From Branchiostoma floridae (taxonomy: Eukaryota; Chordata; Leptocardii; Amphioxiformes; Branchiostomatidae), in assembly GCF_000003815.2 (NCBI RefSeq), contig NC_049982.1:830604-894603 (forward strand): a DNA stretch of 64,000 bases, in the 5' to 3' direction. The stretch's first letter is position 1. The number at the start of each line of letters is the position of its first letter. Both the position numbers and the translations under genes were made by a program. Of this stretch, positions 1 through 64,000 are shown piece by piece. The notes under the pieces are model-generated. The model did no database searches. It was not told where the DNA came from and was given only the letters and a program-made list of their open reading frames with translations.

Positions 1-580
1 CTACCAGGATGCCAGTTGCTAAATTGACTCATCGCATACTCCCAGCATCATAAATGGCTTAGACCCAGTGGGAGATCTCTACCCGTCTGTAACCAAGGAC
101 AAAGGATTGGTATTACAGCAGACAACAAGAAGACATTTTGTTTTCACACAAGAGCCTAAGGGCATTATGTTGTATGAAGGCCTTGTTTGAACTGTCTCTC
201 AGTAAGGACCAGCCCCTGTCAAGTTTGAACTACTTATATTTTGCAACTTGCCAGTGTAGACTGGGGCTCTGTAGGACTGTACAACAAGTTGTATCTGGGT
301 CAGATTGAGACACACTTCCAGGCAGACCATGGCCAGCTATGCTTTATATTGTTTGTAAGCTGACTTGTAAAGCTACACTGAATTGCGTGTCGCCATACTT
401 CAATTCCTTATCTGTTCAAGACTACTGGCTTATGTGCATTTCAAAACTGAAGAGTAACTCCGCGATCCAATACGAGTACTTGCTAATCTGTATTAGCCTG
501 CCTCCACTGATGTGAACACCACGGTGGTTGGGACCAGACTGAGGTCTGGTAGTTTACGTTAGCTGAATTTATTGGGTGAC
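1..580. repeat. Direct repeat, copy 1 (contains empty MITE site)
   Basis: This segment is repeated at 1414-2606, starting with the same words (ctaccaggatgccagttgct) and ending at ...gaatttattgggtga. Copy 1 lacks a stretch of about 100 nt present in copy 2 (around 1680-1780). At 559-561 a single TTA stands where copy 2 carries a transposon. The left end of this copy may continue outside the window. No coding potential was seen. Confidence 0.9.
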
Positions 581-1413
581 GGCCATACTAGTAAAGATTT
601 TAAGATAAAATACAAAATAGACAGTCTGATGAAAACGGCTAAAAAAACATTGAAAAACAGCCGAATCCTAACCTTTGCTTGAAGAGTAGGGGGTTGGGGG
701 TTCTGACGAACTACACCACGCGCTTGAAGGTCCGTTTTTTTTAAATGTGAAAATTCTTTTTAAAAGACTGATTTTTATCAACAGTAGGGTTGTAATCCAA
801 TAACAAAATCGCTGACTTTGGATGTATTTGAATCAAGGAGGTTTAATCATTGAGAAATCATTGATAAAACCTCCTTGTTTCAATGAAAGGAACCTTGCAG
901 TTTATAAGTTGTTCTTCCCGAGTCTGCAGTATACTGGCAAAGGAAGGAGAGCTGTGCACATCAAAAAGAAACTTTCATGCCATAAAACTAGTGGCCACTG
1001 TGTCCCTCCTTGGTCCAAGGAGAAAATTTTTTGGCTTGAGGGAGGGCCATGTACAAATTTTGGGTTTCCTTCAACAATGTTTTAAAACATTTAAACAATT
1101 AAGCTTTATTTGAATCACTCTCAAAATCAACTTGAATTAAACAATCTTGAGGATGCACTAAAGGCTTCAACTTTGAGTCACCTCTGCACAAAATCACCCT
1201 GAAAAGCGGTCACAAAAGATTAATAGGCCATTTGAATCTGAGCTTGAGCAATCATGCTCATAAATTCTAATCTGACTAGGCTTCAATATTCTTTGGTGTA
1301 AACAGGGCATTCTGACTTGTGGGGTCTTACTAGGACATAAATGTCCTTGGGTCTACAGGCTTCAAAGGTCCAAACAGCTACTCCCAGGGCAATCGACCAT
1401 AAAAGACTATCTC
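581..1413. other. Spacer between the two direct-repeat copies, no gene seen
   Basis: Two short overlapping reading frames at 822-1113 have no recognisable protein. A fragment at about 600-690 (aaaacggc... cagccgaatcctaacc) resembles one arm of the inverted-repeat element at 28498-28660. Otherwise nothing is supported. Confidence 0.5.
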
Positions 1414-2606
1414 CTACCAGGATGCCAGTTGCTAAATTGACTCATCGCATACTCCCAGCATCATAAATGGCTTAGACCCAGTGGGAGATCTCTACCCGTC
1501 TGTAACCAAGGACAAAGGATTGGTATTACAGCAGACGACAGGAAGACATTTTGTTTTCACACAAGAGCTAGGGCATTATGTTGTATGAAGGCATTGTTTG
1601 AACTGTCTCTCAGCAACCTCCTTGCTCTCAGTAAGGACCAGCCCCTGTCAAGTTTGAACTACTTATATTTTGCAACTTGTAATTGTCTTTACCACATCTC
1701 AACTAGCTTTGATACCTAGTAGTAGTAATAATTGGCTTCAAGTATGGTGATATTTATAGTTGGTAGTCCAAAAGAGACCAGTGTAGACTGGGGCTCTGTA
1801 GGACTGTACAACAAGTTGTATCTGGGTCAGATTGAGACACACTTCCAGGCAGACCATGGCCAGCTATGCTTTATATTGTTTGTAAGCTGACTTGTAAAGC
1901 TACACTGAATTGTGTGTCGCCATCCTTATCTGTTCAAGACTACTGGCTTATGTACATTTCAAAACTGAAGAGTAACTCCGCGATCCAATACTTGCTAATC
2001 TGTATTAGCCTGCCTCCACTGATGTGAACACCACGGTGGTTGGGACCAGACTGAGGGCTGGTAGTTTACGTTAGGCCACAGCAGGTAAATTTTATGGATG
2101 CCATCTGCGCGCGCATTAATTTTCGCCTGATTTTAGAAAAAAAACAAGATTTTTTTTCTTGTGCAGGGATGGTCAACATTATGATACAGTACCACTATGA
2201 GCAAATATATTGTGTTGTGGCCTAATAATTGTACTTGTAGAAGTGACACTTGCGAGGTACCTAGGACTGTAGTTGTAGAAACGAAACTTATTGGATAGTT
2301 GTAAAAGTGACAGCAATATGGAAGCTTTGAGTGTGGTTACCAACTTTGTTGGTGATGGCAGTCTACCACACTAGTGTCACTTCTACCACACCAGTACATG
2401 TTTTAAATACAGGAATGAATGCATTGCTGGCTCTGATACAATGTTTTGTCCCTTTACTTCTTTTTACAACAGTCATCACAACTTTATGGTGCCTATTATG
2501 CACCCATCTTGTCTTTTTTTCGCCCTATCGCACTATTTCTGCAGTCTGCAGAGGATGTCATCCATAAAATTTACTTGCTGTGGCCTTAGCTGAATTTATT
2601 GGGTGA
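1414..2606. repeat. Direct repeat, copy 2 (interrupted by MITE)
   Basis: This is the second copy of the segment at 1-580. It contains small indels relative to copy 1 and is interrupted at 2074-2585 by an inverted-repeat transposon. Its right end resumes at 2586 with ttagctgaatttattgggtga, exactly as in copy 1. Confidence 0.9.
2074..2585. mobile_element. MITE with 27-bp TIRs and 3-bp TTA target duplication (PIF/Harbinger-like)
   Basis: The 512-bp element begins ggccacagcaggtaaatttt and ends with the matching inverted sequence aaaatttacttgctgtggcc. It is flanked by TTA at 2071-2073 and 2586-2588. The unoccupied sequence in the duplicate at 549-580 has one TTA, so the boundaries are proved by an internal empty site. 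A 3-bp TTA/TAA duplication is the usual signature of PIF/Harbinger transposons. No transposase is encoded, so it is non-autonomous. A close relative lies at 60161-60681. Confidence 0.9.
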
Positions 2607-2609
2607 TTT

Positions 2610-3117
2610 TATAGTACAACCTTGGTCGCTTCAATATACATACAACACAGAGTGGCTGTAACTAAACTCCTGATTAGTTGTCACAAGTTACATATTGAAA
2701 CTGGAAGGCACAACCGCACTCCTCTGCAGCATAGAGTCTGCCAATTTTGTGAACTACAACAGGTAGAAGATGAACAGCATTTTATCGTACACTGTAAATT
2801 TTACCATAAGGAACGAATTGTGCTTTATGAATATATCAGAAAAGAGTTCCCATATTTTGAACATCTTAATGCAACGGATACATTTCTATTTTTGATGCGC
2901 CTAGATAAACCCTGTATATCAAACATTATATGTTCTTATATCTACACCTGTACAAAGAAGCGAGAAGATGTCAACCATCCTGTTAGTTTAGCACTTTCAA
3001 ATAGTTAAATTGTATCTTGTTGTCTATGCATATGTCTGTCATGTCTGTTATCAGTGACCTGTACCTAGCCTGTTGAGGCATGAATGTGTACAATAAAGGT
3101 CTTTCATTCATTCAATC
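2610..3117 (+). mobile_element. LINE 3' fragment (reverse-transcriptase ORF C-terminus)
   Basis: An open frame to 3008 encodes a C-terminal segment containing the pattern T-K-L-x-I-S-C-H-x-L-x-I-E-x-G-R and then C-x2-C with E-D/N-E-x-H-F. The same pattern recurs in fragments at 49826-50010, 62030-62300 and 63020-63140. It is typical of the C-terminal cysteine region of CR1/L2-group LINE ORF2 proteins. After the stop come aataaaggtc and a short ttcattcattcaatcatt tail, as expected of such 3' ends. The 5' part is missing. Confidence 0.7.
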
Positions 3118-4258
3118 ATTGTGAGGACAACAGATGAAGGTTTGGCTGTACATGGGGGTCAAAGTAATGATTGTCAACTTAAAATTGAATTGAATTAATT
3201 TTTTTTTCAACTTCCAAGTTAACCAACTTCTCAAAGAAATGTTTATCTCAGGGTTGGATGCAACGTTGATGATATTGTACCCATTTGGTTTCACCATTTT
3301 GAATCATGTAATCCATCCCGGTGAATTTTCAGGCTTCTGTAATTCCTCTGAAATTTCTTAACAGTAATAGTGGACCCAAGGACCTCAGCTTTACAGCTAA
3401 TCTCTGAGCATTGGGGTAGCCGGGTCTCAAGATATTCCCTGTGGGACAGTTGGTTCAGCTACAATTACTTTGCACATTTTAAAGACAATAGCTGACCTAG
3501 TTTGACCCTGCATTACAGTAGCGCATAATTACAGGATTGGTTAGAGGATACTCCTTGCTTGTATTGGCCCTATTTTTATTAACAGGATTTGGAACCTGGA
3601 AATATTCTCTGGAACAAACTTTTGTCTGATGTTTCCTTAATTCATATTAAACATAACAGCTTCATGGCCTTTTTCATCACATTGGAACTCAAGTCTTTAT
3701 CTTATGATGGTCAAAATTTCAAATCAAAGGAGTAAGTAACAGAAGAAACAACATGCCGACATCAAACATGGGCCGGCACAGTGATCACAAATCCAACGTG
3801 CATACCACAATGCCAAAAGCTCAGAGCTGTTGGCGTGTTCAGTTTGGCAGCGCTTGAACCCCACTGTTACATCAGATCAAATTTTCTTGGAAGCAAGTCA
3901 ATGACGTTACCTGCATATATATGACAGGGCAAACTGTGACACGGATTTTGTAAAGTACTGGCAAAAACATTAAAAACTTTTTTAGCACTTCCAGTCCTGT
4001 AAAAGTTTTTTTTGATACTATTGATCAGCAGGTACTTTCAAGATTTTAATGCATGAAGGTATTACATTTCATCTGCTTGATAGATTCTGAATAAGTGCAT
4101 TCAAGAACTTTGAAAAAGACATTACATATTCAGGAAGTTTAATTTAAACATTCAGGTATGCTCACCACCCATGGCACGATTTAACTTGCTGGCAGACAAA
4201 AACAGAACCTGATAATTTACAAAGCCAGGACAAGCTGGAGGTTGCTATATCGAGAAGG
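3118..4258. other. Geneless stretch
   Basis: No convincing coding exon was found on either strand. A TTTATT at about 3574 (AATAAA on the minus strand) could be the poly(A) signal of the tentative minus exon at 4259-4335, but nothing else supports that. Confidence 0.4.
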
Positions 4259-4335
4259 TTATAGGTTGATAACTTTCTTGGTGAAATCAAGGACGTCCTT
4301 GGTTACATTTGATAAACCCTCCATATAAACCTCAG
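4259..4335 (-). CDS. Possible terminal coding exon of an unidentified minus-strand gene
   Basis: Reading right to left, an acceptor (ctgttttcttcaag) is followed by 25 codons and a TAA. The peptide includes the segment VYMEGLSNVTKDVLDFTKKV, with good codon appearance and a phase-1 junction. No upstream exon was recognised between here and the gap at 5080, and the protein family is not recognised. It could be chance, or a gene nested opposite ANKS1. Confidence 0.3.
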
Positions 4336-5079
4336 CTTGAAGAAAACAGCAAACCAGGAAATTAGTACACAAAAGGCAATGGACTCAGAGCAAACAAAAC
4401 AGATGCATGTACAATGTTTTTAGTTTTACACCAATGTGTGAAATTTTACACCAATGTGTGAAAACTGTTTAGCCCAGTAGTGGCAATTATGCACAAAACA
4501 GGCCAAGAATAGGCTATCATGTATCAAGTAAATATACCTACTTACACTTAGTTTTTAGTTTTTGGAGTCATTTTTAAGCTGTTGAATCGGCCATGGTTTT
4601 TTCGTTGTTTTTTGCGACCTTTTCTGTTTAAAGTTTTTACACCACTTCTATATATAGTATTTTTTTCTTGGGACTACCCCTCCTGTTAGCACTTGCGACA
4701 GGCCTAGGGTAGCCCATTAGAAAAGGAAAGAAAAAGGTCCTTAGAGTAAAAACTACATGTATTACTAAATATAGTAAAGATTAAAGTTTATCATGAGAAA
4801 CAAATAACGTGTTCTCCAACTCAAGAAAGTTAACTTACCAGAGTTGGTCATTAAGTAACTTATTCACTGACAGTAGTAGTTAAGTAGTATGCAATTTACC
4901 AACTCCAATAAACTTTCATGCTAATCAAAAAAATATGTATCCTATGGTTGCTGCAATGTTTAGGCTAGGTCGGTCCGCTCAGAAATTGAATGCTTATGGT
5001 ATCAAGGTGTTTTGTTTAAAAACTCCTTGGTTTTCTGTAAGGGATTACATAAGATCATAAACTACTTCTCACCCAATTG

Positions 5080-5179
5080 NNNNNNNNNNNNNNNNNNNNN
5101 NNNNNNNNNNNNNNNNNNNNNNNNNNNNNNNNNNNNNNNNNNNNNNNNNNNNNNNNNNNNNNNNNNNNNNNNNNNNNNN
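5080..5179. other. Assembly gap (100 N)
   Basis: A run of exactly 100 N, the usual placeholder for a gap of unknown length. Reading frames that cross it are meaningless. Confidence 0.99.
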
Positions 5180-5279
5180 ACACTAATCACTCCGTGCAAT
5201 AGACATAAGATTTCCCTCAACTTTATCAGAAAGCAATATTTGGTGTAAATATTAACTTTAAAAAGTTTTTTTGCACTTC

Positions 5280-5665
5280 AACCATTAAAGATTATCTATA
5301 ATTATATATAATTATGTATAATGGTTATAGGGACTATGTATGATTATGTATGATTGTCATAAATTGTGCATATAACAATGCATAATGATTACAAGTGTTA
5401 TTTATAATTATGTATAATGGTCATCAGGATTATATATAATTATGTGTAATGGTGAAATGGGTTATATATAATTATGTATAATGGTGAAATGGGTTATATA
5501 TAATTATGTATAATGGTGAAATGGGTTATATATAATGGTGAAATGGGTTATATATAATTATGTATAATGGTGTAATGGGTTATATATAATTATGTATAAT
5601 GGTGAAATGGGTTATATATAATTATGTATAATGTCCCAAAATTATATATAATTATGTATAATTAT
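5280..5665. repeat. AT-rich tandem repeat, ~32-bp unit
   Basis: Units of the form gggttatatataattatgta followed by taatggtgaaat repeat about seven times between roughly 5455 and 5640. More degenerate tataattatgtataatgg units lie to the left. Confidence 0.9.
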
Positions 5666-6045
5666 AGTATAATTGGACTAATCCCTAGAGACCCATTGAC
5701 GCTTTCCGCATATTCATTACCCTTCGATATGTACTCAATAAAAATATGAAGTTGATCGGGTAAAGCATTTCGGAGTTATGGACTCGAGTCCAGAATTAGA
5801 GTGTTTTTCCATAATTAAAAAGACGCCTGTTGTCAGTAAATAATGTAATTGTAGCTGAATTGCACTGTTGACAGTACATGTAAGCACTTGACTCTAAACA
5901 TCACGTGTCTACAATTCATTATGATCGTACTTATTGTTTTAAATGGATTGTTTTAAATTGGAGTTTAAATCTTTCATTACCAGTAAAACATCCATTTGTT
6001 ATTACCTGCATCAGGTTCTTTCCTGTTCCGGGGCACGGGGTCCAG

Positions 6046-7114
6046 GAGAGGGCGGCAGGAAACGGGACGGTCGCAGACGGGCACAAGGACGTTTCCGCAC
6101 AGGGCAGCTATGAGCAGACAGAAGGGTCAGACACAAGCAGGCACAAAGATTCCGCTGCAGTGGGCAGGAGTGAAGTGCCCGTAGCAGACGACACAGTTGG
6201 GAGTAAGCACGAGTTAGACAGGCATGAGAATAGTGGTGCAAAGGACAGCCTAGCGTTGCCTGAGGCCAGCCCCGTGTGGAAAAGGTTGTCCCAAGAGGAG
6301 GCCAAGCAGAAACTGAAGGAGACGCTTGCAAAGAAGCAGGCGCAGAAAGCAGCAGACAGCCGCGAGACAGCGTCTGGGGATGAAGGTGATACAGTGGAAG
6401 AGTTGGAGAAGGAAAAACGTGGCTTGAATGTAACGGAAGAGGATTCTTTAACAGGCATTCCTGAGGAAGTTCCAACCAATCAGGGCTCTCCTAGGAGGGA
6501 GGCTGTTCCAGCAAGCGGGCTCACTCCCTCCGACCTGAGCTTGGCAAGTTCCTCCACGAGTTACGAGAACATCCCGGGCCAGCAGTGGGACAGCACCAGC
6601 GAGTCGGCTTCCTCAAGGTCGGTCTCAAGGTCAGAGACAGCAGAAAACTTGGTGGAACTCTCCAGGACTACAGAACACTCCAACAGTGAAATCCAACACG
6701 AAAAGAATATAGTCAGCCTCCAGATAACGAGAGTAGGGTCAAACGCTGAGAGTGACAGGTCGGAGGTCGAAGGTCAAGGCATAGGTCAGAGGTTATCTGA
6801 AGGTGAGCTGCAGGACACGACCTTGACGGATCTGACCAGCGTGACGAGCATGGACAGCCTCAGCGCCCTGTCCAGCCCTGCCGCCGAGGACCCCGCGGAA
6901 ACAGTTCCCGCGGAGACGGTTGCCATGGAGACAGTGGCAAAGGAGCATGCTGGGAAGAGCATGTCGAACTCGGTGCACGTTGAGAAGACGATGGTGGTGG
7001 AGTACCGGCCGGAGTCGGCAGAGATCGTTCGGAGACGCGGTGCGGGCGCCGCAGAGGGCGAGATCTCACCGGCAAGCACGGAGAAACTCCTACAGGATCT
7101 GCAGCCGTTCGCTG
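6046..7114 (+). CDS. ANKS1: ANKS1 exon: long disordered region
   Basis: The open frame runs 356 codons to a donor GCTG|GTAAGG (phase 1). The first in-frame acceptor choices are ...tccag at 6045 (used here, phase 0) or ...atcag at 6014. The product is rich in Ser, Glu and Thr. It contains a charged helix ([20 protein letters not shown]) of the kind found between ankyrin and SAM domains in ANKS1. GC content is far higher than in the surrounding introns. Confidence 0.85.
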
Positions 7115-10100
7115 GTAAGGGGGATCTGTTTCATGTGTCATATTACGGTTAGTGTACATGTAGTGGTATAGTTATTGGATCTGCAGCCGTTCGCTGGTAA
7201 GGGGGTCTGTTTCAGGTGTCATGGTTAGTACGTGTAGTAGTATAGTTATTGGATCTGCAGCCGTTCGCTGGTAAGGGGGATCTGTTTCATGTGTCATATT
7301 ACGGTTAGTGTACATGTAGTGGTATAGTTATTGGACCTGCAGCCGTTCGCTGGTAAGGGGGTCTGTTTCAGGTGTCAAATTACGGCTAGTGTACATGTAG
7401 TGGTATAGTTATTGGATCTGCAGCCGTTGGCTGGTAAGGGGGTCTGTTTCAGGTGTCATGGTTAGTACGTGTAGTAGTATAGTTATTGGATCTGCAGCCG
7501 TTCGCTGGTAAGGGGATCTGTTTCAGGTGTCATGGTTAGTACATGTAGTAGTATAGTTATTGGATCTGCAGCCGTTCGCTGGTAAGGGGGTCTGTTTCAG
7601 GTGTCATGGTTAGTACGTGTAGTAGTATAGTTATTGGATCTGCAGCCGTTCGCTGGTAAGGGGGTCTGTTTCAGGTGTCATGGTTAGTACGTGTAGTAGT
7701 ATAGTTATTGGATCTGCAGACGTTCGCTGGTAAGGGGGTCTGTTTCAGGTGTCATGGTTAGTACGTGTAGTAGTATAGTTATTGGATCTGCAGCCATTCG
7801 CTGGTAAGGGGGTCTGTTTCAGGTGTCATGGTTAGTACGTGTAGTAGTATAGTAACTGTTATTGGATCTGCAGCCGTTCGCTGGTAAGGGGGTCTGTTTC
7901 AGGTGTCATGGTTAGTACGTGTAGTAGTATAGTTATTGGATCTGCAGCCATTCGCTGGTAAGGGGGTCTGTTTCAGGTGTCATGGTTAGTACGTGTAGTA
8001 GTATAGTTATTGGATCTGCAGCCGTTTGCTGGTAAGGGGATCTGTTTCAGGTGTCATATTACGGCTAGTACGTCATGTACAAGTCATGTAGTTGTGTTGT
8101 TTGTCCATGCATGTGATTGACAAAAAACATAAGACCGAGGGAAATGAATGGACTTGTCTATGGAGCAATCTGTTGAGAGTTGCAGCCAGTCACTGGTAAG
8201 GGGGTTCAGAATAATATGATTATACTGTTATTCATTTTTGGTAGTATTTGTCCATTAGTTCAGGCTAGAATTAAAAAGAAACTCAAAGAGACAATTGAAT
8301 GGAATCATCTGTTGAGCTTGACAGTCCACTGACACGTGCTCAGTACTACAACATTGCATGAATTTTGAGTTTTGTGTCTACTAATAAGTTTTTGGTGATG
8401 ACAATTAGCTCTAAACCACTCTTTGCAGTAGCAAGTTATGGATCTTTTCAGTTCCGCTACCATTGAGTCCTGTGCATGTGTTAGCATTTGTTTAACCTTA
8501 ACTTGCTGGTGTCTTCTTTTCTTAAAGTGTGAATAATAAAATCTGGAAGTACGACTGTCGTGTGTTACATGTACTCTATTCATCAGTCTCTTTCACTTCC
8601 CTCTTGTAAACCACCCAGGAAAAAATCACTGTGAGTATTCAATTTGACAAGTACCCAACTTCTCTCAATTTCTTCTCACTCTGTCACTGTCTTTTTTCTT
8701 TAGTGTACATGTATATCTTCTGTCTTCAAATCCAGTTTAATCTCTATTTATTAAATCAACATCGCAGACTACACTTGAACTGTAGCACCTCTGTATATCT
8801 TTGATTTTAGGATGCAGGATTCTCACCAGGATTTTTTCACAGATGCAACTAATCTTCTTTCGCACAATCTTTATCAATGTACAATATGGCCTACATCCTA
8901 AATAGTACATGTATTTTTTTGTGTTCTACCCAGCACTTTGTCATGGCTCCAACCCCAAGACACAAAGCCGCGTGTCGTCCATTCTGTACGAGTCTGTGCT
9001 GAAACAGGAGATGGAGAACGAAGGTACGATGTCACGTCTTCTGCTCCCTTTTCACTTCATCACAAATTGTTTCAGGTTTACCTGTGTGTGTGTGTGTGTG
9101 TATTATGTTTGTGCTTGTGTGTGTGTGGGTATGTTTGTGTGCATGTGTAACATGCATGTATGTCTGTTTGTGTGACTGTGTTTGCGTATGTGTGAGTGCA
9201 TGCTTGTGTATGTACAAACATGTATGTGTGCGTGCGTACGTGTACCTTGTGTGTGAGTGTTCATGTGAGTGTGCATGCATGTGAGTGTATGTAAGCGCGC
9301 ATGTGTGTGTGTATGTGTGTGTGTGTGTTTGTGTGTGTGAATGATATTAATGAAATATTTTGATACCATGCTATATTCCACCACCCATTTTCCCAAACGT
9401 ACAGAAAAGATTTACATTTAAATCCTTACACATAGTCACATTTTGTTCCCTTTTCCTGGGAAGGTTCAGAATCGGAGCTGACGTCCACTGAAGATCGGGA
9501 CAGCGCTAGTTCCTCCGACGCCTCCCCGTTCCCCTCCCCTAGTCCGAGCTCGCCGGGCATGCCGGACTTCGACGCCATCATCGCGGAGACAGCAGAGCTC
9601 AGCGCTGACAGCAACGGGGCGAGGGAACGCGAGGACAGCGGGTTTGAACAGCCCGTGGACGAAACGGCAGAATGGGACCAGGTGGGAAAGTTTATGGCAC
9701 CAACATAATACTTTATTATAGACTCTTTGCAGACCGGCTGCATTGCAAGGAGCTTACAATAGGCAGAGGTGAATCGCAAGGGTCTGGCTGGAGTGGTTGC
9801 CAGAAAGTCTTATCTGCAGGTAGGGCTGGGTACCGGTACAGAAAATTCAGGTCCAGGTCCGGTTCAGGTCCAGAGGATTAGGTACAGGTCCGGACCTGAA
9901 CCTGGACCTGATGCAGTATGACTCATACCAATGGTCCATTTCACTACAAAGAAATCTGTTTGGTGGAGAATTAGACTTACACTGGCGTTTTAAAATCCTT
10001 CAACGCTAACTGCACCTGTGCGATTGGCTGTAAAACTTGGTAGAAATTACTATAAACTCTACTCTACTTCACTCTTGTTATTCTCTTCCACCTGCAAGCG

Positions 10101-13100
10101 CCAAAACGTGTGAATGCCTAATGAAATAATCTGTTAATTTTCTAATCGGTCCAACATCCGGTTCACCTAATTTTTTCAGGTCCGGTTTTTCTGGACCGGT
10201 CCAATGAGGAAAACCGGTTTTGCACCGGTACGTTGTACCGATACCCAGCCCTATCTGCAGGACAACCCAAACCAAAGCTAGGTACTCATTTCCAAGCTCT
10301 GAGTAAAGGGAAAATTGTGTTAAGTGCCTTTCCCAAGTGCAAGGTTGTACATTTTGTACATGTACACAAATTTTATCCAACTTTTTCTACTTCAGACGTT
10401 ACACTCAAAGCTCATATCTACAAGGAATCATTTGTTCCTAAAATAAACTCTATATTATATAGGAAATCTCAAAACTTAAAGGTCCAGAAAAAAGGACATG
10501 ATTGTTCGAATGTCTGGTACTTTCACCATTCTAAGACATTTCCAGCTCTACTAGTAATTCTTTTTTCCCTCAGATCGCCAGTATCATGTCATCGTTCGGT
10601 GGTGGCCTGGTGAGAGAGTCCGTGTACACTGCAAAGCTGGAGGGCAACTTCCAGCAGCTCATCAGAGGTGAGCAGAGACTTCTAAACTTCAGTTTAATAG
10701 TCAAAACTCAGGGGAAACACTGGAGAAACGCACCCAGCAGAAGAGAAGATATCTCCTGTGTGTATCATCCCTTCTTCCCTTGTCAGAGGGTTCCTAATGT
10801 TTGCTTTATTAGTACGTGGGAACTCAGGGGAAACACACCCAGCAGAAGAGGAGATATCTCCTGTGTGTATCATCCCATTCTTCCCTTGTCAGAGGGATCC
10901 TAATGTTTGCTTTATTAGTACATGGGAACTCAGTGGAAACACACACAACAGACGAGGAGATATCTCCTGTGTGTATCCCTAGTCACAGGGTTCTTAGTGT
11001 TTTAGTATTAGTAGTAGTAGTTACTGTTACTACTGTCAGTACTATCCAGTACTTGATTATACTGCTGCTGGGGTCCCTGACACAGCAGTAGGCAGCAGTC
11101 GGTTAGTCTTCACACCGCGCTTCCATGGATATATATGCGAAAGGTTTCCTAATTGCCAATTAGAGACTATGATTCTTAAGTGTTTCACCATGGTAATCAT
11201 AATCAGAACTCCAGTTAGAAGCTCATGGTAATCATAATAAGACTTCCAATACTAAGTTCAATTAGTAGAAACTCAGCAGAAGAGTAGATATCTCCTGTGT
11301 GTATCATCCCTTTCTTCCCTTGTCAGAGGGTTCCTAATGTTTGCTTTATTAGTACATGTAGTAGTTACAGTACTATCCAGTACTTGATTATACTGCTGCT
11401 GGGGTCCCTGACACGGGTAGACAGCAATCGGTTAGTTCTAACACTGCGCTTCCATGGATATCTGAAAGGTTAGATACTGTGATTCCCATGCAGGGCTCGA
11501 AATACTGGGTGCATGTGCACCCAGGTGCACCCAAAATTGGAGCTGTGCACCCAATTATTTTCTGTGGGTGCACAGGGTGCACCCAAATATTTCCTTGGGT
11601 TTATGTATGTACAGATATCAAAGTATACTAGTATACATCATATTCTTGACATCTAAGTGTTAGAAACATAATGAAAATGTCATGGTACTTGTTTAAGAAT
11701 ATGATAGCTTTTATCTTTCAAGTTTCATTTTTAGGTTATTACTTAAATTTAAGTGGTGCACCCAAAAAGTTTTCGGTGCACCCAATTTTTTTAAGCTGGG
11801 TGCACCAGTGCACCTAATCCCAAAAATGAATTTTGAGCCCTGCCATGTGTTTCTCATGTTTTTCATGGTAATCAATCACTCCTAGGAGGAGAGCATATTG
11901 TAGTTTAAGCAGACAGCAGGCTGGCAGGTGCTAGACTTGTGTTTCTGTGGGTGGAGTAGTTGGTCTGGTAAGTTATAAACCTCAAGTTTGGTTTGGGAGT
12001 GGCCGCAGTAGCTGGAACTGCAGCAGTAGATGTTTTGTGTGTACTTGAATGTCTAACCCTGTTGATTTAATTTCCAACAGATTTTTTTATTTTTTTTTCC
12101 TTGCAGGTGTGTCCAACCCCCGCACAGTTGGGGAGTGGCTGCAGCAGCTGGAACTGCAGCAGTACGAGAATGTCTTCATCAGTCACGGCTTCGACAACCT
12201 CAAGTTCATGGTGGGTATATGGCCAGACTGGGTACCATCCGGGTAGTCCATGTAGTTTGCTGTGGTATTTATTATACACTCTATACAGTCGCTTCTCGCT
12301 CTGACTTTTATCATACACTATGTACAGTCGCTTCTATGCTATTCCGTCTGGGAACCCTGACATCTCTAACACCTGGAATTGTCCAAATTTTGGTCAGTAT
12401 CAGACAGTAGCCTGGGTACCATCCAGGTAGTAGTTTGCTCGTACGTAACACATGGTTCATGTACGACTCGAGTAAATTGTCTCTCTGAGTATTTAACTCT
12501 TGTTGACTTGAGTTTGGGAGTTGCTGGAGGTGTTTCAAGGAGGGCGCGTTGAATCTGTGTTGGATTAAATGTACCGGGAGAAGGCTATAATCTGTTTGTT
12601 GATTCCTCAGTCTGAAAGGTCTACTCTTATTCCGGCTAGCATGGTGATATCCGATGTGTATTAAAATTTGAACGTGTTCACCTTATTTCCTTGACCTGTT
12701 TTCCAGAGAGGAAGTATCCTGGAGGACCTGTTAGAGATGGGCGTAGTGATATTCAATGTTTTCACCTTATTTCCTTCATCTACATCTACATGGTGCTGGG
12801 CAATGCCCCTCGTGGGACTTTGTGCCCAGGGCAGTGAGGTTGCCCTAGCATGACCAGTGGTGGTCCATGAAAAGCAGTGTTAGTCACTGATAGGAGCTTA
12901 CCCTGATAAAAGAACACATAGATAGATATTAAATAAGACAAAATTGTGAAGTTTGACTTGACTGGTTTTTCAGGGAGGAAGCATCCTGGAGGACCAGGAC
13001 CTGGTAGAGATGGGTGTGGCGGACCCCGCCCACCGCGAAGCCATCCTCTCGGCCACGGCATCCCTCCCCACCCTCCTCCCCATGGGTGAGGGGGAGGGGG

Positions 13101-16100
13101 AGCACCACTCGCCCGTCCCCGAGAGTATCGAGGAGTGGCTGGAGTCCCTGGAGCTGCCGGAGTACGGAGAATACTTCACCAAGCACGGCGTCATCTCCAT
13201 GGACAGGGTCAGGAAAATGTGGGAGGTCGAACTCAATGTAAGTGTAGATTGTTGTAATCCCTACAGCTTAATATGCATTTAATGTTTCAAACAACAACAA
13301 TTTTAATTGATAGTTTATTGTTGTAGTTGTTTGCAACATGAAATGCATAAGCTGTAGGGAGTACTAATCACCAAAAATGATATCATATCCATGGACAGTA
13401 AAATGTAGGAGGTTGAACTTAACGTAAGCAAAGATTGTTGTTGAATTGATTTTTTTTGTCTGCAACATTAAATGCATTTAGCTGTAAGGATAACTTACTG
13501 AAAACGACGTCATATCCATGGACAGGGTTACGTGTAGGTCAGGGTTAGGTTAGGGTTAGGGCTAGGTTAGGGTTGCTTTGTCTTACATTTTTATGACTTT
13601 TGTACATTATGTTATAATGTTTCGTAGGTGCTGGAGATCATTACTTTGGGTAGGGTTAGGCCTAGGGTTAGGTTTGGGTTACTTTGTCTTACATTCCCAT
13701 GGTCATTTGTGCATTTAGCCAACAGGTGTGAACATGCAATGAAGATTATTATTATTATAATTATAATAATGTTTTGTAGGTGCTTGAGATCACGACTTTA
13801 GGCCACAGGAAGAGAATCCTGGCGTCGATCGGTGAGCGGGAGCGGGACGAGATGCCGGAGGAAATGTCACCAGAGGAGACAACGGTAAATTCCTCCGTAC
13901 CCTTATTTTTGCTCCACCCAGAAGGGGGTAGTGTACCTACATGTAGGGATATGTACATGGGTACCAATTACAGTACCCTGAAAATTATTTAAATACTCCC
14001 GAACCACTGTGGCTGCCCAGAAAGAGAAGTCCCTGTCCAGCATCGCATTTCTCATGCTGTTTGGCACAGAATATCAATGTACACATAACTTTACTTGTCA
14101 TGTGAATAGACTTAAACTGATTAAGTAACAAAGTTTCTAACTTATTCTGTTGCTGAAAGCAAAATTGTTATTCCTTGAAACCACAATCATCCAACTTGAG
14201 CATTCGAAAGATATGGAAGAATTTGGCATTGCCATTGAAATCAGTACCATCTTTGTAGTTGAGATATTTAACTCAGCCTTTACCTAAAAATCTGTGACTT
14301 TCAATGATTATTCGGAGTAACCGGCATCTAAAAACGTTTGCAAAATGCTTGAATCTCCTTTTGGTATGGAGTCCTCTTTCTAAGACATTTCCTGCTGTAG
14401 TCTAGACTGCCTAAAGATCATTGAATCTCCTTCAGGTGTGGAGCACAAGTCCTCTTTCTAAGACATTGGAGCACAAGTCCTCTTTCTAAGACATTTTCTG
14501 CTCTACTATCATGATAGTGCCTAACAATCCTTGTTGTATCTCCTTCAGGTGTGGAGCACGAGTCGAAGACATTGTCTGCTCTACTTAAATAGTGCCTAAC
14601 AGTCCTTGTTGTATCTCCTTCAGGTGTGGAGCACGAGTCCTCTTTCTAAGACTGCGACGGAGTCCCTGCCCTCCCCAGAACCATCCCCCATCCAGGAGGT
14701 CGACCTTTTCAAGGACTACACCAATGTCAAGTCTAAGTACCAGCCCACCGTTCCTCCCCGACCGTCGTCGGGCGGTAACACATCGCCACGACCCCCCATT
14801 CCGCCAAAACCCTCCAGGAAACAGGTACGCTACCAGAAACGCCTTTCTTGTTCGTTCTTAAATGAAGAAAAGTTGTCTTCCAGAAAGAAAATTAAACGGA
14901 AAAAAGAAAAAGAGACAAGAGACATTAAATTTTATATATTATGTATATGTTTTCTCCCTTTTAAAAGAAACATTTTTTCGCATTTGTGTAATGTATGGAC
15001 ATTTTTTATTGCTGTGCATGGGAACATGCCTTTGGGTTTCTACATTTTTTTGTAGAGTTAATCTCTTATATATATAATGAACAGATAATATGTTGGTATT
15101 GTAAATGATGAAGTTACAAATCAAGCTATCATAGAATTTAACATTCAGAATGTTTTTCCCCAGGCACCCTTGCCAGTGGAAGATCCGGAGTTGGTCCTGA
15201 GAGCCCCGAACGAGGCCACGACAACGGCACCAATTCGTAGCTGGAGACACACGCCCGACGTTCTCATCAAGGGACACTGTAACTATATGGCACATGTAAG
15301 TCACAAAATATGTCAAAACATTATATATGTCAAAATGATAGACATCCAGGTAATAAGATATGCCAAACTCAAGCAACTTGAAATGATATGAAAACTACGA
15401 TGATATACATAACGTAGCTGCAGGACTGTCTAGAATGATGTCTAGATGAACAAAATAAGAATAAACTGTTCTCCAACTCAAGAAATCTCAATCATCGGAA
15501 TTTTTGACTGAATCATTCGGCCTCTGTCAGCTTAGTTCTGTAGACACCTGATTTTTCTGCATACAGTCAAACCTGTATTAGGGGCCACCTCTACAGAGGG
15601 GCCACCTGTCCATAGTGGCCACTTTTTGTCGGTCCCTTGGGTATTTTATCTACAAGTTACCACCTCTATACAGAGGCCACCTGTCTATAGTGGCCAAATT
15701 TGTCCGGTCCCTTGAGTGGCCGCTATAGACAGGTTTGACTGTATTTTTTTTTGTGTGACTTTTGTGTCCACACTGGGTCACAGATAGCTGCAGCAGGGTT
15801 CTAGCTAGGATGAAATTTGAGCGAGGGAGCGAAGCGACCAAGCACGAGGGCGCGAAGCGACCAAGCACGAGGGCGCGAAGCGACCGAGGGGGGGATGGTG
15901 TGGAAGGGGGGCCTTCCCCCCTTCCACGGTATGGAGCTTTTGGAAATATAAAATTGAAATGGGCCATTCTTAGGGACCTATAAAAGGAAAATTGTTGTTT
16001 TCTCAATATGTATTCTTGATGGGTAATTCTTATACTTTTGCATCTTGTCACTGTGTTACCCTTACAAAGGACCTTGTCACAAGATCTTAACTCATACATA

Positions 16101-19100
16101 GAAACAAAAAATTAACAGGTAAACCTAGAAACAGGTAAGTAACATCATTTTACTAAAAGTTACTAGAGAGTCAAATCAAAGTTAAGAATTAATTTCAAAA
16201 GTCTGTAATCATTTCTACATACATTTCCAAATTTGCTTAGACTTCCTCAATGTTCCTCCATTTCCATACAATGTTCAGAATACTGTATTCAATTTCATGG
16301 CAGTGGGAACAATGTTTACAATGCTTGAAAAAAGAATGGCTACATCACACTGTCAAAATCTTAACATGTTTATCAATGTAAGCCACTCTACCTCTCTTGT
16401 AAATCAATTCCAGAAATTTAGTGAGAGAAAGAACACAGAACACACTTAACATTTTACACCTCCCCCTACATGTCATATCGTATTGCTGATTCCTCTGCAG
16501 GCACTACCAGAAGATAGAAAGAAAACACGTTCCTTTGAGACACACCAAATATGGTTTAATGTATTCATCTAAGAGGCGGGTCTCTCCAGGGAAATTCATT
16601 CCCACAGCTTGTATGCACAATGCTCCTCCCACTGCACTGGGGCCGTGCTGGCGGCAAAACTTTTTAGAGGCTAAAGAGACTTGACTCCGCCCACTGCACT
16701 GGACAGTCTCTGGCACCAGCCTGCTGGCAGTGCAGACTCCGCCCTTTTGGGGGTGTTGTCTAGTCAGGTTTACTTTTGGGGAGGACAAACGGCCTTTGGA
16801 ATTTCCAAAACAAAGACTGAACTGACAATATCTGATGATTAAATGACAAAAACAAATGCTCATAAAGCATATCTGATGGTAACAGTGCTCCAACTTTTTA
16901 AAAATATTTCACATTATATATTGTTAGTTTAGTTTTTACTTTGATAAAATGACCAAAAGTATCTGCTACTGTGACGAACTTTTTCAACAGCCTCCCACGG
17001 CCTGATCGGGACGTGCCAAGTGTATGAGGGACAAGTGTCTGATTATTATTTTTTCTATCCTTAAAAATTATTAATGCAGTTTAGTGAGGGTAGGCGCGCA
17101 AGTTACGAGGAAAAAGCGTTGAGGACGAGGAGGAAACGTATTTGTAGTTGTAGTTGTTCAAGTTCCACCAAAAAGATTGTCATACAAGGACACTCCCTCG
17201 GCAAGTCGTAATAAGCCAGTCTAGCCCAAATATGGCTCTGGGCTTGCCACATATGGGAGGGCAACATGAAGACCCGCCTCGGCCGTGCGCTCTGTGCACA
17301 TGGGACCTGATAAGTCACGCCAGGCAGCGCCCACACATGTATTTGTGTTTTGCTCATTGCGATTCCCTCTGAAACAACTGAAACCAACGTTTTTTACATT
17401 TGATCTGGCATTATTGCACAAATAAATACAGTCAAAATGCCGCTACTTTGTATTGAAAATAAGCGTAGCGGCCCCAAAATGAGCGTAGCGTTCCAAAATT
17501 TTAACGTAGCGGGCCGCTACGCAACTTTGCGCTAGCTAGAACCCTGGTGCAATTTGGTCAAAAATTCCAGTGAGTGGAAATTTCTTGAGTTGTAGAACAG
17601 TTTATTTTTCTAATTACGTAAGTTAGATTCTACCAACTTCCATGCAAATCTCATGATTGTGTTTCTGTTCCATGGCAGTATCTCGGGTCCATGCTGGTGA
17701 CAGATGTAAGAGGCACCGTGTCCACAAGACAAGCCTGCGCAAAAATGAAGGTGAATACTTCTAGGGATGTGTAGTAACTACCTAAACATCAGGTACAGGT
17801 ACAGGAACCGGTCACAGAGGTTTAGGTACAGGTGTGGACCTTTACCTGTACCTGAACCACCTGAAGAAATAAATTTTCATTGAGGACACAGGGCTCCAAA
17901 TACTTTTTTTCTGCATTGAACATTGAAAATTACATGTACCTGCACCAGACAAATTTTACCTGCACCACTCTGAATTTAGGAAGTATGGATCGTACTAAAA
18001 TTGTTAAGGAATTTTCTTTAATTATTATTTTATAGGCAGTAACAGTCAATGCAGCTAATAACAATCCACATACACTACATCATCTGACATTTATGTATAA
18101 AACCCAGTACATGGACCAGTGCAGGTAGACACCAGAAATACCTGCACAGCTCCAATTTTACCTGCACTAACCTGCATAAAAAAAATTATGCAGGTGGTAT
18201 TTCGAGCCCTGGGACAGATATACAAATAAACAGTTAATAGAATATCATCTGAGGCTTCAGGTTACCCGGGGCACCCCTCAATGTACCTCGATGTACAAGT
18301 TTATTTGTTACCGGGTCCCGGGTTCATTTTAAGTCCAACTTAAGTTCAACCTTGGGCTCGGCACAATACCCAAGGAGCCGCAAGGTACCCTACGGGGCCA
18401 CGTACATGTAGGGGTCACGCCTGAAAGTGCAAAAGAAAGCCAGTGTCCGGCAAGGCCCCTTTTTTCCAATTGGGACTGTAGCCTTAGAGTGTGCAGGGTT
18501 GGACAAGTCCACTAGCCCTATTGTCCTCGGCAAGTGAGAGTGCTGTTTGGGCAAGTCCTAACTCACTTGTCCGATAAGTACAATTTTTCCATGAGAGAGA
18601 TTTTGATATACTTGTTAGTGGTTACCTTTCACATCCATTGCATCAAGCATTGGTCAACACAGTAGAATAGAGGCAGCAATAAAAGAATTCCTTTGTCGGA
18701 TTTGAAAATACTTAGAGACAAATGTCATTTAAAATGTCCGGACAAGTGAAAAGTCAATTTTCTATGTACTTGCCCAATAGGACAAGTGAATTTTAGAAAA
18801 CTTGTCTGACCCTGGTGTGTGAAAGTAATCTCAATAGCATAAAATAGAATTTTCTTTTTTTTTTTGCCTGACAGAAATCCACAGAGCAGATGCAGAAGGT
18901 GCCCACCATCATCCTCTCCATCTCTTACAAGGGAGTCAAGTTCATCGATGCCAAGTCAAAGGTCAGTCCAGAAACGTGACGCTTGGTCACGGGTTTAGCT
19001 TTGGCATTCTTGTCTTAAGCTAAGGGCACAACCCGCCGTACTACCAAAACGTGGGCAATCTTTTAGGATTCGTAAGGTGTAAGTACCGCCTCCGCACGAA

Positions 19101-22100
19101 CTCGTTGGGAATCTGACGAATTTTGGAGCACGCAGACACGCTTTACGTGCAGGCAAAACTTTGTGTGCCTTCGGGCTGCGAATTCGCCCCCCGTACGAGC
19201 CAGTACGTGCAACGCGCCTGCCCTGTACAGCCTGAATGTTTTCAGAAATATTTGGCGGACGTGGCTTCCCTAAAAAACGTACGGACAAATTGCATGTACG
19301 GCGGGTTGTGCACTTAGCTTTAGTGCCACCACATGGCTCAGGGTTCTAGCCAGGATTTTATTTTAATGGAATGGTAGCAAAGCGACCAATCAGAAAGGTG
19401 GCGTGGAAGGGTCTTGTCCCTTGGCCTAATAAGAATTCCATTGCTCAGGTAGTGAAAATGCATATAACAGTGACATTAAATGAATTTTCGGCAAGTGAAA
19501 AATCGTTTCGGGCAAGTAAATTTTTATATGCTTGCCCGATAGGACAAGTGAATTTTAGAAAATTGTCCAACCCTGCTAATATGATGTTATGAATAAACAA
19601 TAAACAATAATCCATATAGCAAGGTTCTTCTAACGTTTCGGTGTCTGTCAGACACCATCATCAGGGTTTGCATGGCTGGATACGATTCTCGCTGCTAGCT
19701 ATAATGTAGGTGGCTCTGCAGCAGCAAGAATGCCATCCCAAACGTGGCTCAGCTTGTATCCCCCCTCATCTCTGTTCATGACCGGAGCTGACTTCCTCAT
19801 CCAGACTGCCTCCTTTATCCAACATGTTCTCTGTTTGTCTCTCTGTCTAGCCCCCTCCCGAACGTTGGAAGTAAGTTCTCATTGGTTGTACCTTACTGTA
19901 TGAATAATTGCCAAAGTTATTTATGGAACAAACAATAATGTTTTTCAGATGATGGTGAGTGAGCATGAGATTCGGAACATCTCCTGTGCTGCGCAGGACG
20001 CAAACGACCTTCACGTGTTTGCCTACATCACCAAGGACATGAAGACGGGGAAACACTACTGTCACGTCTTCAGCGTCAACAGTCAGGTACAATGAACTTC
20101 ATTTATATAATTATATTATTTCTACTATGAAAAAATACTCTTTACCTAGTAGACGTAACCAACATAGGAAAAATAGTTTATGTTTTACGCAAAGTCTCAG
20201 CGGATTCTGTCCGACTTGTTAACATAACGGACCCGTCTACTACAGCTTATGGGACGGGATGTTGGAAGCACGTGACTGCCGAGACGAGGGGCGACACAGG
20301 TTATCTGGTTATTTCATTGTGTTTTGTCTGGAGGTAAAAAACTTTTCCTGCCCACAGAACCTTGGGTAGATGATTATTCTGAAGCTGGGCCACTGGACTA
20401 TGCACAGTGTACAATGATGTATACGATGTTCACACAGGCTGTCTTGCATTTTTTGCTAGTGTTTTGTTTGAACAAAAACTATTTCCTGTCCACAGGACCT
20501 TGGGTACGAGATAATCCTGACACTAGGACAGGCATTTGAGATCGCCTTCCAGATAATACAGCGTGGAAAGGCGAAGCGGTCGGCGCTGGCGATGGAATAA
20601 ACAAACAAACAAACAAAGTTAACAACTTTTTCCCGTCAACAGGATCTTGGGTACGAGATAATCCTGACGCTCGGACAGGCGTTCGAGATCGCCTTCCAGA
20701 TGATTCAGCATGAGAAGGCGAAACGTTCTGCTCTGGCGATGGAATAAACAAACAAACAAATAAACAAAGTAACAACCTATTTCCTGTCCCACAGGACCTT
20801 GGGTACGAGATAATCCTGACTCTAGGACAGGCGTTCGAGATCGCCTTCTAGATGATACAGCGGGAAAAGGCAAAACGTTCTGCTCTGGCGATGGAATAAA
20901 CAAACAAACAAACAAACAAACAAAGTAACAACCTTTTTTCTGCCCACAGGACCTTGGTTACGAGATCATCCTGACTCTGGGGCAGGCATTTGAGATTGCC
21001 TTCCAGATGATACAGCGCGAGAAGGCCAAACGGTCAGCCCTGGCGATGGAGCGGCAGCTGAGCAGCGGGAGCGACCGGTCCGCCAAGTGGTCCACCAGCA
21101 GCCAGGGGTCACAGGTACGGAGCTTCTTGTTCAGGCAGCACAGAGGCAATATGTGGGGTTCGACGGATTGCAAATTTCTTTGTAGCAAGGGTTTATACCC
21201 GACGTTTCAGTGACTGCCGGACACCCCTTTCTCAGGCCAGTGCTTACTGGGTCCAACTTTGCCCGGCAGCTACATGTAAGTGTCAAATTTGTATCACCCA
21301 TCAAATTTATTTTCGCCCTTTCCAACACAGGAAACCTCTTGCCCACCACAAAACCTTAATTTTTCATGTACAAAATGGCTTATATTCTATATTAGGCCAG
21401 AAATGTGTTGTCGAAGTAGTAAATGGCATTATTGAATGCTGTTCAAATTTTTGCTGACCAAACAAGAGATTCAAATGGATTTTTGGCATAGACCGTTGCT
21501 CTGAAAGTCCCTGAAGGAGGCTACATACTTAAAGCTGATATGCTTCAGAATTTTCTAACTACCAAATTGTAGTGGATTTCTTGCCTTTTTTCTCACGCCA
21601 GTCTGGGTATGAACCTGTCATGTTGCCTCTGTGCATTTTAACCAATGTTACCATTATGATATAACTTATGCATGACCATAACCATTTTAACATTCCACCT
21701 TTTAACAACCTCCATCAAGGCAATACTGTCCTATAACTTCAGCATAACATGATTGTGTAAGTCCTTCTTTCAGATACCAGTTGAGTATGCAGAGTGTTTC
21801 CCATTTTCTGCCTGCACTCGACTTTGTCACGAATACAAGAACTTTGAATTTGGCTTTTATTTTTAACATCCAGTCTTTTGAAGCCAATGACTTTGCTGAT
21901 TTCTGTACAGTAAGCTCTTCGAATCCTGCAATACTTAACAAATAGTTGCTTTCATTGACATACAGAAAAAAAAGAAGACAACACATCTTGTGTTTTCTGG
22001 CCATTTGGGGAATAGTACTTTCATGCAGCGAAAAGCTTGTATATTAGTCATATTTTCTATGCTTAGGTTTTCTAATATGATTAAAAAATCTTTTAAAAGA

Positions 22101-24094
22101 TGGACAGTCACCAATATGTTCTCAAAACATATCCAGTTCGTTGACTTTAAAACTTTTGTACTTGGATGTTTAACCTTCATTGACCTAAAAAGTAAGAAAA
22201 ATGGCAAACTTCTGCATATTAGTCAACCTTTCTTATACAATCGCCTTCTAAATCAGTTTATTATCTACTATCTTGTCTCCCCCTGAGCTGAGTGTTAAGT
22301 ATGTCATGTATCACACCTGAACTGTTGGACTGTTGTCAGGGCTCGAAATACCACCTGCATATGCAGCTTAGTGCAGGTAAAAATTAGAGCTGTGCAGGTA
22401 TTTCTGATGTCTACCTGCACCTAACCTGCACTGGTCCATGTATTGGGTTTTAGACATATTAAATGTACTATGATGTGGGTGTATATGGATTGTGATCAGC
22501 TACATTGACTGCTTCCACATATAAAGTGGTACAAGACAAAATATCAATTATGGTAACTGAGCAATTTTAGTATGATCCATACGTCCTAAGTTCATTGTGG
22601 TGCAGGTAAAATTTGTCTGGTGCAAGTAATTTTCGGTGTTACCTGCACCAGTGCAGGTATGCAGAAAAAAGTATTTCGAGCCCTGGCTGTATATACTAAC
22701 CGTAGTTAAACCCACACCAGATCCCCTGTAGTGTCCCCAGTCCCTCCAATCCGAGCGGCGAGCACAAAGTTGGGCGGAGCGTCGAAGGTAGTCGTTTCAG
22801 GTGTTCCTACGTGTCAAGCGAAGGGTTTTCTCCAGGACTTGTCTTGCCAGCATTGCATCTCAGCCCCATGAGACTTATGTCATACCATCATAGTTTTCAT
22901 TTCTCTCGCTTTATCTTTAGTTTAGGTAACTATTTAAATGCTAATCAATCCTACAATGACAAGTGTCATAGTATGGCGATTCGACAAGGTGGATTCACTG
23001 GAACTGGAAGCCGCGAGCTTGATTCCGGTTGTGCACACTACTGGAAAGGATTATATGAATATGACAAAGATAAAGCGAGGGAAAGACTACTATCATGTTG
23101 AATTGATTTACTAAGTTGAGACCTAACTTACAGACGATAACAGAAAAAATCTCAGACTGGAGAAAACCCTGGTCCAGCGTCCTGCTCACTTAGCTTGTTT
23201 CAATCAAAACTGCTGTCCTGTTTGCTTTGAAATGTTGTCAGTTTTGTCCTTCCCTTCTCCTGCTGTCCTGTGCTTTTAGCTACATTGTAGCAGGGCATCC
23301 TAGATATGAATTAAACGTAACATCAAGACAAGTACACATCTAGTCTCTTACGTTAACAGGTGGTCACTTATAACAGGAGTCTAAATGCTAGTCAATTGGG
23401 AAAGAGGATCCAAGAGGCTACCAAAATGTGGTGGTAGCCTCTACAAACGTACCTGTCGCTACATGTCGCTGGAAAAATAACAGAAATTGACCCAGTAGAC
23501 GAATAACACTCAAGAGGAGTGTAGCCGGACAAAGATGTCGCCAACTGTACCTTTTTGGTACAGTTTTCGACCAATTTGTCTGGCATATTATTTGTCTCTT
23601 TGGCCAACTGCTACTATATTTCCAGGGACATATAGATACTAGAGTCTATATGTATTATAATTATAGCCTGGTGGTCATTTTCTGGAGAAGAAGTCTCTAC
23701 ATGTAACTTACAGGTTTGACTGTACCTGCGCCTCCAAACACATGTGCACTGAAAGGACTATGTTCAATAATCCATGTTGTTTGTAAACTTTCTTTTCGGT
23801 AAATTCTCCTAGTACTATGTACAAAATGTATGCTTTACATATGGCAGACCATAGGTCCTATGCTACATGTCTGTTATATACATAAAGTAATTTCAATGTT
23901 CTTATTAACTGTACACGTGCATTTTCTTTGCTTGTCTAGCTTGGTGTTCCAATGGTAAGTGTTCACAGTCCGTCAACAAAAAAATTCTCCCAGTAGGAAT
24001 TATTACAACTCTGAGTTTTCTTTTCCAGTCTTCTGTAACGATGATGACAGAGGTCCCGCCGGAGTTCGCCGGGCTGAACATGTCCAAGACGTGA
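6046..24094 (+). CDS. ANKS1: ANKS1-family scaffold protein (2x SAM + PTB), 3' part of gene
   Basis: Exons 6046-7114, 8934-9023, 9464-9681, 10574-10667, 12107-12210, 12974-13237, 13780-13884, 14624-14824, 15164-15295, 17679-17750, 18875-18961, 19949-20086, 20950-21114 and 24029-24094 join in frame (about 934 codons). The order is a disordered Ser/Thr/Glu-rich region, SAM1, SAM2, a proline-rich linker (PPRP, PPIPPKP) and a PTB domain with the YLGSMLV strand, ending in NMSKT. This architecture is specific to ANKS1A (Odin)/ANKS1B (AIDA-1), scaffolds that bind Eph-type receptors and phosphotyrosine/NPxY-type ligands at membranes and synapses. The N-terminal ankyrin repeats are not visible here and should lie upstream. 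The introns are full of MITEs and repeated copies of exon edges. The 1A/1B subtype cannot be assigned; a single pre-duplication orthologue is likely. Confidence 0.95.
7095..8060. repeat. Minisatellite copying the exon 3' end and splice donor (~13 units of ~75-80 bp)
   Basis: Each unit carries ggatctgcagccgttcgctg followed by gtaaggggg, i.e. the last 20 nt of the preceding exon plus its donor. The motif recurs near 7175, 7252, 7334, 7415, 7488, 7562, 7637, 7712, 7787, 7865, 7938 and 8014, with a decayed copy near 8178. The first unit starts inside the coding exon, so the array grew from the exon-intron boundary. Confidence 0.95.
8934..9023 (+). CDS. ANKS1: ANKS1 exon (linker)
   Basis: Acceptor ctacccag, donor GAAG|GTACGA, phase 1 to 1. 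It encodes a conserved short segment with [17 protein letters not shown]. Confidence 0.85.
9081..9345. repeat. GT-rich microsatellite
   Basis: A run of tgtgtg interspersed with catg and gcatgt. Open frames here consist only of Cys/Val or His/Thr and are artefacts of the repeat. Confidence 0.95.
9464..9681 (+). CDS. ANKS1: ANKS1 exon (linker before SAM1)
   Basis: Acceptor tcctgggaag, donor GACCAG|GTGGGA, phase 1 to 0. The product is acidic and serine-rich and includes [20 protein letters not shown] and [10 protein letters not shown]. Confidence 0.88.
9821..10253. mobile_element. hAT-like MITE (TAGGGCTGGGTACCGGTAC family), 8-bp TSD
   Basis: The element begins tagggctgggtaccggtac and ends with the inverted form ...tacccagcccta. 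The interior is rich in ggtccaggtccgg palindromes. It is flanked by tctgcagg at 9813-9820 and 10254-10261, an 8-bp duplication typical of hAT elements. A second copy lies at 54061-54501. Confidence 0.85.
10574..10667 (+). CDS. ANKS1: ANKS1 exon (before SAM1)
   Basis: Acceptor ttccctcag, donor CAGAG|GTGAGC, phase 0 to 1. The peptide begins [11 protein letters not shown] and contains [17 protein letters not shown]. Confidence 0.85.
10690..11470. repeat. Intronic tandem repeat (~115-bp unit, at least 4 copies)
   Basis: Units with cagcagaagag, gatatctcctgtgtgtatca and cagagggttcctaatgtttg recur at about 10735, 10840, 10945 and 11275. A longer block (stretch ending gactgctgctggggtccctg) is duplicated near 11050 and 11390. 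Confidence 0.85.
11491..11842. mobile_element. MITE, CAGGGCTCGAAATAC family
   Basis: It starts cagggctcgaaatac and ends with a decayed inverted copy (tttgagccctg). Direct repeats ccatg flank it (11486-11490 and 11843-11847). The interior has inverted ggtgcacccaa motifs. Relatives lie at 17889-18211 and 22337-22685. Confidence 0.75.
12107..12210 (+). CDS. ANKS1: ANKS1 exon: SAM domain 1, N-terminal half
   Basis: Acceptor tttccttgcag, donor TTCATG|GTGGGT, phase 1 to 0. It encodes [20 protein letters not shown] followed by HGFDNLKFM, the W-L-x2-L-x-L-x2-Y start of a SAM fold, which mediates homo/hetero-oligomerisation. Confidence 0.93.
12225..12450. mobile_element. Inverted-repeat element fragment (CTGGGTACCATCCGG family)
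   Basis: Ctgggtaccatccggg at 12228 and cctgggtaccatccagg at about 12412 flank cttatacagtcgcttct motifs shared with the element at 46370-46802. It sits only about 15 nt past the SAM1 exon donor. Confidence 0.6.
12707..12746 (+). pseudogene. Decayed partial copy of the SAM exon 5' edge
   Basis: Ttttccag then agaggaagtatcctggagga... matches the real exon start at 12974 with a 6-nt in-frame deletion, and the similarity ends after about 40 nt. A usable acceptor remains, but the frame runs to a stop without SAM residues. Confidence 0.75.
12974..13237 (+). CDS. ANKS1: ANKS1 exon: end of SAM1 and start of SAM2
   Basis: Acceptor gtttttcag, donor CTCAAT|GTAAGT, phase 0, 88 codons. It completes SAM1 ([20 protein letters not shown]) and starts SAM2 ([20 protein letters not shown] followed by [18 protein letters not shown]). 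A short linker with [12 protein letters not shown] separates them, the tandem-SAM arrangement of ANKS1. Confidence 0.95.
13378..13435 (+). pseudogene. Decayed copies of the SAM2 exon 3' edge and donor
   Basis: Tatccatggacagtaaaatg...ggttgaacttaacgtaag mirrors the true exon end at 13190-13245. A third, shorter copy (gacgtcatatccatggacag) follows at about 13505-13528. Both carry in-frame stops. Confidence 0.75.
13533..13682. repeat. Interstitial telomere-like TTAGGG tracts
   Basis: Ggttagggttagggctaggttaggg at about 13545-13573 and gggtagggttaggcctaggg at about 13648-13676 are short degenerate TTAGGG arrays. They lie between two partial exon copies, a pattern compatible with repair-associated insertion. 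Confidence 0.7.
13628..13650 (+). pseudogene. Partial copy of the next exon's acceptor edge
   Basis: Tttcgtag|gtgctggagatcattacttt repeats the acceptor and first codons of the exon at 13780 (ttttgtag|gtgcttgagatcacgacttt), then runs into telomere-like sequence. Confidence 0.75.
13780..13884 (+). CDS. ANKS1: ANKS1 exon: end of SAM2
   Basis: Acceptor gttttgtag, donor ACAACG|GTAAAT, 35 codons, phase 0. [20 protein letters not shown] is the conserved last SAM helix with the following basic stretch. Confidence 0.93.
13885..14623. other. Intron with at least four partial copies of the downstream exon edge
   Basis: Copies of ctccttcag|gtgtggagcac or tcctctttctaagacatt occur at about 14369-14395, 14436-14467, 14468-14495 and 14549-14580, ahead of the true exon at 14624. 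Each stops matching within 30-40 nt. Confidence 0.8.
14624..14824 (+). CDS. ANKS1: ANKS1 exon: proline-rich linker
   Basis: Acceptor tctccttcag, donor AAACAG|GTACGC, 67 codons, phase 0. It contains PPRP and [11 protein letters not shown], candidate SH3-binding motifs between SAM2 and PTB. Confidence 0.9.
15164..15295 (+). CDS. ANKS1: ANKS1 exon: PTB domain start
   Basis: Acceptor tttttccccag, donor GCACAT|GTAAGT, 44 codons, phase 0. [20 protein letters not shown] is the start of the PTB domain, with the W-R-H-x-P-D-x-L-I motif. Confidence 0.94.
15564..15741. mobile_element. MITE with TA target duplication (CAGTCAAACCTGT family)
   Basis: Cagtcaaacctgt... ends with inverted acaggtttgactg. TA flanks both sides, as for Tc1/mariner-type elements. 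The interior repeats ggccacctgtctatagtgg. A longer relative is at 62425-62908. Confidence 0.8.
15794..17546. mobile_element. 1.75-kb element bounded by CAGGGTTCTAGCTAG inverted repeats
   Basis: Left end cagggttctagctagg, right end gctagctagaaccctg. The subterminal gcgaagcgaccaagcacgag repeats and, at the right, agcgtagcggcc repeats look like transposase-binding arrays. Reading frames inside (for example 16504-16893 and 17103-17387 minus) show no known transposase. A solo left end occurs at about 19339-19420. Confidence 0.7.
17679..17750 (+). CDS. ANKS1: ANKS1 exon: PTB strand 2
   Basis: Acceptor ttccatggcag, donor ATGAAG|GTGAAT, 24 codons. [20 protein letters not shown] is the classic Y-L-G-S PTB strand and helix. 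Confidence 0.94.
17889..18211. mobile_element. MITE, CAGGGCTCGAAATAC family
   Basis: Cagggctccaaatac to gtatttcgagccctg, flanked by ggaca at 17884-17888 and 18212-18216 (5-bp duplication). The interior has inverted tacctgcac motifs. Confidence 0.82.
18260..18480. repeat. Dispersed repeat fragment
   Basis: Gttcattttaagtccaactt, ggggtcacgcctgaaagtgc and ttttccaattgggactgtag also occur, diverged, at 33830-33985 and in part at about 28260-28310. No open frame of note. Confidence 0.6.
18494..18814. mobile_element. MITE with CAGGGTTGGACAAGT ends
   Basis: Left cagggttggacaagt, right acttgtctgaccctg, flanked by gtgtg on both sides. A lone right end lies at about 19480-19577 (gcccgataggacaagtgaat ... 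ccaaccctg). Confidence 0.75.
18875..18961 (+). CDS. ANKS1: ANKS1 exon: PTB core
   Basis: Acceptor ttttgcctgacag, donor TCAAAG|GTCAGT, 29 codons. [20 protein letters not shown] forms PTB beta strands. Confidence 0.94.
19017..19320. mobile_element. MITE with AAGCTAAGGGCACAACCCGCCGTA ends
   Basis: Aagctaagggcacaacccgc at the left and gcgggttgtgcacttagctt at the right form long imperfect inverted repeats. The interior is rich in palindromic acgtac words. Confidence 0.75.
19612..19850. repeat. Retroelement-like terminal repeat (ACGTTTCGGTGTCTGTCAGACACCATC type)
   Basis: Acgtttcggtgtctgtcaga, caccatcatcaggg and the following gctggata...ctctgcagcagcaagaatgcc also occur, diverged, at 53585-53800. 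Related ends lie at 21185-21235, 47590-47640 and 52255-52352. The class is uncertain; Penelope-like elements are one candidate. Confidence 0.45.
19949..20086 (+). CDS. ANKS1: ANKS1 exon: PTB central strands
   Basis: Acceptor gtttttcag, donor AGTCAG|GTACAA, 46 codons, phase 0. It includes [20 protein letters not shown] and [11 protein letters not shown], the conserved I-S-C-A-x-D and C-H-V-F motifs of PTB domains. Confidence 0.95.
20358..20420 (+). pseudogene. Highly decayed PTB-exon copy 0
   Basis: Cctgcccacag|aaccttgggtagatgatta resembles the start of the downstream PTB exon but has a stop at codon 4 (TAG) and loses similarity quickly. Confidence 0.55.
20496..20600 (+). CDS. PTB terminal-exon copy 1 (candidate alternative last exon)
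   Basis: Acceptor ctgtccacag then 34 codons matching the true exon ([19 protein letters not shown]...) and a TAA at 20598-20600. It is phase-compatible with the exon ending at 20086. The stop lies inside AATAAA (ggAATAAAc), so inclusion would end both the protein and possibly the transcript at the end of the PTB helix. AAAC repeats follow. Confidence 0.55.
   Translation, partial: DLGYEIILTLGQAFEIAFQIIQRGKAKRSALAME
20643..20747 (+). CDS. PTB terminal-exon copy 2 (candidate alternative last exon)
   Basis: Acceptor cccgtcaacag, 34 open codons, phase 0, TAA at 20745-20747 embedded in AATAAA. Differs from the true exon only by a few residues ([16 protein letters not shown] at its end). Open along its full length. 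Confidence 0.55.
   Translation, partial: DLGYEIILTLGQAFEIAFQMIQHEKAKRSALAME
20795..20899 (+). pseudogene. PTB terminal-exon copy 3, nonsense-containing
   Basis: Same layout as copies 1 and 2, but codon 19 is TAG (20849-20851) where the others have CAG. Splicing to it would truncate the last PTB helix. The TAA/AATAAA end is retained. Confidence 0.75.
20950..21114 (+). CDS. ANKS1: ANKS1 exon: PTB C-terminal helix (authentic copy 4)
   Basis: Acceptor ctgcccacag, donor TCACAG|GTACGG, 55 codons, phase 0. The first 34 codons equal the upstream copies; here ATGGAG continues with [20 protein letters not shown], giving the serine-rich tail. Confidence 0.93.
21115..22336. other. Large final intron, first part: no gene
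   Basis: Contains a retroelement-like end (acgtttcagtgactgccgga at about 21202). Reading frames around 21700-22286 have low-complexity AT-rich content and no recognisable family. Confidence 0.4.
22337..22685. mobile_element. MITE, CAGGGCTCGAAATAC family
   Basis: Cagggctcgaaatac to gtatttcgagccctg with inverted cacctgcat/tgcaggta words inside. The flanks gttgt and gctgt are a near-match 5-bp duplication. Confidence 0.82.
22686..23939. other. Final intron, second part: no gene
   Basis: A frame at 22811-23101 ends in [17 protein letters not shown], but no family is recognised. An inverted-repeat-like stretch near 23380-23590 (gtcgctggaaaaataacaga) resembles the arm of the element at 36463-36736. 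Confidence 0.35.
23940..23954 (+). CDS. ANKS1: Candidate 15-nt microexon of ANKS1 (LGVPM)
   Basis: Tctttgcttgtctag|CTTGGTGTTCCAATG|gtaagt gives a strong polypyrimidine acceptor, exactly five codons in phase 0 and a consensus donor, only 74 nt before the final exon. Inclusion would add LGVPM between SQ and SSVTMM. It needs transcript support. Confidence 0.5.
24029..24094 (+). CDS. ANKS1: ANKS1 last coding exon
   Basis: Acceptor cttttccag, then [21 protein letters not shown] and TGA at 24092-24094. Phase 0 from the exon ending at 21114. Confidence 0.88.
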   Translation, partial: SSVTMMTEVPPEFAGLNMSKT

Positions 24095-24509
24095 AGAAAA
24101 GACGAACGCTGGGCTTCTCTGCCAAACCGGGCAAGAAAACAGTCCTCTGTTACAAGTGTACCATGCTATGACATTGGGAAAAACTGTCAGGGGTATACTT
24201 TCACAGTGCTTAGGACAGGGACAGCCCTATATTCCGACAGTCCTGTGTTCCAACCGTCCTATGTCCTGACGCACCCCTATGTTCCGACACCCCTATGTTC
24301 TGACACCGGTCCCCTATATTCCGACACCACTTTGTTCTGACACCCCTATTGCACAGTTTGAAAGTCATTTCTTTGGACACTCATATATTAGTTTTAAGGG
24401 CTGTCAGAACATAGGACTGTCACTGTCTGAACATACTTAGTCTAGTACAGGAAATGCTGTTCTTTTAGGACATACATGTATAGCAGGTTATACAGTGACA
24501 GTCAAACTG

Positions 24510-24805
24510 ACCAATGAACTCCCCATATTGATGAAAGGAGCATTTTGATTGGTTAATGTAGTTGTTAACTATTGTACTGTACAGAATGAATTTGCATATG
24601 GTGATATGTTACCCTTAAATGGCAACTAACCAATGAGCTCGCTTCATTTCCCAAATGAACATGGTGATTGGCTATTAGGTTGCCTACATGTATTATAATT
24701 GTAACTACAACAGCATATTCTGCATGGGTGTTATGTTACGCTGCAATTCAACCTGACCAATCAGCTCACCTTATTTCACAGATGAGCATTCTGATTGGTT
24801 GTGTT
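24510..24805. repeat. Three imperfect copies of a CCAAT...ATTGG hairpin unit
   Basis: Gaccaatgaactc...ttttgattggtt, aaccaatgagctc...gtgattggct and gaccaatcagctc...tctgattggttg are spaced by about 125 nt. Each could fold through its complementary ends. Confidence 0.75.
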
Positions 24806-25531
24806 CAAGTTGTTTATTCTTTTGCTGGGGGACATTTTTTAATGTAGCATTTTTAAAAGACAGAGAACAAATGCAGTGTGTTACTTAATAGAATTTATAA
24901 AACATCAGAAAGAATCTTTTAATTGATATTTTTTTGTATTAAGCAATGTTTTACCTTAAAGTTTGATTTTGAGTTTGACTTTACTCAGATCCACATTTAG
25001 CTGACAATATACCTGGATGTCTAATCTTCACAATGCAATTATCAACGTGAAAAATTCAGCTTGATTTTACGATATGTTAGAATAATACAATCTTAATCTT
25101 GTGCCACAGTAAGTAATTACTTTAAAGTATGTTTCATAAGGCATGGTTAATTAAGCCAACGAGGGAATAGCATTGCTGTTAAAGTTGAGAAAAACTAAGA
25201 ATTGAAATGTCCACTATACTGTGCTTAAATACTAGTACATTGAATAGTGTACCTCAGAGTCAAGTTCTTTACATGTGCATCATAGTCCAGCGGTATCCTA
25301 TGGTTTGAAACTCTGGAACTTTCTCTGGACCTTCCCAACATTGACAGTAATTTGGAAGCACCGACAAACTCGTTAATTCATTAGAAAATGTTTTAGAATC
25401 TGTTAGAAAATTCCTCGTAAATGAATCCTCAGGAAGATGTAGTGGGCTGCTCAATTTTACGTTTTGCCCCCCTTTGGCAGTGTATGCACTTGTGATGCAG
25501 TTTGAAGTTGTGAGCATCATCACCACTAACA

Positions 25532-25809
25532 CATCCTCCTATGCAGGAACATCCAACGATGAAACCGCCTGTCTGGATGTAGCCTGCTTTCTCAACCATC
25601 GCTCTTAGTTCCTGACTGCCCTGCTTATGAATATTAATGAGCTTACCCTTATATATGCGGGATCCCTTTTAAAAACTGAAAGGCCTATTCTCTGATTGGC
25701 TGACAGCTGGTTTGTGGCGACGCCCACTGGAACTAAGAGTGACGGTTGAGAAAGCAGGGTACATCCAGACAGGCGGTTTCGCTGTTGGATGTCCCTGCGT
25801 AGGAGGATG
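25532..25809. mobile_element. Foldback MITE with ~80-bp arms and 8-bp TSD (hAT-like)
   Basis: Catcctcctatgcaggaaca at the left and the inverted arm ending ctgcgtaggaggatg at the right match over about 80 bp. The flanks are cactaaca at 25524-25531 and 25810-25817. The 8-bp duplication fits hAT. It lies in the ANKS1 3' UTR. Confidence 0.88.
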
Positions 25810-26637
25810 CACTAACACTACCAAGCAATAACTGTAAATATTCTGACATGTACATAAAAAAGCACACAGTACAGCTGTACACTGTGTATGTGTACCCAAA
25901 TCACCTCATTCATGTTAGACATGTACTATTTAGAATCCAGTTAAGTGTAAATTAACCATTGGTCTAAGCTGTGTAAAGAGACACATTGGCTAAAATGTAA
26001 GAGGCAACGCATGTATAAATCTGTACCTTAGGCAAGCTTAGAGATTGCAGGCTAAGCTAGAATGGCTGATAACCCCCACCCTTTTCGCTGTAGTGTCAGC
26101 TTTTAGAGTTTATTTCCTCTTTTTTTTTTTTATCTCAAGTGTACAATTTTTTGTATACCATGAGTTAGCTTCGTTTTTTTTGCTTTTTTGAATTTGGGTA
26201 CATTTCGTTACTTTTTAAAACATTTCAACATATCCATTCCATGTAATATAAATGTATTTTATGCTCTTTGGATTTTTTCACCAACACTGAATTACTACTA
26301 ATTGAATGTGGAATCCGGAGTTTTGATTGTAATTTTGACTACAAGCTTTTTTCGTTAATGTGAGGCTGCAAGCATATTAGTGTGCTGAATAGGAAGGAAA
26401 TAGGGTTTTGTGTACAAATATTCATGTTGTTGAAACATGCATTCCATAGTCTTGAAACGTCTGCCAAATTTGACAGTAAATTGAGCAGAGATGTGTATAG
26501 CCAGGAAGTTCTCATAACTAGCATGATCATCAAAAGTTGAGAATTTGTTTCATTTGACGAAATATTTAAACGATTTCACAGTTTACTACTTGGGGATCTT
26601 TTTAGTTGCACTCTGGCTCTGGTCAAAGGTGCATTCC

Positions 26638-26643
26638 AATAAA
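26638..26643 (+). terminator. ANKS1: Poly(A) signal AATAAA (ANKS1)
   Basis: Cattccaataaagtgatg is a canonical AATAAA about 2.5 kb after the stop codon. Assignment is by position only. Confidence 0.5.
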
Positions 26644-26665
26644 GTGATGATCTAATGTACTAGCA

Positions 26666-27120
26666 GAAGTAGCAATAGACTTTTCTCTTGCACAGTTACA
26701 TATGATCATGTAGATAATGCATTGTATAAATTGTATGGCTAAGCTACATTTATGCTATATAGAGGGTGCTATGCTTGTGTACAAAGACAGCTTTTGTGCA
26801 ATACACAAAATGTACATTGTGTAGTATCTATTATCAGAGCTCAAAGTGCTTTCTAGTTGGGAAACGTGGATGCAGTAACACCCCCGTGGATGAGATGTGA
26901 TATTCCATGACCCATGTTGGAAATAACATTGTGGCTTAAAGTAGGACGGTACCAATGATTATTATAGGGGGTGCAATTATATGGAGAAAATTGTGGAAGG
27001 ATGATGTTGTTTTTTTCTATGCATTTCAAGCACAAAGCATTTACATGTATATCACAAGTATGGTGGAATTATTGCTTTAACGGCTAGCACGGTTATAATT
27101 ATGCTGAGTAGAAATAGTAA
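26666..27120. other. Intergenic stretch between ANKS1 and defensin D, convergent ends
   Basis: AT-rich; only short frames. The two genes converge here (ANKS1 plus, defensins minus). Confidence 0.5.
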
Positions 27121-27448
27121 CGTTGCTTACGAAGATATGTTTATTTTTGCTGAGGTACTTGGACGTACCTTCCGTGTTCAATCACATCATAATATACATT
27201 TAACAATAAAAGGTGCGAAAACCAGCAGAAAGACGGCAGAGAAGTTTTCTTTTCACATTACAGTACATACCACTAGGGACAGTTGTCATGGCCGTTTTGC
27301 CATTCTTTATCGCCAATTGACAATGAAGTGGAGGCCTGGAATGTTTTAAATCAACATGTGGTGTATTATGGACACAGCAAACAATGACTACGGGGATGCA
27401 GACGTTCATCACCACAAGTGCAGTGGCATGGGGCCGCGTGGCCGTCGG
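27120..27448 (-). other. Defensin D noncoding 3' exon
   Basis: Acceptor ccttgttttcag, followed by sequence homologous to the 3' exons of A, B and C (catgccactgcac core). A TTTATT at about 27139-27144 (AATAAA on the minus strand) is a possible poly(A) signal. Confidence 0.5.
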
Positions 27449-27794
27449 CTGAAAACAAGGAAGCAACAAAAACGTTAGGATTATGCGGCAGTACAAAAGT
27501 TTGTTACTGATTAGTCTTTCAATCAAAATTTGATGCTTTTTACAGTATCGTATGAGCTGTATATCTTGCAGTATGTTGTCGTTGTTAGAAATTAGCAAAA
27601 TATATTAAATTTTGCGGCAGGATTTTGGTTCGCGATAGCGTTGTTCTGTCCTCTCCCGCCTACTCCTTGGTTTGCGGGAGCAGACAGAACTAAAATTTTC
27701 GCGGTGATTTTAAGTTCGCGTTCAAGAGGTCACCATGAAATCAACGAACACAAACATCGCGAATATTTCTACATTTATTTATACTAGTACCTTA

Positions 27795-27911
27795 TCAAGG
27801 GCGCACTTTAGGAGGGCGAAGGCAGCAACGATGCTCTCCCTCGCCACAGTAGGCCGATGTGATCACTTTGCTGCGGCATTTGAGGAGACATCTGCCTCCA
27901 TCTTCTCTACA
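27795..27911 (-). CDS. Defensin D exon 2 (six-cysteine domain)
   Basis: It encodes CREDGGRCLLKCRSK followed by VITSAYCGEGEHRCCLRPPK, then a short tail and TGA. Net cationic. The donor AAG|GTACTAG follows the stop by four nucleotides. Confidence 0.75.
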   Translation of the reverse strand, partial: CREDGGRCLLKCRSKVITSAYCGEGEHRCCLRPPKVRP

Positions 27912-29813
27912 CTTCCGGGAGCGGAATTTAGTAAAAAAAATTAGCATTAGACATTTTTGTCATAATGATGGTGCATGTACCTTCATTTAGGGGAAGTTAT
28001 GTTTGGCACGTGACCCTTCTCAAGTAGGATTGCCATATCACTCTAATGCTATGGTCCTATTTTTTTTTTATTCAAGAACACATGACAAAGTCAATGTGGT
28101 GCTGCGCTCAAGTTATAAAATCTTATTTGAACAGTGCACAGTACACATAACGAAATACGATATACAAATAATGAACTCAGTTAATCAACTTAACAGGGCG
28201 CCAAAGTCCCACTATACCCAAGACATAAAACACGCTCCAATTTGGAAAAGGGGCCCCTCCGGGTAGTTTACGGGCTGTTCTGCACTTTCAGGCGTGACCT
28301 CTACGTGGGACACCCAGCGGTTACCGGCCGATATCGGGCCACATAAGCCCAGAAATTGCCGACCCAAAGGGCCAGCATATATGTCTGTTTGTCGTAAACT
28401 CGCCAAAACGCGTTGATTTTGTAGTAAATGGCACATGCGTCTTGCTTTGCCGCGAATTCGAAATCTGGCAATATGACCATGATATGACTACTCTCCAAGC
28501 AGAGGTTAGGCTCCGACTGTTTTTTAAAACGTTTTTTAGTCGTTTTTATGGGACTTTCTATTTATACTGTTTTCTTGATGTCTCGCGGCCGAAAAGAGAA
28601 CAGTAAAAGATAGAATGCCCGATAAAAACGTCAAAACAGCCGGAGCCTAACCTCTGCTTGTATAGTATGATACGACGAACACACCATCGAAATGCGTCAG
28701 CTTCAAAGGAGGGCATTATTGTGGATAAGTATACAATGGGCGAGAGGATGTTACGTTTGCACAGTTGTACGACAGTCTAGATCTGTCGACGGCCAGCGAG
28801 TATTGTCCAGACAACTTCGAATTCAAAGAGTTAGACGTTCTATCCAGAACGATGAGAGAAATGGGAGAGGAGTTGAGGTCAGTTCGATTATGTTGAGACT
28901 GCCCTTTACCTTATTCTTATCACAGTCATATATCATTCACAGTCCTTGGAACCATATACCTTCTAATAGTGTACTTCTTTGATCGTTCCTGTCAATATAT
29001 TAGATATCGGTTACTTCAGCTGAGTCTGATAAGATGAACAATACAACCTACATGTGCCTCCTGCAAATAAAGACTTGTTGTTTCTTTTGATACACTGTGT
29101 TCTGTGGTTTATTTATTCATTCGTTTGGTTGAAATACCAGTCAGCCAAGGCCGCCCAACTAGCCGATGCTATTACAAAGGGCTGGCCTTGCTGTTCTGTG
29201 GTTCAATGCATAATGCCAGCTTTGTTGTCCTGCGGTTTAGCAGCTTTTTTTTTCTTTGCTGGATTTTTATTTTTTTCGCCCTCGCGCATTAGTTTTGGGG
29301 TCTCCAGAGGATGTCATCCATAAAATTAAGTCGGTGTGGCCTTATATATGAAAATGTTGGACAATCCATCTCCTACTCTCCTACTACATGCGGAAAAGAA
29401 GTCAAACCCATCAAATAGCTTAAGTAGAAATAGATTTAGATTAGTCGTTATTCCCTTTTTATCGTTTTCCTTCTTTGTTAAGTATGATTATGTATACCAC
29501 TACTGCTTTACTTTGTATGCAATTAGCCCTCGGGCATGAATTTGCAATAAAGATTATAATTGATAGATTGATTACGACTTAGATGATGTAATCTACATCT
29601 CTGTTGAATTCTGTCTGATCCTTTTCATTATTTCTTATAAAGTGTACAAAAGCCTTTAACGTGGCTTTTATGTCTAAAACCCCTTAAAGCACTATGCACA
29701 GTTTGCTGCCCTACCCGACTGTACGGTTTCGGGGCCTCGATGTCGCCCAGAACGGTGTAGGCGACCAGCAGGGCCAGGAAGAGCAGGCAGTACACTGTCT
29801 TCTTTTTCATCAT
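27795..29813 (-). CDS. Defensin gene D: beta-defensin-like peptide without hydrophobic domain
   Basis: Coding exons 29813-29715 and 27911-27795 join in phase 0 to 71 residues. Exon 1 gives a signal peptide (YCLLFLALLVAYTVLG) and a ten-residue stub. Exon 2 begins directly at the first Cys and has six cysteines spaced C-x6-C-x3-C-x9-C-x6-CC, ending CCLRPPKVRP. This is the spacing range of vertebrate beta-defensins, secreted membrane-active antimicrobial peptides. A stop codon is followed by TGATAAG|GTACTAG, the donor to a noncoding exon at 27448. The weak point is the exon 2 acceptor (cgctcccggaag); gene C uses a site about 15 nt further upstream. The gene is tandemly related to C. Confidence 0.72.
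28498..28660. mobile_element. Short foldback MITE (AGAGGTTAGGCTCCGACTGTTTT)
   Basis: Gcagaggttaggctccgact and the inverted gccggagcctaacctctgc enclose about 165 bp. Arm fragments also occur at about 640-690 and 47110-47135. It lies in the D intron. Confidence 0.75.
29270..29341. mobile_element. Right end of a Harbinger-like MITE
   Basis: Gaggatgtcatccataaaat followed by taagtcggtgtggcc is related to the right terminus of the element at 2074-2585; the left end was not found. Confidence 0.55.
29345..29575 (+). mobile_element. LINE-like 3' end
   Basis: Caattagccctcgggcatga followed by atttgcaataaagatt matches, in reverse, 31085-31320. No ORF2 remains. Confidence 0.6.
29715..29813 (-). CDS. Defensin D exon 1 (signal peptide)
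   Basis: Preceded by tatttttcag|gacga and then two consecutive ATG codons; 33 codons to the donor AGTCGG|GTAGGG. The longer frame that reads on to 29628 is intron read-through. Confidence 0.75.
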
Positions 29814-30477
29814 TCGTCCTGAAAAATAACTGACAAAAGATTGTGTGACGCCGAAGGGTGGTTAGTCATACCTGCCATTCGCAAAGTCAGATCAGGTTCA
29901 GTCAAATATAAACACAGAATCAGTGGCCGTATCACACCAGCACATGCTTTTTTAACGTGTTTGTTCAAAACAAGGCCTTTTGACCACTTATATGCAATGA
30001 AGACGTTGGTTTTGAAGGATGAAAGATTGTATACAGGAGGGAAACACTTGTTAGATAGAGTTCCATAGTGTGGCAGTCTGGAGAAAGAAACTGTTGCTGT
30101 AGAAATACGTGTAGACCTTAACTGATCAGTATAACGATGAGTGTTAGAGAAAAAAACCTAGTGTTACGCTGAAAGGCACTCAGTGGAGGGACAAGTAGTG
30201 TGAGATAAACGGAGCAATTGGCCTTTATTTACCGGTAGGAAAGGCGCAGGGAGACTTATGATATGAATAACATAATCCAAGAGCTTTCTACGTAGCGAGG
30301 CAAACCATAGTTAACAGAGACTTGGAAGATATAGAGCTTCTACAGTAGATTTACAATGTGTACAGTGAATATATCCCCACCTGTGAGACAGTATGGCCGA
30401 CAATGTTGGAGACCTCAGCGCTGATCAGCCACGGAGCGACTTCTGCATGAAATGGAATAACCTCTCTTTTTACTTAC

Positions 30478-30563
30478 TGTGTCATGGGAGAAGCCACGCA
30501 CAAACACAACAGCTTGCTTTTGACTGAAGAAGAAAGTGTCGCGTTACAGGTATACCTTCGGCG
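30478..30563 (-). promoter_or_regulatory. Defensin D 5' noncoding exon and promoter region
   Basis: The donor CCATGACACA|GTAAGT ends at 30478 and is conserved at the C locus. A TATA-like CATAAAAG lies at 30590-30597 on the minus strand, which would place the transcription start near 30563. Upstream sequence conserved with C (gatgaaggttatac, agcagcatttt) may hold regulatory sites. Confidence 0.55.
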
Positions 30564-31084
30564 GTGTAAGTCCCTATTTCTTTTATGTTATGGAAGGATC
30601 ATCATCTGATGAAGGTTATACACTCTTAAAGCAGCATTTTCGTGATGATTTAACCAAGGGGAGATGACTGTCATCATTGGGTAAGGTGTATTTGTAACCA
30701 CACCTACACTTGCCTTTTCTTGACACCGCGGTAGGTACAAAAACATCTGTCTTAAAGTGCGTATTCTATTTGGCGAACTACGACGTACTTGAATAGCTGT
30801 GCTCCACTATTGTACTGTACTATTGTAACGTTAGAATGTTATTGTAACGTTTTTGCCGGGCCGTATCGACCAGGCCCTGTCGGTTGAGGTCGTCAAGGCC
30901 ACACAAACATAAGGCACAGAACTACATTCATTAAGAAACCGCCACCCTGCCAGAAACCGCGACATCCCAGTTGGGTCTTTTTGAAGTGATAAGAAGAAGA
31001 AAACGTTATATCATGATAGTTATGTGTACATTTTAAGGGGCCTTTCTATCCGCTTCCATATCGTCAGGAGCAGGTTTAGGTCTG

Positions 31085-31320
31085 GCTACAAATAATCTTT
31101 ATTGCAAATTCATGCCCGAGGGCTAATTGCATACAGAGTAAAGTAGTAGTGGTATACATAAACATACTTAACAAAGAAGGGAAATGATAATCATAGATAA
31201 ATCAAAAGGGAACAACGTCTAAACTTAATCAATTTCTACTTAAGCTATTTGATGGGTTTGACTTCTTTTCCGTATCGCGTATGCAGTGGAAGATGAATTG
31301 TACAACATTTTCATATGTAA
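31085..31320 (-). mobile_element. LINE-like 3' end, inverted relative to 29345-29575
   Basis: Caaataatctttattgcaaa followed by ttcatgcccgagggctaat is the complement of the fragment at 29500-29560. The pair encloses the D promoter. Confidence 0.6.
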
Positions 31321-31679
31321 AGGGGTTGGACGACTTAAGCAAGAAGATGGTTTTTTGTTGGTCGGTATAAACCTTTGTCATGCGTGGTCATGCATATGGA
31401 CATAACCAAGGACTTTTGAAGAGGTTGGAACGTGGAATGTGGTAGTTTACTCAAATGAGCATAATTTTCCAATTACGACATAAATGTCAAATTAATTCAA
31501 ATTTTGCCACTATACGCTTTCGCTGAGAAATCGCCGTCTGGGCCTAACGTAAAAACTGACTTGTTTAATGCCTTGGGGTGGTTTTGCAGACAAACAAATG
31601 AGGGGAGAGAAGCACATCGCTGCCAGCTACGTGAAGGGTCGACACAAAGACGACACGCACAAAAGCTTTTTCATCAACT

Positions 31680-32250
31680 GCTACTAGACAGATCTTTATT
31701 ACGATTTCTTGTCAGAAATCTACAAATTTAGTGGGTCTTCTACAAACTCTTCAGAAGCTTTAGCCTACCTTTCAACAGAACACTCCGGAATGGCATATCA
31801 GTCATATTGCACTCGGCATCTTGTGACTGCGCCTCGCAGGTAGTTGTAAAATTGCCTGGCGCCGACTCGTGAATCCTTCCTCGTTCGTATGTTAACAGCG
31901 TCTCAGAAAGGAATGCATTTCTTACCATTATTTCGCTTGTAGACGCCGAGTTTAAGTCTAGATTCATTCCCCTTTGTCATCTCTTGCTTATATATAGACG
32001 GAAGAAGCTCGGCAGCTGTGTAAGGTTTGCATGCCAGACTTGGCTCTACCAGACTAGGCTCCCGCTAGAAGCCGAGTGCGATAAAACTGACATGCCGTCA
32101 GAAATACGCCTATCAGAAGCTCGCATAAAGCCTGAGAAGCTACAGGATGTTTACAATCAGCGGTTGTGTGTCATGATGGGCACAGCGCAGAAGGCCCATA
32201 GACTACCAGGATGCAGAGGTTCATCCGCTGACGTGCAGTGGCACCGCTGA
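31680..32250 (-). other. Defensin C noncoding 3' exon
   Basis: Acceptor tttgtccttcag at 32251; AATAAA at 31700-31695 (minus) within cgtaataaagatc. It is homologous to exons at 42543 (A), 36082 (B) and 27448 (D). Confidence 0.6.
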
Positions 32251-32833
32251 CTGAAGGACAAAGAGGCAACAAAGGCGTCAAGAAGGCTGTACAAAAGTTT
32301 GTTGAAAAATTATCAATCGAATGCTTTTTACCACCACCCTGGGGTGTTTTACAGTTTGTTCCCTTGGAAGAGTAGTCACCTTACAGAATGTGCTCGTTGC
32401 TGTATTAGAAATTCACAAAATGTGAAATGTGAATGCGTTCCAGAGGACTTGATTTCCATGTAGGGTGATCAATTAAGTGTTCGCGGGTTTTGAGTTCGCG
32501 ATAGCGCTATATAGTCAAATATAATCTACAGTTATAAATTCACATGTGACTTTACGGACAGCCAATCGGAAACACCCCAAAAATCAATTAATGACGTCAT
32601 AATTACGTCATATTACGTCATAATGATATCAACATTTTAGAAATTATAAAACTTTACGAGCACATTACCTCCTGCAAATTTGGTAATCTTACAGTACGCC
32701 GTTTTGAAATTACGAAGGGGTCCCAAATGAGCCTGAAGTTCAGGCGGTGGTCTTGAGTTCGCGTTGAAGATGACACCATGAAAGCAGCAAACATAATACC
32801 ATCGCGAATATTTCTACATCTATCTATAGTAGT

Positions 32834-32980
32834 ACCTGTTCAACGGCGGACTTTAAGTTGGCAGCAAAATGTGTTTACGTTCTTCCCACATCTTTTCAAC
32901 AACTGCGTATGGCCACCATAGGCGTCGCAATTTCGGATGTGTAGACAAATGGCTCCCTCTGGACACCCCAGAGATCGGGG
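32834..32980 (-). pseudogene. Defensin C exon 2, frame interrupted
   Basis: The acceptor is strong (attttttattgaattctttag). The in-frame peptide includes GCPEGAICLHIRNCDAYGG and ends KRCGKRT. The last two cysteine codons (TGCTGC) are shifted by two positions relative to this frame. Confidence 0.62.
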
Positions 32981-33535
32981 CTAAAGAATTCAATAAAAAA
33001 TAACATTAGACATTTTGTTATGGATGGTTCATGTACTTTTATTTAGGGGATGTTACGTTTCGTACGTTACCCTTCTGAAGTAGGATTGTCATATAATTCT
33101 AACGCTACGGTCCCATTTGGAAAGGGGGTCCTCAGGGTAGATTACTGGCTGCTTCTTCTGCATTTTCGGGCATGACGTAAGACACCCTTCGGCTGCCGGC
33201 TAATTTTGGGGCACGGCTGGGCCCCTGGATATTTTACACTCGAGTTAAGGCTACCTTTCTGCTCTATTCTGTGTTTTGAACCATGTATATGTAATGATGT
33301 ATATTCATAGATTGATTACGACTTAGATGATGTAAATCTACATCTCTGTTAAATTCCGTCTGATCCTTTCAACCTCAATACCTCAATGAAATACTCATTG
33401 CCTCAATGAAATGAAAACAGGTCTGCAGGCCGATTTGAGCTTTCATGTACAAAAAAAAATTCAAATAATTACAAAATAAACAAGTGACCGTAGGTATGGT
33501 TTATGTTGGTTGTGATGTTTTCTGTGGTGTATGAC

Positions 33536-33745
33536 CTGTGGTTTCAGAGCCAGGCCGGGGCCACATCCCTTACTGTGGCTTAGGTCCCCAGTGCACCGGG
33601 ACAAACCTGTGGCTTCGGAGCCCGGTCAGGGCCACATCCCTTACCATGGCTTAGGTCCCCAGTCCACCGGGACAAAACTGTGGCTTCGGAGCCCGGCCGG
33701 GGCCACATCCCTTACTATGGCTTAGGTCCCCAGTGCACCGGTGCC
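33536..33745. repeat. Tandem repeat, 3 units of ~69 bp
   Basis: Units with ctgtggcttcggagcccgg, gccacatcccttac and ggcttaggtccccagtgcac. It lies in the C intron and is followed to 33985 by a dispersed repeat also seen at 18260-18480. Confidence 0.85.
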
Positions 33746-34077
33746 CGTCAGGGTCCCGATGGACTGCCGGATACCGGGGGGGTACCCTTCGGTGTTCCCC
33801 ACTGGTAGGTCACTGTGTCTATTTCTGGCCGGGTCCCTGGTTCATTTTAAGTCCGACTCCATAAATACCCTCTCTTGAAATATAAAGATGTCAGATGGGG
33901 CCATATAGGGGTCACGTCCTAAAAGTACAAAAAAACAGCCCGTGTGAACTGCCCGGCAGGGCCTCATTTCCCAACTGGGACCTAAGCCTATATGGGCACC
34001 AGTGCAAATTAGATTATTTCTCATATTAAAAGTGTACAAAAGCTTTAAACAAGCACTATGCACAGTTTGCTGCCTAC

Positions 34078-34176
34078 CCCATTGTACTGATTCGGTGGGG
34101 CTTCGATGTCGCCCAGAACGGTGTAGGCGACCAGCAAGGCCAGGAAGAGCAGGCAGTACCCCGTCTTCTTTTCCAT
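34078..34176 (-). CDS. Defensin C exon 1 (signal peptide)
   Basis: ATG is preceded by tatttttcag|aacaaacg; 33 codons to donor AATGGG|GTAGGC. Its signal peptide closely matches those of A, B and D. The full reading frame is only 43 codons, so it is easy to overlook. Confidence 0.75.
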
Positions 34177-35059
34177 CGTTTGTTCTGAAAAATAACTGAC
34201 AAAAGATTGTGTGACGTTGAAGGGCGGTTGGTTATACCTGCCATTCCTATATAGGCGTATAGGACTTATAAGGACTCAAAACGATGTAACTTTATCTCTG
34301 TTATATACTTTGTCTGACAGTTGCCTCTTCCCTCATGACCTCAATGAAAAGCGGCCTGCAGGCCGATTTGAGCTTTCATGAATAAATAAAGGTTCAAACA
34401 AACAAAGAAAATAAACGGTCAGTCAGATCAGGTTCAGTCAGATATTAACACAGAATTAGTGGCCGTATCACACCAGCACGTGCTTTTTTAAAGGGTTTGT
34501 TCAAAGCAAGGCCTTTGACCAATTATGGATAATGAACTAACTGGGAGATAGAGGTGAACGTTGGTTTTGAAGGCTGAAAGATTTATACAGGAGGGAAACA
34601 CATGTTAGAGAGAGTTCCACAGTTTGGCAGTCCGGGGAAAGAAACTGTTGCTGTAGAAGGACTTTCAGGCTGGTAATTGAACAGTATAACGACGTGTGTT
34701 AGAGAAAAACCTAGAATTATGCTGAAAGGCACTCAATGGAGGGAGGGACAAGTAGTGTGAGATAAACGGAGCAATTGCCATTGATGTATCGATAAGAAAT
34801 GCACTGGGGAGGCTTTATAATATGAATAACATAATCCAAGAGCTTTCTACGTAGCGAGGCAAACCGTAATTAACGTAACAGAGACTGGAGACAGATTCTT
34901 GGAAGATATAGAGCTTGTACAGTAGATTTAGGATGATATGTCTACAGTGAATATATCCCCACCTGTGAGACAAAATAGCCGACAATGTTTGAGACCTCAG
35001 CGCTGATCAGCCACGGAGCGACTTCTGCATGAAATGGAATAACCTCTCTTTTTACTTAC

Positions 35060-35157
35060 TGTGACATGGGAGAAGCCACGCACAAACACAACAGCTTGTT
35101 AACATGTTTTTGACTGAAGAAGAAAGTGTCGCGTTACCTTCGGTGGTGGAAATTCCT
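35060..35157 (-). promoter_or_regulatory. Defensin C 5' noncoding exon and promoter
   Basis: Donor CCATGTCACA|GTAAGT ends at 35060. TATA-like CATAAAAG lies at 35183-35190 (minus). A perfect kappaB-like GGAAATTCC at 35148-35156 overlaps the inferred start region; in D this site is not conserved. The block aligns with 30478-30600. Confidence 0.5.
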
Positions 35158-35734
35158 ATTTTTTTAGTATTTGGGTATTCAACTTTTATGTGATGGAAGG
35201 ACCATCATCTGATGAAGGTTATACCCTCTTAAAGCAGCATTTTTGTAATGATTTAACCAAGGAGAGATGCCTGTTATTGTTGGGTCTACGACAGGTGTAT
35301 TTTTTACACTTGCCTGTTCTTGACACCGCGGAGGCACAAAAGCGGCCGCTCACGAAAACAACAACTATTCAATTGGGCGAACTGCGACGTACTTGAATGA
35401 CTGTGCTCCACTATTGTACCATTGTAACGTTAGAATGTTATTGTAACGATATTGCCGGGCCGTATCGCCCAGGCCCCGTCAGTTGAGGCCATCAGGGCCA
35501 ACTTGCCCCCCCCCCCCCATAAACTTCGGTCTTCCTTTCTACTTCCATAGTGTCAATTCTAGGTGTGGCTACAAATAAACCTATGTCACGACGACACTTC
35601 GACAAGGACTTTTAAGAGGGTGGTAGTTTACCCATGATAGTAAGGATTGAATATCATCGCTACCAGCCACGTGAAAGGGTGACACAAAGACGACACCGAA
35701 GATTCTTCATTAACTGCTACTTGATAGAGTAGTC

Positions 35735-36082
35735 AGAACTTTATTATAGCTTCTGGTCATAAATCTACAACTTTAATGGGTTTTCTACCCATCTAGTGAG
35801 AATGTTAAGCGTCCTTTTTGATAGCACACTCAACCACTTAGGCTTTATGAGGATTTACTATAGACTTTTATCTGATGGTATATCAGTTGTCTTGCATTCG
35901 GTTTCTTGTAGTAATCTCCTTAAAGAAACCAAGTGCAAAAGACCAGATATGCCGTCGGAAAAATCAGAAGTCCAAGGCTGCAAGCTGTCTAGAATCAGTG
36001 GCGGTGGTGTCATCATGGGCACAGCGCAGAAGGCCCGTGGAAGACAGAGGTTCATCTGCAAACGTGCAGCGGCATCAGGTCA
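35735..36082 (-). other. Defensin B noncoding 3' exon with hairpin
   Basis: Acceptor tttctgccag at 36083; AATAAA at 35745-35740 (minus). A long imperfect hairpin (arms 35874-35907 and 35932-35955) lies inside. The open frame of 67 codons at 36061-35858 has no counterpart in the homologous exons and is not believed. Confidence 0.55.
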
Positions 36083-36462
36083 CTGGCAGAAAACAAGAAA
36101 ATATGACACGTCACAAGGACAAAACAAAATATTTCATCGATTTTCTAGAGACGGAATATTCTAGAGCTGGCTAGATAAGGCAAAGCAGTCCTCTGTAACA
36201 CCCCCATTCCGCTAGGACAGCGACCGAGCGATTTGACGTTGAGCGCTCAACGAATTTCATATATTAAAAAAAATCGAATCTTTTTACGCTTTGAGCGTTT
36301 TGTTGTCTTTTTGGTAATACTTTTATATTTTGCAAAATATTCCATCTATGAAGCTACACAAATCAAATTTAGGTCGCAGCGAGATCGCAGCGCGGTCACA
36401 TTCCAGTGGAATGGTGGGGGGGGGTAACTAAGGTGAAACATGTTTATTTCGTCTAGATATTG

Positions 36463-36736
36463 GGCTGGGTTCACACATGCGTATATACTTAAGTGCGCAT
36501 AATGTCTACATGGAATTCTTAGCCTTTACTAGGCTCCACAGGTCGCTAGAAAAATAGTAGAAATTGGACACATAACATGCCAGAGGAGTTAGCTGGGCGA
36601 GGAGCATGATTTGCGACCAGCTAACTCCTATAGGATATTATCTGTCCATACTTGTCCAATTTCTACTATTTTTCCAGCCGATAGAAGCTAAGAACTCCAC
36701 AAGGACTTGGATGTATACGCAAGTGTGAAGCCACCT
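36463..36736. mobile_element. Foldback MITE
   Basis: Gggttcacacatgcgtatat at the left and tgtatacgcaagtgtgaagc at the right, with long internal arms ggaattcttagc.../gctaagaactcc and aaatagtagaaattgg/ccaatttctactattt. Confidence 0.75.
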
Positions 36737-36739
36737 TTA

Positions 36740-38600
36740 GTAGTGCAATGCGGCTTGTGTTTCCAACCAGACACCCCACGACGCACCTACTAATTTCGAT
36801 CTATGACGAAGTGTTGGAATTTTCACGTGCAGAGGTTTAACGCCTGAGACTGAAGCCTCATACACGCGACGACCGACGTAACGTCACCATCCGAAATCAC
36901 GAATGCAACGCCGCGTGACATTACCACGGCCGAGCGTCTAAAAGGTCACTGTTTTATTTGCTTTTCTATGTTTCTCTTATTAGGTGGCACAGCTATGATA
37001 GCATTTGGCTGAAGCAAAGTAGCCTCCTTCGTAGACTTCTGGTGGGACAAAACATTATTTTCATGTAAAAAAATAACGCACAAAATCGGGCATTTTGGCA
37101 TTGAAAGAAACACATGAAGAAGATTTTTGCGGCAAACACGGCGGATACTGTCAGAAAGAGGAAAACCTGGAGAGTAATCCAGTCAATTATAAAGAAAATT
37201 CTAGAACTACAGTTTTTTTAATCATTTACGGCGCGCGGCATTGCAATTTGGCTTAACACAGCGCTTCAGAGGTCAATCTAGGTCACGGGCCTGTCTACAT
37301 TCAGGCGTAGGAATATCCCGGAAGTAAGGCGCGGACCAAAACACAATTTGCGCCAAAACACACACTATTTCCTACGCTATTCTGCCATGTTAGCGTTTAA
37401 TGTCATTTCGCAGTAAATAATGAAAAATGCCAACTCAAACACAGACCCTCGGAAGCCTTTCGTCACTTTTTTGTCGTGCACTACCACGGACCCCGGTGGC
37501 GGAAGAACTGGGGTGTGCACCGTTAATATATGCAAATCATGATTAATATTGTCCATAGCTTTAAAAAGTTATACTCTATAATCGTGCCAAGTTTGAGTTG
37601 TCTGCGACTTTTCTTTCTTGAGTAACAGGTGGTTGAAAGTTGCGGTGTCGGAAGGCTGTTTTTGCGCCTCCGGGCCAGTATACAATTCAATGTATAATAG
37701 CAATCACGTCACAATGAGCTCGTTCTATGGAAGAGGTTTTAGGCCATTAATACGGGAGGAGGGGGGGGGGGCAAATCCACCAATTATATGACAGTGTAGA
37801 ATCATATCAAAACCTGCGAAATTTGGCTTTTTTTAACTCGGATTAGTTCGGGGCTATACACTTTCATGGGAAAAATGCAATTTGTTGGCTATTATCGCTA
37901 ATACCTTTTTTCAGGATGGGTGCTTTTAATATATCAAATTATGATTATTTTTGTCCATAGCTTTACAAAGTTATACTCTATAATCATGCCAAGTTTGAGT
38001 TGTCTGCGACTTTTCTGTTATGTGTTTCTCGAGTAACAGGTGGTTGAAAGCTCACAATTTGCTGGTTTATGGTTTTTGTATAAGGTTCCGGTTCGGCCAA
38101 ATAGTCCCTAAGAATAAGACTCAAATCAGAGGTTGTCTTTATAGTTTTGGCTCTAGATTTTCCGGCTATCGCTTTAGCAATGTATAATCTTTTATACTTC
38201 TCCAAATGCTTGTTGTTCGTAGCGTTTTATGGTGTCGGAGATTTGATCGTGCGGCGAACACTTCCTGGTATTAGTGCGCGCGATAGCGGTAAATCGTTTC
38301 GTCGCCTGATTACCCAGATCGTGCGTTCTATGTGCGTTTGGGGCGTTTAAGCACCATCTGGTGGAAAACGTATCGGATAACTTTTCTTCCTTTTTACACT
38401 ATACTGAAGAAGTCTTGACCTTTATTGCCATATTAGTCATTATCCCAGGAAAATTCATTTTTACCGTGTAGCGGCCTGTAAAGAATGGCTCCAAATTAAC
38501 AATTTTTGGGTCAAAAGCTTATATTTTTGATGGTTTTTACCAAAAATAACATTTCTATAGAAAATGTCAAATGAGTCTGACGGTCAGCGACAAGGCACCC
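36740..38600. other. Intergenic stretch left of defensin B
   Basis: No gene seen. A block (ttgtccatagcttta..., tcgtgccaagtttgagttgt, gagtaacaggtggttgaaag) is duplicated at about 37547-37645 and 37948-38055. Confidence 0.45.
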
Positions 38601-38604
38601 TTTT

Positions 38605-38831
38605 CTATCGGAAACATTGAATTGTCCGAAAAACGAAGTTTTGAGAAGCGCTAGTGCTTTTCTCAGAGACAGTCAAATTGGCCCCGAATCGTAAAAAAAA
38701 ACTCCGAACCGTTTTCATAATGCAGCAGATGCAGTGGTCGCCACAGTCTTCCGAGTCGAATTCGTCCTCGAAGAAGAAGCACATGGAACGGCAATTACCC
38801 ACTTTATTCGGTACATTACAGCGACCGATGC
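38605..38831 (-). CDS. Defensin B exon 2 (cysteine domain)
   Basis: Acceptor ttgactacctcaccag is homologous to the A acceptor ttgactactccaccag. The peptide has GRCNVPNKVGNCRSMC and EDCGDHCICCIMKT. Confidence 0.78.
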
Positions 38832-39885
38832 CTGGTGAGGTAGTCAAGGTACGCTACTATCAAACAAGAAACTTATTATAAGGTAACACTTGCAATAAAA
38901 TCCACAATGTTTCATATGGTCTCAGCTAACAAACTACTGCTAACACCTAACTACATATCAAATATCATCGTAACCCATCAAGAGGTTCTTGAGTTATGCT
39001 GACTACGTATACAAACATCCGGAAACACAAACAAACAGACAGACAGACAGACACATCCAAAACTATATCTCCATTTGTCATGGAGATAATTACTCCAACA
39101 CGATCCTATATGGTGACCAGCCTCTAAAGCTCTGTCCTGCCACCTACTACATAAAGTAATCGAACACCAGAGGGTGTCTGCTACTTTACCAGTAACCATG
39201 GTGACAGCTGTTAAGTGCAGGCCATTGACCTTATTTGTTAATGGAAGAAGAGGAAGACACGGAGCAAAAACAATATGTCTACAAACTTGAAGGGTAAACA
39301 TAAATATCAATATATCGTGATACGGTAACGGCTATCATAAAAAAAAGTTTATTATCCATCTGTCCATATCGTACTGGCATTGAATAGTTTGACATTTCGA
39401 CTATTTCTTACAAAGTGTGCGTGTACTGATTTACGAAAGGTAACTGCAAAAAAAAGCCATTTTTTTGGTTGTTCACATAACTAGTACTACATTAACAAAC
39501 GAATTTTGCGGAATATTCTCATATATCATGCAAATGATATATACGAAGAAACAACGAATTATGCAAAATGCATATCATGTTACTTGTAAGATCTGCCACC
39601 AAAAGCCCGCATTTAGTCGTCCGACCGCGTTTTACCATTTACGGAATTGCAAGATGACATAAAATTTGTGAGCACCCCCCCCCCCCCCCGCCATGACAAA
39701 AGTAATGTGTGGTTCAAATTGATCTATTAAAAGAAATCTAACAGCTTGTCTTCATCGGAAAGGATACTGGCTGGGGGTTCCTCCCTCTTTTGCTTCCGCG
39801 GGTCATTCTTCGGGATGGCGCCCAGGACGGTGTAGGGGACCAACAGGGCCAGGAGGAACAGGCAGTACCCAGTCTTCTTCTCCAT
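38605..39885 (-). CDS. Defensin gene B: big-defensin derivative lacking the hydrophobic domain
   Basis: Exons 39885-39768 and 38831-38605 join in phase 1 to 114 residues. Exon 1 is nearly identical to that of A (MEKKTGYCLFLLALLVPYTV, then LGAIPK) but is 105 nt shorter: the propeptide runs from RKQKREEPPA straight to the splice site. The donor A|GTATCC and about 50 nt of following intron match A. Exon 2 has seven cysteines (C-x8-C-x3-C-x11-C-x3-C-x1-CC), with an acidic FFFEDEFDSED stretch unusual for a defensin. The frame then continues 38 residues to TAG; if a weak donor ACG|GTTCGG is used instead, the noncoding exon at 36082 would supply an immediate TGA. Activity is uncertain. Confidence 0.75.
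38940..39090 (-). mobile_element. Fragment of the CCATGGAGG-end repeat
   Basis: Catcaagaggttcttgagtt and a cagacagacagaca run are the reverse of 48470-48560 in the element at 48418-49512. Confidence 0.6.
39100..39260 (-). repeat. Block shared by the first coding introns of B and A
   Basis: Atggtgaccagcctctaaag, agtaaccatggtgacagctg and ttaagtgcaggccattgacc recur at 46918-47060. The same position in both introns shows that A and B are duplicates. Confidence 0.85.
39768..39885 (-). CDS. Defensin B exon 1
   Basis: Acceptor tttgtcag|gttaaacg just before ATG, as in A. It has 39 codons plus one base. A longer frame to 39738 is intron read-through that happens to remain open (SILSDEDKLLDFF). Confidence 0.8.
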
Positions 39886-39999
39886 CGTTTAACCTGACAA
39901 ATAAATGACAAATATTTGTGGGTGGTTCTTTGGGCCATGGGGCTTGATGTCCATTGAGAATGGTTGCATTATCAATCAAGAGAGGAGTAGAAACAAGTG

Positions 40000-42340
40000 T
40001 CAAGTATATTAAATATTTTACTTTTTTTTACTTTTTTTATTTTACTTTTTTTAGCTAGAGAAGCTAAGTGATTACTGTCTGTGAAAAATCAAAATTAATA
40101 AATCCATGTGACAACTTTTATGCAATCTCCGATGACGCAAATTTGTTGAAAATGCATGAAAAACGCTGCTATTTGGGTCATCAGGCGAAAAAAACGCATC
40201 ACAGTTGCCAAAGATTAAAACAAAAAAGACGTCCAATTGCCTCCGACGCACAAACACAATACAACCTACAGCTTTGTAGAAGATTTAAAAAAAAAATCTA
40301 TACTCATCCATAACGATCACCAAGCAATAGGGAGCAGGCGTTAGTGAGACAACCCTTCCGGCGTATTACTGCGCCCTTTCTCCTGATTTGAACTCCGACA
40401 GGGAATCTTAACAAAGGTGGGTGTTACGCATACTAGTATCTCTATAAATGGAGCATTCTAGAACAAAGTGTACTTCGTTCATAATTGCATATTTGTATTC
40501 TCATTGAGGCATACGCGCGCACCCTCCTCTCTACAGCGTCTTACCCCACCAATCTGTACATCACCCTTGACACATAACGTTAACGTTACATGTATTCTCC
40601 CCCAAATACACTACACCGAAAACAAGATTCTAAATTCACATGTCACATTCCAGCGCATCGCCATTTTGAAAACCAGAAGAATTCCCTGAGGGTGGGGTTT
40701 TGGTCGTTTTATATATAATCAGCGGAGGAAACTTTCTAAAATAATAGCTACTTATATGTGTGATAACGTTAACATGTTCACAGTGACGGAAGACACCCTT
40801 CATTCCTTCACCTAGAATCAGTAAATATGGTCCCACCTGTAACACAAACTTGGTGACAGCGTTCAGGAATCTTCAAGCTTGCAGCGCTGACCAGTACCCG
40901 GGTCACGCGTGATCTGTGAATGCTGTCTAACCGGTTAACCCGTCCTTCACTAATTGACTTGAGGCAAAATGTCCAAGGTCCGTGGGAAACGTAGATACTC
41001 ATTGTGCAAATCAGGATCTAACTTAGGTAATGTATCGTTTTCCATGATAGATTATATATCCTTAGATATTACTTAGTCACATGTATAAGGACTCTCATTC
41101 ACGTGACTCTCATACATATGACATTTGTAGCGGAGAAGGGAGTTTTTTTGATCGTTAGGTATCATTTGTACAAATACATGACTGTACTTGCCCCATTCCT
41201 CTGCGGATGTGCAGCCAGTGCCATAGGCAGGTACCCAAAGTTTTGACCGGAATAGAAAACCATACACGTATTAAACCTTCGGTCATGGACCAAACCATTA
41301 CGACGTGGGTGTAAACTACAATGAGATAGTTTTCCAAATGAGAAAACTTAGGAATCTGCACCTTCGAAGCTAACGCTAGTTGATGGACGGTGACTTCAGA
41401 TTGCAATTTGTCAAAATACTGCGCATGCAGTTTGAAGCAATTCGTCGATTTCATATCCCTAATCACCCTGTTTTTTAAATAAAAAATACAACGGCCATAG
41501 GTTACCCCGCGGATAAAGGTGTACTATAGCGATCTAATGTTTAGTGCAAGCTCATGCCCGAGGAGTAATTGCAGATACAAACAACACGTATAATAAGGGA
41601 AGTACAATGGTGCTAAGAACTACATTCTATGACTATGCTGTGTTACTTCAGTGTGCATTATACTAGTGCCATCCCTCTATCAGGCCGGTCTTACCCAGCT
41701 TGCACTTCCCATCCCTTTCCAACAGAGACTACATCACGACTACTGGGCGACCGCGGAGTGACCGACGGTTTTACATGTCGCTCTCAACGAATGTCATAGG
41801 CAAGTATCATTTTTAACATTTTGTGCATTTTGGCTTCTTTTAAATCAAAAGTTATTAAATCATGCGTTATTTTCCAATTATAAAATCCAGCCTCCCGCGA
41901 ATTCCATTTTTGTCGCCGCACGTTTTCGCTGAGAGATCGCCGTCCCGTAGAAAGGTGGCCTAAAGTACAAACTGGTTTGTTCAAGAGAGCGGTTACACGA
42001 ATGTGTATGAGTTATGTATTGGCATTATTTTGCTTGTAACATTTGCGGGAAAGAGTTTTTATATATATTTTACATAGACAATTTCTTTGACGTTTACTGT
42101 GCAGTCTGGTTATCGAACCAAGATGACATTTTTCGGTCGCACACTTGACCTAAACCAAAAATGTAAATACGGATGTCATACGGACTTGAATGCCACTAGT
42201 ATAAGCACTCTTGTGATCGCCCCCTATCGCCTTGGGGCGGTTTTGCAGACAGACCAAGGGTGAGTGAATCTCATCGTTACAAGCTGTGTTAAGGGAAGAC
42301 GCAAAGACGACAAGGAAACTTTTTCATCTACTGCTACAAG
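40000..42340. other. Intergenic stretch between A and B (B 5' region)
   Basis: No coding exon recognised. A TATATAAAAC on the minus strand near 40704-40718 is a possible promoter element for B, unsupported otherwise. A LINE-like fragment (catgcccgaggagtaattgc) lies at about 41552. Confidence 0.35.
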
Positions 42341-42349
42341 GCACGGGTG

Positions 42350-42543
42350 CCATGAACTTTATTCTAACGTTTCGTCACAAATCTATAATGACGTGGTGGT
42401 CCATAATCTTCAAAATGAAGGCGGGTATGCTATGCTTGGAACAGCAAGGGTCGTCCACTGTCGGGATGTGGTTCATCAGCAGAAGGTCGTGGTCTGCTGG
42501 GAGCACAGGTCCATCCGCAGACGTGCAGTGGCATGACCGCTGG
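42350..42543 (-). other. Big defensin A noncoding 3' exon
   Basis: Acceptor tcccttgttttcag at 42544; AATAAA at 42363-42358 (minus). It is homologous to the 3' exons of the other three genes. A 3.4-kb intron separates it from exon 2. Confidence 0.6.
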
Positions 42544-43033
42544 CTGAAAACAAGGGAACAACAAGAGTTCGTAGACCTCAGGCCTGCATGAAATGTATTG
42601 GGTTTCTGTAGACCTATTGTGTATTTTTGCCTTTTTGTCTGTGGTACGTGGTTGGAAAAATGAGCTTTTTACCGTGTTGGTTGTGCACCATGCAAAAGTC
42701 TGACTCTGAAATTCCATTTTCTGAATTTGTAAGTTTGGACATGGATGAACATTACTTATTTTGGATTTCTTAAGTATGTAACCAACCACAGTACTTTGAA
42801 GTTGTTGAGACGCTACCTTTTTTTGTCTCAGATGGCCCATGCACATGTAGTTACTCTGTCACATGATATACTAATATCTTCCTATTTCAATGTACTGACC
42901 TAATGCAGCTGCTAAGTCTCCTTGGTTTGTGTTCTTCCAATGATATTCATTAAAGATTTATTTCTGGGGTGTTATTCACTTGACATCGGAATGTTACTTG
43001 CATAATTTGACCAATGATACTTTTATCTGTAGT

Positions 43034-43430
43034 TCCATAGACATTAGACAATATGAATAGTGGTAGCCCCCATGCAGCAGCAACAGTTAGTCCCCAGGGT
43101 GGTATGATATTTTCATTCAATCCATCCAACCCAAACCTAAATCTCCTGTAGTATCTAAGCCAAATTTAACAGCATAATTTACTATGAAAAATGTCCTTGT
43201 CAATCCCATTTATAGATGACAAGCTGCTGGCAATGGAAGCTTTGAAAAGTTCAGAAGCTGTTGTAGTCAGAGCAAACACCCAGCAAACATCCCCGCAAAC
43301 CAATGAGCAGTTGCTTAGAAGGGGAATTTCATCATATATTTGCCGCGACAAAATGCAACAAACGATACTGAATTTAAAACAGAACAAAGCTAAGCCTCCA
43401 CCACTTAACCCTGCCTGTACCATAGATTAA
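43034..43430 (+). CDS. Unidentified open frames, possibly one spliced ORF
   Basis: A short start (MNSGSPHAAATVSPQ, about 43052-43096, ending CCCCAG|GGTGG) and an open stretch from tttatag at 43214 to TAA 43430 (DDKLLAMEALKSSEAVVVRA ... ACTID) could form one small protein. No family is recognised, and it may be transposon-derived. Confidence 0.2.
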
Positions 43431-43619
43431 GCAGGCCCAAAAACCAAGCGAATATGACTAGCCCAAAACAACAAATTACCTGTATACAGTATGGAAATGG
43501 CATTACCAAAGAAACAAAAAGAAACACAGGACAAATCATACACATACCTTTCTCTTATGCCCACACTCTATACAGTTCTCCTCCACATTAGAAAATTGCA
43601 TCTTCTTCTGTTTAAGTTC

Positions 43620-44560
43620 AAGTTCAACCATGATTGCCAACAGGGTAAAGGAACTTGTACCGAAACTTAAAACTCAGTACTATACAGCTCTAGAAACACC
43701 ACAAAGAGTAATAAGCAAACTCCAATTATACCTGACCAACAGATATATAATCTTGTACACTCCCATCATCTGGCAAACTGTCAGTGCCACTAAGTAACCT
43801 GATACATTGAAGGTGGCCCAGGCCAGATGATGGTTCTACACCCAACCATAATCTGTTTTTAAAACCAAGCAGATATTGGGAGGATGCCCCAACCACACAA
43901 AAACAGGGTCAACCTATACAGTATCAAGTTCAAGCACTAGGAGGCCCAAAATCAAACCTGACCACCAGGACACCACAAACAACTCACGTACCAAATAGCA
44001 ACACAATGGTACCTTGCGTTCCGGAGATACAGCGCACGCCCCGTGCCCGCACAAAAGGTAACCTAAAATGTCAAGTTCAAGCACCAAGGGCGCCAAAATA
44101 AAAATTGAGCATTATTCAGCCACCGCCGACACATGTGCCAAATATCATCGCGCCAGCACCAGCCGTTCAGAAGATATAACTCCGGAAACACCCCTCCCGG
44201 ACACAAAATTCGACCTGCCGGGTCAAGTTCAAACGCGACAAGGCCCAAAGTCAATCCTAGGCAACAGGCAACAACCCCCCACCCATGCACCAAAAATCGT
44301 CGCAATCGCGCGTATCGTTCCGGACACACAGCGCCAAAAGTGCCCCCAAAACACCAAAAATGCCACCTGCAATGTCAAGTTCAAACGCCAGGAGGCCCAA
44401 AATCAAACCTGAGTGTTAGGCTACCACCCCAACCCACGTACCGAAAATCGTCGTGCTCGCACCATCCGTTCACGAGATACAGCGCCCTACATCCCCGGCT
44501 ACCGAAAAGTTCCCACCAGCATCAAAACCATACCTGCATACATGCAGGTAATAAGAAACC
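43620..44560. repeat. Diverged tandem repeat, ~150-bp unit
   Basis: Units begin tcaagttcaagcac/aaacgc...aggcccaaaatcaaacc at about 43924, 44074, 44223 and 44380, each followed by a cacgtaccaaat...cgttccggagatacagcgcc block. The open frames across it (up to 192 codons) are proline/lysine-rich and probably not proteins. Confidence 0.8.
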
Positions 44561-45500
44561 GTCAGGGAAACATCCGGCAATTCAAAAGCACGTCAATCGC
44601 AAAAGAAATCTTTCATCCAAACATTTATTATGTGGTTCCAAGGATTTAACCTCCTTGGTTGTACAGTGTGTGCTCGTGGGAGAGAAATATCTGAGTGACT
44701 GTGCTCGATAAAGTTAGAGATATAAAAACAAAATACGACATGTCAATCATATGTGATATCCGGATGTAAATTGTTTTATGAATTATTCACTCCTCTGGCG
44801 ACCAAATATGGTAAAGTTAAGGTGAAATACTCTCCCTTAGGTGAGGAACTTGGGCCTTTATCAACTTTTTTTCAAGTAATGACATACTTGTAATTGGCCA
44901 GAAAAAGTGATGGCCCATTCAAGTCTGCCGAAGTGATTTTCGACGTGGTCCAGTAACGTTCCATAAAGCAGTGAAATCATAAATACCACAAAGACATTTT
45001 TCTAAATATACAACTTGCAAATTGTATAACACAGAATGTTGTAACATGAAAACATGAATAGTATAAACAGGAACAGAAGGTATGCATATTAAACATTTCA
45101 TAATGTATATATGTTATCTGGGAGCGACATCCTGTTTTATGTGTTAATTATCATATAGCCACCGGTGCCGGTGTCGATTCATTCTGACCAATCAGGGGAG
45201 CGATACCCACCTGCCTGGCCTGAATCTACGTGTTACGGCGTCATGCGTCAGCAGAAAGGAATGCTTTGTACAGTGTGCAGTCCATGTTAGAGTTAATCCA
45301 AACATTATTACTGTTCACATTCCTTCAAATTTATTGAATATGTACAACTATAACTTAGGATTGAATAGCAACACACGTGTCCCAGCAGAAGGGAATTTGT
45401 CATTATGTCAAGCCTTTGAAGTCTTGAATAAAGTATGTAGGTATTATAAAGGAATTTGTTGCTTAAATGGGTCAGTTTGAGTAGGCTATATGATAATAAC

Positions 45501-45671
45501 GTTAATGCCCCGCCTTATCCTCGGTGTATATGGTGAGATAATCCCTGGTCAGGTGCGATAACCACCTCATAAACCACTTCGTTCGCTACGCTCACTCGGT
45601 GGTTTATTCGGTGGTTATTGCATCTGACCAGGGATTATCTCACCATATACACCTCGGGCCGGGGCATTAAC
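45501..45671. repeat. Near-perfect palindrome (~170 bp)
   Basis: Gttaatgccccgcc...ggtgtatatggtgagataat and atccctggtcaggtgcgata are mirrored by tctgaccagggattatctca and ccatatacacctcgggccgg ending ggggcattaac. The centre is acttcgttcgctacgctcac. Confidence 0.9.
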
Positions 45672-45964
45672 CCTTTATCAACTGCGAGTATTAGTTGTAT
45701 TTTGTTGTTTGGCGCTGTTAAAATACGTTTTTTTATAAATTGAGTTTGCCACACTTGTTATTGTAATTGGTGTGTAATGGTTTATTAAGAAGCAACAACG
45801 TATCACATTCGCAGCCCAAGGGTTGAATTGCAGTTGATATTACAAAAAAATAAACTAGATTAATATCCATCACCGGCAAATATAACATTATATACATAAT
45901 ATCGACCAGCGAATACTTACAACAACAATGTTGTTATATGTTTATGAATGAAGAGCGTACCTTA

Positions 45965-46092
45965 TCAATTATTTGGACGGCAGCAACGGTAACGGCCACA
46001 AACAGCCGAGTTGTAGTAATCGATGTACTCGTGGGAGAAGCAGGAGGAGCGGCACCAGCCGCGGTTGTTCGCACAGGAGTGGCTATCGCTAC
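45965..46092 (-). CDS. Big defensin A exon 2 (six-cysteine domain)
   Basis: Acceptor ttgactactccaccag; the first two bases complete a Ser codon. It encodes SDSHSCANNRGWCRSSCFSH followed by EYIDYYNSAVCGRYRCC and ends RPNN-TGA. On the opposite strand an open frame (45938-46138) is only a shadow. Confidence 0.94.
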
Positions 46093-47448
46093 CTGGTGGA
46101 GTAGTCAAGGCATAGAAAACGAAGTCTATGTTATATGAGAGTGTTCTTTATACAATGGTATGCGCATTTTTTGCCTATTGGGTTAGTTACCCCCTGAGTA
46201 GCAAACAAACAAACAAACAAGGTACGGATTATACCAGGCTTTTGTAAAAAAAAGGCGTGGCCCTGTAATTCTTGATTACGTAATCATGACGTCATTATAT
46301 TATGCATAAGTTATTGTCTTGTAACAAGGTGCTAAGGGGAAAAATCAAGAGCCATAGATAACACTAGCTTAGCCTGGGTACCATCCGGAAAGTAGTTCGC
46401 TCCGGCGTTCATTATATACTATATACCGTCGCTTCTAGCTCTGACATTCACTATACACTATATACAGTCGCTTCACTGTGTTTCCGTCTGGGAACGCGGA
46501 CCATCTCAACGTTTGGAATCGTACAAAAAGTGGAAGCACGCGCTGATCGGCCCCTACTCATGAACGAATTATGGAATGGGTTCAAACGCTCATTCGAACA
46601 GGTGTTCCAACACCGGAAAAGCCCTGCGTCCCCTTGCGCATGCAGGCGCCGGGCTGTTGTCATCGAACGAGTGCTCTAGAACTCATTCCTTACTTCGCTT
46701 ATTAACTGACGTTACCACCAAAAGGTTTGAATGCGTACGTCTCCAGACGGATAGCAGAAGCGAACATAGGAGCGAACTACTATCCGGATGGTACCCAGGC
46801 TACTGAAGTACACAGCCTGACTAGGACTAGACAAGCAAATACATCATGTTTACCTTCAGAAAGTCTCAGCCGAACAAACTACTGTTATGTTAATTGCTCA
46901 AACACAGTTGTAAATATGGTGACCAGCCTCTCCAGCTCTGTCCTGCCACTTGCTACATTATGTAATCGAATTCGAACACCACAGGGCGTCTGCTACTTTG
47001 CCAGTAACCATGGTGACAGCTGTTAAGTGCAGGTCATGGACCTTACTTGATTGGAAGAGAGGAAGACCGATCGAAAAAAAAACGGATGAAAGGAAAAGGT
47101 CACGATTTTCCCCCCACTAACCTCTGCTTGTGTAGTACATATGACGAAAGTAGCTTATTATATTAGGAGGTTCAAATTCGTCTATCAGAAGAAAGCTAAC
47201 AGGTTGTCTTCATCGGAAAGGATACTGGCTCGGATGATCCCCGCAGTCGCAACGGTAGCAGCACCAGCCAAGCCCACCAGCCAAGCCCACACGGTAGGAG
47301 ACACGGTGGCGCCCCAGTAGACGAGAGGAATTGCAAAACGCTTCTCCCTGTGTTTCTTCGGCGGAGCGCTCTTCGGGATGGCGCCCAGGACGGTGTAGGG
47401 CACCAGCAGGGCCAGGAGGAACAGGCAGTACCCCGTCTTCTTCTCCAT
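45965..47448 (-). CDS. Defensin gene A: big defensin precursor
   Basis: Exons 47448-47226 and 46092-45965 join in phase 1 to 116 residues. The order is signal peptide (YCLFLLALLVPYTVLG), short propeptide ending in a furin-type REKR site, hydrophobic domain (FAIPLVYWGATVSPTVWAWL and GLAGAATVATAGIIRAS), and a cysteine domain with C-x6-C-x3-C-x13-C-x4-CC (CANNRGWCRSSC, VCGRYRCCRPNN). This is the complete layout of big defensins, two-domain secreted antimicrobial peptides known from molluscs, horseshoe crab and amphioxus. The stop TGA is followed by TAAG|GTACGC, the donor to a noncoding exon at 42543. Transcription is from a TATA box near 48225. Confidence 0.94.
46370..46802. mobile_element. MITE with TAGCCTGGGTACCATCCGG ends
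   Basis: Tagcctgggtaccatccgg at the left and ccggatggtacccaggcta at the right are a perfect inverted pair. It sits in the intron of big defensin A. A relative is at 12225-12450. Confidence 0.88.
46918..47060 (-). repeat. Block shared by A and B introns
   Basis: Matches 39100-39260 (catggtgacagctgttaagt core). Confidence 0.85.
47226..47448 (-). CDS. Big defensin A exon 1 (signal, propeptide, hydrophobic domain)
   Basis: Acceptor acgtgccag|gttaaacg eight nucleotides before ATG; 74 codons plus one base to donor GCCA|GTATCC. The frame that reads past the donor to 47185 is intron read-through. Confidence 0.92.
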
Positions 47449-48220
47449 CGTTTAACCTGGCACGTATAGCGAAAACTATTAGCTAAGCATATCAATTTAT
47501 AGCCATGATATAAAAACTGTTATGGGATTGTGTTCTTGCAACAAAAGCGCCACCTATATCGGAGCGGCGAGAAGCAAAACTCCAGTCAGAAGCTCTGAGG
47601 AAGGTGTCTGATAGACACGTACCGAAACGTAATCCTGCTGGTTGTGAACAAGAATTCTCCTATATCTTAGATGTCAAGTATGCACATTCTGTAAATTATC
47701 ATGGAAGCTTAAGCTCATCTAATTGGTACAGTAATCAGAGCTACAATGCTAAACTTTCTTCCAACACAATTGTATACACAGATAGAATTTAAAAAAAAAC
47801 TGTCCTCTTCAGGATCAATACTGATGACCAATCACTTCAAATCAGTACGTAAACTTAGGAGAGGTACAGGCACGTGACGTCAACAGTTGGTCAAACGTGA
47901 CAGGAAGTTTTGTTGTACATTCTGAAAATGTTCGAAAAGCGAATAAACCCCAAAACAAACCGTTGTTACTTATTTCCGTATTGTTTTTGCTGGACTCTTG
48001 ATGCAATGGGTGCAGAATATATGGGTGCCATACAACCAAAATCACCCGTAATATAACTACCCTGGCCGCGGAAGATATTAAAGAAAGCGATAGGATATTC
48101 TAAAACAAAACGAGGAGCGCACCAACCTGTATATCCAGACGGCGTCTCTAGGTAAAGAGTTGAATCACGCTGCCGTGCACGTCTCTCGCGACCACTGGAT
48201 ACCGGTGGAGCAGTCCTGGC

Positions 48221-48228
48221 CTTTTATA
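48221..48228 (-). promoter_or_regulatory. TATA box of big defensin A
   Basis: Minus-strand ggaagTATAAAAGgcc is a textbook TATA box, about 770 bp upstream of the coding start. The transcription start would fall near 48195. Translation is preceded by a splice acceptor, so a 5' noncoding exon between about 48195 and 48120 is inferred; its donor was not resolved. Confidence 0.6.
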
Positions 48229-48417
48229 CTTCCTGTACGTGACTTTGGCCACGCACACTGTCCGATAACTTCCGCCAGCTGTGAAGAAGAAATGCCGCTG
48301 GCCCACAAACAAGTTCGACCCCTTTCTGCTGCCAGAAGGAAGCAAAGGAGCACACGTCAGCTCTTTTGGGGCGTTTCTTAGTAGCTGACCGGTAGTACTG
48401 ACAAGGCAACATACCGT

Positions 48418-49512
48418 TGTTACCTCCATGAAAAAATGGAGGTATAGTTTTGAGTGTGTCTGTCTGTGTGTCTGTGTGTCTGTGTGTCTGTGTGTGTGTC
48501 TGTGTGTCCGCATATTTGTGGTCAGCATAACTTGAGAACCTCTTGATGGACTACGATGATATTTGGTATGTGGGTAGGGGTTGGGAAGACGAAGGTCAAG
48601 GTCAATTTTGGGCCCCCTGGTGTATGACCTTGGTACTGCAGCGCAACTTCCGGTTTTGCTATCTCTGTGTTCTGAACATGCTATGGTCAAGATTTTTAAG
48701 TATTAGATAGCTCTTATGCTCAGGAAAAAATGACATAAGTTTGGGCCCCCTAGCGTCTAGTTTTGGGATAGCAGGGGCATTTTTGTCAAAAACTTCTGAC
48801 GAGGATAACTCAAGAAGGGAACAACGGATTTTCATGATTTTTGGTATGTAGGTACCTTAGACAATGTTGTACAAGATAAAATACTAATTATGCAATATAG
48901 GAGTACATTTGCATAATTAATGAGAATATTCTATCATAGCAGTTTTTTCAATGTATCTCTTGTCCCGTACGTGATATGGTCGTGACATTTAAGTGGTAGA
49001 TAGCTTTTAGTGTCATGACAAAGTGGGGCAAGTTTCAGTCCCCTAACATTCAATTGTGGAACTGCAGGGGCGTTTCTTGTCAAGACATTCTAAAGAGGAT
49101 AACTGCAGAAAGGATTGACGAATTGCCTACATTTTAGGTAGGCAGGTAGCTTAGGCAAAGATGTTCATAATGATATGCATGTTATGCAAATGAGGAGTTA
49201 ATTTGCATAATTAATGAGGAAATTGTATAATTCCATTGTTTTCAATAACTGGACTTCAATAAATGTAACACATGTTAATATGATAGGTGGAATATAAGCA
49301 GATACCAAATATGATAATGAGGAACTTATTTGCATAATTTATGTAAAAATTGGAAAACCGCTTTATGATTAATAATGGAAATTTTATAATTGTGACATGT
49401 GTACGTTTGTCAATGATGAACAACACCATGCATAAATTATGTTAATGTCTTAGTCAATGGCATGAAATTTACAAAAGCTCTAAATTTTCATGGAGGTATG
49501 AGGTCGCCGAAC
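48418..49512. mobile_element. 1.1-kb inserted element with TTACCTCCATGAAAA ends
   Basis: Left ttacctccatgaaaa, right ttttcatggaggta. It has a (tgtgtgtc)n stretch and AT-rich blocks with tttgcataattaatgag repeats. It splits a repeat copy that is continuous elsewhere. No transposase. Confidence 0.65.
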
Positions 49513-49825
49513 TCTAGTTTTGTCAGATTTTGCTTGCCGTCGCAAATTGTCTTCAAACATGGACGGAATGCAGCAATATTGCTGATGAAAAAGGCTAGGG
49601 ACGTCCCTCGGATAAGGTTTTAAATCAAGGTCTCGCAAAGAACCCATTACTGAAAAGAGTCGGGGACCTTCCCGGTGTGAATAGATCAAATAAATTTGTG
49701 CGGATATGCAGCTTGTATGTTTGAACAGCACAAGCTTGGCGTGTTACGCCATGGGGCGGTTTACCGGGTCTGCAATCCATCCAAACAAACAAACAAACAA
49801 ACAAACAAACAAGCGAATTATTTGT

Positions 49826-50010
49826 ACCTTACGTCACAGGACTCCCGTCACAAAACTACGAATCAACTGCCACAAATTACACAATGAAGCAGGAAGCCAT
49901 AACCACACTCCTCTGGAACAATGAGTATGACGATATTGTATAATTAGATAGAACAGAATAGAAGGTGAACATCATTTTGTAGTAGACTTTAGATTATACA
50001 ATGAAGAGAG
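49826..50010 (+). mobile_element. Decayed LINE 3' fragment
   Basis: PVTKLRINCHKLHNEAGSHN followed by HTPLEQ, then stops and a shifted H-H-F-V motif, matching 2640-2830. Confidence 0.6.
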
Positions 50011-50587
50011 AGAGTCCCCATCTTTTTTTTTACTTCTTTACTATATGAACTTGCATGTCACTATACACTGGTGAACTGGTAAGAAACGTCAGCTGACCTA
50101 GCTCTGTGGGAATGCCAACTGGCCCGGCGCGCCCCAGCCACCCAGGTCAACAGGTCTCTGCTGCCAACAGGAGAGCTTGCCAGTCACGTCAGCATTTTTG
50201 GAGGCTTCCTGGTAGCTAGCCGGCAGTGCTTACAAGGTCAAGGAAACTTCCTCGTTTTGTCAGGTTTTGCTTGCTATAGCAATTGTCGTCCAGTCTGGAC
50301 GAGATGCAGAAAAATAGTGACTGATGACTTGCCAGTACCGTCAGCACTTTTGATTTTGGACGTTTCCTGGTAGCTAGCCGGCAGTGTGTTACAAGGTCAT
50401 GGAAACTTCCTCGTGTTGACAAACTTTGCTTGCCATCGCATATTCCTTCCAGTCCGAACGAGATGCAATGCCTTGTGAAAACCAAGAAAACGCTTCGGGA
50501 ACTTCTAGAGAACAGTTCAACCTGGTATCGGAATTCTTGGCTCTTCCCTTGTCCACACTGGAATATTCACGGGTCGCGTGCACGCGT

Positions 50588-50757
50588 GGCCTGGTGCGTG
50601 GCGTAACTGGTAGAGCGTTCGGCTCGGAATCTAGAGGTCCCGAGTTCGATCCCGTCGTGCTCCCGACGTTGTGTCCCTGGGAAAGGCACTCAACACGACC
50701 TTCCTCACTTCACCCAGGTGTAAAAATGGGTACCTGACTTCGGTCGGGGAGGTAAAA
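50588..50757 (+). mobile_element. tRNA-derived SINE
   Basis: Gtggcgtaactggtagagcg is a polymerase III box A and gagttcgatcccg a box B about 50 nt later. The continuation (ctgggaaaggcactcaacac, acccaggtgtaaaaatgggt) is SINE body. It is not a folded tRNA gene. Confidence 0.75.
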
Positions 50758-51144
50758 GAAAAAACTACATTTACCTTCTGTCAGTACTGTGTATGTGGCA
50801 CTGCTAAAAAAAGTTACTAACATAAATGCAGAAAATCGAGAATCAGCGCTCCCTAAAAAAAAACAAAGCCGCTCCCGAAATCTGCGAAGGAGGCTACAAA
50901 CATCTGAGGTTTACTCAAGTTCATGTTTACCGGTACCACGGGGAATCCTTTCTTTCCAGATTTGATCAGTAAAAGAGCGCATAATTGGCACTACCTACTG
51001 CCGTGGATCTGGCCTTGAGTTATTCTGCCAAGACCACTTTAGTTTGTCACGATGTGCCAAGAACAGCACATAGTGCGTTTTTCACTGCAAGTTTCCACGG
51101 GATTCCTCTCCCCACGTTGCCAGGTTTCGAAACTTTTGCACGTG

Positions 51145-51501
51145 TAAAGCCCCGTTTACAATTCATGCGGACGCCGGCCGAATTTGTAGATCGGTCAGAG
51201 CTCGCCGAAAATCAACATCGCCCGAGCATCGGCTTTACTTCTTATCAAATAATCTGCACCGTCACAAATTGGACGGGGCTCGGTGTTTCCCTCCGGGAAA
51301 TTCAAGTCATTGTCTTTCCTGCTTTTTTGGTGCACAACTGGCATCACACGGAGGTTTAAATCCCAACGGACGAGCTGTTAAAAGTCGCCCGAAGCCCGCG
51401 TAATCGCCCAAATGCCGGTCATACTCCGGCCGAAAATGCCCAATTGGAGCTCGCTGACAAGTCGGCCGAGCTGAATTATTGATTTGTAAACGGGGCTTTA
51501 A
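51145..51501. mobile_element. MITE with TAAAGCCCCGTTTACAA ends
   Basis: Taaagccccgtttacaa and ttgtaaacggggcttta are inverted ends; TAA/TTA at the edges suggests a 3-bp target duplication. Confidence 0.8.
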
Positions 51502-51710
51502 GCACAGAACGTGCACGTTTCTGTATCTGTGGCGCTAAAACATTATTGAAATGTCAACGATTGTCTCTTATAGTCTTACTGGGGAAAACATAAGACAAAC
51601 CAAGCCTGGGAAAGAATTGTCTGGATGTTTTAATAGTCCCGTGGTTTAGCAGCATTTATTTCGTATTACTCTTTTTTCGCCCTTTCTTTCTAATTCGCTC
51701 TTTTTCTTTC

Positions 51711-51942
51711 TAATACCCCTGTCACATTATCCACGATCTTCGGGCGTATCGCTGGAAGGTCGGCCGATTTAAAGATGGACAGAGGGTTGTGCGTATTTTT
51801 CACATGAAAACCGCCCCTGTCACATATATAAGTCATACTTTGCGCCTTGTTGTGGAATAAAGTTATTACTATAGGCGAGACTCGGGCGATTGCCGCAGAC
51901 TCGTCGTCCGACCGATTTTCGCGAAATGTGACAGGGGTATTA
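51711..51942. mobile_element. MITE with TAATACCCCTGTCACATT ends
   Basis: Taatacccctgtcacatt and aatgtgacaggggtatta are perfect inverted ends; internal halves are also inverted (cttcgggcgtatcgc / gcgattgccgcag). Confidence 0.85.
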
Positions 51943-52246
51943 AGGACCAAATGTTCAACTTCATTATGACGACTAATAATTACAACGCACTTGAAAAGAT
52001 CTGTAAATTTGTTCACACAAGTTTCAAAAGGAGAGAAGAGACTATGTAGATTTTAGATGATATAAGATGTAACCTGTTTCACGTATACTTAAGTTATCCA
52101 ACCCAATGCATTTGGCCCATGTTGGGCAGGAGTATGCAATGAAGATCATTGTCATTGTCATTGTCATTAACGGTACGTTTAGTTCCGTGAACAGTTTCAT
52201 CAGGTTGGTACGTCACTGAATAAAGAGACTCTTTTTTACACAACCA

Positions 52247-52352
52247 ATGCTTTATTCTCACCGACGTTTCGGTGACCGTCTGTCACCTTCTTCTGAACCA
52301 GTAAGAATTGCCCTGAAGAAGGTCACAGACAGTCACCGAAACGTCGGTGAGA
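52247..52352. repeat. Inverted repeat abutting an assembly gap
   Basis: Tctcaccgacgtttcggtga and its complement tcaccgaaacgtcggtgaga flank a 50-bp centre; the right arm ends at the gap. It is preceded by tgaataaagagactctttt, also seen at 62380-62400. Confidence 0.85.
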
Positions 52353-52452
52353 NNNNNNNNNNNNNNNNNNNNNNNNNNNNNNNNNNNNNNNNNNNNNNNN
52401 NNNNNNNNNNNNNNNNNNNNNNNNNNNNNNNNNNNNNNNNNNNNNNNNNNNN
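52353..52452. other. Assembly gap (100 N)
   Basis: Exactly 100 N, adjacent to an inverted repeat. Confidence 0.99.
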
Positions 52453-52618
52453 ACGTCCGTCGACTTGGAGTCCCTAAATACCCTGCATTCACGGATATCA
52501 GTTACCCCTCTGATAAAGGTGAAGTATTGTTACCAACATTGAAACTGTTCTCAATGGAAATTCTTATTTATACCGATGCGGGGATTCTTATACAAAATCG
52601 GTCTAAGTCTTCATATAA

Positions 52619-52831
52619 TACTGTAAATGCAGAAATGTTCGCGGTGGATTAATGTTCGCGGTTTTCGCGGTGACCACTTCACCGCGAATTTAAAACCACC
52701 GCGAACATTTTTCTATTATGATATTAGATTGCAGTCTATGGTGTTACCGCGAACTTAAATCCACCGCGAAAAGTCATTTTTCCTGCTGCCGCGAAATTAA
52801 ATCCCCGCGAACTTAAATACATTTACAGTAT
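52619..52831. mobile_element. MITE with ATACTGTAAATGC/ATTTACAGTAT ends
   Basis: Gttcgcggtttt and accaccgcgaac words are repeated in both orientations. Related pieces lie at 56566-56755, about 27600-27740 and about 32465-32510. Confidence 0.8.
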
Positions 52832-53495
52832 GCCTACATTAGTCCCTGAACATTTGGTGGTTATATGACGAGTCGTTTAGGAATTACAGGCGTTAGAAGG
52901 GGAGGGCCTCAAAAGTCACACACCCAAACCCCCACCCCCGTCTACCCCCACCCCCGTCTAGGGTTGACCTTAAAAGTCCGGTCAGAGTTTTTTTTTTTTA
53001 CAACATCATCTTTATTTCACTCACAAACATTTTAAAAAAGGACACGTTTAAAAACACGAATATATACAAGATGAAGGCTAAAAATACACCTCGGACAACC
53101 CCTTAGTCAGATACACAAAGATCTGCAGGGCGCAAGGTTAAAAAAAGTGGTACTATGCTTCGGCCTTTCAACATTTCAATTGTTTACGTCGCTTCTTAAT
53201 ATTGCACAGATGCCATCATAAACTATAATATTATGATATCATCGGCTGGAAAACAGCCCGGACGGCGACTCCCATACAGGGTTGTTCCTTGCACAGTATA
53301 TTGTGTACGATGTGCAGAGGGCACAGTGTCCTAACCGGCGCTTTAACTCTCTCACCTCACTGTCTTTCTTACGTACAGGGCATAAGGATTGCAGCTTTTT
53401 GACATTGTCACTGTTCACCCATCCCCTGCTACCAACCTCTATCGTAACTAAGGTTAAACCTAAGAAAATACCACGGTAAGAAGGATGTTACTCAC

Positions 53496-53544
53496 AACTC
53501 CGGCGTTTCCCACCATCACGATAGAGGCCAGGTACGCTAGATTT
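53496..53544 (-). CDS. MFS transporter exon i
   Basis: Acceptor cgtatttcag, donor GGAGTT|GTGAGT; phase 2 to 0 fits exon h. It encodes NLAYLASIVMVGNAGV, a short membrane segment. Confidence 0.6.
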
Positions 53545-56500
53545 CTGAAATACGTAGTATATCTTTATCTGTACATAAATAGTTTCATCAGGTTGGTTAC
53601 TCATACATTAAAGTTCTTCAAACACAACCAAAGTCTGTAGTATTCACTTCCAAAGTTTCGATGTCAGTCAGACACCATTTTCAGGGTTAGAATGGCTGGA
53701 TCTGCTTTTCGCTGCTACTTATAGCCGATGTAGGTGGCGCTGCAGCAGCGAGAATGCCGTCTCAAACGTGACTCAGTTTGTATCTATCCCCCTTCCGTTT
53801 CAATAGCCTTTGGGCCACAGAAATTTTGTGCAATCACTTCAGCAGGGGGCTAGTCCGCTGTTTATGGCGTATTTTCAACTACCATATTCTTTTCCCAAAT
53901 GCTGAGTGCTAAGCAGAGAAAGTCTTTGGTAAGAGTCTACCGGGGATCGACCTACCGAATACAAGGCGAACACTCTATACCCACTCGGCCATTGCATCGG
54001 TAGCCCGGCTAAAGAAAATTTTGGTGGAAATTGCTAAGGCATAAATTCTACACTACAGTATAGGGCTGGGTACCGGTACACAAAATTCGGGTCCAGGTCC
54101 GGTTCAGGTCCAGAGGATCAGGTCCAGGTCCGGACCTGAACCTGACTCATTATTTGAAAACTTGTGACTGAACCATACTCAAAAGAATGGTCCATTTCGC
54201 TACAAAGAAATCTGGTTTGTGGAGTATTCGATTCCCACGGGCTTTTTGAAATCCTACATGGCTAACCGCCTCACTCTGTAGGAGTGACTGTATAACTTGG
54301 TAGAAATTACTATAGACTCTACTCTACTTCTTTCTTGTTATTTTCTTCGGCCGGTAAGCCCCCAAACGTGTGAATGACTGATCATATAATCTATTCATTT
54401 TCCAATAGGTCCAACATCCGGTCCACCAAATTTTTTCAGGTCCGGTTTTTCCGGACCGATCCAATAAGAAAAACCGGCTTTGTACCGGTACACCAGCCCT
54501 TCTACAGTAGCAGCGATGATGAGTAGCGTACTTTCCCTGTTCCATCACCACCAAGACAGACAGCAGCGGTCCCCAAACCCTGGCGGGAACTTCTGATGCC
54601 GGGTGTTGGGAGGTCCTCCTCCTGTGCCCGGCTAGCCGGCACTGGCCGGTAACTGGACTCGCGACCGTCGTGTTCAGTTCTGTCGTCGCTGCTGCGTCGT
54701 ACAGGGGCGAGGCTGAGCTACTCCGTACAGTTGGACTTTCTGTCACTGGTGGTGATACCGACAAGTACGCAGAATCAGCCGTGAAGTTCAGAGTAAAATC
54801 GGTAGAGTTCGCTGTTTGGTTTGCGACTTGATGACTCGTAATGGCCCCCGTGATGTCGACCATGGAAGGGAGCAGGACGATCCCCACCGCGTACATCGCT
54901 ACTCCCAACATGTACACCGTCTTGTAGGTGAACTTGGACGCCAGGAATGGGTTTACAGTCGCCTTAAGGGGAGAGGACCAATGAAGAAATCAATGAGTTA
55001 TCTTGGATCAAAGTTGTAAAATGTAATTTCCAGCAGCAAAATATGGACTTTGCGACAGAAAAAAGGCACAAACAAACAAACAAACAAACAAACAAACAAA
55101 CAAACCAGAATGTCTTCTACCAACTCAGATTTCAAGTTAATCAATCAATCTTAATGTAACCGTTTGCCATTAAAATTCTAAAATGGCATGTCTTGCTTGC
55201 AATATGCAGAATTTGATTTCGCATCGTAAGAAAGTAGAAGGAAGTACCAGTGAGACGGTCCCGTAGATGTGTATCGTGGTCAGGACGATGGAAATCTCTG
55301 CAGCATCAAAGTTGTAGCCGCCATGTTGGGAGTCGGACACCAGGAGAAGGGGTAGCAACTGCAGGTTTGAATTAGTAAAATGTTTTCGTGTAAAGTTTTA
55401 TCTTCACTCTTAATACATTACAGAGACGTAAAATATAAGCACCGAATTGTTCCGCACACAAAAGAACCATAGTACATGTTGTAGTGAAACTTTAGTATGT
55501 GCATGTAGGCTTTATATAGTGAACGCAATGAGAAAACACTATCATATTTTTGTAGTCGAAAAGTAGTCATGAAGCTGAACCTGTAAATGTCACAATGTAT
55601 GTAAATGTTGCCACTTTTCAATAAAGCTTAAAAAAATAATAAACACCTAATCGTCTATTCCAACGCCATCGTTCAAGTACGCGGTATATTTGTTGTGGTT
55701 TAGACTAAATCAATTGTAGTTTATGGATGACATCCTTAGCAGACTGTAAAAACAAAGAGAGATAGGGAAAACACGATGGGTACCAAAAAAAAACAAGATA
55801 GCCACATAAAAAAAAATAGACACCATGAAAGTTGTAACAAGAATAAAGGGACAAAACATGGTACCCTAACCAGGAATGCATTCATTCCTGTATTCAAGGC
55901 GTGTATTGGTGAACTAAAAGTGACACTAGTGTGTTAGACTGGTGTCACTAAGTCGTACAAAGTTCCACTCATGGCTTCCATATTGGAGCAACTTTCTGTT
56001 ATCCAACTAGTGTCACTTCTACAACTACAGTCATGGCTACCACACTAGTGTCACTTCTACAGGTAAAATCATTAGGTTTAAACACAGCAAATTTGCTCAT
56101 TTTGGTAATTTTTCGTCATGTTGACAATTTCCAAAGAAGAAAATATTTCTTTTTTTTTCTGAACTCAGGCCAAATTTCATGAGCGCGTGGATGCCGTAAA
56201 ATTTACTTGCTGTGGCCTTCCTGCCCGGCCACAACTAATCTCTGGAACTCACTGTCTCAGCACATAGTGACACTTATAGGACATAGGACGAACAGAACTT
56301 TAAGACCAGCATAAACAACCACTTCAGCGACCTACAACCTGCTAAAGCTGAAGATTGGAGTTAGTCTGCATAGATTTAAAAAAACAAAAAACAAAAAAAA
56401 AACTTGAAATTTGACTGCCTCTGACCTGATCGCTGCAGATGGTTACCAGCGCGAAGAGTGCGTACAGCGCACACGGAAGCAGCACCAGTCTGTCCTTCAG

Positions 56501-59500
56501 CAGTCTACTGGTAGACTCATGCTGTCCTGTTGGGAAAAATTAAAACAGTTTTACCTTTTTTCACATACATTTAAGTTCGCGGCGATTTAATTTCGCGGTA
56601 GCGGGATCAGGGCTTCGGTGGTTTTAAGTTCACATTAGCACCATGCACTGTAGACTCTTACTGCCTTGAAAAAATGTTCGCGGTAGTTTTAAGTTCACAG
56701 TGAATTGGCAACGCGAAAACCGCGAATGTAAAACCACCGCGAACATTTACAGTATTAGTGCAGTCGGCGGTGTAAATTTCGCTCGGATATGGCATCGGCC
56801 GTTTAAAAGGCAACGACCGTTCCGCGAAATGGCAACGATCATTATTCAAGGCAACGACCGTTTACGAGACAGAAAATTGCATAGGTAGGGCTTTTTATAT
56901 CCCCGCTACGACAAAATCGACTGACGTCATATTAACAAAAGTACAATGCAAATTTGAAAGTTTATTTTTACTAAATGATCACCACGTAATAAGACCTGAA
57001 TGCCATTTCAAGGTGTGACCCGAAGGCCACTCAAGGTTACGAGTTACATTGTAACTATAACAGCATCTCTTCGCCCTAGGTCATAATTGAGACCAGCTCA
57101 ATTGCTCGCTTAGAGTGAGTACTAACTGACCCAATAGGCGAAGCAGGGGTTACGAAGGCTGCTCGGGAAAACCCCCTACCCTGTTTAAGCCGGATAGTTT
57201 GATCCAATCACACCGGTAGGTGAGGTATGCAATATGTTTCAATTTACCTCCTTATGGTTATAATGATGGAGAGATTCAGCGCAGGCAAGATGTGTAGGCC
57301 AGATAGAAGACAAAACAGTTTTTCATTTCATTCAATTTATTTCATCTATGTCTTGGTTTGGCTGTTCAGAACGCACAGCCAGGGCTGCCCAACTAGCCTA
57401 GGGCTATTACAAAGGGCTAGCCCTGCTGACAAAAACAAAGACAATACATATATTGGACAGGATACTTATCAATAACAATATTCTTCAGCCATCACTCATT
57501 CTACTTATGTTTTCAACTTTTCATTCATATTATGTTAATGTAACCGGATGAATTATGATGATGATTATGTTAATATAACATCTTGATTTACTCATATCGT
57601 AAAATGATATTATGTATTGGTTATTCCTAAGTTGCTATGATTTGTAATGTAACGTTAGTTCACCTTTATTCGCCTTAAACCTATATCCGTTGTGTTGCTA
57701 AACAGGGTATCCAGGGATATCAAGTCGATGGATGGTTGTTTAAAATTGTACTATTTCCAAGATATTGCAGTTTGAAACCACCGTCCGTCGACTTGATATC
57801 CCTAAATACATTGTTCTTAAAAAGAACGGATAAAGGTTACCCTACGGATAAAGGTGAACTAAGGTTAATGTTACTTTTTATTTTATTTGATATTTATGTA
57901 CATGTACACGTATGTCTAGGGTTCCCCACAGGGTACATTGAAAAGTGCCAAGATAAGAGGATATGTCACACCTGGTAAAATAAGATAAACAAACAACATT
58001 ATGTTACTCACGATGTGGCTTTACCTTCTCTTCTTCTGCTACCTCATGATCGGACATTTCGGTCAGACTGATATAGTCATCTCTGGGCTTCGAATTCTTG
58101 TCCAGAGATTCTCCCAGGAAAATGCAGCCAACTGTTGCGAAAGGTTTTGTACAAGTCAAAATCACGTATATGTGTGGGCGTACTTGGTTTAACAAACAGG
58201 GCAATGCAATGGAATTAAACGCTGTGATTTAGTCAACAGCATAGCAAAACTGTGCTTTGAGACAGTCGGGTGCCAAGTACAGCTGATCCTAGACTCTTCA
58301 CGAGCTAAAGGAAATATGTTGGTTACTGTGTACAGGACAGTTCGCCGCACTACTTGCAAAACATGTTTAGGTGGATGTCACCACCAGTGCTGCACAAATG
58401 CACACGGACTGGTGTGAAGCAGCCCATGGAATGGGTTCCGCACATGTTGACAGTACCATGTTCAGTATATGATAGTCCTTCAAGGGAAGTCTACAGTTCC
58501 AGGGCTAGATGGTATGGAATGAACTATCTGCCTAATCTCCAAGCAGATTCCTCCGGTGGCATTAAAACACTGTAACATAAGCTGGGGAAGGAATTAGCCG
58601 GCAAAGGAGGATAATTTGCCACCGCGGAATCTGCTGCAGGACGGAACTGGTCAAAGGCAGCGGGAGGGGCGATCTTTTCAGAAACGTGTTTCTGCTCCTC
58701 CTAGTGCCCACTTACCTCCAACGTGAAAATTGGCTAAATTTGGCCGGAATTATCGTTTTACAACCCTCGTTTTACAGGCCCGTAGCGTCTACAAACGTGG
58801 CGAGGGTTAATTTTCATCCTGTGGCGACAAAGTCGTTCTCCCACTTGCGTTACTGTTGGTAACCCCCCGTAGGCTTGCCTATGAAGATATTCAGCTACCT
58901 NNNNNNNNNNNNNNNNNNNNNNNNNNNNNNNNNNNNNNNNNNNNNNNNNNNNNNNNNNNNNNNNNNNNNNNNNNNNNNNNNNNNNNNNNNNNNNNNNNNN
59001 TGGCAGCAGAGACAGCAGACAGCGATAACAGCGTTTAAGAACGGACTGATGTAGTACTGTCAGTAGGACCTATTTGCTACCTTTTATCTATTATGTTAAT
59101 GTGTATATGTCCTAGTTAATTATAAGATTTTGATTTATGTGTATGTGTCCAGGGACACAGGAAAAACAGGCTGCAGTCTTAGTGTAAAATTATTTTAAAA
59201 ATGGATAAAATAGACAATCAAAATGTCTCTGCCGATCAAATACAACAGAGGGGCGTCACCTATCAGAAGGGCTAACTGCAGACAGGCCACCACGGCGCAG
59301 GGCAGTAGGTACGGGAACTGCTTGAAGACCGGTCTGTCAAACATCGGGAATCTTGTGGCTGGACAGGCCAGAAATCCACCCAGTACCGGACCCTAGGTAT
59401 GCGTAACGATATTCATTATCATGCTCAACTCATATGTCCGCCTACGTAGGCCATTTTATCTATAATTTATTCCAAATGCGAGACCAGATCACTAATGCAT

Positions 59501-61152
59501 GACTGTGCTGTTATCGATAATTCTTAATTTGTTGTTCTGTATGTAGCCTAGTAGTACCATTGTCTATATATCTAGTAGCTGTTATTGTTTGCCATACATT
59601 GTACCTTGTGCGAGTGTTGAGCAATAATTTCATTCATTAGACGGCTATTAAAGACTGCATCTATTTTCCCAGTTAGAAAAGACAAAAAACTGAGACGTAT
59701 CGACAACACATTTGGTTCTTAGCATGGTAGTTCATCTGTGTTGGTAATTGACATTATTGATAAACTAAACTTTAAATAACTAAATGCCAGATAACCCGTG
59801 TCGCCCCCCGTCTCTGTTATCTGACATTTACGACCCTCTGCTGCGGTCACGTGTCTCTGACGTCACGCTCCAGATGCCAGTAGACGGGTCTATTCCGTGA
59901 ACAAAGCTGACGGAGTCGACCCAAAATTTGGGGTAGGTACAAATCAATTTTGGTGTTGGTTATCTTAAGTTTAGTTTAGCCATAATACATTTCGATCTTT
60001 ACAAGGGCTTCTCTGATGTGTCGCTGAGTTCGGAGATGTACTCACCACAAAGTGGGCCACGGAGGAGGGCGTGCCGATGATGGAAAAGGCAAGTGAATGG
60101 AACTTGGGAGGACAAATCTGCAGGTATGAACACACAGATGAGGAGTTGATGTTGACATAAGGCCACAGCAAGTAAATTTTATGGATGACATCCGCGCGCT
60201 CATTAATTTTCGCCTGATTTCAGAAAAAAACAAACTTCTTTTCTTCTTTGGAGATGGTCAAGATGACGAGAAAGTACAAAACTGGGAAAGTATGTTGTGT
60301 TTTAGCCTAATGATTGTACTTGTAGAAGTCACACTAGCGAGGTAGCCAATACTGTAGTTATAGAAGTGAAACCAGCTGAATAGCTGTAAAAGTGGCACCA
60401 CTATGGAAGTCATGAGTGTAGTTGGCAACTTGGTGAGTAATACCAGTCTACCACTCTAGTGTCACTTTAACAACACTAGTTCACTTCTTGAATACAGGAA
60501 TGAATGATTTGTTGTCAGTGCTACCATGTTTTGTCACTTAAACTCTTGTTACGACGTTTATGGTGTCTATTTTGAAAATTTAGCCATCTTGTTTTTTTAC
60601 CCATCTTGTTTTTTTTCGCCCTATCTCAATATTTTTGCAGTCTGCAGAGGATGTCATCCATAAAATTTACTTGCTGTGGCCTAAGTGTATGTTATCCGAT
60701 ATATCTTTGTTTTGATCTACGGCATGTATCTGCATTGTACGATTCACAGCATGGTTGAAAACTTTTTATGTATTTTTGGAAACGGACGAAAATTGATGCG
60801 CGCGCGGATGTCATCCATATAATCAAATCAACATGGCCTAAGGACGTAAAACCAGATTCACCTCGTACAGGTACGTCTTGGCCACGCCCAGTTTTCCGTT
60901 CAAAAGCCCCTCGAAGAACTGCACACCGACGGTCCACAAGAAGGAGAAGCTGGGAGGGAAAAGAGAGAGAGAGAGAACTGGTTTATTTATTAAACACACA
61001 CAAAGTCATATACAAGATCGTAGTCCTAAGACTAAATTGCAATTGCCTCGTACTAAGTACAAAAGAGATTATAATGGAAGGCCCTGCCTATGTACGTTAA
61101 TCAAATTATAATAATCACAATTAACACTCAGCTGTACAATTTAAAAGTGTGG

Positions 61153-61197
<45 letters not shown>

Positions 61198-61982
61198 CAT
61201 CAGTAATAAAATCTCATTTCAATCTAAAACAGAACAATTGCGGAAGATTAAAAAGTGACATCTAAAGTCTAACATGAATTTAAAAGGTCGACACAGTATG
61301 GTAGGGTAGTGTTCCTAAAACGAGCCGTTCTACACTTAAACTGAGTGAAGTTGTCAGCATATCTGAGGTCCCTAAAAAAAGCCGATCGGTCAGAACGTGA
61401 TAGAACGAAAACCCATCTGCGTTGCTACGATACGTATATGTACCTGAACAGAGACGGTGGGTGCCATAGACTTCCTGCAACGTATGATCCACTGCTCACT
61501 GAGTCACGTGTTCTATCTGCATAACGTGACGTCACGACAGCAGTGAATTGTTAATTCCTTGACAAAGACTGGTGCTGTTTAGTCGAAAATTTGGGTGAGT
61601 CCAATTCGTGTTGGAAATTACAGTTTAACTAGTTCAAGAATATATACCCCACTTGTTCATTTTTGTTGCGCTTTTCAACAGGACAGTGCGAGGTTGAGGA
61701 CGCGCCTTAAAGTTCACAGAGAGTTCAAGTAGACAATCGAATCTGTATACACTGGTGTCTATTTATATAAACGTTAATATGTTAATACTTTTAAACTAGT
61801 TTTTGCACTTTTATTCCATGACCTCATTGTACTTTTCGTCAATGTTTTGTTATTTTGTACACTTGACTGTTGTAATATTGATCATAATTCAGTGCCATGA
61901 ATGTCACTGCGAGGATTCAATAAAGTCATCTATCTGTCTAGCTATACGACTATTCATAGCTCATAGCTCTCTACGAATAATG

Positions 61983-62027
<45 letters not shown>

Positions 62028-62985
62028 CGTTGGTAATGGTTTGCACTTTATCATCTGCATTAATTTAGCTCTTTCTTCTATGTAAGTCGTACATTCTATA
62101 ACGAAATGGTACTCATTTTCTACACCTTCTTTGCATGTTGGACATAGTCTCTGGCTTGCTGGGATATTATTGTGTCGGCCTTTTTCAATTTCTAAATGGT
62201 GTGAAGCAATTCTGAGTTTTGTTGTGTTGGCTACGAATAATTTGTTTTGGAGCGACAGAAGATATTTCTCAATGTGAAATTCGGTCAGATGCGGTCGCAA
62301 AACGTACAGTATTTACATCTGTACAGACAGCTTTATGCAAAACCGAAACGTTGGTGAGAATAAAGCAATGGTTTTGTAAGAAAAGAGTCTCTTTATTCAG
62401 TGACGTACCAAGCTGATGAAACTACAGTCAAACCTGTATTAGCGGCCACCTTTGCATACCGGCCACCTGGCTATAGTGGCCACTTTTTGTCGGTCCCTTG
62501 GATTCGTAATGATTAAGAAATAGGCTAAGCGGCCACCTGTCCAACGCGGCCACGGCCACACAATTTCCGGTCCTGTTGATACAGAAACACTGCCTATTGC
62601 GACCATACTGCAGCCTTATGTCACCCTGCACCGAGTTTGAAATTGTAGTTTGCGAGGATTTGGAGTTCCTGACAGGGTCATCTTGGCAGTAGCAGAAGAT
62701 ATGCATGCCTTGAGCATTAAAGTGCAAGTCTTTGTCGGTGAGACATCGATCGAGACAATGTTACTTGGTGAGAAAGATTAGTGGGAACTGAAATCATGTG
62801 TATCTTGCTCATGGTCAATTGATCAACATTTTCTCTATAGTGGCCACCTGTCTATAGTTGCCATATTTCTCCAGTCCCTTGAGTGGCCGCTATAGACAGG
62901 TTTTACTGTATTCCCGGAGTCTTACCTGAAGCCCACTAGCACAGTGCTGAGCAGTATCACCGTGGCGCTAAACAGCAGTATGGGT
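53496..62985 (-). CDS. Major-facilitator transporter, ZIFL/MFSD-like (5' end outside window)
   Basis: Exons 62985-62926, 60949-60862, 60117-60046, 59392-59260, 58131-58025, 56521-56426, 55358-55248, 54962-54532 and 53544-53496 chain with matching phases. Recognisable MFS features: GLLNGKLGVAKTYLYE (helix 4 region), ICPPKFHSLAFSIIGTPSSV and GPVLGGFLACPATRFP (helix 5 G-P-x-x-G-G motif), FPYLLP (helix 6), DSQHGGYNFDAAEISIVLT (helices 7-8) and NPFLASKFTYKTVYMLGVAM (helix 9). It closely resembles ZINC-INDUCED-FACILITATOR-like and MFSD-type secondary transporters; the substrate is unknown. Helices 1-2 lie right of the window; the last helices and stop were not found. A long loop with several N-x-S/T sites follows helix 9. 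Confidence 0.85.
53585..53800. repeat. Retroelement-like terminal repeat, copy of 19612-19850
   Basis: Gtttcgatgtcagtcagaca, gctgcagcagcgagaatgcc and tcaaacgtgactcagtttgt match the other copy. Confidence 0.5.
53938..54003 (-). repeat. tRNA-like relic (Ser/Leu-type boxes)
   Basis: Minus-strand ggccgagtgggtatagagtg resembles box A of a class II tRNA and ggtaggtcgatcccc a box B, but no full cloverleaf can be drawn. Probably a SINE head or tRNA pseudogene. Confidence 0.5.
54061..54501. mobile_element. hAT-like MITE (TAGGGCTGGGTACCGGTAC family), 8-bp TSD
   Basis: Flanked by ctacagta at 54053-54060 and 54502-54509; same family as 9821-10253. It starts 30 nt past the donor of transporter exon h. 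Confidence 0.88.
54532..54962 (-). CDS. MFS transporter exon h (helix 9 and long glycosylatable loop)
   Basis: Acceptor ctccccttaag, donor GGGAAA|GTACGC, phase 0 to 2. After NPFLASKFTYKTVYMLGVAM and a helix comes a Ser/Thr-rich stretch with NQT, NST, NFT and NTT sites. A longer frame continuing left enters a MITE and is not coding. Confidence 0.72.
55248..55358 (-). CDS. MFS transporter exon g
   Basis: Acceptor aacctgcag, donor TCACTG|GTACTT, 37 codons: LLPLLLVSDSQHGGYNFDAA and EISIVLTTIHIYGTVSL. Confidence 0.85.
55712..56217. mobile_element. Harbinger-like MITE, degenerate left end
   Basis: Right end aaaatttacttgctgtggcc is intact; the left end keeps only ttatggatgacatcc. The inside (attcctgtattcaagg, agtgtcacttctac) matches the element at 2074-2585 in reverse. 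Confidence 0.75.
56426..56521 (-). CDS. MFS transporter exon f
   Basis: Acceptor chosen as aacaggacag (phase 0); a site five nucleotides earlier (cccaacag) would need a different upstream exon. It encodes RLLKDRLVLLPCALYALFAL then VTICSDQ; donor GATCAG|GTCAGA. Confidence 0.78.
56566..56755. mobile_element. TACTGTAAATG-family MITE fragment
   Basis: Taagttcgcggcgatttaat ... aaaccaccgcgaacatttac with inverted halves; left end truncated. Confidence 0.65.
57320..57425 (-). mobile_element. LINE 3' end
   Basis: On the minus strand, ctagccctttgtaatagccc ... gatgaaataaattgaatgaa ends in a short T/GAA-type tail. A related piece is at about 29105-29215 (plus). Confidence 0.5.
58025..58131 (-). CDS. 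MFS transporter exon e (cytoplasmic loop)
   Basis: Acceptor ttcgcaacag, donor GAGAAG|GTAAAG, phase 1 to 0: GCIFLGESLDKNSKPRDDYI and SLTEMSDHEVAEEEK. Confidence 0.82.
58901..59000. other. Assembly gap (100 N)
   Basis: Exactly 100 N between transporter exons d and e. Confidence 0.99.
59260..59392 (-). CDS. MFS transporter exon d
   Basis: Acceptor cgcatacctag, donor ATAG|GTGACG, phase 0 to 1: GPVLGGFLACPATRFPMFDR and FPYLLPCAVVACLQLALLI. Confidence 0.88.
60046..60117 (-). CDS. MFS transporter exon c
   Basis: Acceptor catacctgcag, donor TTTGTG|GTGAGT, 24 codons: ICPPKFHSLAFSIIGTPSSV then AHFV. Confidence 0.82.
60161..60681. mobile_element. Harbinger-like MITE, intact copy
   Basis: Ggccacagcaagtaaatttt to aaaatttacttgctgtggcc with TAA on both sides (60158-60160 and 60682-60684). 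Same family as 2074-2585. Confidence 0.9.
60781..60839. mobile_element. Partial Harbinger-like MITE end
   Basis: Gcgcgcggatgtcatccata followed by taatcaaatcaacatggcctaa resembles the terminal region of the same superfamily. Confidence 0.5.
60862..60949 (-). CDS. MFS transporter exon b
   Basis: Acceptor ttttccctcccag, donor TACGAG|GTGAAT. It encodes FSFLWTVGVQFFEGLLNGKL followed by GVAKTYLYE, a conserved MFS signature. Confidence 0.85.
61156..61198. repeat. (CA)n(TA)n microsatellite
   Basis: Uninterrupted acacac run followed by atatat. Confidence 0.97.
61986..62023. repeat. (AT)n microsatellite
   Basis: About 19 AT units; it abuts the LINE fragment at 62030-62300. Confidence 0.97.
62030..62300 (-). 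mobile_element. LINE ORF2 C-terminal fragment
   Basis: NTTKLRIASHHLEIEKGRHN then RLCPTCKEGVENEYHFVIEC: the same C-terminal cysteine motif as at 2640-2830, here open for about 90 codons. Confidence 0.75.
62425..62908. mobile_element. MITE with TA target duplication (CAGTCAAACCTGT family)
   Basis: Cagtcaaacctgt to acaggttttactg with TA on both sides; longer version of 15564-15741, ending 18 nt before transporter exon a. Confidence 0.85.
62926..62985 (-). CDS. MFS transporter exon a
   Basis: Acceptor tttttgtccag, donor TTCAG|GTAAGA. It encodes PILLFSATVILLSTVLVGF, a membrane helix. Confidence 0.8.
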
Positions 62986-63019
62986 CTGGACAAAAAGGAA
63001 AATTCTCGTACATTATTTC

Positions 63020-63140
63020 TATTTTGTCCAAAGCAAATTGAAAATGAATTTCACTTCGTCATGGAGTGCCCTGTGTATGATATGTTACGCAATAAGTTAT
63101 TCACATTCCTTTGTCTAAATACTACAGATTTCAAGTTACT
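63020..63140 (+). mobile_element. LINE ORF2 C-terminal fragment
   Basis: FCPKQIENEFHFVMECPVYD followed by MLRNKLFTFL carries the E-N-E-x-H-F motif; short remnant. Confidence 0.6.
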
Positions 63141-63517
63141 CGATACCAGAAGTAACGGGGGCCGCCCTAAGATGTTACGCTTTTTTACGCGCTCGAACTC
63201 ACGGCCCTTCATCACTACTTGCCAAAAAGTGGTCATGTTTTGATCAATGAATTTTTAACACAATCATCTAAAGACCATACTTGGATAAGAAAGGAATTCA
63301 TACGGTTCATGAACCCTTCACCCTCCGCGTTACACCTGGCAAACACCGAGGACGTTATCGTGAATATAACTTCCGATTTTGAGCTGTGTTAGACAGTGCG
63401 CCCTAACTTGGCACGCTTTTGTAATTTGCTCTCTTCGGAAGCTGGTGACCAATTTAGATAAACATAAATAAAAATTATAATTATATGATATAGTAGCTTT
63501 ATTTTGACAGTAGAATT

Positions 63518-63901
63518 GTGATTGTGTGTGCTTCTTGTCTCCCGCGAGGAGAGCTGAATCTCTCACAATCCAGGTCGTGTTTTCATGGGAAATGGGCGAA
63601 ATGCACTGAATGCGGCGGCCCGACTAACAAAATCATTACGAAAAACGACAACTTCAAAATCACAATAAAACTCTGTGAACGTATTGGGAAACATATTCGA
63701 CATCACTCTGTGAAGTTTCATTTGTATAGACGGTACGAATCATTTGTTAGAGTAGCAAATCTTTGCGGCGTTCGCTCGTCTGCCACCTTCGGGGCCACAC
63801 TCCCTGGGGAAAATAACGGCGGTGATGCTTATGTTGTTTTTTCTATGGCCGGTTTTCTACTCAACAAACATTTGAAGACCAATATTTTTAGTGTTTTGTG
63901 A
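63518..63901 (+). CDS. Unidentified 127-codon open frame
   Basis: It contains CTECGG and a basic stretch (KLCERIGKHIRHHSVKFHLY), but no family is recognised and no promoter or splice context supports it. It lies in what should be an intron or upstream part of the transporter on the other strand, so it may be chance or an unrecognised mobile-element piece. Confidence 0.2.
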   Translation: MIVCASCLPRGELNLSQSRSCFHGKWAKCTECGGPTNKIITKNDNFKITIKLCERIGKHIRHHSVKFHLYRRYESFVRVANLCGVRSSATFGATLPGENNGGDAYVVFSMAGFLLNKHLKTNIFSVL

Positions 63902-64000
63902 AGATTTAATTCTTATATGTATGACATCTGTGTGGCTGTTTTGTACATGTTGTATATTTAGGGACACGAGCCACCAATACCTAGTGACAGGTGACCAAAG

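Follow-up and report, generated by a model that had tools for sequence, protein, structure and literature searches.

In big defensins the cysteines pair 1-5, 2-4 and 3-6, and the vertebrate beta-defensins, of which the cysteine gaps 6-3-9-6-0 are typical, are thought to have arisen when big defensins lost their front domain. In an oyster big defensin the hydrophobic domain confers salt-stable killing and the formation of nanonets (PMC6805989). The mechanism of domain loss is debated between intronization, a hypothesis credited to Zhu and Gao (spelled Zhou and Gao in PMC7203481), and exon shuffling, and the phase I intron that big and beta-defensins have in common is called a hallmark (PMC7203481). 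Short, non-canonical paralogues that share a genome with a canonical gene are described for the bivalves Ruditapes philippinarum and Dreissena rostriformis, the clam form having a short exon 2 with phase 1 and the zebra mussel form having lost intron 2 (PMC7203481). For amphioxus, the portions of the literature drawn on here credit only canonical genes as being of the big-defensin type. A Branchiostoma floridae big defensin is already on record (PMC7203481), and in Branchiostoma belcheri, of the same genus, one gene of this family has been annotated, which is missing in 77% of individuals according to the results or 88% according to the discussion (PMC12373286); the sections of that report on defensins mention two arthropod-like defensin genes and no short big-defensin paralogues. 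That report also makes use of 41 B. floridae genomes.

The window analysed here, a 64,000-nt stretch of the B. floridae genome, carries four gene units, A to D, arranged head to tail on the minus strand, each with a signal-peptide exon, followed by a six-cysteine exon and, last, a noncoding 3' exon (Table 1). This layout had been anticipated in the original prediction: all twelve coordinates that it gave for the starts of these exons are exact, the signal-peptide exons that it called nearly identical share 86-96% identity over the 24 codons compared, and behind each of them stand a cysteine exon and a 3' exon, the latter preceded by AG and homologous across the four units. The signal exon matches only the four array copies, both in the window and in the 513-Mb assembly, and five of the seven genome-wide matches of gene A fall within the array, the remaining two being weak (E 0.24 and 0.47). 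A broad six-cysteine pattern (C-x4..9-C-x2..6-C-x8..14-C-x3..8-CC), chosen after the four exons had been seen, matches four times in the window (127,996 residues in six-frame translation), each time in a cysteine exon of the array, and not at all in 64,935 bases from 21 further loci of this genome (33 loci less the 12 that lay within the array). Profile searches of the whole genome returned four places for PF14862 and 22 for PF00711, none of them above the cut-off. The reading frames of all four units are open and six cysteines are retained in every cysteine exon; a multiple alignment of the four cysteine peptides misplaced the cysteines and was discarded. Three features go beyond the original prediction, namely the run of B's coding exon into an interspersed repeat, the apparently different intron phase of C and D, and a divergence of the C/D cysteine exon that exceeds that of its flanks. 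On its sequence, the locus is a tandem array of big-defensin-family genes. The reading preferred here, to which we give a probability of roughly 0.78, is that A would be a canonical big defensin and that B, C and D would have arisen by duplication of A-like copies followed by loss of the hydrophobic domain, apparently twice, with B struck by a repeat and C and D encoding short peptides. The exon anatomy, which domains each gene has or lacks, the splice phases that the frames allow, the repeat insertion and the excess divergence of the exon can be read from the sequence; transcription, secretion, activity and the order and number of the losses are inferred.

Table 1. Features of the four gene units in the window. 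As all lie on the minus strand, the higher coordinate is the start codon in exon 2 and the exon start in exon 3 and the 3' exon.
Feature	Coordinates	Strand	Description
Gene A, probable promoter and noncoding exon 1	48127..48228	-	TATAAAAG at 48228
Gene A, exon 2, coding part	47226..47448	-	Signal peptide, prodomain ending HREKR, hydrophobic domain; donor CCA/GTATCC, phase 1
Gene A, exon 3	45961..46092	-	Six-cysteine domain, gaps 6-3-13-4-0; stop; donor for 3' UTR intron
Gene A, noncoding 3' exon	42354..42543	-	AATAAA within 42354-42368; end approximate
Gene B, exon 2, coding part	39768..39885	-	Signal peptide, prodomain with KR; no hydrophobic domain; phase-1 donor same as A
Gene B, exon 3 up to repeat	38717..38831	-	Acidic cysteine domain, gaps 8-3-11-3-1-0, seven cysteines
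Gene B, interspersed element	38084..38716	-	About 633 bp, directly behind the CC motif
Gene B, noncoding 3' exon	35736..36082	-	Homologous to A, C and D; AATAAA within 35736-35749; end approximate
Gene C, exon 2, coding part	34078..34176	-	Signal peptide and about 10 residues; likely donor GGG/GTAGGC, phase 0
Gene C, exon 3	32836..32980	-	Six-cysteine domain, gaps 5-5-12-7-0, charge +5
Gene C, noncoding 3' exon	31691..32250	-	AATAAA within 31691-31704; end approximate
Gene D, exon 2, coding part	29715..29813	-	Signal peptide and short propiece; likely donor CGG/GTAGGG, phase 0
Gene D, exon 3	27791..27911	-	Six-cysteine domain, gaps 6-3-9-6-0, charge +5; starts with the first Cys codon, which follows GGAAG
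Gene D, noncoding 3' exon	27386..27448	-	Start and homologous part only; no AATAAA aligned

Judged by its similarities, gene A is a canonical two-domain big defensin. Its alignment to the horseshoe-crab peptide 2RNG (117.5 bits, E 2.4e-33) spans both domains, covering residues 3-77 of a query of 79. Gene A also scores 31.5 bits against PF14862 (cut-off 25) and agrees with 2RNG and with the oyster peptides Cg-BigDef1 (6QBL) and Cg-BigDef5 (8BGK) in its signal peptide, dibasic prodomain site, hydrophobic domain, six-cysteine gaps and phase-1 intron, with no essential difference. Joining its donor to the acceptor CCACCAG/GT yields phase 1 and the junction RASSDSHSC (RASSDNHSC in 2RNG); further open splice models exist, none of which yields a 2RNG-like junction. 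A TATA-like box at the expected place was seen in A only among the upstream stretches scanned. The product, with its putative signal peptide and putative dibasic prodomain site (...HREKR/FAIP), would be secreted, cleaved after HREKR and act on bacteria by hydrophobic-domain-driven assembly with the cysteine domain still attached. A further GT (AGC/GTTTTG, phase 1) lies exactly at the prodomain cleavage site; splicing there, with exon 2 left at 47340, would remove the hydrophobic domain in frame, and A could in this way also make a short form by alternative splicing.

The hydrophobic domain had been predicted to be present in A and absent from the other three genes, and this holds: tblastn and blastn searches of B, C and D, covering their introns and the regions upstream, produced no convincing remnant (tblastn, all E 0.40 or worse, with best intron values of 0.47 in B, 0.45 in C and 0.67 in D; blastn of the introns, one 10-nt match in B and none in C and D). 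Differing in this respect from the canonical peptides, B, C and D fit the notion of non-canonical big defensins, i.e. paralogues of a canonical gene without the N-terminal domain, with which they share the signal exon, the 3' exon and the array. Compared with the two bivalves (PMC7203481), the amphioxus case concerns a chordate and has all copies in one array, and the routes appear to differ as well, with an in-frame deletion and retained phase 1 in B, and an intron that is retained in phase 0 in C and D. As the two-domain form is common to gene A, horseshoe crab and oyster, it would be the ancestral one.

In gene B the coding part of exon 2 measures 118 nt as against 223 nt in A, i.e. 105 nt less and in frame. 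The alignment of the two exons has a clean internal gap bordered to left and right by homologous sequence, of which a 65-bp block around the donor is part, and exon 2 of B together with the adjoining intron aligns directly to A on either side of that gap. The lack of the hydrophobic domain would accordingly be due to a deletion of 105 nt within exon 2, which preserved the reading frame and left the old phase-1 donor in place, and only after this loss would the repeat have been inserted behind the last cysteines. The open frame of B now runs from the coding exon straight into this element, the ends of which were estimated by comparison with its other copies and with the help of the TTAT at 38717-38720 and 38080-38083, and no native donor was seen. 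The cysteine domain, counted to CCIMKT, has a charge of -4; B matched no Pfam family, and its best big-defensin match in PDB has an E value of 3.3, with no beta-defensin match. Upstream there is a TATA run of doubtful relevance at 42063-42067, and no counterpart of A's promoter or exon 1 was found in the stretches scanned. Gene B may be decaying, or it may encode a peptide with a repeat-derived tail.

Genes C and D, which are alike in their upstream sequence, would have followed another route, in which exon 2 of their common ancestor was truncated at a new phase-0 donor and the hydrophobic domain was lost with it; in C this exon has no prodomain cleavage site either. Their products would be small, cationic beta-defensin-like peptides, released free by direct secretion. 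In the upstream stretches scanned, neither gene has a homologous exon 1 or a TATA box, and the acceptor of D (ccgctcccggaag) is weak-looking. The cysteine exon of D, with its terminal CC and beta-defensin-like spacing, scores 19.7 bits against PF00711, below the cut-off of 21, and as proof that D is a beta-defensin this match is weakened by cysteine-fixed shuffles of D, two of nine of which also match (15.3 and 10.6 bits), and by a genome background of 22 other places at 15.9-20.1 bits (D itself is not among the places listed). Gene C matched no Pfam family and had neither a convincing defensin match nor a beta-defensin match in PDB. The comparison of the peptides with defensin profiles that had been proposed at the outset places A above its cut-off and D below, with no family matched by B or C. 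C and D resemble vertebrate beta-defensins (PF00711) in being short, predicted-secreted forms without a hydrophobic domain, D also in its gaps, and differ from them in the sub-threshold score of D, the phase-0 intron and a signal exon common with a big defensin. The arthropod-type (cis) defensins of B. floridae are likewise six-cysteine-type peptides, and a phase-0 intron is reported for them as well, situated in the c-loop of the mature domain (PMC4165938). C and D, by contrast, end in CC like trans-defensins.

Intron phase was assessed by enumerating GT/AG pairs, with donors up to the first stop and acceptors no more than 150 nt from the first cysteine codon. This left one open two-exon model for B (phase 1), three for C and three for D, all of the latter six in phase 0, such that the intron before the cysteine exon appears to be in phase 1 in A and B and in phase 0 in C and D. 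Given that big and beta-defensins are said to have a phase I intron in common, C and D make no straightforward models for the vertebrate gene; and a phase that can change among close paralogues calls for caution when it is used as evidence.

How often, then, was the domain lost, and how long ago? In the signal exon the closest pairs are A/B (96%) and C/D (94%), which points to two independent losses, C and D being 86-89% identical to A. Signal-exon dS is 0.12-0.33 (24 codons, two to five synonymous differences) and exceeds dN in all six pairs, at least 1.9-fold, albeit over few sites. The four genes look like young relatives of one another, although gene conversion could make them seem younger than they are by homogenising the signal exons and masking an older history. 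By contrast with its own flanks, the cysteine exon of C and D is unusually fast diverged: counted over all columns, exon 3 is 0.48-0.50 identical as against 0.77-0.78 in the flanks (p at most 1e-7 in all five gap settings, three of which gave identical counts). For aligned columns alone, p is 1e-6 in the three settings with identical counts, and 0.22 and 0.52 in the two cheap-gap settings, in which the excess is no longer significant. The dS of this exon is raised too (0.55), and as both dN and dS are raised and the alignments are uncertain, positive selection by dN/dS is not claimed. A more detailed scenario can be drawn from these data, for which we would put the odds a little short of even: in a young array the domain would have been lost twice independently, by in-frame deletion with the phase kept in B and by truncation with a shift from phase 1 to phase 0 in C/D, and fast divergence of the mature exons would have followed, implying that phase I is not fixed and that short forms evolve readily, A itself being potentially able to splice one. 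With regard to the original prediction that the locus documents the transition from big defensin to beta-defensin, two-domain and domain-less paralogues do stand together here, but the low signal-exon dS makes the array a probable lineage-specific parallel rather than the founding vertebrate event.

That A is the sole gene, with untranscribed relics in B, C and D, is rather unlikely, though this proposal overlaps with the preferred reading on origin and the two likelihoods are not exclusive. It would account for the repeat behind the CC motif of B with no native donor seen, for the lack of a homologous promoter or exon 1 in C and D and for the weak-looking acceptor of D, and it is in keeping with the frequent absence of the single annotated B. 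belcheri big defensin gene, which indicates that the family can be dispensable (PMC12373286). It is at odds with the four open frames and the six cysteines kept in every exon, the splice phase common to C and D, the excess of dS over dN in the signal exons of all six pairs (few sites) and the divergence of C/D exon 3 beyond its flanks, which decay alone does not produce. It is improbable that C and D received by exon shuffling a cysteine exon from an unrelated source, with cysteine domains not homologous to that of A. While this exon is their least similar part and their intron phase differs from A's, the C/D flank homology reaches close to both of its edges, 14 columns are identical when D is aligned to the domain of A, all six cysteines among them, and genome searches returned no convincing donor exon, the exon of D matching only itself and that of C itself and one further place (E 0.08, with an internal stop).

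Slightly less probable still is partial intronization of exon 2, in which the hydrophobic part would have been turned into intron, as the Manila clam short gene is interpreted in PMC7203481. The phase-1 GT at the prodomain cleavage site of A would offer a starting point, but since the searches of the B, C and D introns brought no remnant to light, intronization is not supported, and the direct alignment of the exon and next intron of B around the gap makes it unlikely for B already; for C and D, decay could have erased an old remnant. At the amphioxus array the comparison favours plain deletion over intronization. It is very improbable that C and D are true beta-defensin orthologues, of a lineage separate since before the amphioxus/vertebrate split, as the spacing of D and its marginal PF00711 match might suggest, given their signal exons so close to A's with low dS, their phase-0 rather than phase I intron and a D score inside the genome background.

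With duplication and repeated domain loss as the preferred reading, the long form would lie adjacent to one from which the domain was cleanly deleted and to two short ones, such that a single genome permits comparison of the mechanism, of expression and of activity at sea-water salt. If the more detailed scenario is true, the phase I intron, used as key evidence for the origin of beta-defensins from big defensins, would not be fixed even among close paralogues.

The four defensin-type genes, A to D, lie head to tail on the minus strand, and all 12 positions originally predicted for their signal-peptide exons (exon 2), cysteine exons (exon 3) and noncoding 3' exons proved exact when rechecked on the sequence. 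The signal-exon positions are start codons, and the near-identity claimed for these exons amounts to 86-96% over the 24 codons compared; their matches, both in the window and in the whole assembly (513,431,437 bases, 431 contigs, with the window at C4:830604-894603), are the four of the array and none besides. The 3' exons are indeed homologous, with AATAAA in three of the four (A, B and C). A six-cysteine pattern (C-x4..9-C-x2..6-C-x8..14-C-x3..8-CC), which is broad and was fixed after inspection of the four exons, matches four times when the window is translated in six frames (127,996 residues), every time inside a claimed cysteine exon, and never in 64,935 bases from 21 other loci. The hydrophobic domain is, as predicted, present in A and missing from exon 2 of B, C and D. 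The search of the four peptides against defensin profiles bore out A, which exceeds the cut-off of the big-defensin profile PF14862 (31.5 bits against 25), but not the others: D stays below that of the beta-defensin profile PF00711, and B, also when its cysteine domain is taken, and C match no Pfam family.

Features of the array and its surroundings (window positions; the domain scan behind the SAM_1 and zf-RVT matches covered 10 of 68 window ORFs)
Feature	Strand	Position	Detail
Gene A, exons 2 and 3	minus	47448; 46092	starts
Gene B, exons 2 and 3	minus	39885; 38831	starts
Gene C, exons 2 and 3	minus	34176; 32980	starts
Gene D, exons 2 and 3	minus	29813; 27911	starts
Phase-1 GT at prodomain cleavage site of A		47339-47340	AGC|GTTTTG
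Element in intron 2 of A		46370-46802	433 bp; 41-nt terminal inverted repeats (90% complementary)
Repeat in intron 3 of A		43919-44427	unit in four copies, spacing about 150 bp
Interspersed element in B		38084-38716	about 633 bp
Tandem repeat in intron 2 of C		33534-33746	71-bp unit, three copies
ORF with SAM domain	plus	12962-13279	probable exon of a neighbouring gene (SAM_1, 51.6 bits, cut-off 23)
ORFs with zf-RVT (reverse-transcriptase zinc-binding) matches		2607-3005; 61971-62312	sub-threshold; possibly retroelement fragments

By its sequence, A is a canonical big defensin, a type that the original prediction gave as known from amphioxus and that PMC7203481 records there, B. floridae included. 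Its joined exons encode a precursor of 116 residues, the mature part of which matches the big defensins of horseshoe crab (2RNG, 117.5 bits) and oyster (Cg-BigDef5, 8BGK, 81.5 bits; Cg-BigDef1, 6QBL, 75.1 bits). The two-exon model is well supported, since splicing at CCA|GTATCC yields the junction RASSDSHSC, where 2RNG has RASSDNHSC. The GT at the prodomain cleavage site looks poor as a donor; if ever used, it would remove the hydrophobic domain in frame.

Exon 2 of B has 118 coding nt against 223 nt in A, and this in-frame difference of 105 nt takes out the hydrophobic domain; both sides of the gap align to A, a 65-bp block spanning the donor (89%) among them, so this is a deletion inside the exon. 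The dibasic KR before the cysteine domain is retained, and enumeration of splice pairs leaves a single open-frame model, of phase 1. The domain itself has seven cysteines, and up to CCIMKT its net charge is -4. Directly behind its CC motif stands an interspersed element flanked on both sides by TTAT, its ends placed from genomic copies, which bear inverted terminal sequences and from which its first bases differ; it is 89-93% identical to its seven best-matching genomic loci. The B exon plus repeat run-on, used as a genome query, gave 143 matches, B itself counted, and the non-B matches seen among them all extend into the repeat-derived part. Because the repeat follows the CC motif so closely and the present reading frame terminates within it, B is, of the four copies, the likeliest to be in decay.

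C and D differ in anatomy. Exon 2 contributes 99 coding nt in each gene and stops shortly past the signal peptide, with neither prodomain site nor hydrophobic domain; a search of their introns revealed no trace of that domain. Up to 150 nt from the first Cys codon, each gene offers a single usable acceptor in frame; with this acceptor it has three open splice models, all of phase 0 regardless of donor; one donor position is common to both (GTAGGC/GTAGGG). This phase, modelled from sequence, contrasts with the phase I that PMC7203481 describes as common to big defensins and beta-defensins at this point. Both cysteine domains carry a charge of +5, with gaps of 5-5-12-7-0 in C and 6-3-9-6-0 in D. 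The PF00711 score of D (precursor 19.7 bits, exon alone 19.1, cut-off 21) proves nothing by itself, given that it is below the cut-off, that two of nine Cys-fixed shuffles also matched (15.3 and 10.6 bits), and that 22 other places in the genome reach 15.9-20.1 bits, D not being among the places listed; its top PDB match, a human beta-defensin, is not significant (E 0.27). The claim of D to the family thus rests on array position, signal exon and 14 columns identical with the cysteine domain of A. C, for which the PDB search returned no solved defensin, is tied to it only via signal exon, 3' exon, flanks and cysteines.

Over all alignment columns, the cysteine exons of C and D are 0.48-0.50 identical against 0.77-0.78 for their flanks (p 1e-7 or less; five gap settings, three with identical counts); on aligned columns alone the excess divergence agreed in three of the five settings and not in two. 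In the Cys-anchored codons of C/D exon 3, dN is 0.75 and dS 0.55, compared with 0.09 and 0.19 for exon 2, and exon 3 of A/B likewise gives 0.74 and 1.16; since dS is raised as well, no dN/dS proof is claimed. We read this as a mature exon that has changed fast by substitutions and indels, either from selection for diversity or through conversion that affected the flanks of an older exon.

The closest signal-exon pairs are A/B (96%) and C/D (94%), and different intron blocks are common to each pair. As A is canonical and paired with B, the domain would have been lost independently in B and ahead of the C/D split, although conversion between neighbours could mislead here. The two-domain form, common to horseshoe crab and oyster, is on this comparison the older. 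PMC7203481 describes long and short forms together in one genome, as in this array, for Ruditapes and Dreissena. For amphioxus, the literature surveyed, mostly outside subscription papers, credits canonical big defensins, of which B. belcheri has just one annotated; separate from these are the arthropod-type defensins of amphioxus, in some of which a phase-0 intron interrupts the mature domain (PMC4165938).

In oyster Cg-BigDef1, the N-terminal domain is reported to confer salt-stable activity and nanonets (PMC6805989), and B. belcheri is described as having a low level of big defensin mRNA in its digestive diverticulum, higher in the sated state (PMC6015868). For the present genes we infer, by analogy with Cg-BigDef1, that A would be a bactericidal peptide that works by assembly. 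For C and D, with neither the domain nor a prodomain cut, release in the form of small cationic peptides would be expected; these might kill directly less well at sea-water salt or serve another role.
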